NCBI GenBank assembly: GCA_031763025.1
Contig: JASSKH010000035.1
Span: 3,384,320 to 3,448,319, forward strand
Direction: 5' to 3'
DNA: 64,000 nucleotides
Source of the DNA: Macrocystis pyrifera
Lineage: Eukaryota > Sar > Phaeophyceae > Laminariales > Laminariaceae
Positions 1 through 64,000 of this stretch are shown one piece after another. The notes beneath the pieces are model-generated. The model ran no database searches. It saw only the letters and a program-made list of their open reading frames with translations, and was not told the DNA's origin. Position 1 is the stretch's first letter. Each line of letters begins with the position of its first letter. The position numbers and the translations under genes are program-made.

Positions 1-90
1 CACGAAGACGCACATACACAATGAACAATATAAGCTTCCGCCATGCACGAAGACGCACATACGCAATGAACAATATAACCGATGTGGGAT
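1..90. repeat. Two tandem copies of a ~45-bp unit at the window edge
   Basis: The string starting CACGAAGACGCACATAC and ending in GAACAATATAA occurs at about 1-33 and again at about 46-78 with few differences. The array may continue off the left edge. Confidence 0.75.
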
Positions 91-1828
91 TACATGTACG
101 TAAGCATTTTTTCAGCTGCGAACCAGGCGCATGTTTGACATTTGCATTGACATTTGCACTGGCCGTTGAATGAGACCAGAGGGCACTGTCTTGATGAAAC
201 TTGAGCCGCAAGCAACCAACCACCCTTGTCGACATGCGCAACAACACCCACAAAGAAGAAAAAAAAACATTAGCGTTGCCTGGTATGATTTTTTGGAGGT
301 ACTCATTTTGACGTCTGCCTGCAGAGAGCGTACAAGCACCAAAACAGTGCATGCATGTCGGTTAAAGGTCACCAATCTACGTTCCCATCACGTGTAGCCT
401 ACGACAGCAGTACGCAATTCCATACGCCAAACAATATCCAGACAACGGGTACTGCATGTACTACTACTATACTGGTATTCGTTTTCTCAGCGTGCTCCTA
501 CCTACGTGGTAGAGCTTTCCCCTGACCTGCAATACCCGCTAAACTGCTCTCGACTGGATGCATGTGACAACACCAAGATGAAAAAAAAAAAAAACACTAC
601 GAGCGGCGATTCCACCACTACTATTGAGTCACGATATTTTGAGAAAAAATACGGTAACAGGAGGCAGAAATCAAGCACGACGTCTCCCTGATGCTTAGGG
701 GGGACGTGAAGCTTTTCTCCCCTCCCTTGTGTTGACGCCAAGCCAAGCCGGGCGGTCTACTGACCCTCCCCCTGCTTATTGGCAGTTATGACGACAAACA
801 CAGAAAAAAAGTACAAGGCCTATGCCAGCTCTAACACCTAAAAATCCCGGGCTACGTGTCTCCTTCGCAACATCTAGTTTCACGCCAGCCTCCCTTTCCC
901 CCTCAATGTAACCCCCAACCCCCCGTCCCCAACTCCCCCCTCGTCCCCCACCGCCACATTTTTCGGTGAAATGTGGGTTGGAAAGTAGAATTTTGCGATC
1001 GAGTCACCGGAATAAAGACCATCGATCAAACCTTGTGGGGTCAAGGTATAGCGACAAAACAATTGGAGGCATGTGCGGGCGTACCAAACGTCTAGAATGA
1101 GCCCAACGAGTGGTGCCGCGTCGTACATTTTGTTGCCTTGTACCAGGTAGGGTACTTCGGGTACTGTAATCATAGAATATCCTACCCAGCGGCGGTAGCA
1201 TGGGCTCGCTTCGTGCGGCCGATCCTGTAATAATCGTCATATATTTTCGTCGCTCTCTCCCTCTGACCTCCATAAGGGGGTGAGGCAAAAAATGCCATCC
1301 AGGGAATGCAAACCCTGCGGTACATGAGACAGGCAGCTGAAAATTGTGATGGTACGCATTTTCAGGATACCAGACAGCCCGCACTTGCAAAACCCTTCGC
1401 CACACCACTGCAACTGACGAACACACCGCGGTTCTGCAGTAGAGAACGCGCAATTGCACCTCGTGAAACGCTCCAACATGAGCGAACGAGATTGCCGCCT
1501 TCTCAGAAAAACAGTCAACACCGAAAACTTCAACAATTTGTGACTGGTAATATTCGCTTATAGCTTACGTCGGCTCACAGCCAATGCGACAGATCCAACG
1601 AACACGGGCTTATATCCAACGCCCCCGATCAAACGCGCACTAGCATAGATTCAACGTCCCAGATCCAACGAACGCTAGCATAGATCTAGTGACGGAAATA
1701 AAAATAATCTGCTGACGCGTCTCAAAAAGCGTGCCACTTTTAATCATAAAGCAACATGAATCAGGTACATGGTGATTTACGGCAGCAGTTGCCTATCTAC
1801 GAACGATAAAGAAATAGTCTGGACGTCC
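91..1828. other. No gene recognised
   Basis: Mixed-composition DNA with short homopolymers. Open frames here are short, lack recognisable protein motifs and conflict with one another on the two strands. I see no splice-bounded exon. Confidence 0.5.
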
Positions 1829-2058
1829 TCATCGACATTCCACGATTTTCAAAAAAAAGCAAGGTCTCAGTCTATTCTGCTTAAAAGAAACAGTGGTATC
1901 CGCTGCCGTCGCCTTCGTCGCAACTCTTCCGCCTCCGCTACGCTTTAAAAAACCAAAAAGCCTCCTTCGTTCTTGTTGAAACCCACACCCGTCTCTGTCC
2001 CCTGGCACCACTGGTGCTGCTCCTCTCGTCAAAGCCGTAATCGAAGCCGTCACAGCCG

Positions 2059-3195
2059 TCATCGAAGACGCCACGCTTCCGCCGACTCCGGCACTGTTCC
2101 TACCGCTCCACCTGCCGCCCCGCCGATCCCCTGCGCTGGTCCCTCCGCCGGTACAAGTCCCAGGGCCGCTGCATTCTCCCACCCCAACGCTGCTCCACCG
2201 CCGCCCACCGCCGCCGCCGCCGTTGCTTGAACCCTCGACGCTAAGAGCACCGGGTCCGGGAGGTCGCCGGCCATGCCCCCGTTTGCTCCTCCAGGGAAGG
2301 CGACCTCGCCGGCGTAAGGCTCCCGCATCAGCCTCCTTCGCTTGGCTCGGAGCTTCTGCACCTCGTCAGCATCCCCGTCTTCCTCCGCGATCGCGATGTG
2401 CTCCTTAAGCATGTCCAGCTCCTGCCGCCTCCGGTCTATCTCCAAGCTCTGGGTGAGGGCGGAATTCAGGCGTCCGAGAATGGCAACAACTTCGGCTTGC
2501 TGCGCCGTGCTCTTGGCGATCGCCTCGGCAAGCATCGCCTTCGGCGTCTGCACCTCGGGCTTGTCCTTATCCTCCCTCTCTTTTTTCGCTTCAGCTGCCT
2601 CGCTTTTTTTTCGGCTCATGGGGAGGAGGGCGCCGCTCGAGTCCATGGGGACGGCATCGCTCGGGTCCTTCAGCTTGAAATTTTCCGCGGAATGAACGCG
2701 CGCAGTCCCACCTGAAGTCTGGGAACCCTCTCCTTTTTTGCCCGCCGGTTTAGGCGGGTCGCAGGAGGTCGAGCTGCTGATTCGAGGGTCCGGGTTGCTG
2801 CTAAGCGGGCCCCAGAATATCCAGCTCAGGAAGTATTGCGGGAGCCAGTTGGCGGGCATACTCTTGGCGTAAATCGTTTCCTCCTTTCGCTCCCGGATGG
2901 GTGTCACCGCCGAGCTCGTCCCATGAGCCGGCACCGGCCCTAGGTCCTCTCCGTAGCCATTGTGGGCGTGGGAGGTGACGTCAATAGGGGCAGCGTGGTT
3001 GGCGGAGGCGGCTGCGCGGGGACTGTCACCATCCACCCTCTTCTTGCGCCCGTGCTCTTCTTCCTCTTTTTTTTCCCAAATGCTCTCGACGAGGGCCTGT
3101 AGCACGTCACTCATTTCTTGCTCGGTCTGGAAAATGCCGCTTGCGGGCTTGACCCTGGCGTAGGACGAAACAAAAACAAAAAAGAGCCGAAACAT
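2059..3195 (-). CDS. Hypothetical protein with charged coiled-coil C-terminal region
   Basis: A 378-codon open frame, by far the longest coherent one in the first 9 kb. The first ~30 codons (start 3195) may be intron or UTR; a better start is the Met at about 3109 (MSDVLQALVESIWEKK), just after a splice-acceptor-like CAG. The middle is Lys/Glu-rich (about residues 205-220). Residues ~225-300 look like an amphipathic coiled coil followed by a basic patch (KLRAKRRRLMREPY). The tail is Gly/Ala-rich. I recognise no catalytic domain. Basic coiled-coil tails of this kind occur in Myb/SANT-like proteins, including the DNA-binding partner of Harbinger transposases, but no Myb helix is visible. A hydrophobic patch (NWLPQYFLSWIFW) in an otherwise polar protein may mark an unspliced intron. 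A nuclear role is only a guess. Confidence 0.45.
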   Translation of the reverse strand: MFRLFFVFVSSYARVKPASGIFQTEQEMSDVLQALVESIWEKKEEEEHGRKKRVDGDSPRAAASANHAAPIDVTSHAHNGYGEDLGPVPAHGTSSAVTPIRERKEETIYAKSMPANWLPQYFLSWIFWGPLSSNPDPRISSSTSCDPPKPAGKKGEGSQTSGGTARVHSAENFKLKDPSDAVPMDSSGALLPMSRKKSEAAEAKKEREDKDKPEVQTPKAMLAEAIAKSTAQQAEVVAILGRLNSALTQSLEIDRRRQELDMLKEHIAIAEEDGDADEVQKLRAKRRRLMREPYAGEVAFPGGANGGMAGDLPDPVLLASRVQATAAAAVGGGGAALGWENAAALGLVPAEGPAQGIGGAAGGAVGTVPESAEAWRLR

Positions 3196-3720
3196 GCGGC
3201 ATTAATGTTCAAGACAAAAACTCCATCGACGCAGCCTGGTGAACGAAACGTTCCACCGCGCCCGTATAACTTTACTGTTGTAGCTGGTACCTGGTACTTA
3301 TATAACGGACTGTTTTACACGCACGGTTACAAACAAAAAAAAGGGCAGGCGATGCAATTCTTACCGTTCCCGCATCGCGTTTTCACTTTTCTCGGACATG
3401 TCTCGTATTGATAGAGAAGGAATAGAGAAGGAACAGGGATAAAATTAGAAAACTGCACCACGACCCGTTTCACATCAAACTATTAATAAAAGGCCGTCAC
3501 CTTCACTGAAAGTCACCCCGCTCAAAAGCTGCTGATCCAAGCACACGAGGTAACGAGCGCGGCAACAAATATCGAACAAACGAAAAATGAAAACCAAAAG
3601 CATGCCACCACCTACTACTTGTACACCGGCGTTTTCAAGGCGTCGTGGCCGTTTTAGTCCAGATCCCCTCGGCAAAGCTCGCCTTTTTGAAGTACTGATG
3701 TGCTGTTGATAGCTGCTATG
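3196..3720. other. No gene recognised
   Basis: AT-rich spacer upstream of the minus-strand gene, so its promoter should lie here. I cannot point to a TATA box or other defined element. Confidence 0.4.
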
Positions 3721-4262
3721 TCATGTGCCTTCGAGGTACGTATAAAAAAGAAATAATTCACACCAACTCAAGTCGTTAATTAAATAGTAGTCACCCACCC
3801 ATACATTGTTGTGTCCTACACCGTTTCCCCCCCCAAAAAAGCAATCAATTATTTCACACTCGTGTAAATATCGTGTGCATCAGATCATAAACATAGACAA
3901 AACACACTTGTCAATTCTGCAGCTTCAGATTTTGTCTTCTTCATATACGTACGGGATGTATATCCTGCACGACGCCACGTAAACCTGTCATGCGCCTTCG
4001 ACGTACATACAAAAAAGAAATAATTCACACTAACTCAAGTCGTTCAATAAATAATAGTCACCACCCATACATTGGCATAACCTATACCGTCTCCTTCCCC
4101 CCCCCCCAAAAAATGACTTAAACGACATACTCGTGTAAATATCGTGTGCATTATATCATAAATACAGACAAAACACACTTTCGAATTCTGCACCGTCAGA
4201 TTTTGTCTTCCTCACATACGTACGGGATGTATATCCTGCACGAGGGAGGCCAAGTAAACCCC
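3721..4262. repeat. Tandem duplication, two ~260-bp units
   Basis: The segment from about 3721 (ATGTGCCTTCGAGGTACGT) to 3983 recurs from about 3988 to 4262 in the same order. Shared blocks include AAGAAATAATTCACAC, a C-run followed by A-run, CTCGTGTAAATATCGTG and ACGTACGGGATGTATATC. The copies differ at scattered bases, so the duplication is not recent. Confidence 0.85.
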
Positions 4263-4286
4263 GTAGTTCGCGCGATGGAAATATCA

Positions 4287-4397
4287 CTATTACGGGGGAC
4301 CATAGTAAATAGGACCAAATATTGTTAGTAAAAAGAGGGAAATATATAGGTTTTTGTGTATATCATAGGTCCTATTAACTATGGACCTCCGTAATAG
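4287..4397 (+). mobile_element. Palindromic MITE copy 1
   Basis: Starts CTATTACGGGGGACCATAG and ends with the inverse CTATGGACCTCCGTAATAG. The core carries AATATTGTTAGTAAAAA and ATATATAGGTTTTTGTG. About 111 bp with ~30-bp terminal inverted repeats; no coding capacity. Confidence 0.9.
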
Positions 4398-4495
4398 TAT
4401 AGTATGACACGCACAAAGCTTGCAAAGATGAGCTTCGACGAGATCCTCGATATCACTCACAGCTGTTTTTTTTCATTTTATTTCTATGAATGTCA

Positions 4496-4605
4496 TATTA
4501 CGGGGGACCATAGTTAATAGGACCTACGGCACACACAAAAACCTGTGTATTTACCCATTTTTACTAACAATATATGGTCCTATTTACTATGCTCCCCCGA
4601 AATAG
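4496..4605 (-). mobile_element. Palindromic MITE copy 2
   Basis: Same family as copy 1, about 100 bp away in the opposite orientation (core reads ACACAAAAACCTGTGTATTT then TTTTTACTAACAATAT). The right end has decayed to CCCCCGAAATAG. Confidence 0.88.
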
Positions 4606-7438
4606 GTGGAAACTACGAGTAACTATTATTAATATTAATAGTACTTCTGTCAGTCGGGGCCCAAACCAAGCCAACCGCAAAACCACGTTTTTTTGTATTA
4701 TTTTTAAAGGCTGGCTCACTGAGGGCTCACTGAGAGATATATCACTGAGGTACTGTCCGTAGCCATACTCAACAGGTGTGCGCGGTCAAAGCTCCACAAG
4801 GTACAGGCTCCATACTCGACATCGGGATCACCGAAAAAATAAAATAGAAAAAATAAAATAAAATAAAATAAAATAAAAGGGTCACAAAGGAAATGGGCTT
4901 GCTAGAGTCCCACCGCCCTCCACAAGTGCAGCGATGATTATTTATAAGAGCGCTACGCAGTAAAACGGTAGCATACGTACGCCGTTCGCAGGTGGCTCGA
5001 TGTCATTTTATTTGTCAGCGGCTTGGGCGAGTTGTTGAGGCAGGGGCCACCTTTCGGGTGCGTCCAACTTGCTCGATTTCCCCGCCACCGCCGATATCCC
5101 TAGACAACTTTTTTTTGTTTCTTCCTGTTTTTTTTGCTCATCTCATTAATGATCTTAACGCCCTTCTTTTCTTGCTCCGTCCTATTATTAATAATAGTCG
5201 CAACTCAGAACCGAGGTCACATAGCAGGCTCCCCTCCCCTCTCCCCGCTACGGCGGTTCTTGCCTTGGCAGGCATTTTTATCGCGACAAGAAATCAGCCC
5301 TTTCTTTTCTCGTCGACTACTAGTAGCGTCGAATGGCGCTGTATCAACCACTAACCGTTCATCTTCATACGTAGCTCCTTGCAGCCAAGTTGCTTTGCAC
5401 GAGGACACGTTAGAGTATAACCACGTCAAAAGGCCTTCCAACAGTGTTCAGCTCCAAGCAGTCTTTTTGCCCGAGCATTTCAGTCGGTGTTATCTGCTGC
5501 AGCTGCTGCAGTGCATTGATGTGCTGTATGCCGCTTCAATATCTTCGGGGTCGGGCTCTTTCAGTGTGTCTATGACTACGAGCTGGTTCAAGCATACCGC
5601 CCCAAAATGATCAAGTACCTGGTATGCAATAATGTCCGATTATAAATAAAAGGCGCTTTTTGGAGAGAGACCCTGAAATTTGACTTTCGACAAACACGTG
5701 TTCCATCCCCCTCTGTAAGCCCATTACAGACACTGTTTTTTTTTTCCCGCCAGATACGTACCGTATATATACATATATATATTTGTTTTTGAAATCGTTT
5801 TTGGGATATCTGGGTCCAGATCGAAAATAAAAAATAAACAAAAAAGGTCATGTAACCTGTTGGCAGGGGTGAACAGAACACGTACGAAAAGCTTCAGGGT
5901 CTATCTTCCATCTCCAAAAAACGTCGTGGACATTTCGACATGCGTGCGGTACAGAGTGCAAAAAAAAAATAGTCGCAGCAGGGATATCAACTTTTGGCGT
6001 TAAACAAGACTAGATGTTGGTCCTACGCAGTCAGCTCCTTGGAATATTAGCGCGATTTTTTCTACGGCCATGCCTTCGAGTGTACCTGGAACCGGTTAGT
6101 TTAGCAAAAAAAGCGAAAAAAAAAAACATTTTTTTCCTACCGAATCGCCTGTAAGTTTTTTTCACCTTTTTGAAGACCTGTGACCTGTGGGTGATCGGGA
6201 CACAATTTCGTCACTGGCGTCAGCCCTAGGCCTTTGACAAACAAAACAACGGGTTACGTACGTAACCACACTCGAGTAGATATTGCGAACGGCATTCGTG
6301 GCGGACAAAATTTGGGGCGATAATACTTGAACCGGTCTGTAGTGTCAACAGGTCATCTCTTGCAAGACCATTTTGATAATCCGAAAATTTGGCCCCGACC
6401 TTTGCCTTTGCTCGGTACCAGGTACCAGGTACACAGTTTTGAGTCGGAGATCGACCGAATGAAGCTTGCTATTGTAGGAATACCGTGCGGCCTTACGCTG
6501 AGAGGCACCTGGACACCTGAACCTCTTTTCTTTTGTCCAGGGCCGTAGTTCGAAAGCTTGACGCTGTTGTCAGTTTCGAAAGAAAAAATACAAAACAGGT
6601 CATGTGTTTTTTTCAGACATGTGCTGGTGGTTCACCTGAAAATATGGAAAAACATACTGTTTTTCAGGAAAACAAGGCAAATATATGTATAAAAAAACAA
6701 CTCCGGAGTTGTTCCATCCGAAGCTAACAGCGTTAAAACTTGGAACTACGTACTTGTACGACGTAAGCCCCTGGAGAAAGAAAGAACGGGTTCAGGCGCT
6801 CTATCCGGAAGGCCGCAGGTATTCTGAGGAGAGCAAGCTTGATTCGGTCTATCTCCGACAAAAAAAACTATTAAAGCAAATTGGGGGCAATTTTATTGGG
6901 TCTGAAAGCCTGTTATACACCCGGTGAGGAGTGTCAGGTATGCAAGGTACGGGCTTGCCACAGCAGAATTCCCCGTGTATTTACACTACTGAACAGTCAG
7001 GGAGAAGGCTCGTAACCACGGCAGCAACCATTGTTCAGTATGACATCTTCATAAGTAGCGAGTTCGTTGCGCACAGTAACTGTCAGATACTGTAGACCAC
7101 CATAAAATCTACACACTGTACATACGTAGCACGTTTGATCTAACTGCTGTAAGTATCACACGCAGCTTGCAAAGAAAGATGAGGTTTCATGAAGGTTTCG
7201 ATCTCACAGCTGAGGTGTTGTGTTTTTTTAATTACAGCAGTCCTAATCGTTTACCTAGTCTGCTCGTACTCGGATACTATGGGGAGTCATACCTGGGCGG
7301 TTTTGTCGACGCTTTGCCAGAAATCAAACGACGGATCCCATATCCGACTCGGAAGGGCATATGCTACTGTACAATCGGTTCAATTTGGAGCTGTACGATA
7401 TGGAGGATGATGCCCCGTTCACTCTAAATGTACGCATG
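4606..7438. other. No gene recognised; low-complexity islands
   Basis: Contains an AAAAT repeat (about 4840-4878), several A/T homopolymers and tandem TACCAGGTA motifs (6415-6432). No open frame here has recognisable motifs or convincing splice sites. Confidence 0.5.
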
Positions 7439-8090
7439 CTAAATAAATGCCGAGGTCATGGAGACCCTGCTATACGGGTGCGTGACGTGGACATTTGGTC
7501 AGGAGCGCTTCGTTGAGCTCCGAACGGCACACCACAACGTCCTCCTACAGATCATTGGCTTCCAGCACCGACAGCGCACCGACAAGGCGCCTCATGTCGT
7601 GCGCCAAGGCCCTCAAGAAGGCACAACGCGAGAGCGTTGAGACGACCGTCCGCAAACGACGCCTCCCCTTTGCGGGGGGCCTACAGCGGACGACCCATGA
7701 GCGGCTGATCCATCGGATGATGTTTGGGACGGCGGCTAATGGGGAAACCCGGCATCAGGCCGACTAGAAAATAAGTGCGCCCAATGTCTAGCAGACAACC
7801 TCAGGGTGTTTACGGCCACGATGGGTCCACGGAAAGCTGCCCTTTACTGTTGAGAGTAGAGACGGTGCTATGGCCGAGGGCGGCTAACAAGAGTGGGAAG
7901 TGGTATCGGGGAGTCGTCGAGGCGGCGGACTTTTTCACGCCGAGGTGGCACAGGGGCGAGGCGGAGAGGAGCTGGCTACGCCACGCAGCTGTGGTTGCCA
8001 AGAGAGGCGACAAGGGGAGGGGGGGGGGGTGTACTCGATAGGAGAGATGTACTCGATCTCATGCATGGCCGTAGTCGTATGACCATAGAC
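7439..8090 (+). pseudogene. 5'-truncated LINE-type retrotransposon, C-terminal reverse-transcriptase region
   Basis: Read in two frames, this segment matches the thumb/C-terminal part of LINE reverse transcriptases: METLLYGCVTWTFGQERF, then LRTAHHNVLLQIIGF, then after a frame change near 7580 SCAKALKKAQRESVETT, RKRRLPFAGGLQRT and HRMMFG. Further downstream WPRA..KSGKWYRGVVEAAD (about 7870-7925) and RHAAVVAKRGDKG (about 7980-8017) look like the poorly conserved C-terminus of the same protein. The catalytic YADD part lies 5' of the break and is absent. The copy ends in a poly(G) run and a 60-bp module found elsewhere in the window. Frameshifted and truncated, so dead. Confidence 0.75.
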
Positions 8091-8126
8091 AAGGGGAGGA
8101 GGGGGGGGGGGGGGGGGGGGGGGGGG
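8020..8126 (+). repeat. LINE 3' module flanked by long poly(G)
   Basis: G-run, then TGTACTCGATAGGAGAGATG, a second TGTACTCGAT, CATGCATGGCCGTAGTC and GTATGACCATAGAC, then GGGGAGGA and a G-run of about 26. The same module recurs at 23.25, 23.45, 41.52, 50.47 and 55.2 kb, nearly always beside a G/C homopolymer. Confidence 0.8.
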
Positions 8127-8986
8127 CGGCAGCTGTACTAGTACAGCTGTCTACGAATGCAGAAACGAAATGACAGATCGTGTGGCAAGGTCTCGACTCG
8201 ACTACTGTAGTAAGTGGAACGTGTGATACTATGACTCTTGACTTCTAGTGTTTTGCTTACTTTTGCTAAGTTGATCACTGAGGGGGGCGACGGAGGCAGT
8301 ACTGATACTTGGCACCACTAATGACGAGAGTAGCAAGGAGATGACAAATGGTGTGGCAAGGTCCCCGGATCGGCTTTGTAGCAGAGACGGGAACCCATGT
8401 TACTATCACCGCCTTGAGCACGATTTTTCTTATTTCTTGTTTCTTTGCCTTGTTCCGCTCGTTGTCTCTGTTTTCCCCCCCGCCGCCCTTATGCCGGTAT
8501 GTTCCTCTCCTTCGTGCAGCTTCGTGCGCGCAACAGTTATCTATTCCTGTTCGGCACGTACATATATAAAATTAACAACAGCTGCGAGATCGGGGTTTAG
8601 TCGAAATGAATATCTTTGCAAGCTGTGTGATACTTCGATCGCGCGTACTGCAGGTTTTATATGGCCTCGTGTTTTTCTTCCTGCAGCCTTTCTGATCTTC
8701 TAGCGTCGTTTGTACTATTAATACGTGATAATTCTCTTTTTTTCCCTTCTTTTTTTCTCTCTTGTTTCCTGGTCTGGCTTGCTATGTTTCGTTCTCGTAC
8801 CCGGTACGTTGGCATTTCACTTGCTTCACCATGACTCAGGAGCGATCTTTTATTTTATCTAGTCTCACAGTCTGTGACCACATAATTTTCATCTCTAGGA
8901 TAAAGAATCAGGACGGACACTGGGTGTACTTATTAAAATGGGCGAACAAAAAAGGTTCAATGTGAAGGCAACACATACCTATTGTA
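8127..8986. other. No gene recognised
   Basis: Contains a pyrimidine-rich stretch (about 8730-8765) and no convincing exon. Confidence 0.45.
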
Positions 8987-9055
8987 CTATCACGGGGGAC
9001 CCTAGTAAAAAGGACCTACGGTATACACAAAAACCTATACATTCACCTATTTTTA
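8987..9055 (-). mobile_element. Truncated palindromic MITE copy 3a
   Basis: Begins CTATCACGGGGGACCCTAG and runs to CACCTATTTTTA. The distal half is missing, because a full copy starts at exactly this point. Confidence 0.8.
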
Positions 9056-9165
9056 CTATTACGGGGGTCCATAGTTAACGGGACCAAATTTTGTTAGTAA
9101 AAATAGTAAAATATATAGGTTTTTATGTACACCATAGGTCCTGTTTACTATGGACCCCCGTAACA
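9056..9165 (+). mobile_element. Palindromic MITE copy 3b
   Basis: Full-length copy, CTATTACGGGGGTCCATAG to CTATGGACCCCCGTAA, joined directly to the truncated copy 3a. The arrangement suggests one MITE inserted into another or a tandem with deletion. Confidence 0.88.
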
Positions 9166-10765
9166 TTAATAATCACAACCCACGATCGGCCAAAAAAAGC
9201 AGGCATCCCCATATGCTTTCCAACATATTTGGATCTGAATACGTGTTTCCTCGTAATAGTCTGTCCTATTCGTAGTGACGCGGACTTGTGCTTGGCAATT
9301 CGAAAATATATATTTCTTGTTATTGAATTCGGATGTGATTGGTCGAAAAGTGAATCACCAAGCAGGCATTTTAAAGTGAAATTAAAAAAAAAAAAAAAAA
9401 AAATCAACAAGTATCTCGGGACTGCTTTGCACTTCTTCGTTCGTTCAAGTTTTGTATTCAATTGGGGTAGCTTGTCCAACTCGGTGTGGCATATCTCCAT
9501 GAAACCGATTCACGCCACGCACACTCGAGCCGTCTCGTCCACTGCTTCAGAGGCGAGATCCATCTCTCCCGAGAGGAAGGGCCACCGGAGCACGCAGCCG
9601 CAGCGCGAGGTCCGACGGCCCCTAGCACAGAGTAGACCATCCGCGGCGCCCTTAAAAAATTATAGCGCCGTCACGAACTCAGTTTTTCGTCCCTCGCCGC
9701 CTCGCAAACCCCACGACCACCGACCAGGTCACGACTTCGCGCAGAAGTTCGATCGTTGTATATCCGTCGCTGCTACCCGCGTGGGGCTTCGGGACTGCGC
9801 CAGCCCACACAAGACATCCGCAGAACAATAGCCTCCCAGCCGGTGCCGGAAAAAAAAAAAATCTGCCGCTTGCCGCGGCGCCCCGGGGAGGACTCGTGCC
9901 GTCGCTCGGCTCGTTGGTTGCCAAGCGGTGATCTTGACGTTTGTGCGTTATTTGAACTCTAGAACCCCATACGGCATTCCTGGATTGGATTGAACGCAAA
10001 ATCGTTTTTTTAGACGAAGTCCTATTCAATTACGTAGCCGGTACGAGACAAATATTCAACTACGAAATTTATCCATGTTCCGGCACTAACAGGTAGTCGT
10101 ACTTCTACAACGTATAAATACAACTGAGCAACTGAGAAGCTCATCTTTTTTTTCCTGGCCTCAAAGATCCTGGGAAAATGATAAAAAGGGGGTTGGAATA
10201 CGTAACTATTCGTACCAGTGTCCAACTAAAATATTAATGCAAAATCTTTATTGTTACACCATTGATACTGCAGAAATACTACGGAGCAATTTTATATCCT
10301 CGCCATTCAAAGGGATGTGAAACACACGCCGACACATCAATCTCCCATAAGAAGACTCTTCAGCACACTCGCATTACTCGCGAAACGTGCGAACCAGGCC
10401 CGTTCTTCCCGGAGTGGCGGGGCATGAGAGCATCAGACCTGAGACACGAGAGCCGTTTGGCGAGAGGCATCATCCGTGGCTGTATGCCATTTGTTTACGA
10501 CTATATACAGTTTCAATGTGTCGACACCGCCGTCTAACAAAATGTGTTTATCGCACCAGGTGTACATTGCTACTACTGCTGTATGTAGTTATTAATACCC
10601 GAGGTACCATTATACGTATTCCAACTACTACAACTGCTGTGATATTCGTACTGCTGAAATATTTTAATACCTGGTGGGTATTATTATTAATAGTACGCAC
10701 CGGGTATATAGGAGTATGTATATTCGAGTTGTTGTTGTTGTTGTTGTTGTTCTTGTTCTAGTTGG
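9166..10765. other. No gene recognised; GC-rich block at 9500-9960
   Basis: A 19-A run lies near 9385-9403. The block 9500-9960 is clearly GC-richer than its surroundings and open in several frames on both strands. None of those frames shows domain motifs or consistent splice sites. It could be a decayed exon or the UTR of an unseen gene. Confidence 0.4.
10733..10760 (+). repeat. (GTT)n microsatellite
   Basis: About seven GTT repeats ending in GTTCTTGTTC, just outside the SINE tail. Confidence 0.85.
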
Positions 10766-11082
10766 GTTTTTTTTATCGTCACTTTTACTTTCCAGCCTAA
10801 CTCGTAGGAGGTTTTACCCTCAGCGATCTTCTGGACAAGCCGTGGTCACAGGTGTCGTCCCGTCTCCCCCCCCCCGGTACGTGCCTTTGTTTTTTGTCGC
10901 GCATAAGGTTCAGCATTCCCTCTGCTCGTCGATTTTCATCGAATGTAGCTGACTCACGCTCTCGCGCTTTCCGCTTATCAATTTTTTAAGCAAGAAAAAG
11001 TTCCCAAGAGCATGCACTCGGTGAGACTTGAACCCACGAAATTGATCTTGATAGGCACGCGGACCACCTACCAAGCTACCGG
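10766..11082 (-). mobile_element. tRNA-derived SINE copy 1
   Basis: Full-length minus-strand copy. The tRNA-like head (about 11020-11082) has the D-arm/A-box GCTTGGTAGGTGGTCC and B-box GGGTTCAAGTCTC inside a T-stem/loop. The body contains GATGAAAATCGACGAGCA, a C/G-run and ACGACACCTGTGACCACGG. It ends in GGCTGGAAAGTAAAAGTGA plus an A-tail, seen as T-run on this strand. The tRNA head with poly(A) tail is typical of SINEs mobilised by LINE machinery. Confidence 0.85.
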
Positions 11083-12642
11083 GGACGTTATTACATACAT
11101 ATGGTGATTTAGATTTAGAATATGTCTCACCAAATTGCCGCACGCATTCTGAAAAGAGCGGGACCCGATTCGGTCGTTCTTCGTTCTCCGGGTCAAAAAC
11201 AGAGCACGTAAAAAGAACACATTTTCGGGTTAAATTCAATTTCCGGACCTCATCCACGGCGAGGGCTCTTTACTGCAGGAATAGAATTCGCGCGTTAATG
11301 CGTGCTCGTTCGAATAATACGTACCACAAACAAAAGGGAAGTCCAGTGTCAGTTAGTTACCTGTGTGTGTGTGTGTGTGTGTTCTTCACATTAAACCGTT
11401 CTTCTACTGTGGATGTGTACAACACTTTTTTTCTAAAGTACAAAAATACAAATATACAAAAATACGTAACTGCAAAAATATGAAAATATGAAAATACGAA
11501 ATACAAGAATACAAGAACACAAGAACACAAGAATTAAAATAATGTTCACATCATCCACACATCAACGCTGACCTTTCCCAGTGCTTGTTGTAGAAGACGC
11601 ACTTGTCCCTAATGTCCTTGTACTTTCTGTACGTGTGGCTTGCGTCTTCCATGTAGAACTTCTTTCGGGTATCTGCAGCAGCACATGCACGAGGGGACGA
11701 GGGCATCCAAACATCTGAGGGAGGGGTGCATGATGTGATGCATGTACACATACTGGCGAATCATCAATATCCGTATATTATTATGTGTTTTTTCAAGGAA
11801 GAAACTCACGATTTCAAGTTGTGCCTATATACTCTTCTATATTGAGAGAGCAGCAGTCGATCAGCAATATAGCAGCAGTTCCGAAATTGTCAAAATTGTG
11901 AAATTACCCTTTAAAAAAATGTCCGAAATTGTGAATTTGTCTCCATAAAATTGTCCGAAAAAAAATGTCGGCCCTGACGATGACCTGGTGACCTGGTACG
12001 CCGTGCATACTATAATGGACAGCAGTAGTGGAGAGTAGTGAGATGTTCTGTTGTGAGTAGGCCTGTGAGCCCCCCTTTCTTTGCTTTCTTCGCAAGGGCT
12101 AGTTATTGATATAATAGTCTGTGCCACGCTGCCACGATGATGCTGTTCGGGCTTGCAAAACTGTGATGATGGGCGCCCATTAGAAACGACAACAACGATA
12201 TGCACACCCGCTGGCACCTGGGAACGATGTGTTTGTATTGTATTGTATCGTACACGTGCACACGCATTACGCGCTGCTGCTGCTGCTGCTTATTATGATT
12301 TGCATTGCTTTTGGGTGGTACAACGCAAAAATGCTATGCGAGCTCGTGCAAACAATCAACTATTAATACTAATAGTAGGGTACGTAAGCTATTTCTGGAG
12401 CGATTACTCACAGCATAAAGCTTTCATTTCAGCAAGAGGCATCCGCGCGCGTGCCGCCCTATCGCACCAATATCGCTTCATCTACAGCAGTTGTTGTGTG
12501 CCAGGTATACCAGTATACTATACGCGTGTTCTACGACAGTCGAAAAACAGTGGTACATATCTGGTACTGCTGCTGCTGTGTGTAAGGTTATCTGGTACGT
12601 ATCGAAACATCATAACATGCATAGCCTGTACCTGGTAGGCCT
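11083..12642. other. No gene recognised; (GT)n and A-rich degenerate repeat
   Basis: (GT)10 at about 11362-11381. An A-rich degenerate repeat (units like ACAAGAATACAAGAAC) spans about 11440-11535. A CTG run lies near 12275-12290. No exon is supported. Confidence 0.5.
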
Positions 12643-13290
12643 CTACGAGCGTACCAGGGTACGAGTACCAGGTATCAGGTATCTGCGAGAACCCGCTGCG
12701 GTACCCGGTGCGCACCCCTTGCGCTCACCGTGCAGGGTCGTCCGGCCCATCATGTCGTGAGTCAAGTCCTTGTGCAGTTCTTGGCCCTTATCCTGAGAAA
12801 GGAACTTCAGCATACCAGGGGCTGCAACGTCTCGCATGCAGACCGAGGACTCCCTCGTCCTCCCCGCTCTAGACAGTCCGTCCCCGGCTTGGGTCACCGC
12901 AGACCCTGCGTAGAAGTTGGCCGGAGACTGGTAAAAAACCAGGGACGTCTTCGAAATGTCTCCCTCCTTGGGGAAAATTTTTGACGCCCTAGCGAGAACC
13001 CAATCGAGGCTTGGAGAGTCATCGAGGACGAGGGACGCTGTGTTGTTCGTGACTTGGTGCACTTGGTCCATGGTGTGTGGACGAGTCCTCGCGGACAAGG
13101 TATACCGATGCGTGGAAGGGAGTGGTGACCCCCGTCTCTCTGCTCTTTTTGAAAGTTTCAACGCCCCCTTCGCATAAAGCACCTTGCTTTTCAGCGAAAC
13201 CCCGTCCTGCCTCGTGCGACCTCGGTGCTCAGCAGGCCTTATATATCCTTGCTGGCTTATCCCCCTGAGGTTCAACAGTACCCAGTACAC
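12643..13290 (-). CDS. Uncertain open reading frame, unrecognised
   Basis: A 215-codon open stretch. An internal Met at about 13072 (MDQVHQVTNNTASLVLDD) is a plausible start. It has moderately hydrophobic and charged segments but no motif I recognise, and the last ~40 codons overlap TACC.GGTA-type repeats, so they are unlikely to be protein. It could be a decayed transposon gene, a retained exon or chance. Confidence 0.25.
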   Translation of the reverse strand: MYWVLLNLRGISQQGYIRPAEHRGRTRQDGVSLKSKVLYAKGALKLSKRAERRGSPLPSTHRYTLSARTRPHTMDQVHQVTNNTASLVLDDSPSLDWVLARASKIFPKEGDISKTSLVFYQSPANFYAGSAVTQAGDGLSRAGRTRESSVCMRDVAAPGMLKFLSQDKGQELHKDLTHDMMGRTTLHGERKGCAPGTAAGSRRYLIPGTRTLVRS

Positions 13291-13987
13291 AGATAGTTAT
13301 CGCTACCCTTCCCTGTGTTATGTTGCTGGCGATGTTGCCTCTTTAAACACAGCTTTAGCGGCAGTGCGAGTACGAGCGGTGTTTTCATAGTGGCTTGCGA
13401 AGCCGACTATATTCTGACACAAATTGATAAAAACACCCCCACCTCACCAGCGGTAAAAAAAAGCAGGAACTGAACACTGAACGCTCAAGCTGAAAGATGA
13501 CCGATGCTATGCAGAAGCCACCACTGCTAGAGTTTGCCACGCTGGTTCCGAAGGTCGAGGTATGTCGGGGTGTTACTGTCTGACCAACAGCAGTAAATAC
13601 TGTGCCGTAAGTCCCCAGGTGGACAACGATTGTGCACCAACAAGAAAGCGTACGTACGTACTTTGCGCCTGGTATTATACGGCTCCAATGTCGATAACGC
13701 AGTATTGCTGTAGACCTCGACGTGTACCACGCACATACCACTGCTGCTCGTCGACGTAACCTGTGAACGAGTGTAGGAGCAGAAGCAGTGAGTAGTGAGT
13801 ACTCAACAGCTCAACAGTTTCTGCCTTGTAACAAACAGCAAGTCTCACGTATATACGATAACGCGATGGTACTTCACCATGAACCGTACGACAGGTAAAT
13901 ATGATATAAATATGATACCCGGTGGTGTATATGGCCCGGACAGCCAGATCGGCGGATCACGTATCAATCAGGCAACATCTGGCACTT
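13291..13987. other. No gene recognised
   Basis: Mixed sequence with two ACGTAC-rich stretches and no supported exon. Confidence 0.4.
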
Positions 13988-14096
13988 CTATTACGGGGGA
14001 CCATAATAAATAGGACCAAATATTGTTGGTAAAAATAGGTAAATATATGGGTTTTTGTCTGTACCATAGGTCCTATTTACTATGGTCCCCGGTAAA
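13988..14096 (+). mobile_element. Palindromic MITE copy 4
   Basis: CTATTACGGGGGACCATAA to CTATGGTCCCCGGTAAAAT. The core AATATTGTTGGTAAAAATAG is intact; the right end has a G/C shift. Confidence 0.88.
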
Positions 14097-15010
14097 ATAC
14101 GCAGTACTACGTATATTGATATATCATACGTATTCGTATAGCACCACGTTTCAATCAACCCCGCAGAGTTTAAGGGGAGTCGGGGGGGGGGGGGCGAAGT
14201 GGTTGCATCATAAAAAATGCATCACGAGTCACCCCGTGATAGACGACATGCCTGAAACAGCATGGGTATGTGTTACTTTCAGTACCTACCTACAGCAAAG
14301 ATGTCAGGAGACAGCACTTTCACCCCCTGACAGACAGCAACTTTGCCTTGACATACCTTGACTGACACCAAATTACGAGTTTTTTAAGAACAAAAGGCCC
14401 TACACCCTTGTTAGCGCACGCTTTGCCTTGCTTGACAGGGCCTCTTGACACCATTGACCTGCTGTATACAGCAACAGGGCGTACCTGGTACCAGTATGTC
14501 ATTGCAAGATCGATCGATTACCCAGCCCAGGGTAAAGCCCTATACCCCCCGTCGTCACCCCCCCCCTCGGATCGGCGGCTTCCATGGGACGTGTCGATTG
14601 ATAGACCTCTCCGCTTACGGTCGTACCAGGTACGTGTCGACGTGCCTACCCGAGTTCGTTCTGATTCCTGGGGACCCAGGGAGACACGTTTTGTTTGGAC
14701 GCACGTGCAAGCGAGTCTGTAAAAGAAACGTTCAAAGTGAGATTGGAACATTCGAATGTTAAGGTGTCCTGCCGACGACGTCAAATGTGAGGGTGTTGTC
14801 AGAGTTTACCTGCGGAGCTACCCGGGGCCAAATTTCAATCGATTACCCGACCGAGGGTGGTACGCCTTACCAGTGTTACCAGTGGTTGTTCGCTTGAATA
14901 GGCGCACTACTCAAGACAAGCGACAAACAAGCTGTGACACCCTTTTCGCGTTGTTCCGCTGCAAACACGCTAAATACATGCCTGTACTTGTACCGGTATG
15001 TGACACCCGT
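14097..15010. other. Upstream region of the ADAL-like gene; no exon assigned
   Basis: If the family's usual short N-terminus (a few residues ahead of the HxH motif) is on its own exon, it should lie here. I could not identify it. Two TACCWGGTA motifs occur at 14485 and 14625. Confidence 0.35.
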
Positions 15011-15016
15011 ATGCAG

Positions 15017-18000
15017 CTACACGCCCACCTACACGGGTGCATAAGGCCGGAGACGGTGCGGGACCTCGCCGCCGCGAACGGAATCGATATGTCGCCAGAA
15101 CAGCACAGGGCCCTAGCGCCGGGGGGCGACAGGAGCTTGTCCGACTGCTTCAACCTATTCGATGCCATTCACTCGTGAGTGTGCGCACACGGTTACTTCG
15201 TACCTGGTGTTGTTGATACTGCTGTACGACCACCGTGGCGGGCTGAAGCCGCACTCACAACGCCCAAGCTGCCCTCGCAACGACCCCGTAAGCGGCGTAC
15301 ATTGTACGGTACAAGATGGCGCCATCGCATCGTCGTGCCCCCCTAATCGAGTCATCTAAATCATGTACGTATGCGTCGACATCAATATTATACTTGATAG
15401 ATGTGGTTTTTCTCTGCAGTTCATTCAGGCTGTTGTCACCCGAAGTCGCATTCTTCCCGTGATCTCTCGTCTCTTTAGCGCGCTTCGAGGCGAAGGATTG
15501 CGTGGCACCCTTTGTGGAGCCTGCAGTCACTACATACTTGATTGAGGCTGATAGAGGCTGTACGGCACAAATCCAAGAAACATTCCCTTTTAATAATACG
15601 TTGGGCTTGCTGCTCCCCCCGCCAAAAACAAAAAAATTGAACACCAAGTACGAATGTATACTACTTATTTTTTGCTGCCAACAGTTCTGGTTGTCGTCTG
15701 CTGCAGGCATGTATTTGTGTTTCTCTGCGTGCTTGTCACCTAGAACTTGTTGTCTGCTATGGAACAACATGGTTTGTCCGGGTGCTGAGCTCTGGGCCGT
15801 CGCTTCAGACGACTGACACGGTGTGTTCAGGCGATCTATCGCCAGGACAGCGCAAAAGCCCCGGACAATTAAAAGAACTTAAGACACCCATATACCTGGC
15901 TGCAGCCACCTGGAGAAGGTCATTGAAACAATAAAATGGCCGGGGGATGGCGAACAACTAGCAACGCCTCCTATCTCTCTTCAAGAGCGCCTGGCAGCCA
16001 TTTCATGTGACTCTTGAGTGAGAGCGCATGGCAGCCAATCCATGAGGCTCTGAGCAAGAATGCACGGCAGCCAGATCATGTGGCTGTGAGCAAAAGCGCA
16101 TGGCAGCCAATTCATGTGGCTCTGAGCAACTTTACCTTGAATGCTACCAACAACCAGAGTAGCTTGTTATTGTTCATGTTGTTCATGTTGCAGCGTGTGA
16201 AACGCGCAGGCGGTCTAATTATGAAGCCCTGCGCTCGCATACAACGATTGGTGCTTGGGGAGAAGGAAAGGGTAAAAAGGTCATCTGTGTTTCTCCCTGC
16301 TGAAGTGCCCATATCGTTAGCTGGTCCTGTCTGCGGCTACCTTTGTCTTTCCTAGACGTGCTCTTTTAGCGGCTTCGTCTAGTTGGATGCACTCAAACCG
16401 TTTCGGCCAAAACACCAGACGCTCGCTTTCACGCCGCATTCATTCTGTTTTCGCACGCGCGCGCTATACCACTAACTCTAACCGACTGCGTATGTGTGTC
16501 CATTTTTACATCAATATATTTGTCTGTCTCGTAGACATCTCAAGAGAGTGGTCTTTTGCGAGGCGAATAACAAACATGTCCCGATATCGTTTGTCGTGTG
16601 ATCTGAGCGCCTCGAAGGATATTTTTTGGTCGTTTCGCTCCGTGCAGCGCGCGGCAAGCCGAAAGGACCACGCAGCCCTCAGGACGTTGTAAAGTTGGCA
16701 AGACGGTGGTACACAGCCCTTAGGACCCGTCCGGGGCACTTGTTACCGTTGCACGGACGACGTATGGGAGTTTCGAAGCATGCTTTGCTCGACCCCTCTC
16801 TCCGCCAGCAAGAAACTTGCTTCCGGTACATGTCAGACTGATCCTTTAGGACGCGTCAAGGCCTTTTAGCCTCAATGTACTAGCTTTAGCGTACGGTGGC
16901 GGTCAGTCAAGGGATCAAACTGCAATATCCTAGCATAATTGACTACTAATAGCAGTGACACGGTAGATGTACATTTCAATCGACATCGACATCAACACTC
17001 AAATTCCCTCTATAAAAAATCCTCTCTCGCTGCCCCCCCCGTCCACCCGCCGTCCCAACAGAGTAGTTTCTGGCCTACCAGCAGTGCGAAGGATTGTACT
17101 GGAGGCGCGCTCCAAGACATGAGGAGGCACAATGTCCGCTACGCCGAACTCCGGACGACCCCCACGCCCATTAACAGACGGCGTGAGCCGACGAGAGTAC
17201 ATCGAGCACGTGCTCCGAGCTTTTCGGGAGTTCGAGACGATCAGGCGTGCTTTCCTTGCGAGGTTAGCGATGGTACGTGTAGGCCACGCCACGGTGAGGG
17301 CACCGACAAGGGACTGCCCAGGCTCATTCCCCGGCTGCTCCTGAGCGTCGACAGAGGGAAAAGCGTGCAAGAGGCCATGGCGGTTGCCGAGCTTGCCGTG
17401 CAGCTTCGAACAGAAGAAGAGTGGAGACCGTACGTCATCGGAGTTGACTTCAGCGGCAACCCTACGAAAGGCTCATTCGAAGAGTTCAGGTCAGGATTGC
17501 AAGAATGCGTGGGCAGTGCACAGCAGCAAGGTTTTCTTCGAGACTCGAACCTTTCCCGTGAATTTAGCACATCCATGTTCTTTGTTTCGCGTCAGACCGC
17601 TCCTCCCACCGACCCGCCCACTTGTTATGCTCTCGCCTTCAGGCCAGCGTTCGAGTTGGCGCGACGCGGTGGAATGAAAGTGACGGTGCACTGCGGCGAG
17701 GTTCCAGACGGCCCCGATTTTCTGGCGGTCATCGCCTTTAGGCCGGAACGATTGGGGCACGCGGTTGTCCTCAGCGAAGAGGTGCGGGAGGCGCTGCTGT
17801 CTGAAATGCCGCGCATTCCCATCGAGGTGTGCCCGACGTCAAACCTTCTTACCCTGGCCTTGTCTGATCACAGCGAACACCCCACCGTACAGGACTGGAT
17901 TCGTGAAGGGTGAGTGACCTGGAAGGGAGGAAAAGGGGGGAGTGAAGGCGGACGCCGTGAGGGGCAGGTCCATGCTGAGCTGGGGTCTCACTTGTGATAA

Positions 18001-18536
18001 GGTTGGAGTTGGCGACCGTGTAAACTCGTCGCGCAAGGGCAGGTTGGCACCGCGTTTCGTTGCCATGCACCACGTATATCGTACATAGACGTGGTTCTAT
18101 GTACCAGGCATCTTGTACATACACGTGAAAAATGCCACCTACCTCCGCCTGGGATGTTCACCACTCACTAATATTACATGTCGTGGCGACACAGGTACCC
18201 GTTCAGCGTGAACACTGACGACCCTGGGGTGTTCGACACCGACTTACCAACGGAATACGCACACCTCGCTGCCCATAGTGGTATGGACAAGCTGGGACTT
18301 GCGCAGCTGGCCTGCCGGGCGGTGCAGGTAGGAAGCACTGAGCATTCTTATCCACTGACCAGAATGTGCACTGCCTTTTCAGTTATACAGCACTAAGGGT
18401 TATATCGTCAAGTGGCAAGCATGTTGTGTCTTGTTTCGAGAAGCAACCTGGTCCAAAACGGCTACTCATCGAGCTGGGATACGATCGGTCAAGGGACTTT
18501 CGTGGCAGGGCTAAGCTTCGCTTTGCAACTTGCTGA
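15017..18536 (+). CDS. ADAL: Adenosine deaminase-like protein (ADAL / N6-methyl-AMP deaminase)
   Basis: Cytosolic zinc enzyme of the adenosine deaminase superfamily. The ADAL branch deaminates N6-methyl-AMP to IMP and clears methylated nucleotides. Exons by homology and splice phase: 15017-15174 (metal motif LHAHLHG); 17082-17262 (LQDMRRHNVRYAELRTTP, then DGVSRREYIEHVLRAF); 17322-17489 (LIPRLLLSVDRGKS, IGVDFSGNPTKGSFEEF); 17643-17909 (PAFELARRGGMKVTVHCGEV with catalytic His-x-x-Glu, RLGHAVVL, PIEVCPTSN); 18195-18327 (SVNTDDPGVFDTDLPTEY, with the paired metal/substrate Asp); 18420-18536 tentative, stop at 18534. This gives about 340 residues, close to the family's ~350. The 59-nt intron at 17263 and the 153-nt intron at 17490 are short. 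A small exon between 15174 and 17082 is probably missing from my model, as is the start; a Met at 15011 is possible. The second exon shows two compensating indels (see findings). Confidence 0.85.
15175..17081 (+). other. Long intron region of the ADAL-like gene
   Basis: Bounded by a GTGAGT donor and a CCTACCAG acceptor. A short exon may lie near 15431-15462 (GCTGTTGTCACCCGAAG, which would read AVVTR, the residues expected at this point), but its phase does not fit the flanking exons. The rest is non-coding with a 38-bp tandem repeat. Confidence 0.5.
15985..16135. repeat. ~38-bp tandem repeat, about four units
   Basis: Units share GCATGGCAGCCA.TTCATGTGGCTCTGAGCAA with substitutions. It lies inside the large ADAL intron. 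Confidence 0.8.
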
Positions 18537-18885
18537 ACGAACAACGCGTGCGTGTCCTTGGCTACGAAGCTGTCCACTCGTCCGTCGTGTCCATCATCCT
18601 TCAAATTACCCGCGTAATGCAATGCCGGCCGCTAATCTTCACAGTATTGCCGCAATGAGTGGAACGAGCAGTTCCTTCGGCTGTATTTGCCCTTCATGTC
18701 GCATAGTTGAATGGCCACTCTGAGTACCCGGGCCCTCTCTCCATCCGCTCCCGGTTTGTCCGACCAAATGCTTGAACCAAACAGTTATCCTCTCTTGTTA
18801 CACGTCAGGTCCTGACTGTTCATATAGTTTAGGTGCATTCGATCGCCCCGTGATAGTTTCACGGCTGTTCACAGGTCGGGTCAAA

Positions 18886-19076
18886 CCTCGCGGGTCAGGT
18901 CGGGTCGCGGGTCGGGTAACGACGACCGGACCAGATCCGTGACAATTTGATAACCTCCTGACCCGACCCGACCCGACCCGACTGAACCCGACCCGTGAGA
19001 TTTCAAAACCTTCCTGACCCGACCCAACCCGGCCCGTGAGGTTTCGAAACCTTCCTGACCCGACCAGCGGGTTGGC
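18886..19076. repeat. CCCGA/TCGGG pentamer tract with an 8-bp inverted arrangement
   Basis: The left part reads GGTCGGGTC repeats, the right part CCCGACCCGACCCGAC and related units interrupted by TTTCAAAACCTTCCTG. The two halves are complementary and could form a hairpin. Confidence 0.8.
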
Positions 19077-19966
19077 GTCATGAACCGTGGGGAGCCCTGC
19101 ATGATATTTTGATATTTTAAGCTATCGTCGTTCATGCTTTCCTCTGCGACAATGCCCGTACTCGCTTGATTCTTCAGGACATTTTCGACGACGACCTGCG
19201 TCCAGTACTCGCGGAATCCTTCCGACAGGAATGCGATGTTCTTCTTGGTGCGTCTTGAGAGAAATCGATCCATGGCACAAAAGCGCATTTAGCGCAAGCG
19301 AGAAGACTCCTGCTACGATAGAGTACAACACTTCTTGGCCAAGCTATTCCTGGCTGGCCGGGGCTCCTCAACCCCATATCGTTGGAATGCCAGTAGTGTT
19401 TGCAAGTACAGCAGTAGCAGTATTAATGATATATACCAGGGATTGGCTTTGGGATTGTTCAAGGAGTTTGCTTTTTTTTTGGTTCTCTCACAAGCACATC
19501 TGTGTGACTTACTTACAGCGTAGAGATCTCCAAGTGAAGGAGCCTTAAGAGGCAAAAATTAGGTGCTGCTCGTACCCCTAACCCCTACCGTACCGTGCCT
19601 CGGGATCACGACACCGCAGTAATATCGCACGCGTGTGGGTACTCTTTCTGTTTTTGGCATATGCGGCCCGTTTTGCTACAAGTGATACGTACATAAACAC
19701 GAGTGTAGTTCCGGATTTTTGGACCGCCCGGTGTAGAAGGGTGGGCTGCAGGGAGGGAACCCCAGTCGGGCGGGGCTCGGAGAGAGGCCGTTACACATGA
19801 GGCGCACCCTTTCTCCAGGATTCAGGACTCTGTGTGACTAGATGTTTCGACTGCGCAATACTAAGATTGGTGTTATGGCTGAATATGTTGCACACGTTGT
19901 GGGGATGAGAGCCTAGAGTGTTCACTGCTGCTATTGTGGCTCCTGTCGTGACGATGCCATGGTCAC
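19077..19966. other. No gene recognised
   Basis: Between the pentamer tract and SINE copy 2. Contains one TACAGCAGTA motif (19411). Short open frames lack motifs. Confidence 0.4.
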
Positions 19967-20291
19967 TTTTTTCTTTTAAATCGTCACTTTCACTTTCCAG
20001 GTTAACTCGTAGGAGGTTTTATCCTCAGCGGTCTTCTTCGGGACAAGCCATGGATACAGGTGTCGTCCCTTTTGCCCCCCAGTATGTGCCTTCATTTGTA
20101 TCGCGCATAGGGTTCAACATTCCCACTGCTCGTCGATTTTCATCGAATGTTGCTAACCCACGCTTTCGCGCCTTCCGCTATTAATAATCGATTTGTATGC
20201 AAGAAAAAGTCCTTTCGAGTATGCACTCGGTGAGACTTGAACCCACGAAATTGATCTTGGTGGGCACGCAGACCACCTACTAAGACACCGG
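19967..20291 (-). mobile_element. tRNA-derived SINE copy 2
   Basis: Full-length minus-strand copy with the same order of blocks as copy 1: T-rich tail, TTTCCAG.TTAACTCGTAGG, CTCAGCGGTCTTC, GGTGTCGTCCC, TGCTCGTCGATTTTCATC, then the tRNA-like head (GGTGAGACTTGAACCCACG, inverse B-box; ACCACCTACTAAG, inverse A-box). Confidence 0.85.
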
Positions 20292-21035
20292 GGACGCCGG
20301 CTCTATGCGCTCAGGGAGCAATTGGCCAGCCCAAAACGGTACGGCTGCCGGCCGTGCCATCAGCAAGAAGCTGTTGTGTGTGTTTGATCTAGCTGTCGTG
20401 TGTAATGTTGGCGTCGACCGCCCCTTTCTCCCGCCATGCTATTACTGACTGTTGCATTTTTCCGGCTGGGCGGTGAACAAGCTCTTCAATGCTGCGTCAC
20501 AACTTCATTTGTACGAGTACATACGAACATGCATAAGTCACTGCTTTCATCGTACAATTACGCACGTGGCTCACCTTTTCTTCTTGCAGTGACCGCGAAC
20601 CGACTTGAAGCACGGATGCTATTGATCCGCTCGGATCTATTAGTTGGGTGATATCTTAGACGTGGTTTTATATTCACAGAGAAGGATTTTCGTGCGGACA
20701 GTATCAAAGTAGAGCCTACGGTAGAGCCACGGCGTTTTACAGGATTCCTTTGATAGCACCCCTCCCGTCTCTAGAAACTATCGCCGGCGGGGGTCTGCGA
20801 ACCCCTGAGACTCCCGCGCTTTATACAATGCGACCCTTCTAAACAGACTGCTCAATAATACGCGGTTGCCTCACGTTTCGTTTCACAGAGGAACTTCGTG
20901 CTGAGGGCAACCAGTACCTATCTGGTACTACAATACTACATCGGCTGAATTGGGACTGCTACGAATATTTTACGTGGTGTATCTACAGTAATGTACACCT
21001 CCACTAGCCCCGTATAGCAACCAGATTTTCTAGCG
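20292..21035. other. No gene recognised
   Basis: Region 3' of the minus-strand gene that ends at 21036. Its 3' UTR and polyadenylation site should be here, but I see no unambiguous signal. Confidence 0.4.
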
Positions 21036-24000
21036 TCAAGCCTCGCTCTCGTCTTCCGAGAAAATGTCTAACGGCTCTAATCGGAGCTCGTTAGGGTCGC
21101 CCCCGGAGAGCCGTTGAAGTTTGGTACCGCGGTAACGGCCGCGGCCCCCCACGCCGCTGCTAGCCGGCGACACTGCCGGGAGGACGTCGCTGCTGGCCCC
21201 CGAGTGCCGCGCAGTTGATTCTGGCGAAAAGGTCATGGGTAGCACCGAATCTGGAGTTAGCTCCTCCGTGGCATCGAAAAGCACCACGCCCTTTTCGGAG
21301 GTGGCGCCTTCGTCCTCCTGCTGTTCGTGCACGTCGCATGCGTTGCTTCCTGTCGCGCGGACTTTAGCGGCGGCACCTGATTGGCTGACATTCTCGCCGC
21401 CATCCGGGTCGTCGAGTTGGCTAGATTGGGCTACTGCAAGTGCTGCGATGGATGCAGCGGCGGCTGCGCGCTGAGCTCCGTCCGTGGGGTGGTGTTCGTC
21501 GGGTTCGTGGAAAGTGAGGAACGCGACGCTCCTGCCAAGCGAAACGGTCGAGACGTTGGGAGAGGAAGCTCAGCAAGCCAGGCAGACAGTGTGCAGCACA
21601 TGAAAACTGTTGATTGTGCCTACGACGTTCGTTCGTCGCTCGTCTCATTGACGCATGTAATATTTGGCGTCAGCGCATGTGCATGCTGGAAACGCTTCGC
21701 AGATATCACCTTCGCACATACCAGGTACAGCTTTGCATTATGTAGCAGGGTTCTATACTACATGACTTTTGCATGGCATGGCCATGGTACCACCCATGGC
21801 ATACCATGGCATCCCCACGGCATCCCATGGCGTGGCATAGGATTCCATGGCACGCCGTGGGGGGTGCCCAGCATGCCATGGATGGTACCATGGAAACCCC
21901 CGTGGCAATCGCCACGGCACTCCATGGCATCCCCACGGCACCCCAATGTCATGGCAACCCCCACGGCACATCCCCCCAAGTACTGCAGCACATAGTCGTC
22001 ATTCAGAGCGCGTATACCGGAGCATCTTACGTTGAGCAGTCGATACCATAAAAATCACCGCGAATGGTTTGACACTGCCCTCCAGACCTGAGTTGTGCAC
22101 AGTAGGTCTACAGTAAATAGCTGTTCAACTGCATACATAGAATTTACGCAGAGAAGACCACTAGAGGCTGAACATCGCGTTTGTTCACCGCAGCCTGCTG
22201 CTGCGTGGAGACCACTTTCGGCAGCGGCGGACTTCTCTCACCCCTCAGTTTTTGTGGCACTACCGGTCCCCGACGGAGTTTGGCCTCCACCGCCGTAGGG
22301 AAACTCCCTCGATATGGTGAACACCTGTTCAAACAGTCCCGTCACCACGGCGTACACATCCATATCTTCGTCCTGCACACCCGAAACGAAGCACAGCAAC
22401 AGCATGCAGAAAGGACGCTTGAGAGCATGCCAAGATGCGACGTACTGCTTGATGACGCCATCGGTCAGAAAACATGTACCAATCGTCGCTGGGCTTCCGT
22501 GAAGGGTCGGCTTGCAGTACGCGGGCTCTTCCCGTCCATGCGCCATCCGTCGCTCATGCAGAAACCGACGGCGACAAGGCTTACATGACACTAAGCCGTG
22601 TCCATAATCGTCGCGATTGCGATCAACCTTCAACCCCGGACTGTATTTCGGCTTCAGACGCTACACTAGGCTTCCCTGGCGCCAATCATCAGCATCACTA
22701 TCGCAATACCGGCCGACCTCCAGCCCTAGACTGTAGGTTCCAGACGCAAGGCAAAACGCCCCCCCCCCCCCCCCCCCATTATATATATATTATATATGGG
22801 TTGGGTTGGCGTCGGTTGGCAACGACAATGTAAAACATGCCGCTCACTACATGAGCTAGACATCCAGGGTACCGTTTTTTTTTTTTTTTTTTTTTGGCGG
22901 TCGCCCACAGCTGGTCGTCTAGTTCGATCATTTGTGCGAAGTAAAGAACCTTTACTCTGCACAAGGGAACTGATCGCATCACGCACTGTTCAAGGTACGG
23001 CACCCAAGAGGCAGTTACATAGCACTCCCATTGCTGTCTCTGGAAGTGGCCACACCGGAAATTAAACTAACTCATTGAAGCTGTCATCCATATGCAAGTC
23101 CGCCTCACAAGCGGTTCTTAGCAGGATACAGCTCACCCTTCATGCGACTCGCCGGACACCTCACGGCGCTTCGCGCTTGGTGCAAGCAATGTCTGCCTTG
23201 TCGGTGAAAACCCGACATGCTCCGTCCCGGCATTGTAGGGATGCGAGGGTCTATGGTCATACGACTACGGCCATGCATGAGATCGAGTACATCTCTCCTA
23301 TTGAGTACACCCCCCCCCCCGCCCAATTGTTGGAGGTGTCTCTATTAGGAGTGGGAACGGTGCTCCGTCTCGAGAGGGATGCGTGATCAATAGTCAATGA
23401 CTAAGGTAAGCAACAAATGAGTACGCCCCCCCCCCCCCCCCCCCCCCCGAGGGTCTATGGTCATACGGCTACGGCCATGCATGATAATGAGTACACTCCC
23501 CCCCCCCCCCCCCGCCCGCCCTTCCCTCACCTGCGGGTTGGTCGAAAATAACTTGTACGACGTCCGGGCTGTGCACGCCACTCTAATATAACTCTGCATA
23601 CATCCAGGCCGGTTACCCTCGTCCTCTTCTGTCGAAGACCACGAATCGTGGCTTCCGTCGTCTACCTCTACATTCCCCCCGAAAAACGCCTTAGACGCCA
23701 CTTGCGTCACCGCCGAGTTCGGTCTAAGCCATCCCGCCCCCACACCGCCGCCGCCTTTTCCGCGAGAACTCTCCGGCGGCGTTAAAGCAGCCGAGGGAGA
23801 AGGCGTTGCTGGAGCGCCCGCCTCGTCCCCCGACTGGTTGTTCGGCTGCAACCCTTCCCCGCTTCGACGTCGAACAAGCGACGCGAAAATTCCGCCGCCG
23901 GGTATTCTACGACCTCCTACCGTTCCACCTGGTGTGGTGGCTGGCGTCAACTCCGAAGAATCGTCCATAGAGGAAATTTCCTGCGGGTTTGGCTCCGGCG

Positions 24001-27000
24001 CTGTTCGCGCGACCCGGCCACCGTTGGCGCCCCCCAGTCGAGATGCCCTTGGCCGCTTTGCCGAGAGCTTGATACGCCCCCGCCTCTTGGATCCTCGCGC
24101 TGCGCTCGTTGCGCCGCGCGGAGGTGTCTGCTGTGTCTCGGGGGCACCCCTCGCCCTTCCCGGCGATGCTCGTCGCCTCCATCTTGACATTGGAGTTTCA
24201 CCTCCGCTGGAGGCGGAGATTTCTCCCTGCCCCTTGCCGCCACCGCTTCTTAGCGGGCTGCCACGAGCATCGCAAGGGCTAGGGAGCGGTGAACAGCCGG
24301 CAATAGATGAGGGGGACGGAGGCGCCGGTGGACCGGGAGACGGGTGGGTTGCTGGGGAGCAGTTGGCTCCCGTCTCGTCGGTAGCAGAGGTGGGGGGTTG
24401 CTCTTGCGCTCGAGGGTGAAGTGTGACCTGTATATCGAGTGGTTCAGCCTCTTGCGACGCAGGCACCAGTACCACTAGCTCCGGGTTGCGACACAGGTTG
24501 TCCACCTTAAGGTGGAAGAGGGAGCGCACGTAGGGGTCGGGAGGATGGCCTAGTCTAGTAAAATCGCTGGGGTATGCTTGCGCACGCAGGGGTGGAGAGG
24601 CTTGGTGGAAAGGCTTGCCTAGCCTGTTAAAATGTCAGGTTGTACTTGCGCACGCAAGGGTGCCTTGGAGAGGGTATTCACGTATGATGGGACCGGTGAA
24701 GCGATCCTCCTCGAGTCCAGTCCAGCATATCTTCAGAGGTTTACTACAACGCAAACTCACCCTGGCCATTTGAAGCTCTGATTGTGTCAGCCATCGATGT
24801 GCCAGTGGATGTTCCCTGTTGGTACCTACCCTCAGTTTGTTTGAACTCCACCAATCACAAACCCATGAACGTTAACGATGACTACGCTCGTAGTCCATAA
24901 ATCCGTAGAGTAAGCCACTCGTTACGTTCCTAATCCTCGAACCGGAAACCACTGATCCTATCGCCGTCAAGCGAGCATCCCATTCAGATTGTTGACCTTA
25001 TCACGAGCTCATTCGTTCCTCAGAACCACAGAAGAAAGACTTAGAACAAACCTCCATCCGAAAATCATACACACAACAGCAGTAGCGACCAGTGCAGCTC
25101 GGAAAGGTTCAGAACAGACAGAGTAATACGCCACTGGTAGGCGTATGTAGAGTTTCTGATACCCAGGTGGCTCTCTACTATTTGGACTTCTTGACACCCA
25201 AGGTTGCTGTATTTTTGTGTTTTCCTGTGTGGGCATGAGCATGAGCACAGCAGCACACCCAGCTCTCACCACGAGGTACGTGTCTCCGCCCGAGGTTGTT
25301 CGGTCACAAGCGAGTAGAACGTCGCGCGCGGCTAGCAAGCTCTGAGCCTCAGAGAGCTTGGACAGTGGGTCCCAGGTCGGTAACCTCCCGGCCTGATAGT
25401 TGACACACAAAAAGGAGAGGGGGTGGTTTTAGCGAATGCAAGCGGCGATAGGCCCACGCTATGTACAAAAAAAAAAAGTTATGTGTTCGCAGTTTTGCGA
25501 ATGGACGGCAGTTTTAAACGGGATGTGGCATCAACATCGCACTCCTTCGATGAGTGGAACACTCCAAAATATCAGCCCGCAGTCAGATTTAAAATGGGAG
25601 GCGGAAATACTCAGACTTTGACCACTGCCGCATGCCAGTCAATCTGGTGTGCAAATGCGTAGCGCGCGTTTTGAGGGGTACATCAAACACGAAGGTGGTC
25701 GTCCGAATCCGCCTGCGAGTTGGCAGTGAGCAAGACGGCGCTATTGCACATACCAGGTATTATAGCACCGTTTTCATGGCAACCTCAAGGATGCCCAGAA
25801 GGATATCCAAAGCACATGCGTAATCCGGTTCTCCTAGCTGCTCATGGCAAGGCCCCAAAACTAGAAAAGTTGTACAACTTTCGTTCGTCGCGACTCCAGG
25901 GGCGGACAAGTCTCACGGCTGGCCCCACGGCTGGAAAAGAGAGTGAACGCACACCCAATCATTTCGAGGTTTTGGAGTATCATGCATCTCGCCTGAGCGA
26001 GGATGCACCGCGTCAAGGCCCCCACGATAGCCTCGGGCCCTAGTTCCCCCTTCAGCACCCTGCCGTTGATGGATACCGTGTCTCGCTTCATGTCCTTCCA
26101 GAGCTGCGCTAGCTCCGACTTGCCTTGCCGCCGAGTATTGTCCTTGGTTCCCGCGAACGAAACGAAGTGAAAGAGGCGGGGGGGGGGGGGGGGGTCATTC
26201 TTTGAGCTACGGGTGCGGCGGTGCTACGTAAGAAAACTCAGCCTATCTCGGACAAAAGAAAGCGACGGGATTTGCGGGAAGTACGCGGGGCTCCCGCCCC
26301 TCGATCTCGTCATTTCGTTTCGCTGTGATGAGCAACTTCATACTAGGCCCGTGCGGATTGTTTCCTGTGCATGTCATGGCACATTCCCCATGGACTATGG
26401 CCACAGCCACGATCTGGGATCGTGGCCACCGTCTCACGGTTCAATATCTCTTGTGTGGCCACTCCTTAATTCCGCAACTGATCGACTGCGAGCACGTTAT
26501 TCGACTGCTGCGCGTCAGGACGCAGTAGTGACAACCTTATTAAAACTGCGACAGCTCTGTTGTCGCACCGTGGAGGTTCGAGCGGTAGGTCGACGCCGCC
26601 AAGTGATTTTCCGAGACGTCGTTCCCAACTCATCAACCTCACTAAGATATCGAAACCGCAAACAGTATACCTATCACGCCCAAAGGCTCGCGCCGCGGGA
26701 ATACGCAGCCTATTCTCGTACCGCAAGGCCGGCTAAACCTAATCTCGCGACCACCTGATGTTTTTGCTTAACGTGTGTGACATTGAAAAGGAACCACTCC
26801 TAACCCCCCCACCCCATGTTGGGGTGCTCGACATACCTGAAAAACTCTTTCTGACCCCGGGAGCTGCTGCTTAACCCATTTGACAGGCACTCCGAGGGCG
26901 TCCCTTTCGTTTTCGAGTCCCACTGCGTTTACGTCTTTTATCGCCAGGTTTAACTCTTTTAGGATGGCGACATATTCTTCGATGGAAGGAGCGGTTCGGA

Positions 27001-27023
27001 GAGAGGCCCTCGCGGCGAGGTAG
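21036..27023 (-). CDS. Multi-exon gene of unknown family (minus strand)
   Basis: Several exons on one strand with good splice sites. 26837-27023: ASLRTAPSIEEYVAILKEL, KWVKQQLPG. From 26142, downstream of a long pyrimidine tract: SELAQLWKDMKRDTVSING, GELGPEAIVGALTRC. 25270-25392: SEAQSLLAARDVLLACDRT, SGGDTYLV. 23531-24549: PYVRSLFHLKVDNLC, PELVVLVP, then a long Pro/Ser/Gly-rich basic stretch ending in an acidic patch. 22325-22372: DMDVYAVVTGLFEQ. 21036-21531, terminal: SVAFLTFHEPDE, acidic tail with stop at 21036. The sequences look conserved and folded, but I do not recognise the family. Phases agree for the first three exons; joins on either side of the 23.5-24.5 kb exon are unresolved, so small exons are missing. 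It may continue the PH-domain gene immediately upstream (28.8-32.6 kb), which ends without a stop. Confidence 0.55.
21770..21980. repeat. CCATGG-rich imperfect repeat
   Basis: A dense array of GCATGG, CCATGG and CCCCACGGCA units in alternating orientation (about 210 bp), self-complementary and able to form many hairpins. It sits between the last two exons of the unknown minus-strand gene. Open frames across it on both strands are by-products of the repeat. Confidence 0.8.
22750..22798. repeat. Poly(C) run plus (TA)n
   Basis: A C-run of about 19 followed by TATATATATATTATATAT. A 22-T run follows at about 22875. Confidence 0.9.
23030..23335 (-). repeat. ~300-bp dispersed repeat carrying the LINE 3' module, copy A
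   Basis: Reading on the minus strand: GAGTGTACTC next to a G-run, the CATGCATGGCCGTAGTC module, then CCGGGACGGAGCATGTCGG, ACCGACAAGGCAGAC, GCGCCGTGAGGTGTCCGGC and GGCCACTTCCAGAGAC. Co-linear over ~290 bp with the copy at 41.51 kb. Confidence 0.85.
23424..23516 (-). repeat. LINE 3' module between two poly(C) runs
   Basis: C-run of ~21, the inverse module GTCTATGGTCATACGGC..CATGCATGATAATGAGTAC, then a C-run of ~15 and CGCCCGCCC. It overlaps the intron 3' of the Pro/Ser-rich exon. Confidence 0.8.
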
Positions 27024-28795
27024 CTGTGTGTTACGGGGGGGGGGTGGCGGGGCGGGAAAACAAAGAAGGAGAGGCGAGGCAGCCGCTGAAAAACTTAGGA
27101 ACTAAGTGTTTTGAGCATGAAACCCTGTTCTTCCGTGGAGGTTAGGGATATCATGCCGAGTCGAGCTCAGCTCAATCATGCCGCACGTCTTGGCTACACG
27201 GGGTTCCTTGGCGACCACTGTCGGTTCCTTACCGCGGCTTCCCCCCCATCCACCAAAACGGCGGAACATACATCAGTATTCAGGACCTAATGTGGTGTGC
27301 AAACAAAGGAGGATACATTTTTTTTTAGACGATCGTGGGTTCTGGTTACTATCGTATAGCAGCCTTTAGTGTAGCCCTCCCGCAACAGCTTATACCCGAC
27401 GTACGAGCTCGAACGTTGATCTGCGCCAGAACTTCCCGTCATACCCGCCATCGTAGTTGCAGGAAAAACACAGACAGACCTTCTCGAGGCACACTCCAGC
27501 ATGGTAGGACACTGCTACAACACCTGTCGCAACCTGCTCGAGAAGCGCACCGTCGCGATCGTGGGAGAAGCAGACAGCAGACGCGCACTTTATAACGGAG
27601 AGAAAAACCAAAACACTCCCCTCTCTCGCCCACAACCAACCGCACCTTTTCATATGCACTCTATGGCAGCAAGAGCCATGCGGGATGAACGGCATCTCGT
27701 GCGCCCCCAGGGTTTTCTCCATGGGGTTGACTGGCCGTTCGGTCCTTGCCCCCCTGATGGCGCTCACCTGTGTTGTAAGAAATAACACACCTGGTATATA
27801 AGAATATGTATATATACACGTAAATACAGGTGGTCCCTTTTCATCGCGGATGGTGCACATGCATATGCCGGACGCAGCAACAGTTTAGTCGCCAAGTACA
27901 GCAGCACGTGACGAGCACTTAAGAAGAACGTCACGCTCGAGGTTTGGACGAAACTACGACTGTGACCCCTTGCACGCTGAAATTTGGAGGAAGACACACT
28001 CTGCCCTACACTAGGAGCCTGGCCCAAAATGAGCGATTGGTGTAGATGAGTTGCGTCGTATGCTGTGTAGTCACTGCGATAGCGACTTCTTTGGTAGGGT
28101 ACTGGGAACACAGGTCATCAACTATGAAGGTGCTTTTTCTCAGTATGTTCCATGTGGCGGATTTTCCGGCTCGCTGTTTCGTTTGGGGTTTCGGGTTCAA
28201 TGAGTTTGCCCGGAACTGTGCCCAAAAGGGGCGACAAGATATCGTCCGAGCGCACTCCTGCTGTGGTGTACGCTTGGTATTTGCAGCGCGGTGGCGCCCT
28301 GCGGCTTGCAAATACAAAGCTGATACGGCTAGCGGGGTGCGTTGCGCTAGAGTTACACTAGTTGGTTGCACTCTAGCGTGACTTCGTGCAACGCAGAGGT
28401 CACTCGTCTAGAGGAAGGTGGGCGGACGATAGACCCCTGGGCAGAAATATTGTGTTCCTCTTACCATCAATGGATCACCTTTGACGGCCGTCCTCATGAG
28501 CTCGGCCGTTGCCAGCCCAGGGGAAAGGGTATTTTATATCTCTGGATTTTTGTACGAAGATATTGGAACCTCCTATTGGCACGTCTTAAGGTATTCAAAG
28601 GCCCATCACCCCAGCTGGCGTGCCTTTTGAACGTGCATGGGGGGAATAGAACGCTGCGAAGAAAGCCCTCTCTGGTTGCGTTTGCGTTTCCAGCAGAGTC
28701 TTTGGTGATACGGACGGACAATTCGTACAAACCACAAAAAAAACACAAGACAGCTCTCCACCCGGTCTCCTAACATGCCCACCCCACTCACTCAC
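27024..28795. other. Gap between two minus-strand exon clusters; no exon assigned
   Basis: Contains a fragment (27290-27360) resembling the second MITE-like family. If the PH-domain gene and the downstream unknown gene are one transcript, this is its intron and at least one missing exon should lie here, because the phases (0 before, 2 after) do not match. Confidence 0.4.
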
Positions 28796-28933
28796 CCATT
28801 GGCGACATTCCTCTTTGCTTTCCGCCGCCCACACCCTTCGCTTTGAGCCCACCACGTCAATCTCCAACAAATGCTTGTGAGCCCCGCCGCCAATACCACC
28901 CCCGCCCCCATCTCCCCCCATCCCGCCTGACCC

Positions 28934-28971
<38 letters not shown>

Positions 28972-31900
28972 TCGCCACCGCCGCCGTCAACTGCCCCCCC
29001 CCCGCCGAAGCCACGACTAACACCAAAACCGCCCCGCGTTGTCAAGCTCAGAGGGTTTAGGCTTAGGATGCTGTTCCTGCTGTTGGCGAGGCGGCCTTTT
29101 CCCTTCACACGTCGACAGGTGCAGAAGCCAAGGTGTAGCGGGATGACCTTGGTGTTTCGGCTGAAAGGGGAAACAAAACGTTCCGAAACGGACGGAGGGA
29201 AGTCGCTCTTAGGTGGAGACCTTTGGGCACGAACAGTCGGGGTACACGATAGAGTGCCTTCAAAAGTATGGTAATGCCTTGCTAACGCTAAGCAATGCGT
29301 TGAAGCAATGCGTTGCTAACCCCTTAGCTGAGGCTGTGTCGAACGTTTCTAAGTCTTTTCTAAGGTCAAGTCGAGCTTTCGTTACCCCTTTCTAAGGCTG
29401 AATCATGATTTTTTCATCGGTGAAGGTTAACCCTAACTCCTTGCTAACGCTAACTCGAGCTTTTCTTGACTTCTTTCTCACGGCTGAGTCGTGCTTTTGG
29501 AACCGCTCGCTCAGGCTAAGTCGAGCTTTTCTAGAACCCTTTGCTTGAGGCTACGTCCTGCATTGGTAGAGGGTCAAGGGGCATACCTAATATTTATCAG
29601 TTCCTATCTTAGGAGTATCACCCAAAGCTTTATGCCTCGCCTTGAGAGCGTAACGCACAACCTGACCAACAACTCCATGGAATATGGCCGTGGGGGATAT
29701 ATTATACAAGCAGCAATCACAACCAAATATGGCGTGTGTGACACAGGGGGGTACATGGTTTCAGGGTTCATCGTGGGTTCTGATTACTATGTATTACTAC
29801 GCCCCCCCCGTAACAACTGAAGCTCGTTTTGTATTGAGAGAAGGGCATTCGCTGCCAGGGGTTTACTACTACGGGGATCATAAGGATACATAGCAATCGG
29901 AACCAAATATGGTATGTAAGCATACGGGGATACATGGTTTTGGGGGTCATGGCGTTTATATGGCCTCCGTAATATTACGCATGAGATATACGAATAATGT
30001 CATGATGCGCAAACGGGATTGCAAAGACATGAGGTGAAACACAAGCGGGATTGCAAAGACATGGTAAAATATAAATGAAATTGCAAAAGGCATGACGAAA
30101 TACGAATGGGATTACAAGGACATTTGCGAAAAGTAAAAGGGATTGCGAAGACGTCGTGAAACACAAACGGGGTCGCAAAGACATTGCGAAACACACGAAA
30201 GGGATTGCAAAGACATCGTGAAACACCGATGGGATTGCAAAGACGTCGTGAAACAAAAATGGGATTGCAAAGACATCGTGAAACAAAAATGGGATTGCAA
30301 GGACATTGCGAAAAATAGGTGGGATTGCAAAGACATCGTGAAAGACAAGCGGGATTGTAAATAAACACATTATGCGTATTTCCTCGGTTGTGGAGCCCCG
30401 TTGGTCAAAAATACGTGGGCCTAAAAGTACCTGGAATTACAGGAGATCGGATTATTTTTTGTAGTACTGCTGTACAGTAGTAAAATATTTGATGGACCCG
30501 GGCTACGTACTGTACGCGATATGCACCTTTCGTAGCTATAACCTCACGTAAGAAAGGGGTCCGAACAGGAGGTGTAATGCGCGAGGTCTGCTGCAAGTGA
30601 CCTGTACAACACGAATCCTCCGTAGTCTCCACCCTACAACCTTTCGCCGAGGAGTCTCAAGCGCTAACGCCAGCATATCGATATTGCTATTCCTGCAAGT
30701 TTCCTGCTCAAAGCACGACCCTATATACTCTCTCTGTTTGCCGCCCCACACACCCCCGGTGCATGCAAGATGAGAGACTCTTCTCGCACCTCTTTCCGAG
30801 CACAGACGACGTGTCGGCGTACGCAAACTTCCCCGGCGTTAGTTCGATGTGTTTGGTCTTCCAAGTTGTCGTTTCCAGCCTGCCTACGCTCCTCGCGGTG
30901 GCCTTCCGCAGCGTTCCGGACCTGATGGTGTGTCTATGACCCGACCCGCTCGCTTGGAGCCGAAGCCGGGTCTCGGCGACATTACCGCTGCCTGCGATTG
31001 TGATTGCGCCGACACCGACAGTGCCGCTTTTTTCGAGACGGTCGCCCCCGACTGTGCCTCCAGCCCCGGCGCTCCATGAGCCAAATGACGCGGGGAAGAG
31101 GCGATCTCGCTCTTCAAGCAGCTGGAACGCGGCCTGCGGTGTAAACGGGCGTTTAAAAAAGGAGGGAAGGGGGGGGAGGTCGTTATGATATGCAGTAGCT
31201 TCGGGTTTGGTTGAGTTGCTGATTGGTAGCGTGGCGAGCGCTGAGCGACTGGGCCGGGCGGCCTTATTGTGGAGGTAGGGCACGCTCAGGTTGGCGGCCT
31301 CGCTTCGTTCCGGGTGCTGAGAGTTATCGCCGAACGCGAAAGTGGTGACTACGGTAATTCTTGAACATAAGGACTACTATGGACGCGCCCTGGTTGACTC
31401 AATTGTTGCTGCCTTAGGCTTGCCATCCCTGTCAAGGCACCCCTGATTGATTCAAGTACGTGCTGCCTTTAGGCTTGCCAGCACGGTACCGTCAAGGCAT
31501 GAAGCACCGAATACCCTCTCAAGGTTGGACGACGACCAGGCCACCTTAAGAAACATCCGTTGCTCGAGTCTCAGAATCTGCGTGCTGTCGGTGCTGCTGC
31601 CGGGATCTCTCAAGAGTCGAGCATCAGACACCCCCGGATGGTGTTCCTCCTGCCCCGACCCAGCATTTCCCTCCGTGCTTATGACCAGAGCCTGGAGTCC
31701 AGGGGGCAAGACCGCTTCTTCTTCATCAGCTCCCGGTCCTGCCCCCCCACTTTCAGAACCAACGTGCACATGAAGGCCCGCCTTCTCCTCCCCCTCTGTA
31801 CAATTTCCAGTCCTAATCGTAAGTGCGCGGGAGGCCCGGCCGCGACCGCCTGATGTGCCTCTCCCATCTCGACGTAGCACGCGGTCAGGGTTTGATGCAG

Positions 31901-32617
31901 ACCGTTGGTGCTCCCTCGCCTTGTGCACGTCGTCGGGAAAGTCTTGGAAGGCGTAGTAGTCGCCATCGACCGACCAGTCATCGCTGCCACAGCCAAGAAC
32001 GGAGCTGTCAAGGGCCATCAAGGCGTGCTGGTGACGCTCTTCCTCCAGGTAAATGTCCTGCGCATTGAAAAAAGACACACCATACGACGTGCATGCAGGT
32101 GTACGTTTAGCGCGCTGCACCACGGACGGACACGCTGGAGGTCGGATCATCTGCAGAACAGTACGATACAGCAGTATGCATACAATATACACGAGCAGGA
32201 CAACGGGAAAAGAAGGCATTTGCCACACCTCCTCTCCACGAATACGTGCGTATGACATGTCTCGCCATTCGCTACGATAGACTTCGCCATTCGATGCCAT
32301 ATTTCTCGCCATCCGCTACCATACATGCGTACTTTTATACTGGACTGCTTCTCTCAATACCTTCGGCTCGCTCAAGGCAGCGGACGATCGTTTGTCACCT
32401 CCAGTTCAACAAGGCCGACAGCAAGGCGAACAACAACACAAATGCAACCAAGCACAAAGAAGGCCACAACAGCGTGACATACACCGACCCCACTTTCCTG
32501 GCTGAGCTTCAGGAGCCTATTTTGGGGGGAAGGCGCCTCGGGAGGGTCGGCGTCTTCTCCACCCGCCGCCGCCGCGGGCGACGGGTCTCGCTTTGTCAAC
32601 ACTCGGAGAAGGTCCAT
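28796..32617 (-). CDS. PH-domain protein (5' part of gene, 3' end unresolved)
   Basis: Four exons. 32483-32617: start MDLLRVLTKRDPSP, upstream of an in-phase donor GGT/GTATGT. 31545-32057: DIYLEEERHQHALMAL, acidic DDWSVDGDYYAF, a long Ser/Gly-rich linker, ending LRLEQRMFLK. 30790-31133: AAFQLLEERDRLFPASFG, then the PH-domain start SGTLRK, TTTWKTKHIELTPGKFAYAD, GKR. 28796-29076: RNSILSLNPLSLTT, a poly-Gly loop, then HKHLLEIDVVGSKRR, WAAESKEECRQW. The last part has the conserved PH C-terminal helix Trp. PH domains bind phosphoinositides or proteins at membranes. The first three exon joins are in phase. In the fourth exon the two halves of the PH domain are in different frames, separated by a ~45-C run in the genome. 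No stop is found, so the gene continues, possibly into the exons at 27.0-21.0 kb. I cannot name the subfamily. Confidence 0.65.
28929..29002. repeat. Long poly(C) run inside a PH-domain exon
   Basis: About 40 consecutive C followed by GTCGCCACCGCCGCC and another C-run; on the coding strand this is poly-Gly. The open frame changes across it. Confidence 0.9.
29680..29822. mobile_element. Second MITE-like family, copy 1
   Basis: Core AATCACAACCAAATATGG, GGGTACATGGTTTCAGGG, TTCATCGTGGGTTCTGATTA, ending CCCCCCCGTAAC. The end resembles the main MITE (CCCCCGTAA) but the core is different. Confidence 0.65.
29866..29976. mobile_element. Second MITE-like family, copy 2
   Basis: CTACTACGGGGATCATAAG, AATCGGAACCAAATATGG, CATACGGGGATACATGG, ending GGCCTCCGTAATATT. 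About 110 bp with TTACGG-type inverted ends. Confidence 0.7.
30000..30362. repeat. 30-bp minisatellite, about 12 units
   Basis: Unit GGGATTGCAAAGACATCGTG followed by AAACAAAAAT, repeated head to tail with substitutions. The central units (30230-30300) are nearly identical. Because 30 is a multiple of 3 the array is open in several frames on both strands, which I read as an artefact. It lies in an intron of the PH-domain gene region. Confidence 0.95.
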
Positions 32618-33820
32618 GTAATGCTTGCAGCCAATTCCAGCCTCGACGGGGTCAGGTTTCCGTATCGCAGTCTCCCCGCCTCATTATCCTAGCTAGCGCA
32701 TTTGGTGCGTACGTCGCGCGTCGTATGACACAGCAGCAGTTGTAGCAGCACTGCAGCAGCGTGCGAAAAGTTGGCGTGGGGTGCGAGTCCTGTCGCCACT
32801 CTCAGGATGCCTGCTGCTGCTCCTGACGAGACATGCCGGTACACCCTTGTGGGCCACCGACGGTCGGCACGAGGACGCCGCTCTTGCGTGATCTGATCTG
32901 ATTTACAGTCAGTAGTACGCGATTAGCAACAGGAGATTTTCGCAAGAAAGATCATGCGGAAGTCGGGAAATAAAATATCGAAAGACGTTACATGTAATAG
33001 CGCAGTAAAACTAATATGCGGTGGAATTGGTTTAATTAAACGTCCCCTGTCCCCTACATAGAGCATCATGTCGTCCTCCCGTTGGGATTTTTTTTTCGAA
33101 ATCATGCGGCACAAGTCGAGGGTCAGCGGTATGATCGATCACATGATGACCCACACATGGTGGGCATGCATGACGACCACGCAGAACCCGGAGCTCGGCA
33201 ATTGAGATAGGAGATAAGAGCGAGCTAAAGGGAGTTGTTCGCAGTAGCTGCAGAGGCGTTCGCCATGCTGCCATACATGATCCAGAGTCCTGACTGCGTA
33301 CGATGGCGCCAGTTCCTGCGAGCTGCACAAAAAAGCGCAGGCGGCACACAACACCCTAGGCAAGGGGCTGGATCGGGAGGAGATACACAGATAGACACTC
33401 GATGTACAAGTAGGTACCTGGTAGATCCTGCCTGGAGCGATACAAGCGCGCTCGCGTCGTAGAGCGACAAGAGCACGGACACATCATCATCATCGTCGAC
33501 TGACCCCATCAACCTCAATACAGCCCACCGAACCGTGGACGGGGGGCGGTAAACGAGCCCCCTGTACTGTACCTGGTAGTAACTTACAAATGCGACACAG
33601 AGACAGACGCAACAATCTGATTGATGTTGATTTTTTTGCATGGATGGGCGGCCTTATGAACGGCCCATGAACCAGTCCACAGTGTGACCGCGCAGCAGCA
33701 TGATCAACTTAACAACAGCAGTCGTATCATGTTACCATGATGCCCGCATGATGAATGAGTCGTGCAACAAGTCCTCGGGTTGGGTTGTACTATTAATACT
33801 AACACTACTGTGTTGTACCC
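32618..33820. other. Upstream of the PH-domain gene; no other gene recognised
   Basis: Should contain the promoter of the minus-strand gene starting at 32617. I see no defined element. Two TACCTGGTA motifs occur at 33414 and 33569. Confidence 0.4.
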
Positions 33821-34141
33821 TGGTGGCTTGGTAGGTGGTCCGCGTGCCTATCAAGATCAATTTCGTGGGTTCAAGTCTCACCGAGTGCATGCTCGTAGGG
33901 ACATTTTCTTGCATAAAAATTGATTAGCGGAAAGCGCGAGAGCGGGAGTTATCCATTCGATGAAAATCGACGAACAGTGGGAATGCTGAAACCTATGCGC
34001 GTAAAAAAATATAGGCACGTACCGGGGGGGGGAAAGGACGACACCTGTGACCACGGTTTGTCCAGAAGATCGCTGAGGGTAAAACCTCCTGCGAGTTAGG
34101 CTGGAAAGTAAAAGTGATGATTAAAAAAAAAAAGAAAAAAA
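33821..34141 (+). mobile_element. tRNA-derived SINE copy 3
   Basis: Full-length plus-strand copy. Head GTGGCTTGGTAGGTGGTCC (A-box), GGGTTCAAGTCTCACC (B-box in a T-arm), body with GATGAAAATCGACGAACAG, a G-run, GACGACACCTGTGACC, AGATCGCTGAGGGTAAAAC, CTCCTGCGAGTTAGGC, then an A-rich tail. Confidence 0.88.
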
Positions 34142-34390
34142 GGAAGTACTGTACCTCTCTGAACGGGAACGTAAAAAAAACGTACGTTGGGGCAAAATCA
34201 ATGACGTTTCGAAGAAGCCTCTTCCCTCCTGGTAGTGACTGGTAGTGACTGGTGGTGACTGGTTCGGCACTGAAACCCAATCTGCTGAGGGTCAACTTAC
34301 TTATTTTTCTCCGTGCAGCAGCTACATTCGATTAAAATCGACGAGCAGTGGGAATGCTGAACCCTATGCGCGATAAAAAGTAAAGGCAAG

Positions 34391-35045
34391 TGTTCGATTA
34401 TAAAGGATAGACCACTGAGCCACTCGGTCAGCGCTGACGGAGTAGCTCAATGGTCTATCTTTTATAAACGAAGAAAAGAAGCACCTTCGGGCTCGATACG
34501 GCCTCCCGCCAACAACATCCTCCGGGGTTGATCAAGCCCCTGATCAGAGCCTGGTTTTTCCTTGATATTGTCCCCCCCCCCTAATACGGAGGACCACAGT
34601 GAATAGGACCAAAATTGTCAGTAAAAATTGGTAAATATGTAGTTTTTTATCTATACCATACCATAGTTTCTACCAGGTATTAACTATGCCCCCCCGTAAT
34701 AGTCGTGTGTTCTTTTTGCTCAAGCGGTTCACTCCACTTGATTTTCCCTTTTTTTACCCACGGCAATCAAGTGGAGAGGACCACGATGAAATAACACTCG
34801 ACCAGAGAGTCGAAAGTGGAGTGAACCACTTGAGGAAAAGAACGCACGACTAGGGAGGGGGTAATTATGAAGGGAAAACCAGGCGCTGATTAGGGGCTTG
34901 ATCAACCCCGGAGGATGTTTTCGGCGGGAGGCCGTATCGAGCCCAGAAGTATATTTCTGCTGTTCGTTAATAAAGGATAGACCACTGAGCTACTCAGTCA
35001 GCAGCTCACTGAGTAGCTCAGCGGTCTATCCTTTATAAACGAACA
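34391..35045. mobile_element. Foldback element with tRNA-like palindromic ends
   Basis: Begins TGTTCGATTATAAAGGATAG and ends with the inverse CTATCCTTTATAAACGAACA. Long inverted arms: 34470-34570 pairs with 34862-34970 (shared GGGTTGATCAAGCCCCTGAT and its complement), and 34703-34755 pairs with 34805-34856. The left arm carries a MITE, so the arms were originally nearly symmetric. Each end is itself a small palindrome around TAGCTCA.TGGTCTATC, which resembles a tRNA A-box. Flanking GCAAG/GCACG may be a 5-bp target-site duplication. No coding capacity. Confidence 0.75.
34581..34702 (+). mobile_element. Palindromic MITE copy 5, inside the foldback arm
   Basis: CTAATACGGAGGACCACAG to ATGCCCCCCCGTAATAG. 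It interrupts the left arm of the foldback element and carries an extra CCAGGTA at 34673-34679 relative to the family consensus. Confidence 0.85.
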
Positions 35046-35114
35046 GCACGAACCGGGGGGGGGAAGGGACGACACCTGTGACACGGCTTGTCCAGAAGAA
35101 GACCGCTGAGGGTG

Positions 35115-35117
<3 letters not shown>

Positions 35118-35153
<36 letters not shown>

Positions 35154-35443
35154 AAAAAATAAAAAAAAGAAAAAAAAAATGAAAAAATACAAAAAAAAAA
35201 AAAAAAAATAAAAAAAAAAAAAAAAAAATAAAATGGAAAAAATAAAAAAAAAAAAAAAAAAAAAAAAATAAAAAAAAAACAAAAAAACTACAAAACAAAA
35301 AAAAAAAAAACAGGAAAAAAAAATAAAAAAAAATAAAAAAAAAAATAAAAAAAAAAAAAAAAAGAAAAAAAAATAAAAAAAGAAAAAAAATAAAAAAAAA
35401 ATAAAAATGTAAAAAAAAAAAAAAAAAAAAATAAAATAAAACC
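35118..35443. repeat. A-rich low-complexity tract
   Basis: About 325 bp of A-runs broken by single T, G or C, inside SINE copy 4 at the point where intact copies have only GGTAAAACC. Long Phe-rich frames on the minus strand are artefacts. Confidence 0.9.
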
Positions 35444-36117
35444 TCCTACGAGTTAAGCTGGAAAGTAAAAAATGATGACTTCAAAAAAAAGGGAAAAAAC
35501 AGCAGTATGTATAATAGTATGCGTGTATGTGTGCGCGGGACAACGAAGGGATGAAATATACACTTCACGACGCACACTCACCCCATCGATTGCGATGCGC
35601 CCGGGGGTCGGAAGAACGGGGAAAAAAGGGGGGACATGATCCATAAAAAAAAAAGCGACAAAAACAAATTCCTACGCGTAGCATCATATAGTAGTGGTAT
35701 AAACATAGCTGTCGGTAGGAACTCTACTGCTGTAGTAATAGCAGCAGGGTATTTGTAACTGCCTTTAACTTGAGTGCGTTGGCGCAGCGTTTAGTAGCGT
35801 TACTCCGGCGGGGGGGGGGGGGGGGGGGGGTGGCGGACGCTCCAGGCAACTCGAAAGGGATCCCTGTTTTTTTGGAGCCGTCAATATTAGAGCCTGTTGA
35901 TAGCATTCGCTTGGAAAAAATTGAGTCAACAAATCAAAGTTCACATACACATCGGACACACTACGACCTACTGCAGATGATCTAGGTACGGTAGTTGTAG
36001 ATCCTGACCTACCGTTGACTCGTTAGGGAAAACTGCAGTCAGTCCCGTTTTAGAGACAAAACCATTCAATTTGTAAGTAATTTGTCCCCCAAAGGGTACT
36101 GCAGCTATAGTCCTAGA

Positions 36118-36424
36118 GGGCGGTGGCTTGGTAGGTGGTCCGCGAGCCTATCAAGATCAATTTCGTGAGTTCGAGTCTCACCGAGTGCATGCTCATAGGG
36201 ACTTTTTCTTGCATAAAATTGATTAGCGGAAAGCGCGAGAGCGTGAGTTAGCTGTACATTCGATGAAAATCGACGAGCATTGGGAATGCTGAACCCTATG
36301 CGCGATAAAAACTAAAGGCACGTACCGGGGGGGAGAAGGGACGACACCTGTGACCACGGCTTGTCCAGAAGATCGTCGAGGGTAAAACCTCCTACGAGTG
36401 GGCTGGAAAGTAAAAGTGATGATG

Positions 36425-36450
<26 letters not shown>
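36118..36450 (+). mobile_element. tRNA-derived SINE copy 5 (best-preserved head)
   Basis: The head folds as a tRNA T-arm: GTGAG (36165-36169), loop TTCGAGT (36170-36176), CTCAC (36177-36181). The A-box GGCTTGGTAGG lies upstream. The body matches the other copies and the element ends in a ~26-A tail. Pol III transcription is expected for this structure. Confidence 0.9.
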
Positions 36451-36457
<7 letters not shown>

Positions 36458-38241
36458 AATAAAAGATAAATCGAGCAGGGTTTGCGTTCGGAGTGCTCAC
36501 GGACTTGGTGCATAGACTCACGTGTAACGGTATTTGGGAGTTCCACACAGCAGGAGATACGCGTGTTTCTGTGTGGAGCGTTCAACGGGTTGTGACGTGT
36601 TTTGTCCGTCACTTGATGCTCTTTCCTTGTCTTGTGTGTTCTACGTGGATAATATATACCCTGGTATATACCTTAACCCTAACCCTAACCCTATCCATAC
36701 ATACAGATAGATGGATCATGCAGATAAACTATGCCACGAGGCAACATCAGCTACAATAAACATAGATCATACAGATCAGGTATACATCCACCCTGAAAAA
36801 TCTACACGTCATGAACTGCTGTGGGAATCGATTATCTGTTCAAGACGTGGAATGTTGGTACGCCCGGTGCTGATTCAAGCACCGTTGCGTGCAACTCTTT
36901 GCCGAGAATAAGCAGGCCCTTCCACTATTATTATTCGTATTTCTAGCTCCAAAAACGCGATTTTTTCGCTCCGAAAAACACGAATTACTTCGTCTCCAAA
37001 AAAAGGCGCGACAAAAAAAAAACACGTTTGTTACCAGGTGCAATATAACCCGCCGCCGCACAGAGACTTACGCCACATGTAACATAAAAAAGCGCCTTCA
37101 AGCTTAACCTTCTTCTGCCTCTGTTTCGGGTACTCTCGTCAAGAAGAGCAGGTGGATATAAGTCAGCCTAGCCCCCACACCTTCTGGGGTGCCGCGTTCT
37201 TCGGGCGAAGAGAGAAAAACGAAAACGCACGACGTACGATACAATATTTTTACAGGTCTCTGTCGAGACAACCGGTGCGGTGCTTACAACCCGCTGTGCT
37301 CTCCGCTCTAGGCAGCAACATAGAAAGCTCTACTGCTGTAGCAGCCACCTTAGCTCCAACATCTACCTTCCTTAAAAGTAGTTCAAGCTTCCACACGACG
37401 GCGGCTATGGCGGCGATTCAGACACATTACGGCGATTCAAGTTTGTCCGAACGAAACTGGTTCCTTTCGTGCGCCATCAGCATAAATAATCCGCCTTCAC
37501 CACTACCTGCTGCTGTAACACAAGCCAATCAGCCAAATCTTTGATGTCCCTGTGTTGTCGTCCAACTTGATCGTCCAAATAGGATTCCACGCGCTGCTGT
37601 GCTGCATAAACTCAAACTCAGGCGCGCTACACATGAGCGCCACCCAAAGCCAAAAAAAGAGAGACAGGCAGAAGAACGAACATACCGCCACTGTCGAGGA
37701 GAGAGAAAAAAAAACTCATCCTCTACTAGCGACGCACGAAGTATTGGCACTCGTCCGCTTTCAAACACAGACACACACACCACTATCGCCAGCTAGGGGA
37801 TAAAAACCAGAACGAAATCTACCCAAGGCCACAAGCTAACCGCAGTGCTAAGGTACGTGATGGACACTTCCTTCTACCAGGCACCGCCTATTGTGTGCGA
37901 GCACACTTTCAAAGGCCCATCGCCTGCGTATGACATACTGGTACGCATTTGACTGCAGCGACACCCTCAAGACAACAGCGGGTCCGGTAACGAACGCATT
38001 AGCTCTTGGAAAAAAACAAACGAAGCAACCGCCGATCGCCAGAACAAAACCAAAACCATACAAAAACAAAAGAGAAAGAAAATTTCGAAAAATAACGAAA
38101 AAAAAAACAACTACAAAACGGAAAAAGAGAGAAAGTTACAACCACAAAACAACAAACAACAGGAAACAACACCGTCAACAATATGAGGAGAAAACAACCC
38201 ACAAAACAGACGAAAGAATGAAGGAAAAAAACTCTTTCATG
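36451..38241. other. Intergenic; no gene recognised
   Basis: Downstream of the 24-kb minus-strand gene. Holds a short telomere-like tract (about 36667-36692) and an A-rich stretch (38050-38240) just past the stop codon that may be 3' UTR. Confidence 0.45.
36667..36692. repeat. Interstitial telomere-like (CCCTAA)n
   Basis: AACCCTAACCCTAACCCTA, a little over three units of the TTAGGG-type repeat, far from any chromosome end visible here. Confidence 0.8.
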
Positions 38242-38685
38242 TTACGCCTGGAACCGTTGCAACGCGCTCCTGATAATCCGAATGAACGCCTCTTTATCCT
38301 CAATCTCGAACCGATAAACATTCCGCTTCGTAACCGCCGGGGCCACCTGCGCCGCCGCCCCCCCCGACCCCACTCCCGCCCCCGCTCTCCCCTCCCCCCC
38401 TCCCCCCCCCCCCACCTTCTGCCCCCCCATCTTCATGCGCCAAGTAGTGCAGCGTGACAAGCGTGGGGTCTCTCCTCATGAAGGTCATCTTCTGGAGTTC
38501 GGTGAGGTGGTGGTTGGACTTGACCAGGCCGGGGCTGCCGAAGCCACCGGGGCACGCCAGCACCAATATGCGCTCGCGGGACAAGAATACCACGCGCTCG
38601 AGCTCCGTCACCGCGCGCACCCTCAGCCTCTTAGGCTCCGCCGCCTTCTGCGCGCCATTGCCCACACCAGACGCTTCCGCATCTC
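38242..38685 (-). CDS. TBC1D23: TBC1D23-like: terminal exon, PH-like domain
   Basis: Acceptor TTTCAG/GAGATG. Encodes ERVVFLSRERILVLAC, GFGSPGLVKSNHHLTELQK, MTFMRRDPTLVTLHYLAH, then a Gly-rich run, then KRNVYRFEIEDKEAFIRII, RSALQRFQA and stop at 38242. The last block is the C-terminal helix of the domain, but it is in a different frame from the first blocks. The switch falls in the C-runs at about 38393-38413; one base fewer or two more would restore one frame. Confidence 0.8.
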
Positions 38686-41600
38686 CTGAAACTCCGTTCT
38701 CCTTTGCCGTTAAAGGTGAATCTTCCTTGTCGGCCTCATCAACACCAGCAGCAGCAGCAAACAGCGCCGGTGGTAGTGGCAGCTTTACCTTCGGCTGGTG
38801 TTTCCGAGAGAGATTTTTCCTCCGAGGCGTTGTCCGAGGCGGGGCCAGGGGTGGGATCGACGTCGTGGTAAGTAACCTTGTGCTTGGTCACGCTGAAGAC
38901 CTTGGCCCCCGGCACCTTGAGGAAGTCGTCGACCACCTAATGAATAGCACGTAATAGTACGTGATGTGAATAGTATGAGACTCAGGCAGGACACAAATGA
39001 ACAACGTATCCGTGCAAACATGCAGTCGTGTTGGTGGGGGAAAATATCATGTCCGTCTTGACGGTTGTCCGTCAAGGAGCAAGCGCGCCATCAACCGGCA
39101 CAGGGGACGAAAAACGAAACGTCACCAGCGCAGTGGAAACCCCCCTTTCTTGGCCACGCGATTGGCAAATTTTATACGTCACGGGACAGCTTTCGCGGAC
39201 TTTTATTGGGCGCCGCGCAATGTGTATAAAACCCCCTGTTCTGGCAGGTACAGCAGCAATGTATAGTCATTCCCATTGACTACAGCCAACTTTTATGAGA
39301 ATCCTCGGCAGACATCGATCGACAAAACCAACGACACCGTCATGAAGTCTGAACGGAATGCGCTGGTTGAAGTCTCCAACCCAGCCTAGTGTCACAGTGT
39401 TCACACCTCGGTCGGTGATAAGTGGCGTGGGCTGACCAGGCGTCTGATAAAAAAAACATTTTGGCACTGGTCTGTAGAAGACAGACGACAAAAAATCTCG
39501 ACCCCTCTCCGATGGCAAAAAATAGACCATTTTTCAGGTTTGACATCGATCGACAAACCCAACGATTACGTCACAAACTCTGAATGAAACGCGCTGGTTA
39601 GAGGCTCCGACCCACACTAGTATCACAGTTCTCACACCTCGGTCGGTGATATGTGGCGTGGGTGTAAAAACATATTTGGCAGCTGGTGTGTAGAAAACAG
39701 ACGACAAAAAACTCTCCATTCCTCTCCGTTGGCACGAAACAGAGCTTTTGGAAAGTTTTGACGAAGAGTATAGGACGCCGCGGCCAACCTCTCGCCCCCC
39801 TAGACAAAGGATTCCAATTATACCTCCCAGGCCATAATTCACACTCATTGTCCTCGCCCGGTACGAAGCTCGTTGACCGTGGGTGGATTATATGTCGAGA
39901 TCGAAGGTCAATCGTCGCGTGACTGCAGTGTGCGAACTGCGAGCTGTGTCTTTCTTCGTCTGGTTTGTGTGCGGCATGATTTCACGTGGAGGTTCCCGTG
40001 GTTCCCGTTAATACAGCGATTTTATTGGAAGATGGCTCCCGTCGTTCGCGTTATTTCAGCCATTTGATTGGAAGAAAGCTGGCGTCAACTGCTCCGTGTT
40101 ATTTTAGACTTGCCGGTAACACACAAAGCAAAAAAAAAAAACGACGAAAAAAACAACTCACCATAGTTGCTCCTTTAATCTGGCCGCTCAGCCTGTGCTC
40201 TAGAAGGGCCAACTCCTTGTCCGCCGTGCTGCGGGCACCCCCTGTGCTGTGCGGCCTGTGCTCGCCATCGAAACCCTCGAAGTCGCTGTCTGGGGTCTGC
40301 TATGCAGAGGCGTGGGCGAGGCGGGGGAGGGGAAGTTACACCTTGCCGTGAAAACCTACCCCACTTTTTTCCACAATACAACAAACCTCACATCCAGATA
40401 GAGGCGCGCGGGGGGGGGGGGGGGGGGGGGGGTCATGATTCAATCTTAAGTTTTGTTTTTTGGGGCGGGAGGGGGGTCATACGCCCGGTTATGTCCTCAG
40501 CTGCTCCGCACCTCGCTAGCCTCGCTACCGTCGTCCCCGATAACGAACACGCCGCCCGCATCATCCTCATCTTCGTCTCCCAAGACCTCCTGCACCTCGA
40601 CCACCTGCACGGGGTTGTCAGAAACGCCGATGGGGGTTGAAACCGCCGTCGTCCCCGTGCCCACCGCGCCGGAGGCCTTCGGTCCGTCCCGCAGCTCGGC
40701 GAACGCCGCTGCCACGTCGGCAGCCTTGAAAGCTTGCGCCTGCATCATCATCGTCAACATTGTCAATATCATCGTCATCATCATAATAATCATCATCACC
40801 ATCACCATTCATCACCACCACCACCATCATCATCATCATCACCATCACCATCATCATCGTCATCACCATCATCATCATCATCATCACCATCACCATCAAC
40901 ATCATCATCGTCAGTCGCCAGCTTTTACTACTCATACGCATCAATAGTAGCCCCTTTACAGCAGTGTACAGCAGTGCCGGCTTACAGATACCGCGCCGCG
41001 ATAGAGGAATACTACTGTGTAGGGTCACGTCTTGAGCCACAGTAGGCAAACACGAAGACATCGTACGTACAGGAAAAATAGGAAGTCGGAGGAGATCTCA
41101 TAGCAAATCCAGAGCTAGAGAGATCCCAAAAATTCTGCAAAATCGCGCGGGTCTCGCACAGGGGTGAGTGGAGGTACATACAGCACTACTGCAGGTGTAT
41201 ACTACCATGTTTCCGCGACGCGACTGCTGCCACAATGTCTAATACTGGGGACCATGGTAAACAGGACCTACGTTACAGGCAAAAACCTATATATTTCCCC
41301 GTTCTTACGAAAAATATTTGGTCCTATTTACTATGGTCTCCCGTAATAACAGGATGCTTGTTTCTGGAAATGTCTGGTCGGGAGCTTTTCGAAAATATTT
41401 TCGTTTTTCACCATTGCTCGGGCCCTTAACGTTGTCGACACAACTAGCACCCAAAAAAATGTACTATTAATAGTATAATAGCAACCCCGAGCGAAAACGC
41501 AACAGGGGGTCGGGGGGGGGGTGTACTCGATAGGAGAGTATGTACTCGATCTCATGCATGGCCGTAGCCGTATGACCATAGACCCTCGCATCCCTACAAC

Positions 41601-44600
41601 GCCGGGATGGAGCACGTCGGGTTTTCACCGACCAGGCAGACGTTGCTTGCACCAAGCTCTACGAAGCGCCGTGAGGTGTTCGGCGAGTCGCACGAAGGGT
41701 GAGCTGCATCCTACTAAGAACCGCTTGTGAGGCGGACTTCCATACAACGTCAGTGAGCTGAACTATGTTCCGGTTTGGTCACTTCCAGAGTGCGTACAGG
41801 GGGGGGGGGTATGATTTTTTGAAGAGAGGGGCCTGTTAATGTTAACGATAATATTAATAGCAGACCTCTCTCTCTAAACCTCTCGGGACCTCTTTTAACC
41901 CTTTTAACACGACAGTCCCGTTTTGGGGACGAATTACTTGGAATATGAATGGTTAGTGACTATGAATGGTTAGTCCCCAAAACCGAACTGCGATTCCAAA
42001 AGGGTCAATCAAGCTATAAGGGATAGCGACCGAAATAGTTCTAACGGTGGTGATGTCAATCGGCGTCTGTGACACTAAATACAGTAGCAGCGCGGGTAGG
42101 ATCGTGTTGCCTCGCGCCCGTGGCGCACGGTAGGGACCCCTTCCTTGCATTGTAACTACTGCCGTGACTCACTCGGACACTGATCGGGCACCGATTTTAG
42201 TGACTCACTCGGACACCGATTGGGTCCCGATTTTAGTGACTCACTCGGACACCGATTGGGCCCCGATTTTAGTGACTCACTCGGACACCGATTGGGCACC
42301 GATTTTAGTGACTCACACGGACACCGATTGGGTACCGATTTAGCCGTTGCTGTGCTGTACTCGTCAGTTTTTATCGTCAATCCTCCCCTCCGAAGTCCCA
42401 GGAAGGACTAAACCGGAACGGATATTTATATAGCTTTCGGTAAGCCCGTGACAATCCGCTTGACCTCCTCTCCAAACCTTTTACTACAACAGTCCCGTCT
42501 TGGAGACAAAACACTTGGAATTAGAGTGTCCCCAATATGGGACAGCAGCCTTAAAAGAGTCAAGGGTTTCTCAAGTGGTCCCGCGTACCGTACAACCGTG
42601 CGAATCTAAGAGTACCATCGAGTACTACTCTATGCATCGCCAAAACGGGGGGGCATAGCTAATAGGACCTACGGTACACACAAAAACCTATACCGTATAT
42701 TTCACTATTTTTACTAACAGCGTTGGTCCTATTTACTATGATTTACTATGCTCCCGCAACAGTAAATAGGACCAAATATTATCAGAAAAGAATGGGAAAA
42801 TATATACCAGGTAGGTTTTTGTGTGTACCGTAGGTCCTATTTTACTACTATGGCCCCCCGTAATAGTAGTGGTACCTTCGGCCGACGACAATCTCAGACT
42901 GTCAAGTTAAGCAGATGAGAGGGCAAGGGCTACATGGATTTGATACGTACGATGAACACGAGCAACACAGATCCCACGCGATACATACATGTGATCCGTA
43001 CAAACATGCGGCAGACGCCGCACACTACAGCAGTAGTGATTAGTGATTAGTGATTAGTGATATCGATGTCGGAATCGAGGTTAGATACGATATCGACTAA
43101 CCGACATGCAAATCCATACGAAATCGATGAACAAAAAAAGGAAAAAAAAAAAAAAAAAAAGGAAAAATCGTTTCGATACGATACGATATCGATACCGATA
43201 AACGAACTCTCAAACCCTCTTGGTACTTACTTCAGAGGAGAAAATTGACGACAAAAAAAGCGGCGACTACAATAACGCCCACTGCGTGATTTGGGGGGGG
43301 GGGGGGGACGATAGCAACAGATCAGATAGATCATGATCTGTTGTGATATCCGAGCTACGATGGTTGAAAGCAAGGCGTCGCACCGGCACGGGCTCAACGT
43401 GATCCTATCCATAACGCTGGGAACTCCCGCTGCTCGTGGACGGTTGATCATACTTTTTTGGTCGCTACCTTCAACACCTAAAAAGGGGGTTTAAGGTTGG
43501 TGATGACCGAACGAAAATCGAGTTTCGCTACAACTGGAATACAAGAAGCATTTGTATACATAATATTTAGTCAAGACGGTCCTTCCATCTGAGGGGCAGA
43601 GTCGTGTACGATGCCGATCGACGAGAAACTCTGAAATCTCGATAGTATTTCATTTCGGTTTGTCGATTGCCAATACGTTGGCTTGAAACTTCTCGTTCAG
43701 TGTGACATCGTACAGTTGCGAAAACAAAAAAAAACGGACACGCCAGGAAACGGAGGGTCAGCAGGCTACATACCAATACGATGAATATCGAAAGCATCGA
43801 AGTATTCGACATTTATATGCATACATTGCACCTGGTATCTCCATAAATCGGAACTATCGATACGATACAACAACACTATCACATACCAGGTATACGACAC
43901 ACGCTTTCCCCGTGCATGCATTCGGATTTACAATTCGCACCTTGCGGAAGAGCGAGCCGAACCCGGAGTCCTTCGGTTGCGGGCTCTTATCAGCCACCGC
44001 CGCCCCCCCCCCCCCCCCCCCGCCGCCCCTGCTGCTGCTGCTGCTGCTGCTGCCGCTGCTGCCGCTGCTGTTGACCCAGCCTCAATGCCAACGTCAGCAT
44101 CGTTCTTAGCATCCTTATCCTTAGGACCGCCGCCGAATCTTGCGAAAGAGATGCGGAATTTCGACGCCAAGTCGCCCGCGTTTTCTCCTCTCTCGGTGCC
44201 CGCCGCACCGTTCGCCACCGGTGGTGCGCTGGTGCTGCCGCTGCCGCTGCTGCTGCTGGCCGCGGGAAGGCTAGCGCCCCCTCCCCCCGCCCACGCCTCC
44301 TTCTGCCCGGCACCGTGTCCGGGGGGGGGGAGCGAACCGCCCTTAAACATGCCCATGCCCATGTTCATCCCGCGGAACATCCCTGCAGCTCTGAAAACGT
44401 TGCTACCGCCGCCGCCGCCGCCGCCGCTATCGCCGCCGGTAGTCCCCCCGGGGACACCATTCTGTTTCCCCCCCACCGCCACCGCCACCCTGACCAGGGG
44501 CAGGACCCATAGCGGCAGAAGCACGGGTAGAGCCACCGTCCCCGCCGCCACCGCCGCCGCCACCACCGCTAGCGCCGCCGCTGCTCCCCAGAGGCAGCTT

Positions 44601-47600
44601 CGGCGAAAAAAATGGCGAGGTTTTATCCCTATCCTGACCTTGGCTTTGGCCCTTGTCTGACTCGTGCCCCGACGAATCGGCCGCTCCGATGCGTGCCCAA
44701 AGCGGAGGCGACAATGGAAACAGCGAACCCCCAGCAACACCAGCAACCCCAGAAGCGACCCCACTAGCACCAGCACCGGCGCCACCAGCGGAGGAGGCGT
44801 TATTGGCACTTGCGCCTGGATTCTGGGTGAAGCAAAGGCGGCACGCGGTCACCGCGTGGTCGACAATGACGGTAGACGTGGAGATCACCCCCCGTCGCTC
44901 GCATCGCCCCCCCCCGCCCCCCCCCTCTGGCGACGGTGTCCATCACCAGCTCGTGCGCGGCGGCGAAGCCCTGCAAGCGTTTTGTGCGGGGGAGGGGGGG
45001 GGGGGGGGGGGGGGAGGGCGGGGGCTTGAGCGTGGGGGCGCGGGTACTCCTTTGTTGCTTGCATAGTCATTTGACCATTGACCACGCATCTCTTCCGAGA
45101 CGGAGCACTATTCCTACTCCAAACAGAGACACCTCCAACAATTGGGCGCTCATTACGTAGTTTCCACGTCTTGGAACATTTTGCTAATCGTATCCTGTTC
45201 CTGGCTTGCCGCCAGTGGTCACCATCTATCTTCAAGGGTAGCGATCGTTTTCTCGCTGTTATTTAGCGTACCAGACTTCTCCATGTCACATTCCTCTATT
45301 TTCCTCATCTCCTCTCACATCTCGTTCCTCCTTGTGCATGTCAAATTCTCCCACTATGTGACTTCTATTATTCATTGCTTTTCCACAAGGGCGCACCTGG
45401 GCCTCTACTTCCTCCTTCTTCCGGCTACTACACTATTACGGGGGTCCGTAGTTAATAGGATCTATGGTATACATAAAAGCCTATATATTTACCTATTTTT
45501 ACTAACAAAATTTGGTCCTATTTACCATGGACCCCCCGTAATAGTATACCTCTTTCTTATTTCTGGCAGGTCCAGGTCCCCTACATGAAATCGCAGTTTT
45601 CAGCGCTTTTGTCAACGTCCATTGGGCCGTGCAGATACGTTTTCGTTTCTTACTTTTTCTTAAACCGTCGTATGTCTCGGAGGGCTTCTCCATTTTTACT
45701 TACCAGGTATTCCTTAGCGCTAGCCTTTCATTTATTTCTACCTTTTAGTTTACTTCCGTCCTGTACCCCTCAAACTTCTCCATGGACAGCATCTCTTCTT
45801 CGTTTCTCCTATATCCTTCCACACTGCATCGACTACACCATCCCACCTCATTCCGCCATCTAGATGCTTTCTCTCAGCCCCATCAGCTTTTCTTTGGCTG
45901 GCAACCACTATGTTGGCATGTTCCTTACTTTATATTGCCTTTTCAACGTTCTCACGTCTCCCTTTGTCTCCATTGGGTACATTCCCAGCTCTGCTCTTGA
46001 TACTGCATTACTAATCGTGCTTGAGCATCCTACTGGAGTACTCTTTGTTGCTGCTGTCCGCCATCTGTACTGTTCCCAAATGTTTCACGAACTTCGGGTT
46101 CCCTTCCTGTACTTGTCACGCACATTCTAGCTTTGGTACAATCACATCCATCAGGACACATACCTTGATCCTAGTGTCAAGGTGCGAGTGTTTTACGACC
46201 GCTTGCATCTTCCTTACGTGTGCTGGGGGGGGGGGGCGTACTCATTTGTTTCCTGCCTTTTTCATTCCACCATTGAGCATTGACCACGCACTTCTTTGGG
46301 GACGGCGCATCGTGCCTACTTCTCATAGAGACACCTCAAACAGCAGTTGGCAGCTCATTACGTGGCTCAGGGGCTGATCAAAGTATCCGGTAAGATATGC
46401 TAAGCCGTTGGGTGAGGTTAGGTTAGCCCTCTCTCTAGCGGTGCAAACAAAATGCTAGTTCGGGGGACCATAGTAAACAGGACCAAATATTGTCATTAAA
46501 AAAAGGGAAATATATAGGTTTTTGTGTGTACCGTAGGTCCTATTTACTATGGTCCCCCGTGAATAGATGTGCATCTGTTTTCCATGCAAGATCATCGGAT
46601 AGCAACTGCTGTAACCTGCCCTCTGGATACGGGAATGCAACTGCACTGCTGTAAACACGCCTCTGATTGTGACCGGACTTTTTTCGCGCTCAGCATTCCA
46701 CCAAAAACGGTAGCATGACGGCCGGCTGTAACGCTGAGCAAGGTGCACCGACACTTCTCGTGTCCCGTTAGCGTGCTACTACTCGAGATTCGACACGTAT
46801 CATTGCTACCTTGCTCAGATCAAACCCGACCACGCAAGTCGACGATGAAAGGAAGTGCAGCACCCTTCTCGCGATAAAAACGCCAGCCAAGGCACATACC
46901 GTAGCGGGGAGGAGCAAGTAGAGCCTATGATACTACTACTGCTTTGTGACCCCGGGTCTGACCTACTTTAGACTATGGAGGGAGAAGGAGACGAAAGGGC
47001 GAACACGATACTCTGGGGTGGACGGAAAATAAAAAAAACAAGAACTATGCACCCTTGAAACGTGGTTAATCTAACCGCGCCAAGCACTCACCCCCCCAGC
47101 ACCGAGACGTACGGAAAGCCTCGCTTCATGAAGAACAGGGCGCACGTGTTGACGTAGCTGTACTCGTCCCGAGCTGCCTTTTGGCTCCCCATCCCCCGGC
47201 CATTCTTAGTCCCCAACCCCCTCGCCCGCATGTGGCCGTCTCCGCTGCCCACGAGGCACACGTGTGCACGCCTTCTAAGGGGCTCAAAAACCGGCATGAT
47301 CGACTGCGTATAGGCGCGCAGGCGGCGATACAAGAGCAAAACATATTAGAAAAAAAAACGTTAGAAAACCCTAAGCTGTGTGTGAGAAGAGATCGACAAA
47401 TTCCTCAAAACTCACGTTTGAAAGCTTGGTGTCATATTTCGATCGCAACAAAATATTCAGCCAAGTCAAAACAAAACCCGGGAGAAGGCGCAAAAAAAAA
47501 AAGAAAAAAAAAAAAGATAGGAGCCGTGGCTCCGGAGGGTGGGATGGTCTGCGGAACGCTCTGCAGCTTTGTGGTAACTATAGGCGAGGTCGTAGCGTGG

Positions 47601-50600
47601 AGCATCTTTGTGGTAGGCGGATGCCAAGGCTCTTCCGCAGCAGCAGCTTAAAAGTGCAGCCCATTCTCCTACAGTAGCTCGCTCCACTGCTACTGTATCA
47701 ACAATATTTCTACTTACAGCAATTACGGGGGGGTCCGTACGAAGTAAATAGGACCAAGTATTGTTGGTAAAAAAAGGGAAATATATAGGTTTTTGTGTGT
47801 ACCGTAGGTCCCATTTACCATGGTCCCCCGTAGTAGCTCTCCCACTGTAGTAGCTTCCGTCCGACAGTAGAGTAGCTCGGCTACGGCAGTCCCCTGCAGC
47901 AGCTCTGCTACAAAATGTAGTTTTGCAGCAGCGCCGATGCCGCATCACGTGGTAGATCCACTTAAAACAGCCCCACAATAATAGCTTTTCTACAATAGCT
48001 CTGGCAACAATCGCTTTTCATTACACCGGTAACTACTACAACAGCAATTGCGCCACTACAGCAGTACGTTTGCTATTACGGGGGTCCACAGTTAATAGGA
48101 CCTATGGTATACATAAAAACCTACCAGGTATACATTTACCAATTTTTTACAAACAAAATTTGGTCCCGTTAACTATGGACCCCCGTAATAGAGTGTTGTT
48201 GTACCAAGTGAAACAAACAGCCCTGAAACAATAGCTCCTCTTATCAACAGTAGCTCTTCCATACCCGTGACCAACAGCTGTAGCACCACTTCATACTACA
48301 GCAGCAGTAGCATTGCTATTACTAGAGTCTTGTAGTACCGAGTAAACAGTCCTGAAACGCATACCTGGTATAATAGCTCTTCTTTACACCCGTAACTCTA
48401 CTACAATAGCAGTAGCTTTGCTACCGTGCTGTGGCACAGGTAAAACCAACAACCCTGAAACAATAGCCCTTCTACAATAGCTCTGTGAACAATAGCTAAA
48501 GCTGTAGGGCTACTCACAGTAGCTTCGCTCGAGTATGAGTGTTGTTTGTACCAAGCATGACAAACAGCCCAGAGACAATAGCTCTATCAACAATAGCTCC
48601 ACTATCAATACAACAGCAGTAGCTTTGCTACACTGTTGCAATACCAGGTACGAGGCACAACAGTAGACTTACTGCAGCTCTACAATAGCAATAGGCTTAC
48701 CTCCGCCATTTCCTCGGGATTGTCCATGGCGGACGGGTCCAGGTGAAAGGCCGTTGGGAAGCGACCGGCGTCAACCTGAGCGGAGGTGGACATGGAGGTG
48801 GAGATGGCGGGGGTTGAAAAACAAAAAAGGGAAGAGAGTACAGTATTGTGAAAACTGCTGCTGGTGCTGCTCAATGCTACTATTAATAGGTATCAGCCTT
48901 GCCGTGAATACTGTCCCCACCGCCGTACTTTCCTTTATATACCTGGAAACTATCGAGAGACCACACGGGCAGAGTGCTACCAAGCCCCCAGACACACGAA
49001 GTACACAAACAAATGCATATCTGGTACTCCGTAAAGCCTATATAGCCTATAGCCCAATCACGGTACGATGTTGCTTGATCCAACCACCACCCGTAGAACC
49101 TGGAAACAAGCAGAGCCATCCCCGCCCAATTGAAAAAGCTGCCCTTGCGCACGCACGCACCATACGCTACCCCCCCCCCCCCTCCCCCCCCTCCGCCCCC
49201 TGTTCGTGTAAGCCTTGACGGACAACTCCATCAACCGAACTCGGAGAAGAGCGGCTTTGAGCTATACAGAGTCTTATCCTTCATTCCTTCTTTCCTTGCT
49301 TGCTTAGGGGTCGAAAGGCGAAGCACTCCGCCCCTGAGTCTCCCTCCCGCCCCAGATTTCACGCGTGCATCTTGTTCGCCCCCCTTCCCACATCAGCACC
49401 CCGATCCCACCAGACACGCCTCCAAGCCCACCCCCCCCCCCCCCTCCCCTCCCCCCCATCCACTATTACGGCCGGACGCACAGTAGTAATCAGAACCGAA
49501 ATATTGTGTGTGAACATACGGGATACATGTTCTTTGGGTTCATCGTGATTTCTGATTACTGACAAGTAGTGTGTCCCCGAAACAGGACAGGACTGCAGTG
49601 TGCCCTATAACGGGGGACCATAGTAAATAGGACCAAATATTGTTAGCAAATATAGGTAAATATGTAGGTTTTTATGTACACCGTAGGTCCTATTAACTAT
49701 GGACCCCCGTGTTAAGAGGGTCAGTACTTGGCCCTGCTTGGAAAAAATGGTCGATAATCTACACCAACTCCTCCTTACATCAACCATCTTCGTTCCGACA
49801 ATTTTCCCGGGCGGTCGGGGCGGGGGTTATATACTCAGGGTCAGGGTTGTTGTTGGAAGTAAAAAAAAATATTTCAAACCTCCGAGAGATCGTGTACAGA
49901 TCATGTACAGATCATCTCCAGATCATCGATTCCAACTGCATTATCTAGAGCTTTCAGGTCAAATAGACATGATCTGTATGATCTGTACGATCTAGCTCCT
50001 GTTGCCGGGTGGGAGCCGTATACTCTGCGTGATCTAGGACATGTTTCCTGGGTTGGATCTGTACTACACAGATTCTGCGCAACACCTCATAACGGCCGGT
50101 AACGATCTAGATCATCTACCCGTAGGTGATCTATCTGCAGATGATCTATCTGTAGGTGATCTATCTGTAGATGACCTATCTGTACATGATCTGACGATCT
50201 GTACATGATCTATCTGAGGTGCGGAATATTTCAACCATTTTGTCGAAGGTATTATAGAAGCCAATTCAAAATACACGGCAATACATTGTCATACGAATGC
50301 GGCCATGCATAGCATGAGTCCACTACACACTGCTGCACCCCCACGTCGTCCCGACTGTGACCATGCACGAAATGAGTACTCCCACCCCCCCCCCCCCCGC
50401 CCCACCGCCACCCCTCTTCCAGTCACCAACACTACTCTCGTGCATGCATGCCATCGGCGTCTCACCCCCCCCCATGCATGAGATCGGGTACATCTCTCCT
50501 ATCGAGCACACCCCCCCTCCCCAGGCTGTGTACTCACCTGCGCCTTGGGTCGACAATCCACCACAAAGAAAAACAGGGGCTGCCTCTGCCTGAAGAGTCC

Positions 50601-53600
50601 TCCCCCCCCCCCGTCTCCAGACCCACCGCCTGCTGCTGCCGGCTCCCCGTTGTCCTCCTTGATGCTGTCCCCTCTCTCGGAAAGGCTGCGGCCTCTGCTG
50701 GAAACCCCGGTGACGACCTCTTTCGCGCTGACGGCGAGGCACAGCTGGGGCAGCGACAGCTCGATGGGGGCGGCGAGGCTATCCGGGTTCTCCAGAGGGT
50801 CAGAGCCAGAGCGGGCGAGCTGCAGCGAAAAACAAACACAAAATCACAAAGTCACAAATCACAAGTCACCAATGACTACGGACAATTACGTTTTTTTTTT
50901 TTTTTGTATTTGTAAAATCGGTATCGTATCGAAGTCGAGTAATACTACCGGTCGATATCCGACAAGCCACGGCCTTACCTTGAGATGCTTGAGGTCAGCG
51001 GCCAGCTTGTCTCCGGCGTTCTTCATCATCGACCGAACGCGCAGAAGCGAAGGGTGGCTCAGACCTTTAGCAGCTGCACCGAACACCATCAAAACACCCA
51101 ACACCCAACATCGGCAAAAAAGCGGCGTGCAAGCGCGTGGGAGGGAGCGGGGAGAGAGGCAAGTTCCTTGCGGTTCAAGACCCCGAGCGGTACGAAAAAT
51201 TCCTCACCTCAGACAAATCCGACAGATCATGTACAGATCATGTACAGATCAGACAGGTCATCGGTTCCCCCTTTATGATCTAGATCTTTGAGGGCAGATA
51301 GACAGAGGGTCTGCATGATCTGTATGATTTGAATGATCTAGCTCATGCTGCCGGGTGGGAGCCGTACAATCTGCATACGTGCGACAGTATGCACTTATAC
51401 ACAGATCGAGCACAGCATCTCATGACAGACAGGTTACGATCTAGACGATCGGTAGATGATCTGTCGGATGTGTGAGTCCTTGCAGAAGGCTGCTTTAAGG
51501 ATGAATAATACTACAGCAGTCTGTAGTTGGGACAACAAAATAACCCAAAACACAGTCAAAAATGTGGTCATCCCCCCGACCAAGAGGAGACCGACGCTGC
51601 CTGAGGGGCCCAGAGAGCTCGAGAGATAGCGAACAAAAAAGAAAAAGTTTGGCCTAACCTTAACCCTAAACCCTATAACCCTAAGTCGTTGAGGACCTCA
51701 GTCCCTTTGTGAGGACAAGCCACTCAATTTCAAGCGGTTTGTCCCCAAAGCCTAAAAAGGGTTAAACCGGCTATGAATAGTGCCACTCCGGGTGTCTGTC
51801 AATATGAGGACCGCTGTGTCTTCATATTAATGCATAAACTTTCATTATATTTCCGATCAGAGTGGTATGAAATACGAGTACGTCAGCGCACACCAACAGG
51901 AGGACCATGACATCATATCATATCACAGGATCGTCATCTAGGATCATGAAGTCATAGGATCATGCTGCCTGCGCCCGAATCACATGTTGGTATGACTCTT
52001 TCCAACCATTCCACTCGCTCGTACGTAGTGAAACACACGTTCCTTCGACCGAGAAACTGGCCGCTGCCGTAATGCGAGGACTACTCACTATTAACACTCA
52101 CCACTCACTACTCACTACTCACGTTGTGTGTGTCCGGTAGGATATTCCAGCGGTCGTTGTTCGTTGTTTGCGGGCTACTGATAGGACCATCTTCTCGTGG
52201 GATCAAGGTAGGAAGGCGTACACCCTAACCCGGCCCGTAACCCAATCCCCAACCCTAGGTCCGAAAACTAGCGAGAAACGCGACCGCGCCGCTCGTAACC
52301 CTAAACCCAACCCTACCCCCAACCCGGGCATGAAACGGCCCAAAAACTAGTGACAAACGCGGCTGCGCCGCTTTAGCATTTTTGCCAAGGGACGAATTGT
52401 GACTATTGATACTATAGCTACTGCTGTGTATGTAGTGCAGCAACCGTCATTTTTGTCGTGACGGTTTCCCCTCCATACTACAAATACGAACGCGTACATA
52501 TAATCGAATTAATCGAGTGATTCCAACGGTCATTTTTGTATTTTGTTGTCTTCACGTGTTTTCCCTTTACTATACTCCTACTGATGTCAAGTTCATCTAG
52601 TCATTCCAACCGTCACTTTTTTTGTCTTCCACGTGTTTCCCTCCTATGCTGTAATCAAAGCTATTACGGGGGTCCATAGTTAACAGGACCTATGGTGTAC
52701 ATAAAAACCTATATATTTGACTATTTTTACTAACAAAATTTGGTCCCGTTAACTATGGACCCCTGTAAAAGTCAACAAAGTAGTTCTGACCGCAATTTCT
52801 ATTAATAGTCGTCGAGTTTTTCCCTCTACGCTATAGGTGGAGTTAATCAAGCCAATAATCCAACCGCCATTTGTTGTGTCAACGTTTTTCCCTCCATACT
52901 GTAATCGAGTTATATACGGTATATACCATAATCAAAATGACCAAGCCCTTCTAAAAGCCCTTCCAGAAGGGCTGTCACCCCCACCTTACCAAGTAGTACT
53001 GCTGTATTTCAGACGGATACTTTCCACGTAGGGAGAAAATATTGCCGGTACGCATGTATATACTTGTTACCCTACTGCTCTACCTGTTATACCCCCCAGT
53101 AATGACCATACTGGAACTAACTATAAACTCGTTTGGGCTCGTCGATGATACTTTCCCGGTGGCTATTACTTTTTCCCCCCTTCCTACAAACAGCTTTTTT
53201 CGAGATATCCGGGCACACACGTCTACGAACAGCAGACCAGCTACCGCGGGCAAAAACACACAGCCATTTAGACCATTTTGAGCGGGGGACGCCATAAGAA
53301 ACCCCCCTCAGTCCCGAAATGCATCGACAGTTTCGTCATAAATATGAACACCGAAACGTTTCTTACCAAGGACAAAGTGGTAGTATAAAATGACTGTTTT
53401 CAATCGCTGGTCGCTGGAGCAACAAAAAAAAAAAACGTCACCAACATAAGAACGCCTGCACAACGGAATCGAAACCCACCAGCCGACGGATCCGATTCTG
53501 CTTGGCCTGCTGCTGCACCGGCCTTCGGTTGCCCAGCACCCTCTGCTAGGCCGGCTGCGTGCGCCCCCCCCGCCTCCACTGGCCGGCAGCGCTACCGTCG

Positions 53601-56600
53601 ATTCTCCCGTGCCGCCTGCATCTACCACGACCTTCCGAGCGCGCGCTCGAACCATCGCCTGGGGTGTGTGTGTGATGGAACACACACGCAAAGAAAAGCA
53701 CGGTTCCGTGCGGTGGGACGTTGACGTTGGTGCGAAAAGGAACAGGGTGAGCTGGCAGCTTTGGCGAGGAGAAGAGAAGGGAAATAAAAAAAGGGGGGGT
53801 GGGGCACGGTCGAGTTTTGGGGAAACGACCGATCTCACCGCAAACACAAACTGTGACTACTGTACACAGGCCATGTATGATCCACACAGCAACGCAACTG
53901 AAGAAGAAAAAAAAAAAAAAACGACCACCAAAATAAAAAAGAGAGCAACGCACAGACCATCTTGATACGCACGGACGACATCTCAATACGCGTGCAATGC
54001 TGGCAATATTCGCCGTTTCACTTTCGCTTTCGCTGCGGGCTCCAGCTAGCGTCAACGCCAATGGAGGTCAACTGATATTACATGGCCAAAAGTCCCGACG
54101 GCAAAGACACTGGAAGCACGTCTGCCGACGTTTTTTTCCCGAGGACATTTCGTTTTTCTGCTCAACCCCGACCGTTCCTTTCGAGCCAGAATTTGAGCAG
54201 ACCGGATACGAGCTCCTTGGTGTACGTACTCCCGTGAGTATGCCAAAGCGATGACGGCACTTTTCGTGTCCTCCTTCGGGGCGGACCTCGTCGCTCAAGT
54301 TTGAAAATGTGGTTCCAGGCGCTTGAATTTTTGGTTTCTTCTACTGTGGCCAAGTATTTTTTTTTCTGCTGTAGAACGAGCAGGAGGGACCCAGACGTCG
54401 TAACGAGTACGTTCCTCCTTCTCGTTTTTGAGCAGAAAAAAAAATACTTGGCTACAGTACAAGAAACCAAAAATTCAAGCGCCTGGAACCACATTTTCAA
54501 ACTTCAGCGACGAGGTCCGCCCCGAAGCAGGACACGAAGAGTGCTGTCCTCGCTTTGGCGCACTCACGGGAGTACGTACACCAAGGAGCTCATATCCGGT
54601 CTGCTCAAATTCTGGCTCGAAAGGAACGGTCGGGGTTGAGCAGAAAAACGAAATGTCCTCGGGAAAAAAACGTCGGCAGACGTGCTTCCAGTGTCTTTGC
54701 CGTCGGGCCTTATTTTGTGTTTCGTGGGCAGTGCAACACAGGTGGGTAGCCCCCCAACACCCCACCCTAACCCAAACCCCATCCCCAACCCCAACCCCAA
54801 CCCTGGGAGCTCCAATGGCATGTCCGAATCTCACACTGATCCGTCACATCACCTCGTGCTCCGCCTCGGCAATCTCGCCGATAAGCCCGAGGTGGTGTCG
54901 AAACGATTCCGGGGTCGCCAAATCCCCAGCGCCTCCGCCTCCTCGCACCACAAAACCAGGGGAGATTTCGATACCACCCCCGCCATATTGCCGTCACCCT
55001 TCCCACCTTCGCAGGTTAGGAGAGTGGCCATCTGGGCGGGGGAAAGGGTTTCCGCCAGAAGGAGGCGCAGGTGCGGTCCGGTCGCGGCCAGCAGCTCATC
55101 TCGACGGCGCAGCAAAGCAGCAATGAGCAAAAAGAACCTGCACGAGAAAACGCGACACCACAAAATGTCCGCCGGTCAGCCCGCCGTGGACGGGCACAGC
55201 AGGGGGGGAGGGTGTACTCATTTCATGCATGGCCGTAGTCGTATGACCATAGACCCCCGCATCCAACCAGCCAATCGAAAGAGGAACAGAAGAGACGCAA
55301 CACTGGAGCGACCCAAGGCGGACAGGACGGAAGAGAGCACGAGCACAACCCGCGACAACCGGGACAGCAACAACCAGTCCGAGCAAAGCATTTCAGACGA
55401 ACCGCGAGTATCCGCACAACTCCCGGGCCAGCACAGCACACAGCAAACAGCCAGCATCTTCATGGGCTACAGTATTACTACAAAGTGCAATGTCGGGACA
55501 GGGGGGGGTTAAGGAGGACTAGCAAAGGGTGGTTTTAGAAGTAAATGACTACTACGGGGGACCATAGTAAATAGGACCGAATATTGTTGGAAAAAAATAG
55601 GAAAATATATAGTTTTTTGTGTGCACTGTAGGTCCTATTTACTATGGTCCTCCGTAAAAAGAAAGCGGCACCACTATGGGGAACCATAGTAAATAGGAAC
55701 CAATATTGTTAGTAAAAATGTAATTATATACCAGGTAGGTTTTTGTGTGCACCGCAGGTCCTATTTACTATGGTCCCCCGTGATAGCATCTATCACTGCT
55801 GTGGCCGGCAACATAGTCCCCGTTTGATGCACAGATACGTACGTACATATCAGACTAACCCCAATGCATGCAATACAGCGGTATGATTAACCCTTTGCAA
55901 TACAGCGGTATGATTAACCCTTTGGCCACTGCGAAAAAAAGCATCGTATGCATACTTATGCATACCATAATTTCAAGTAACTTTTCCCCAAAACGGGGTT
56001 TCAGTTGTAAAGCATTAGTATTGCGGGGTGTGTTTACTATCTGATAGGGTATACCAACTTGTCCCTACAAATACGTATCATTTGTATATCAATAGTTAAT
56101 CCAAACAACCCTTATATAATGGGACTGAGTGGTATACTCTGGGGGGACCAAAGGGTACATACCCAGAGTCAAAAACAAACAAAAATATACCTGGGTACCC
56201 CGGAGACTATATATGCATTACGGTGTGTTATCTCTGTGTCGTAGTCTGTGACCACAGAGCTCGTATCTTTCTAGGGTGAAGAATCAGCACGGACACCGGG
56301 CTTGCTGGATGTCGACGAATAGAAGAACGGTTTAATGTGAAGACCACACACATATATAACCTTGTACTGGTAAGCACACCCTGCTAGGCCTGGAAATGGA
56401 TTCGTTTCAGTGCGTACAAAAAAAAAAAAAAAGAATGTCGCATGGTCGAGATCTGGGGGGGGGAAAGTTCAGTAAATCAACCAATCCTTGATGGGGGAGA
56501 AAAAAAAAAAACGTTGCCACCAAAAAAACACAAAAAAAAAAACTGTTCGATGATGCTGCCTCTCAAAAATACAATAAAAAGCTGCGCGGGGGTCGACGTC

Positions 56601-59600
56601 GCGGCGTTGAGCTACGAGCTGCACAAAAGCCAGCCTTGCTGCTATAGCACAAAGCGCGCTGCAGGTCAGCGCATAACCAAGCCTAGAGGGTAGATCAGCA
56701 GCGTAGACACGGACGCGCGAGCGTGAGTGAATCGCGCGTTCCTGGCGGCCCGTTGGGAATAGCGGCCGGCAGCACGAGAATGCTTCCCCCCCCCCGTGTG
56801 AAACATATCTAGTACAGATCAAGTCGCAGGCTACGCGGTCCTATTAATAGTTTACTGCTATGTGTTGGGCACGACGCATAAACGGCAAGAAAAACATACC
56901 CACAGACAGCCATCGACAATCGGCGACATGTTGCTATATGTACTGCACTTCCCCGAGACCGGGACTTCGACTGCGCTGCCCGCACCGCCGTGGAAGCGCG
57001 CCCCACCTCTAGCCCACAGGCAAGTTGTTGCTGTGCATGCAGCTAGCTGGGCGTGAGCCTTGCGGCCAAGGCCGCATTCACTACGCGCCTGAAGTTCTCC
57101 ATGGTGCTGTTGTACGTACTCGTACCTACCTCTTACTACCACTCTGTCCGGAAATGTAACGAACCGTTTATCTTCACATTTATACTTGAACCCCCCCCAT
57201 ATTTCCGGACATAGTGGCACGGTAGGGGATTTTTACTCGGTCGTTTTTTTTACGTGAGACAGCAGTGATTCGTTCGCATCTCAAAGCTAGGGGTGACCCG
57301 CTTCCCGCTGCATCAAGGCCCGATCACAGATGGCCTTCGCTGCGGCGGTGGCACCGGGTGTGATGGCAATCGCTCGGCGTGCGGTCGCGTTCATGTCTGG
57401 CTGCAGTGGCAAGCACCGTTTGCCCGATAAAACGAAGACTGGACGTCCTTGTTTTTTCCTTCTTCATCTCGGGATATTTTTTCTCGACTTTCTCATCAAG
57501 AATTGACTCATCAAGAGAGGGTCACAACCCATGGAGCAAATTTCTTGTCGGCTACTTGTCGGATTCAAGCGCAAGTTGCATTGCTGTGTGCACAAAGTCC
57601 TACGAATAGCAGAGGGGATGGCACGTATCGATTACATATTAATATCAAATAGTACTTCCCTACGTACAGAGAAAATACGAATATAACATGAAAAAAAGAA
57701 CTTTCGGCATATTTCCAATCGGATAGACGAAAAAAAAAAAACCAGATCAATTCATAGCCAGCTATCCCCTCTTTCTCCATTGATTGGACGTGTCCGTCGA
57801 ATGCACTCATTCCAATTCGTTTCCTGTGTAGAGCAATCAGGTATTCGCTGCAATCGTGAATGTACTCTAAAACCAAGAAATTAGGGTGGTGGCAAGCTAT
57901 GATAAAAATGTATATATATATGTATGAGCGGTTTGGCGAATAGACTCTGGACATTCTTCTACGTCTTAAAACGAATCAATTCCCAGGCCTACCTGCCTGC
58001 TATTACGGGGGTCTATAGTTAACGGGACCTATGGCATACATAAAAAGCTACATATTTAGGCATTTTTACTAACAATATTTGGTCCTGTTTACTATGGTCC
58101 CCCGTAATATTAAAACTATTAATAGTGCCGATTTCGGTGGTTTCGATTATCTGTCGTTTCCGTTAAAACACGCCGTTCATGGAACCGTAAATCGATATCG
58201 AAAACATCGATGGCATGCCTTGCTTTGCTTTGCTTTGCTTTGCTTGTGCACCAGCGATGAAACGAAAAAAAAAAAACATGAACCCTCTTGCCCTCCACAT
58301 ATAGCCATTTCTATCGTACTACAGTAGGTAGCCATCAACATCACGCCCATGAATGTGATGAGCAGAGGGCAGGGTGGTAAAGCACGTCTATTAAAAAAAC
58401 CCACGTCCGAGATACGCAACCCGTCTCAAGCACGCTTCCTGCCTCCAAAAATTACGCCGATGCATGCCCGAATATAAAACCACGTCCCCCTCCACCACCC
58501 CTGCCTCCCCCTCATCCCTTGTCCTCTGGATCGACGCATGCTGCTCTTAACTCTTACCTGGTAGTGCTCTAACCGCTGCACAAACTATCGAGGTCTCCTC
58601 CGATCAAGTTCCTCCCGAGATCGAGGCGCATTTGCAACGGGGTCAACTCTCCCTCTCTCGATAAGAACGCTGCATTGAGAATTTTCGATAAAAACGCCTA
58701 ATTGAGAACACTCGATGAAGAACGTTCGGTAAGAGCGCTCGATACGAACGCTCGATGAGGACGCTAGATAAAAACGCGTGCTCTTCAAAAGAACGCTCGA
58801 TAAAAAATGCGCTATAAGAACGCTCAACAAAGACGCTCTATAAAAAGGCTCGATACGAACGTTCCAATAAAAACGCTCTATTAAAAACACTTGATAAGCG
58901 CGCTCGATAAGAAAGCCTTAGAAGAACGCTGCAAAAGAGCGCATGCTCCCCGTAACAACGCGTAAAATAAGAAAACTCCAAAGCTCAATGAACAAAAAGC
59001 TCAATAAGAAAGCCCGGACAAGAACCCTCCACTAAAAACCACCACTCTCTCACCCGAAGTGCTTGTCGTGCCGAATGAGCAGATAGTCCCACAGAGGAAG
59101 CAGACAGCCCAGGGGAGCCGAGGCGCCCAGCCCCGCATTCGCGGCGACAAGCAACGACGGCTCCACAACGCCCTGCCCCTGGCCCTGCCCTTGCCCCGCG
59201 CGCCCCTCCGCCTCAACACCGTCGACCCCTGCTGCCGCCACCGCCGTCGTCGTTGACGCTGTCGCCGCGTGGGCGGAAGCGGGACTCCCCACGGAGAGGC
59301 GTCGCATCTGGAGGGACGGCGGGAGGGACGATTCGAGGTCGTCCACCATCGCGGCGGCTTCCTGGTCGAGGGCACTGGTCTCCGCGCGCGAAACGCTCGC
59401 CGCCGGAAGAGGCATTTCCCACCCGGGAAGCATCTGGAGCAGGGGGGGGAGAGGGGAGAGATGAAAACGTAGAAACGGCGGTAGACGAGAGGCCAAGGGC
59501 AAGGTTAAGTTGACGGAGACCGGCTACCTACGGTAACAAAGAGTGCCCGGCACACTCAGCGGGTAGGCAGTAAAACTCAGGGCAAACGACAACTCAACAA

Positions 59601-62600
59601 AAAACAATGAATCTATAAATAGATGGGGACACGAAACCTCGGGGCACGAACGATATCACCAAGAACAAAGTCACGCTGTACGGTCAGAGTCATCTTGTGA
59701 GGCGAGCACAGCCATTACGGGGGTCCATAGTTAATAGGACCTACGGTACACACAAAAACCTATATATTTTCATATTTTTACTAACAAAATTTGGTCCTAT
59801 TTACTATGGTCCCCCGTAATAGCAAATTTACAGAGACGGCCGCGGCGACGCTACATACTCAGACAGGACAGGGCAGGACACGATACCACAGGGCACACGA
59901 GCCAAAACACACGCCCGTTCATCCCACGCTCGCGATACCACGGTTAGCACCGAACCGCACAGAACGAACTGGCCAAGTCAGCGCCGCCCACCCCTCCTCC
60001 CATGCCCCCCGCAACGCCTGTCCAACTGCCTACCATCACCTGTTCAAGTGCTGTACTAGCTCCGGGTCGTGGTAAGTGCACAAGTCGTGCAGGCGGCGAT
60101 GAGCGTGCACCCACGCTAGGTCCCTCACGGTATGCGTCAACCCTCGTCCCAAGAAGAGGGTGAGGGATCCCACGAGCGGGTAGAGCATCGCAGAAACGGC
60201 GGAGGGGTCGAGGCCCATGGAGAAGAGCGGTCCCACAAGCGCGCACAGGACAGGCTCGTAAGCTTCTGACCGACGGCTGCAGTAGAAAGCCAACACCTGG
60301 CCCGAGAAGCGGGTAGGGTAAGGTGGGGTGGATCGACGACACAGCGGAAACATCAGTAAGGGTCACGCCTCTGGAGTGGAAACGAAGAAAGCAGCAGCAC
60401 CAGCAGCAGCAGCAGCAGTGGTAGGGGCGGCTGCGGCTGCGGCGGCGGCGGCGGCGGCGGCGGCAGCAGCAGGAGCAGCAGCAGCAGCGGGCGACGGTGG
60501 CAGCAGTACTGCAAGCGTTTACTGCAGCAGTGCTGCTGTAGAACAGTTACAGTCAGTTACGGTTCGCCATCGAAAAAAAAAAAACGGTGCATGTATTGAA
60601 CTCTAGGAGTATAAGTACTACCAGTTATTCAAAATACTTACCACCTACAATTCCAGAGTGCACCAGGTATATTTCTACCACATTGCACGCGATATAACAT
60701 ACCAGGACGGGTTTCCGAGCTCATTTTATCCACAGCACTGACGAGGTAAACGCCGAGCGATGTATCTCCTATGATGGACATATATCGACGATACAATTCT
60801 AAAGCCGCCAATATCTGTGTTTGTACGTACCCCCCGTGTTTCCTCGGTAGGAGAGTCAGGTAAAAAAAAAAAAAAACGTCCTCGGGGGGGGGGGGTATAT
60901 TACGTTCGGTATTCACGGTACTGCTCCTCAATATATGTACTACATACTACCACTAAAATCACCACTAATAACAATAATACTGCTGTTGTACCCGCGATGG
61001 TCAAGAGGGGTTGTTACTATTGATACTACTAATACTACTACTACAACCACTACTACCACTACCAATACCACTATCAACAACTACTACGAGCACTACTATT
61101 CATACCATGCGCACTTACTTCACACGAACTGTACCGACGCCTACAACCTCAAGAACGCCTCTTCCCCCATACAGTGCATACCTCTTCGATGTCAACCGCA
61201 AGGGCCTCCGGGTCCCCCTTGACCCCAGCACCACCTCCGCCTTCTCCACCACTGCCACCGCCACCACCACCGCCGCCGCCGTCATCGCACAGGCGTCGCG
61301 CGAGCGCGAGACAATCATTCCTCAAGTCGAGCATGTACGCCACGGTCGCGGCCCCGTCTCGCCGCCTCGCCTCCCTCCACTTCACGAAACCCTTGTCCTC
61401 CGGCCTCCTGCCCAGCCCGAGCAGCAGGCCCCACACCACCGCGCGTATGTCGAGAGGGAGGAAGCCCCCCGTCGCCGCGCACAGGCGTCGCACATAGCCC
61501 ACGTCAGATACAGCTGCGGCAGGTCCTCGTCCGTCCGACCCTCCTGCCCGAGAGGCCATCGATACCGCTCCCTCCTCCTCCCCTGCGCCCTCCTCCGCCC
61601 CCGCCTCCGCTGCCGCCGCCGCGCTGGTGGCGGTCTCGGGCAAAGCTAGCTGGCGTAGGGCGGTAGCAGGGTCCTCGGGCAAGGGCAATAGAACCTCGAC
61701 TTTCTCCTTGCGCACGAAGCACATCTCCCAAGAAGGCGGCGGAGGCATGGCGGGGGAGGGGGACGGTGTGTCAAGCTTACCCTCCTTGACAGCTTCCTCT
61801 AGCCTCTCAGCCGCCGCTGTCACTGCCGCCGATGTACTGCCAGAGGAGGCGTTTTTGGTGCCATCCAATAGGGGGGAACCCAGTGGAACGGAATCCAGGT
61901 GGGAGGAGGGGCTAGAGGCACCCGAGGCACCAGGAGGCCCTCCTGCGGGGAGAGAAGGGGCTGTTCTCTTCGGGCGCAGAGCTAGAGTCTGCCGGAGTCG
62001 AGCCAAGCGCGGGAAAAGTATCGTCGGCGGCCGCTGCTGCTGTTGTTGCTGTTGTTGATGTTGTTGTTCCTTCTGGTACTACTAATAGTGAGGCTGCTGC
62101 TTCTTCTTCTGCTTGCGGCGTCACTGCTGTTGCTGTTGCCTTGCCCTTCTTGTCGTCATCGTACAGGAAGTTCAGGAACTCCCTGTCGTCTCCGCCGGTG
62201 CTTCCACCGGCGACAGGAGCAGGGGAACGTCCCAGCTCCGCCGTCCCCATGGCCTTCGTGTCCGACCTAGCTTGCTGGGCCTCTTCGCTAGAGGCGCCCT
62301 CGCTCGTTGTTCCCTCAGCCGGGTCGGACTTGCCCCCAGTTTGTTCTTTGGATGATGGCAGGAGACCTTCAGTGGCGGCTAGCGGGGCATTCCCAAAAAT
62401 GTCGTCGAAATCGTCGGTGCTGGGAGACACATCGGTGCTGCCACTCGACGCGGGTACTGGGGTGATATCCGTGGTCTTCAACTTGTGCGCGACCTCATCT
62501 CCGGATGGCGCCGCCGGCGCTGGTGCATTGTCTGTGCTGCTGGCGAAGATGTCGTCGAACTCGTCGAGGTTTGTAGTAGCAGAAGACGACGCAACAGCAG

Positions 62601-62679
62601 GCGCAGTTTCGACTGCCTCCGCACCGCTGGGCTCGCTTGGCCCGAATATGTCCTGCAGGCTGTCCACGCGCGAGGCCAT
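38242..62679 (-). CDS. TBC1D23: TBC1D23-like protein: TBC, rhodanese and PH-like C-terminal domains
   Basis: I chained about 17 exons, listed separately, into one 24-kb gene. In order they encode an acidic N-terminus with three (F/Q)D(D)IF motifs, an extended TBC domain, a rhodanese domain, a low-complexity linker and a PH-like C-terminal domain. That architecture is unique to TBC1D23, a trans-Golgi protein that bridges golgin-captured endosomal vesicles to the WASH complex. The TBC domain matches the catalytically dead class: where active Rab-GAPs have IxxDxxR it reads YMLDLRNDC, and in place of the Gln finger it reads VLAFYC. The rhodanese loop reads VCLVGSG and lacks the CRxGxR cysteine loop. 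Most joins agree in phase; exceptions are noted with their exons. Predicted length of about 1,600-1,700 residues is over twice the human protein, owing to Gly/Ser/Ala-rich inserts. The introns are filled with MITEs, a foldback element and minisatellites. Confidence 0.82.
38789..38936 (-). CDS. TBC1D23: TBC1D23-like: exon before the PH-like domain
   Basis: Acceptor TTCATTAG, donor CCGAAG/GTAAAG. Encodes VVDDFLKVPGAKVFSVTKHK and a Ser/Glu-rich tail. The join to the terminal exon (106-nt intron) is in phase. Confidence 0.72.
39306..39765. repeat. Tandem duplication, two ~228-bp units
   Basis: ACATCGATCGACAAA.CCAACGA, ACACCTCGGTCGGTGATA, GTGGCGTGGG and AGACAGACGACAAAAAA recur in the same order at 39306-39535 and 39540-39765. 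Intronic. Confidence 0.88.
40162..40296 (-). CDS. TBC1D23: TBC1D23-like: linker exon
   Basis: 45 codons, phase 0 at both ends, acceptor ATAGCAG, donor ATG/GTGAGT. Encodes TPDSDFEGFDGEHRPH and DKELALLEHRLSGQIK. Confidence 0.75.
40405..40432. repeat. Poly(G) run
   Basis: About 23 G after GGCGCGC, intronic. Confidence 0.9.
40512..40739 (-). CDS. TBC1D23: TBC1D23-like: acidic linker exon
   Basis: 76 codons, phase 0 at both ends; acceptor GATGCAG, donor GCGAG/GTGCGG. Encodes AQAFKAADVAAAFAELRDG and an acidic stretch VLGDEDEDDAGGVFVIGDD, comparable in place to the acidic linker of animal TBC1D23. Confidence 0.7.
40741..40915. repeat. (ATC/ACC)n trinucleotide microsatellite
   Basis: CATCATCATCACCATCACC-type units for ~175 bp, immediately upstream of an exon's acceptor (on the minus strand it is the TGATGATG tract before the CAG). 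Confidence 0.92.
41239..41347 (-). mobile_element. Palindromic MITE copy 6
   Basis: CTAATACTGGGGACCATGG to CTATGGTCTCCCGTAATA; core GGCAAAAACCTATATATT. Confidence 0.86.
41512..41800 (+). repeat. ~290-bp dispersed repeat carrying the LINE 3' module, copy B
   Basis: G-run, TGTACTCGATAGGAGAG, CATGCATGGCCGTAGCC, GTATGACCATAGACC, then the same downstream blocks as the copy at 23.03-23.34 kb through GGTCACTTCCAGAG. The shared open frame (LDLMHGRSRMTIDPRIP...GELHPTKNRL, stop) is also kept. Confidence 0.85.
42170..42340. repeat. 36-bp minisatellite, nearly five units
   Basis: Unit GTGACTCACTCGGACACCG followed by ATTGGGCACCGATTTTA. Units are directly adjacent with no unique spacers. Confidence 0.95.
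42644..42751 (-). mobile_element. Palindromic MITE copy 7
   Basis: AACGGGGGGGCATAGCTAA to TTACTATGCTCCCGCAAC; core ACACACAAAAACCTATACCG. Ends are decayed; joined directly to copy 8. Confidence 0.8.
42752..42867 (+). mobile_element. Palindromic MITE copy 8
   Basis: AGTAAATAGGACCAAATATT to CTATGGCCCCCCGTAATAG, left end truncated at the junction with copy 7. Carries the extra CCAGGTA at about 42818. Confidence 0.85.
43941..44970 (-). CDS. TBC1D23: TBC1D23-like: end of rhodanese domain and low-complexity linker exon
   Basis: Acceptor GCTTGCAG/GGCTTCGCC, donor CGCAAG/GTGCGA. Starts GFAAAHELVMDTVARG, the expected end of the rhodanese-domain exon series. It then passes through poly-Gly, Ser- and Ala-rich stretches with islands VDHAVTACRLCFTQ, DKTSPFFSPKLPLG, SNVFRAAGMFRGMNMGMG, SKFRISFARFGGG and DSGFGSLFRK. 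These islands lie in three different frames, and each change falls at a poly(G) or GGC/CAG run. The exon's length mod 3 agrees with the flanking phases although the internal frames do not. Some of it could be intron. Confidence 0.6.
45250..46220. other. Pyrimidine-rich intron segment
   Basis: Strongly C/T-rich on the plus strand (CTCCTCTCACATCTCG-type) apart from one MITE. No exon seen. Confidence 0.5.
45433..45543 (-). mobile_element. Palindromic MITE copy 9
   Basis: CTATTACGGGGGTCCGTAG to CATGGACCCCCCGTAATAG, full length. Confidence 0.9.
46454..46566 (+). mobile_element. Palindromic MITE copy 10
   Basis: CTAGTTCGGGGGACCATAG to CTATGGTCCCCCGTGAATAG. Confidence 0.88.
47092..47303 (-). CDS. 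TBC1D23: TBC1D23-like: rhodanese domain, third exon
   Basis: Acceptor TACGCAG, encodes SIMPVFEPLRRRAHVCLVGSG, then a Gly/Arg insert, then SYVNTCALFFMKRGFPYVSV and LGG at a GTGAGT donor. The rhodanese active-site loop is replaced by VGSGDG, so no sulfurtransferase activity is expected. The exon ends in a G-run whose length gives phase 2, while the next exon needs phase 0; one more G would fix it. Confidence 0.85.
47721..47836 (+). mobile_element. Palindromic MITE copy 11
   Basis: AATTACGGGGGGGTCCGTA to CCATGGTCCCCCGTAGTAG, with a small CGAAG insertion in the left arm. Confidence 0.87.
48073..48191 (-). mobile_element. Palindromic MITE copy 12
   Basis: CTATTACGGGGGTCCACAG to CTATGGACCCCCGTAATAG, with an extra CCAGGTA at about 48124 in the AT-rich core. 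Confidence 0.9.
48701..48775 (-). CDS. TBC1D23: TBC1D23-like: rhodanese domain, second exon
   Basis: 25 codons, phase 0 at both ends; acceptor CGCTCAG, donor GCGGAG/GTAAGC. Encodes VDAGRFPTAFHLDPSAMDN, matching the AGHLxTAFHLD strand-turn of the TBC1D23 rhodanese domain. Confidence 0.88.
49463..49562. mobile_element. Second MITE-like family, copy 3
   Basis: CTATTACGGCCGGACGCAC, TAGTAATCAGAACCGAAATA, CATACGGGATACATG, ending TTCATCGTGATTTCTGATTA. The terminal AGTAATCAGAA/TTCTGATTAC blocks are inverted repeats. Confidence 0.7.
49605..49714 (+). mobile_element. Palindromic MITE copy 13
   Basis: CTATAACGGGGGACCATAG to CTATGGACCCCCGTGTTAAG. Confidence 0.88.
49880..50215. repeat. GATC-rich dispersed repeat, copy A
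   Basis: ACAGATCATGTACAGATCAT, CATGATCTGTATGATCTG, GCCGGGTGGGAGCCGTA, then repeated GATCTATCTGTAGGT units. Co-linear with 51215-51480. Confidence 0.8.
50460..50520 (-). repeat. LINE 3' module fragment next to poly(C)
   Basis: CATGCATGAGATCGGGTAC, ATCTCTCCTATCGAGCACAC, C-run. A weaker relative lies at 50285-50400. Confidence 0.7.
50538..50819 (-). CDS. TBC1D23: TBC1D23-like: rhodanese domain, first exon
   Basis: 94 codons, phase 0 at both ends; acceptor CGCTGCAG, donor GCGCAG/GTGAGT. Encodes SLPQLCLAVSAKEVVTGV, a Gly-rich insert, then LFFFVVDCRPKAQ. FVVDCRP is the hallmark first strand of the TBC1D23 rhodanese domain. The G-run in this exon keeps frame. Confidence 0.88.
50979..51073 (-). CDS. 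TBC1D23: TBC1D23-like: inter-domain exon
   Basis: Acceptor TTCGGTGCAG, donor CTCAAG/GTAAGG. Encodes AAKGLSHPSLLRVRSMMKN and AGDKLAADLKHLK, a basic helical segment between the TBC and rhodanese domains. Confidence 0.72.
51215..51480. repeat. GATC-rich dispersed repeat, copy B
   Basis: ACAGATCATGTACAGATCAT, GATCTGTATGAT, CTGCCGGGTGGGAGCCGTA and GATCGGTAGATGATCTG in the same order as the copy at 49.88 kb. Confidence 0.8.
51655..51690. repeat. Interstitial telomere-like tract
   Basis: TTAACCCTAAACCCTATAACCC, mixed CCCTAA/CCCTAAA units. Confidence 0.7.
52218..52345. repeat. Degenerate telomere-like tract
   Basis: ACCCTAACCCGG, AACCCAATCCCCAACCCTAG, GTAACCCTAAACCCAACCC and CCCCAACCCGGGCATG, duplicated around CCGAAAACTAG.GA.AAACGCG. 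Confidence 0.65.
52661..52771 (-). mobile_element. Palindromic MITE copy 14
   Basis: CTATTACGGGGGTCCATAG to CTATGGACCCCTGTAAAAG. Confidence 0.89.
53480..53591 (-). CDS. TBC1D23: TBC1D23-like: tentative linker exon
   Basis: Acceptor GACGGTAG (weak pyrimidine tract), donor GGCTG/GTGGGT. Encodes RPVEAGGAHAAGLAEGAGQ and AAAGQAESDPSA. Chosen mainly because it supplies the phase-1 end needed by the next exon. Confidence 0.45.
54092..54711. mobile_element. Foldback element: ~620-bp near-perfect palindrome
   Basis: 54092-54372 is the reverse complement of 54430-54711 with few mismatches (outer ends GTCCCGACGGCAAAGACAC and its inverse). The short centre is itself partly palindromic (GAGCAGGAGGGA / TTCCTCCTTCTCG). 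The two 112-codon open frames, one per strand, are mirror images and not genes. It sits in an intron of the TBC1D23-like gene. Confidence 0.85.
54853..54938 (-). CDS. TBC1D23: TBC1D23-like: exon after the TBC domain
   Basis: Acceptor GCGAGGAG, donor CACGAG/GTGATG. Encodes GDLATPESFRHHLGLIGEI and AEAEHE. TPxSFR is the conserved signature just after the TBC fold in TBC1D23. The preceding intron is only about 68 nt. Confidence 0.7.
55007..55137 (-). CDS. TBC1D23: TBC1D23-like: last TBC-domain exon
   Basis: Acceptor TCTCGTGCAG, donor CGAAG/GTGGGA. Encodes FFLLIAALLRRRDELLAAT, GPHLRLLLAETLS. Joins in phase (Gly split 2/1) to the exon at 59.05 kb across a 3.9-kb intron. Confidence 0.85.
55203..55262 (+). 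repeat. LINE 3' module, short copy
   Basis: GGGGGGGAGGGTGTACTCAT, CATGCATGGCCGTAGTC, GTATGACCATAGACC. Confidence 0.8.
55549..55660 (+). mobile_element. Palindromic MITE copy 15
   Basis: CTACTACGGGGGACCATAG to CTATGGTCCTCCGTAAAAAG. Only about 12 bp from copy 16. Confidence 0.88.
55672..55786 (+). mobile_element. Palindromic MITE copy 16
   Basis: CACTATGGGGAACCATAG to CTATGGTCCCCCGTGATAG, same orientation as copy 15, with the extra CCAGGTA at about 55732 in the same core position as in copy 8. Confidence 0.88.
58000..58109 (-). mobile_element. Palindromic MITE copy 17
   Basis: CTATTACGGGGGTCTATAG to CTATGGTCCCCCGTAATAT. Confidence 0.89.
58640..58990. repeat. Degenerate ~10/20-bp tandem repeat
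   Basis: Units of the form GAACGCTCGATAAAAACGCTC vary over ~300 bp. Intronic, directly 3' of the 59.05-kb exon on the minus strand. Confidence 0.8.
59054..59433 (-). CDS. TBC1D23: TBC1D23-like: TBC-domain exon
   Basis: Acceptor TGCTCCAG, donor CTTCGG/GTGAGA. Encodes MLPGWEMPLPAASVSRAE, a Ser/Ala/Gly insert, then GLGASAPLGCLLPLWDYLL and IRHDKHFG. LLPLWDYLL is a strong TBC helix. It starts in phase 0 while the previous exon ends in phase 2, so a base is off or a tiny exon is missing. Confidence 0.85.
59713..59821 (-). mobile_element. Palindromic MITE copy 18
   Basis: CATTACGGGGGTCCATAG to CTATGGTCCCCCGTAATAG. The left flank CA in place of TA supports TTACGG as the true element end with a TA target site. 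Confidence 0.9.
60040..60296 (-). CDS. TBC1D23: TBC1D23-like: TBC-domain exon with HDPEL motif
   Basis: Acceptor TCGGGCCAG, donor GAACAG/GTGATG. Encodes VLAFYCSRRSEAYEPVL, SMGLDPSAVSAMLYPLV, LHDLCTYHDPELVQHLN. It joins in phase with the 61.18-kb exon (DIEE/VLAFYC), and the junction reproduces the conserved TBC1D23 sequence. Confidence 0.9.
60390..60500. repeat. GCA/GCG trinucleotide tract
   Basis: GCAGCAGCAGCAGCAGTGG then GCGGCGGCGGCGGCGG, intronic. Confidence 0.9.
61018..61110. repeat. (ACT/CTA)n trinucleotide tract
   Basis: ACTACTAATACTACTACTAC with interruptions, intronic. Confidence 0.88.
61182..61942 (-). CDS. TBC1D23: TBC1D23-like: start of TBC domain
   Basis: Acceptor CTCTCCCCGCAG, donor GAAGAG/GTATGC. 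A Pro/Ser/Ala-rich lead is followed by FLPLDIRAVVWGLLLGLG (first TBC motif), AYMLDLRNDCLALARRL, a poly-Gly insert and ALAVDIEE. The residues that carry the Arg finger in active Rab-GAPs are not conserved. Confidence 0.88.
61943..62679 (-). CDS. TBC1D23: TBC1D23-like: first coding exon, acidic N-terminus
   Basis: Start Met at 62679 (MASRVDSLQDIFGPSEP), with in-frame LDEFDDIFASS, DDFDDIFGN and REFLNFLYDDDKKGK. Low-complexity Ala/Ser/Thr sequence follows. The 3' boundary is uncertain: no phase-1 donor lies close to the next exon's acceptor. A donor near 62210 (GCCG/GTGGAA) would fit the phase but would remove the FLNFLYDDD block; alternatively a CAG/CAA repeat length error near 62040-62070 shifts the frame. 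Confidence 0.65.
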
Positions 62680-64000
62680 CTCTGCTGGAAGCTAGCGCTT
62701 CCCCAGCCCAAGACCAAGGCGAGGAGCCGGAGCCAAGTACCTCCTGCCAAAAGAGCCCACCTGGTATGTGATGATGCTCGGAACAGGGGCTCAAATTGAT
62801 GACGGGTCGTATTCTTGGATTCTTCAAACCTCCAAACACTCGGAAGGGTCAGAGGTAGAGGCTGGCAAAACCAGCGCACCAAGGAGAGGATCCTCCTCTC
62901 CAGCTAACGGGCACAGCCTCGTTCCAACGTGAGGAGAGAAGCCGCAGAGACAAGAGTGTACAACCTAGGCAAAAGCCTGAACTTTATCAAAGCCAAGACG
63001 ACCTTATCTCTAGAAACCCCGGGAATTCCGAATATATTTCCCCGCTGTATTTTGCAGGAGTATCCACAGGTCGTCTTTTTTTTTGTTTTTGTGTCACGCA
63101 AAGCGTACCTCCCTACATGTCCCCAGCAAGCAGTGAATCATGCCACACGACACACAGCGGGAAACCACGGAAAGCAGCACCAGCAGCACTAGCAGCAAGT
63201 ATATACCTGGTACGAATGTTTGAGAACCACTCTATATGGTGTCGTGATAGGCTCGCCCCTAGAACATCATCTCCCCAGAGTTCGTCGCTGTTGCATGATG
63301 TTGTGGCAAAAACTACTTGGAATTAGACTCCGATATCTTTGGTATAAGTGCAACCTAACTGGCAGTTTGCGCACGACCTGGGGCAGCAGACCAGTGCTGC
63401 GCGGCGCAATGCCTGCTGTAATACAACTGCTGTACGTACTTACTTGTAATTCCACTACTTATTGCTGTTTGTTGTTGTTCTATATCTGATTCAGTATACA
63501 TATACCCTCTGACAGCAAGCTACCCTGTCTGTGTGGAGTTCTTCTGACGTAAAATTTTCGTCAGACATGTTTGTGTCAGTCCAAACAAACGGATATAGCA
63601 ACCGCCGCGCAGAGCAGCACGGACAGACAGATTGATGAGTCGCGGCATTATACGGTACGGTAGTTCTGTGTACGAGTACCGGTTGATTGTTGTTGTTGTT
63701 GTTGTTGTTGTCTTCACATCAAAATTTAAATCGTCGTTTCTATGTAGCCTCATCAGCACACCCAGTATAGTCAGTGTCCGTCCTAATTCCTCACCCTAGA
63801 CTTCTGTGGTCACAAACTGTGAGACAGAAGAAGACCAAAAACAGGTAGGTATCGATTTTACGATTTTCATTTTACGTTGTCAACTTCCCCCGCGTAGTGA
63901 GGGACGGGGGGGGGGGGGTGCTATCATTATTATTGTTGTTGTTTGGGTTTTTTTCCACTTCCTATTTATGTTCGTTCCAGGTATATGTATATAATAATAT
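62680..64000. other. Upstream of the TBC1D23-like gene; no other gene recognised
   Basis: Should contain the promoter and 5' UTR of the minus-strand gene. Contains one TACCTGGTA (63206) and a (GTT)8 tract (63690-63712). Short open frames lack motifs. Confidence 0.4.

Follow-up and report, generated by a model that had tools for sequence, protein, structure and literature searches.

What has placed so many copies of the short, nearly palindromic word TACCWGGTA in the genome of the kelp Macrocystis pyrifera? The question arises from a 64-kb window, by which we mean the whole stretch of DNA analyzed (contig C216, positions 3384320 to 3448319). It holds 23 exact copies of the word, which on the plus strand read TACCAGGTA 14 times and TACCTGGTA 9 times; that both A and T centers are present follows trivially from the strand symmetry of the word. 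Chance would supply 0.36 copies according to 100 dinucleotide shuffles (largest value, 2) or 0.5 according to a Markov model, and the observed number represents an enrichment of approximately 45- to 65-fold, which confirms the over-representation reported in an earlier note on this DNA. Of the 22 copies given there, 21 were placed to within 3 bp; the copy at 1141 was missed, and one assigned to 42816 in fact begins at 42805. The host genome comprises 537,376,219 bases in 223 contigs, and the published M. pyrifera genome is described, in the available part of its report, as 537 Mb in 223 contigs with 50.37% GC (PMC10498591). An adenosine-deaminase reading frame is also present at 16939-17913; its best match is 81% identical, and its nearest named relatives are from brown algae (Ectocarpus, Hapterophycus, Pylaiella, Scytosiphon, and Ascophyllum). 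The copies of the word in the window, all of them exact matches, are as follows.

1141..1149, plus strand: TACCAGGTA, missed in the earlier note
3288..3296, plus strand: TACCTGGTA
5616..5624, plus strand: TACCTGGTA
6416..6431, plus strand: TACCAGGTACCAGGTA, two overlapping copies (6416 and 6423)
12629..12637, plus strand: TACCTGGTA, clustered with the variants TACCAGGGTA (12652) and TATCAGGTA (12673)
12666..12674, plus strand: TACCAGGTA
14482..14490, plus strand: TACCTGGTA
14624..14632, plus strand: TACCAGGTA
21719..21727, plus strand: TACCAGGTA
25751..25759, plus strand: TACCAGGTA
33415..33423, plus strand: TACCTGGTA
33570..33578, plus strand: TACCTGGTA
34671..34679, plus strand: TACCAGGTA, in the MITE at 34581-34703, site 2; 13 of 18 sister matches have TA only
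42805..42813, plus strand: TACCAGGTA, in the MITE at 42752-42868, central TA (site 1); 22 of 37 sister matches have TA only
43884..43892, plus strand: TACCAGGTA
45701..45709, plus strand: TACCAGGTA; its sole repeat match (72% identity) has TTG here, not TA
48122..48130, plus strand: TACCAGGTA, in the MITE at 48073-48191, site 1; 19 of 40 sister matches have TA only; this MITE lies on the minus strand, and its word is TACCTGGTA in MITE orientation
48362..48370, plus strand: TACCTGGTA
48642..48650, plus strand: TACCAGGTA
55729..55737, plus strand: TACCAGGTA, in the MITE at 55670-55788, site 1; 16 of 38 sister matches have TA only
58555..58563, plus strand: TACCTGGTA
63204..63212, plus strand: TACCTGGTA; an apparent 782-bp inverted-repeat partner (end at 63985) was rejected

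The enrichment extends to the genome as a whole (537 Mb), where TACCWGGTA occurs 121,279 times and the reversed word, which served as the control, 2,421 times, a difference of approximately 50-fold. Further analyses used a sample of 304 kb, composed of the window and 24 further 10-kb stretches, each of them likewise taken from contig C216. This sample contains 91 copies of TACCWGGTA and a single reversed word, and the density of the former ranges from 0 to 9 per 10 kb across the sampled stretches (variance, 5.4; mean, 2.8). Forms with C or G at the center are 9 times rarer in the sample than CCWGG (10 versus 91), yet still 5.8-fold over expectation. When repeats in the window are masked, TACCAGGTA is the top TA-flanked word (19 seen, 0.39 expected).

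The earlier note had pointed to four MITE copies that carry an extra 7 bp. Those at 34671, 42805, 48122, and 55729 are as it described: the TA is plain in their sisters, and in each case TA has become TA-CCWGG-TA, that is, 5 bp plus a duplicated TA. Its statement that two of the four share one site needs correction, as three share the central TA of the MITE and the copy at 34671 occupies another TA, which reads TAGGTCC-TA-TTAACTA in the consensus. Nineteen full or partial copies of this MITE were aligned in the window, one of which served as an empty-site control.

4286..4397, plus strand: MITE copy, TA-TTACGGGGG...CCCCCGTAA-TA, empty-site control

Across the 304-kb sample, we aligned 43 copies (41 of them long) with their consensus, at a mean identity of 89%; extrapolation from this number gives approximately 76,000 copies genome-wide. 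The 43 copies contain 11 insertions of at least 4 bp, and 10 of these, as judged by eye, can be placed at a TA. Six are CCWGG plus TA (one of them decayed), one is TA-CAG-TA (the Sleeping Beauty type; L025:380, with 24 TA-only sister matches), two are TA-CGG-TA at the same site, and one can be written as TA-CCA-TA; the last, TTAC, is not clearly of the TA-x-TA form. For the five insert-carrying copies in the sample, no other carrier was found among the five nearest copies of each, and because carriers are not nearest relatives, the events look independent. The proposal of a TA-duplicating micro-insertion is thus borne out by the genome-wide enrichment, by the TA gaps in aligned repeats, and by this scatter of carriers.

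Sister copies were also compared across the sample. Eight of the 91 sites were testable, in that they lie in a repeat for which a sister match extends across the word, and six of these have sisters with TA only. None of the 241 testable control sites (from 1,069 TA-N5-TA sites) had such sisters, and at 218 of the 241 the sisters keep the full length (Fisher P = 9e-11 for 6/8 versus 0/241). Among other controls, TA-only sisters were found at 1 of 252 TA-N4-TA, 1 of 216 TA-N6-TA, and 5 of 150 TA-N3-TA sites; the last five, which were not viewed singly, may include other scars. In no case among the eight testable TACCWGGTA sites were sisters of full length more numerous than those with TA only. 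The one MITE family accounts for five of the six positive cases, and the sixth (L021:6975) lies in another repeat with weaker alignments, where 3 of 6 sister matches have TA. The two sites at which no TA-only sister was found (L027:3448 and position 45701 of the window) have one or two weak matches each. In repeats, TACCWGGTA is therefore an insertion that duplicates TA.

The surroundings of the word reveal a preference for certain targets. At +6 outward from the inserted TA, another TA is present in 54 of 180 half-sites (30%), compared with 279 of 2,112 (13.2%) for other, matched TA-N5-TA words (P = 2e-8) and 7.1% for all TAs; when nested copies are left aside, the values are 26.7% and, for the matched control, 11.2% (P = 8e-8), although half-sites come in pairs and are not fully independent, so that these P values are rough. 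An A at +1 outward is depleted (13 of 182, against 33.8 expected). If the proportion of sites in the sample with TA on both sides (11 of 90) holds, TANNNNNTACCWGGTANNNNNTA should number approximately 15,000 copies; at the all-TA background, the number would be approximately 600. The overlapping pair at 6416 and 6423 reads as a later insertion at a TA of an earlier one. Of the TAs in the MITE, the one with the best fit to the preference (5 of 6 features) belongs to the pair at which insertions occurred, and the other TA of this pair has 3 of 6, the preference having been learnt partly from those very sites.

The word also appears in decayed and variant forms. One-step copies exceed chance (69 transitions versus 19.5 expected and 57 transversions versus 36.5), and over 8 positions the one-mismatch excess amounts to 0.79 for each exact copy, mostly through transitions. 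This corresponds to a divergence of roughly 10% per site, near the 11% by which MITE copies differ from their consensus and as would be seen for unselected relics. The TA at +6 is found in 26 of 138 cases (18.8%) for one-transition copies, a weak difference from the matched control (P = 0.045). Minor length forms are in excess in the sample: CCGG was seen 16 times versus 3.8 expected, TACCAGTA/TACTGGTA 27 times versus 12.8, and CCWGGG/CCCWGG 6 times versus 1.0. The 4-bp forms share the preference for TA at +6 (TACCGGTA, 6 of 32, P = 0.007; whole class, 15 of 80, P = 3.5e-5; TA-N4-TA control, 5.4%), as does the CCWGGG class (4 of 12 versus 7.5% in the control; P = 0.01). The preference is absent from the class with C or G at the center (1 of 20), and the value is near 10% for the words TATTAATA, TACAGCAGTA, and TAC(A/T)GTA.

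Taken together, these data suggest that TACCWGGTA is probably the excision footprint of a TA-targeting, cut-and-paste transposon of the Tc1/mariner type with CC..GG ends, one of the two readings offered in the earlier note. Such an element would insert at TA and duplicate it; at excision, the transposase would cut inside the element ends, so that the flanks keep a few of its terminal bases, and TA-CCWGG-TA would be left once the flanks were repaired by end joining. Two schemes could yield the observed letters. In the first, 5-base CCAGG overhangs would self-anneal, and the central A:A mismatch would be resolved to A or T, in parallel with our reasoning for the CAG of Sleeping Beauty. In the second, three bases of one end (CCA) would join two of the other (GG), the element having ends of the form CCA...TGG; the 4-bp CCGG form would then represent a 2+2 join. 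If a few very mobile copies left one scar at each conservative jump, many scars and few elements would result. The former element, its ends, the manner of cutting, and these dynamics of few mobile copies are what we infer from the scars. The 5-bp form dominates; the minor 4- and 6-bp forms, which imperfect joining would be expected to leave, are over-represented and show the preference for TA at +6 as well.

A partial control for this reading comes from the MITE family itself. Its ends have the form C-TA-TTACGGGGG...CCCCCGTAA-TA-G, or TA-TTACGG...CCGTAA-TA, and if two bases per end are retained, the predicted scar is therefore TA-TT-AA-TA (TATTAATA). This second word is indeed abundant, with 94,130 copies genome-wide versus 7,522 for the reversed word, and is among the most enriched words in the masked window (15 versus 0.78). 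The window holds 17 copies, counted by eye as preceded by C in 10 cases and followed by G in 8, the outer letters that are common at MITE insertions. In one copy, 6 bp have been inserted at a TA for which the sister repeats at 33827-34025 and 36127-36328 (minus strand) have plain TA.

20179..20186, plus strand: TATTAATA, predicted footprint of the MITE family; two sister repeats have plain TA here

In the sample, TA-only sisters of TATTAATA were found at this one of six testable sites and at none of the other five; TATTAATA with the MITE family is the one pairing in which terminal bases match the retained letters. MITE copies and TATTAATA occur there in similar numbers (43 and 66), whereas for CCWGG we found 91 scars and no element in this sample. 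Another word, TACAGCAGTA, has 59,709 copies genome-wide, some of them in tandem repeats, and no TA-only sister was found at either of its two testable sites in the sample. TACGTA and TAC(A/T)GTA were considered as scars of equal rank and set aside, being merely 2.3- and 2.2-fold enriched (for the latter, 103 versus 47.0 expected in the sample). The MITE pattern was also sought in viral contigs, with no match.

A source element was sought in several ways. The earlier note had suggested that full-length elements with CC..GG ends should be looked for, and none was found in the 304-kb sample: no intact CCWGG-ended element with matching inverted repeats was seen alongside its 91 footprints, and inverted-repeat pairs adjoining TACCWGG in the window yielded no intact source. 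Mutual comparison of 129 one-sided ends in the 304 kb revealed no family of CCWGG-type ends; the groups viewed with wider context are alike before the TA too or are SINE-like, with the exception of a weak 26-bp pair (L011/L026). Ends beginning CCAGGT, as in Mos1, likewise form no family in this sample. Among TA-anchored 15-bp inverted repeats within 1.5 kb, none of the four clusters starting with CC begins with CCWGG, and the family present in several copies is the MITE described above. Pairs up to 9 kb apart, with one end mismatch allowed, included 15 with at least 12 of 20 matches (controls, 4 and 6); we rejected 9 of them, by eye, as scars in which both inner sides begin with TA, and the other 6 equal the controls. 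In a boundary test of 126 ends, 4 showed a boundary near the TA, of which 3 were in a SINE-like repeat and the fourth was dropped. The 782-bp candidate at 63202-63985 was discarded as single copy, since its left end matches the genome once, at itself.

Profile searches of the genome found no DDE_3 and no Transposase_1, a profile for which the control genomes were silent too. DDE_1, which we take to be the pogo/Tigger group, has 39 matches, and no link between these and TACCWGGTA was seen. Six 3.5-kb DDE_1 loci were considered as a source and contained no TA inverted repeats acceptable as element ends. Because five of these loci resemble one another almost from end to end, the ends of the elements should lie outside the 3.5 kb.

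That no source element was seen in 304 kb with 91 copies is a point in favor of a different process, the other reading of the earlier note, in which the 7 bp (CCWGG plus the duplicated TA) would be inserted directly and the word, with more than 120,000 copies, would itself be mobile. A recombinase could do this, or a repair reaction in which a short stub of CCWGG is joined where a TA has been nicked, and the dominance of one uniform word, its TA specificity, and its preference for TA at +6 would all suit such a reaction. We know of no process that inserts 7 bp directly at TA. The length variants with their shared target preference, and the precedent of the MITE ends for TATTAATA, are better accommodated by end joining after excision, and we consider direct insertion in either version unlikely. 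Among the observations that weigh against an excision footprint are the failure to find an intact source in the 304 kb, the concentration of five of the six positive sites in one MITE family, the two testable sites with no TA-only sister, a scar more uniform than the excisions described in rice, the weak bias of decayed copies, the lack of bias in the class with C or G at the center, and the TATTAATA precedent at one of six sites. We nonetheless give more weight than to direct insertion to a transposon that would survive in very few, extremely mobile copies and be visible almost exclusively as its log of scars.

Much less probable is that the word has spread within larger repeats, such as satellites or MITE subfamilies, so that few events would account for many copies. 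Among the matches listed on contig C1, spacings of approximately 400 and 1200 bp do resemble tandem arrays, but flanks can be aligned across the word at just 4 of the 23 copies in the window and 8 of the 91 in the sample, and the carrier MITE copies in the C216 sample have no other carriers among their five nearest. A palindromic protein-binding site, regulatory or structural, kept by selection would agree with the near-palindromic form and the approximately 50-fold enrichment genome-wide. We regard this as slightly more improbable still, as the word arises in repeats as a 7-bp insertion that is absent from sisters, in scattered MITE copies, and as its one-step copies are in excess, mainly through transitions, with a divergence like that of the MITE copies. 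An artefact of composition or low complexity, of assembly, or of the library can practically be dismissed: CCWGG is often a target of restriction and methylation as well, but the reversed word is 50 times rarer, the forms with C or G at the center are 9 times rarer, the word occupies a single defined position when compared with sisters, and its one-step copies are in excess.

An excision footprint thus remains the preferred reading. Excision footprints as such are known; what appears to be new is a set of more than 100,000 nearly uniform scars with no visible source. Our search of the literature on the word, on brown-algal footprints, on Ectocarpus transposons, and on genome-wide footprints, to which subscription papers were mostly outside, found no such collection of scars. 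Such scars have as a rule been examined one locus at a time, and they can be irregular. In this case, a single genome offers 121,279 copies of one scar word, with measurable target preference and decay, in addition to two other abundant words, with 94,130 copies of TATTAATA and 59,709 of TACAGCAGTA. If the source were found, a single assembly would allow the transposition events of a lineage to be counted and dated, ratios of footprints to elements could be compared between kelps, and the chemistry of cutting and joining could be read from the scars. The footprint reading would also explain many of the small insertions that distinguish copies of the one MITE family studied, since 10 of its 11 insertions of at least 4 bp can be placed at a TA.

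The comparison with known systems draws on the available portions of the papers cited. Members of the Tc1/mariner superfamily nick 2 to 3 nt inside their ends, which produces 3' overhangs, end joining, and overhang-derived scars (PMC7827188, PMC2642840). Sleeping Beauty leaves TAC(A/T)GTA (PMC3432063), a scar made of its overhangs (PMC7827188); it resembles the kelp word in its TA...TA frame, short near-palindrome, A/T center, and duplicated TA but differs in that the insert is a 3-bp CWG from 3-nt overhangs, whereas that of the kelp word is the 5-bp CCWGG. The 5' inverted repeat of Mos1 begins with CCAGG, which follows TA in an oligonucleotide (PMC2642840, PMC3419177), and because of this the letters CCAGG are at home in the superfamily. 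Mos1 thus shares both these letters and the TA target with the kelp scar, although the common first letters may be due to chance; its 5' break lies 2 or 3 nt inside, and the search of the kelp genome returned no mariner transposase, with a control that was silent. Passer footprints retain 0 to 4 bp (PMC9976928). Of 94 excisions in rice, 8 leave the duplicated target alone and the rest have deletions or filler, so that the kelp scar is more uniform (PMC4423477). In Ectocarpus, 17 Mariner-Tc1 families are described, most copies being non-autonomous, in a survey whose main text does not contain the words footprint or excision (PMC12477816). The Stowaway and Osmar5 elements of grasses occupy some of their sites, whereas in the 304 kb of kelp DNA no element with matching ends was found and one scar form is dominant. 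They are alike in leaving pieces of inverted repeat within duplicated TAs, in several forms and with reuse of TA (PMC1925063). The scars inferred for Stowaway retain 2 to 4 bp at one TA and 1 to 2 bp at the other (PMC1925063), a range that includes the 5 bp of the kelp word, and a 3+2 join would give 5 bp.

The ends of the MITE family, the TA-flanked inverted-repeat family of the window, predicted TATTAATA as its own footprint word, and this word was found in 94,130 copies genome-wide. At its copies in the window, a preceding C and a following G were frequent. A third word bounded by TA, TACAGCAGTA/TACTGCTGTA, occurred 59,709 times across the genome, versus 1,062 for the same letters reversed. 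Sites of both words in the window, together with its tandem repeats and a SINE-like repeat, were as follows.

Window 3481, 4627, 4633, 5186, 8716, 10590, 10685, 12361, 20179, 33791, 41465, 41852, 48881, 52800, 56842, 57637, 58117: TATTAATA, word sites
Window 10574, 15217, 19407, 30465, 32167, 35725, 37331, 43026, 48057, 52997: TACAGCAGTA/TACTGCTGTA, word sites
Window 15982-16129: tandem repeat, 36 bp unit
Window 30010-30361: tandem repeat, 30 bp unit
Window 42164-42341: tandem repeat, 36 bp unit
Window 14667; L008 8677, L012 1772, L017 9144, L024 3521 (sampled 10-kb stretches of the same contig): SINE-like repeat

The window also holds a large palindrome (54090-54711) with arms of 301 bp, 95% complementarity, and a 20-bp loop. 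The SINE-like repeat carries a stretch that, judged by eye, resembles a tRNA B box, and CCTGGGGAACCAGGGAGAT was present in all three copies viewed.

Among the first places listed on contig C1 of the assembly, spacings of ~400 and ~1200 bp recurred between TACCWGGTA copies; thus, some copies are probably carried within tandem arrays.

A match to the kelp MITE, at up to ~85% identity, lies in a bacterial GTDB contig labeled as a Phycisphaera MAG (JALZVY010000272.1; L001 7676-7797), which probably reflects algal contamination of that MAG.

DDE_1 matches numbered 39 across the genome. The six loci read (L032-L037) contain transposase genes without stops; five are ~98-99% alike, with L032 at ~72%, and L036 gave a sub-threshold match to a Tc5-type helix-turn-helix. 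These genes possibly represent a recently active family like pogo/Tigger.
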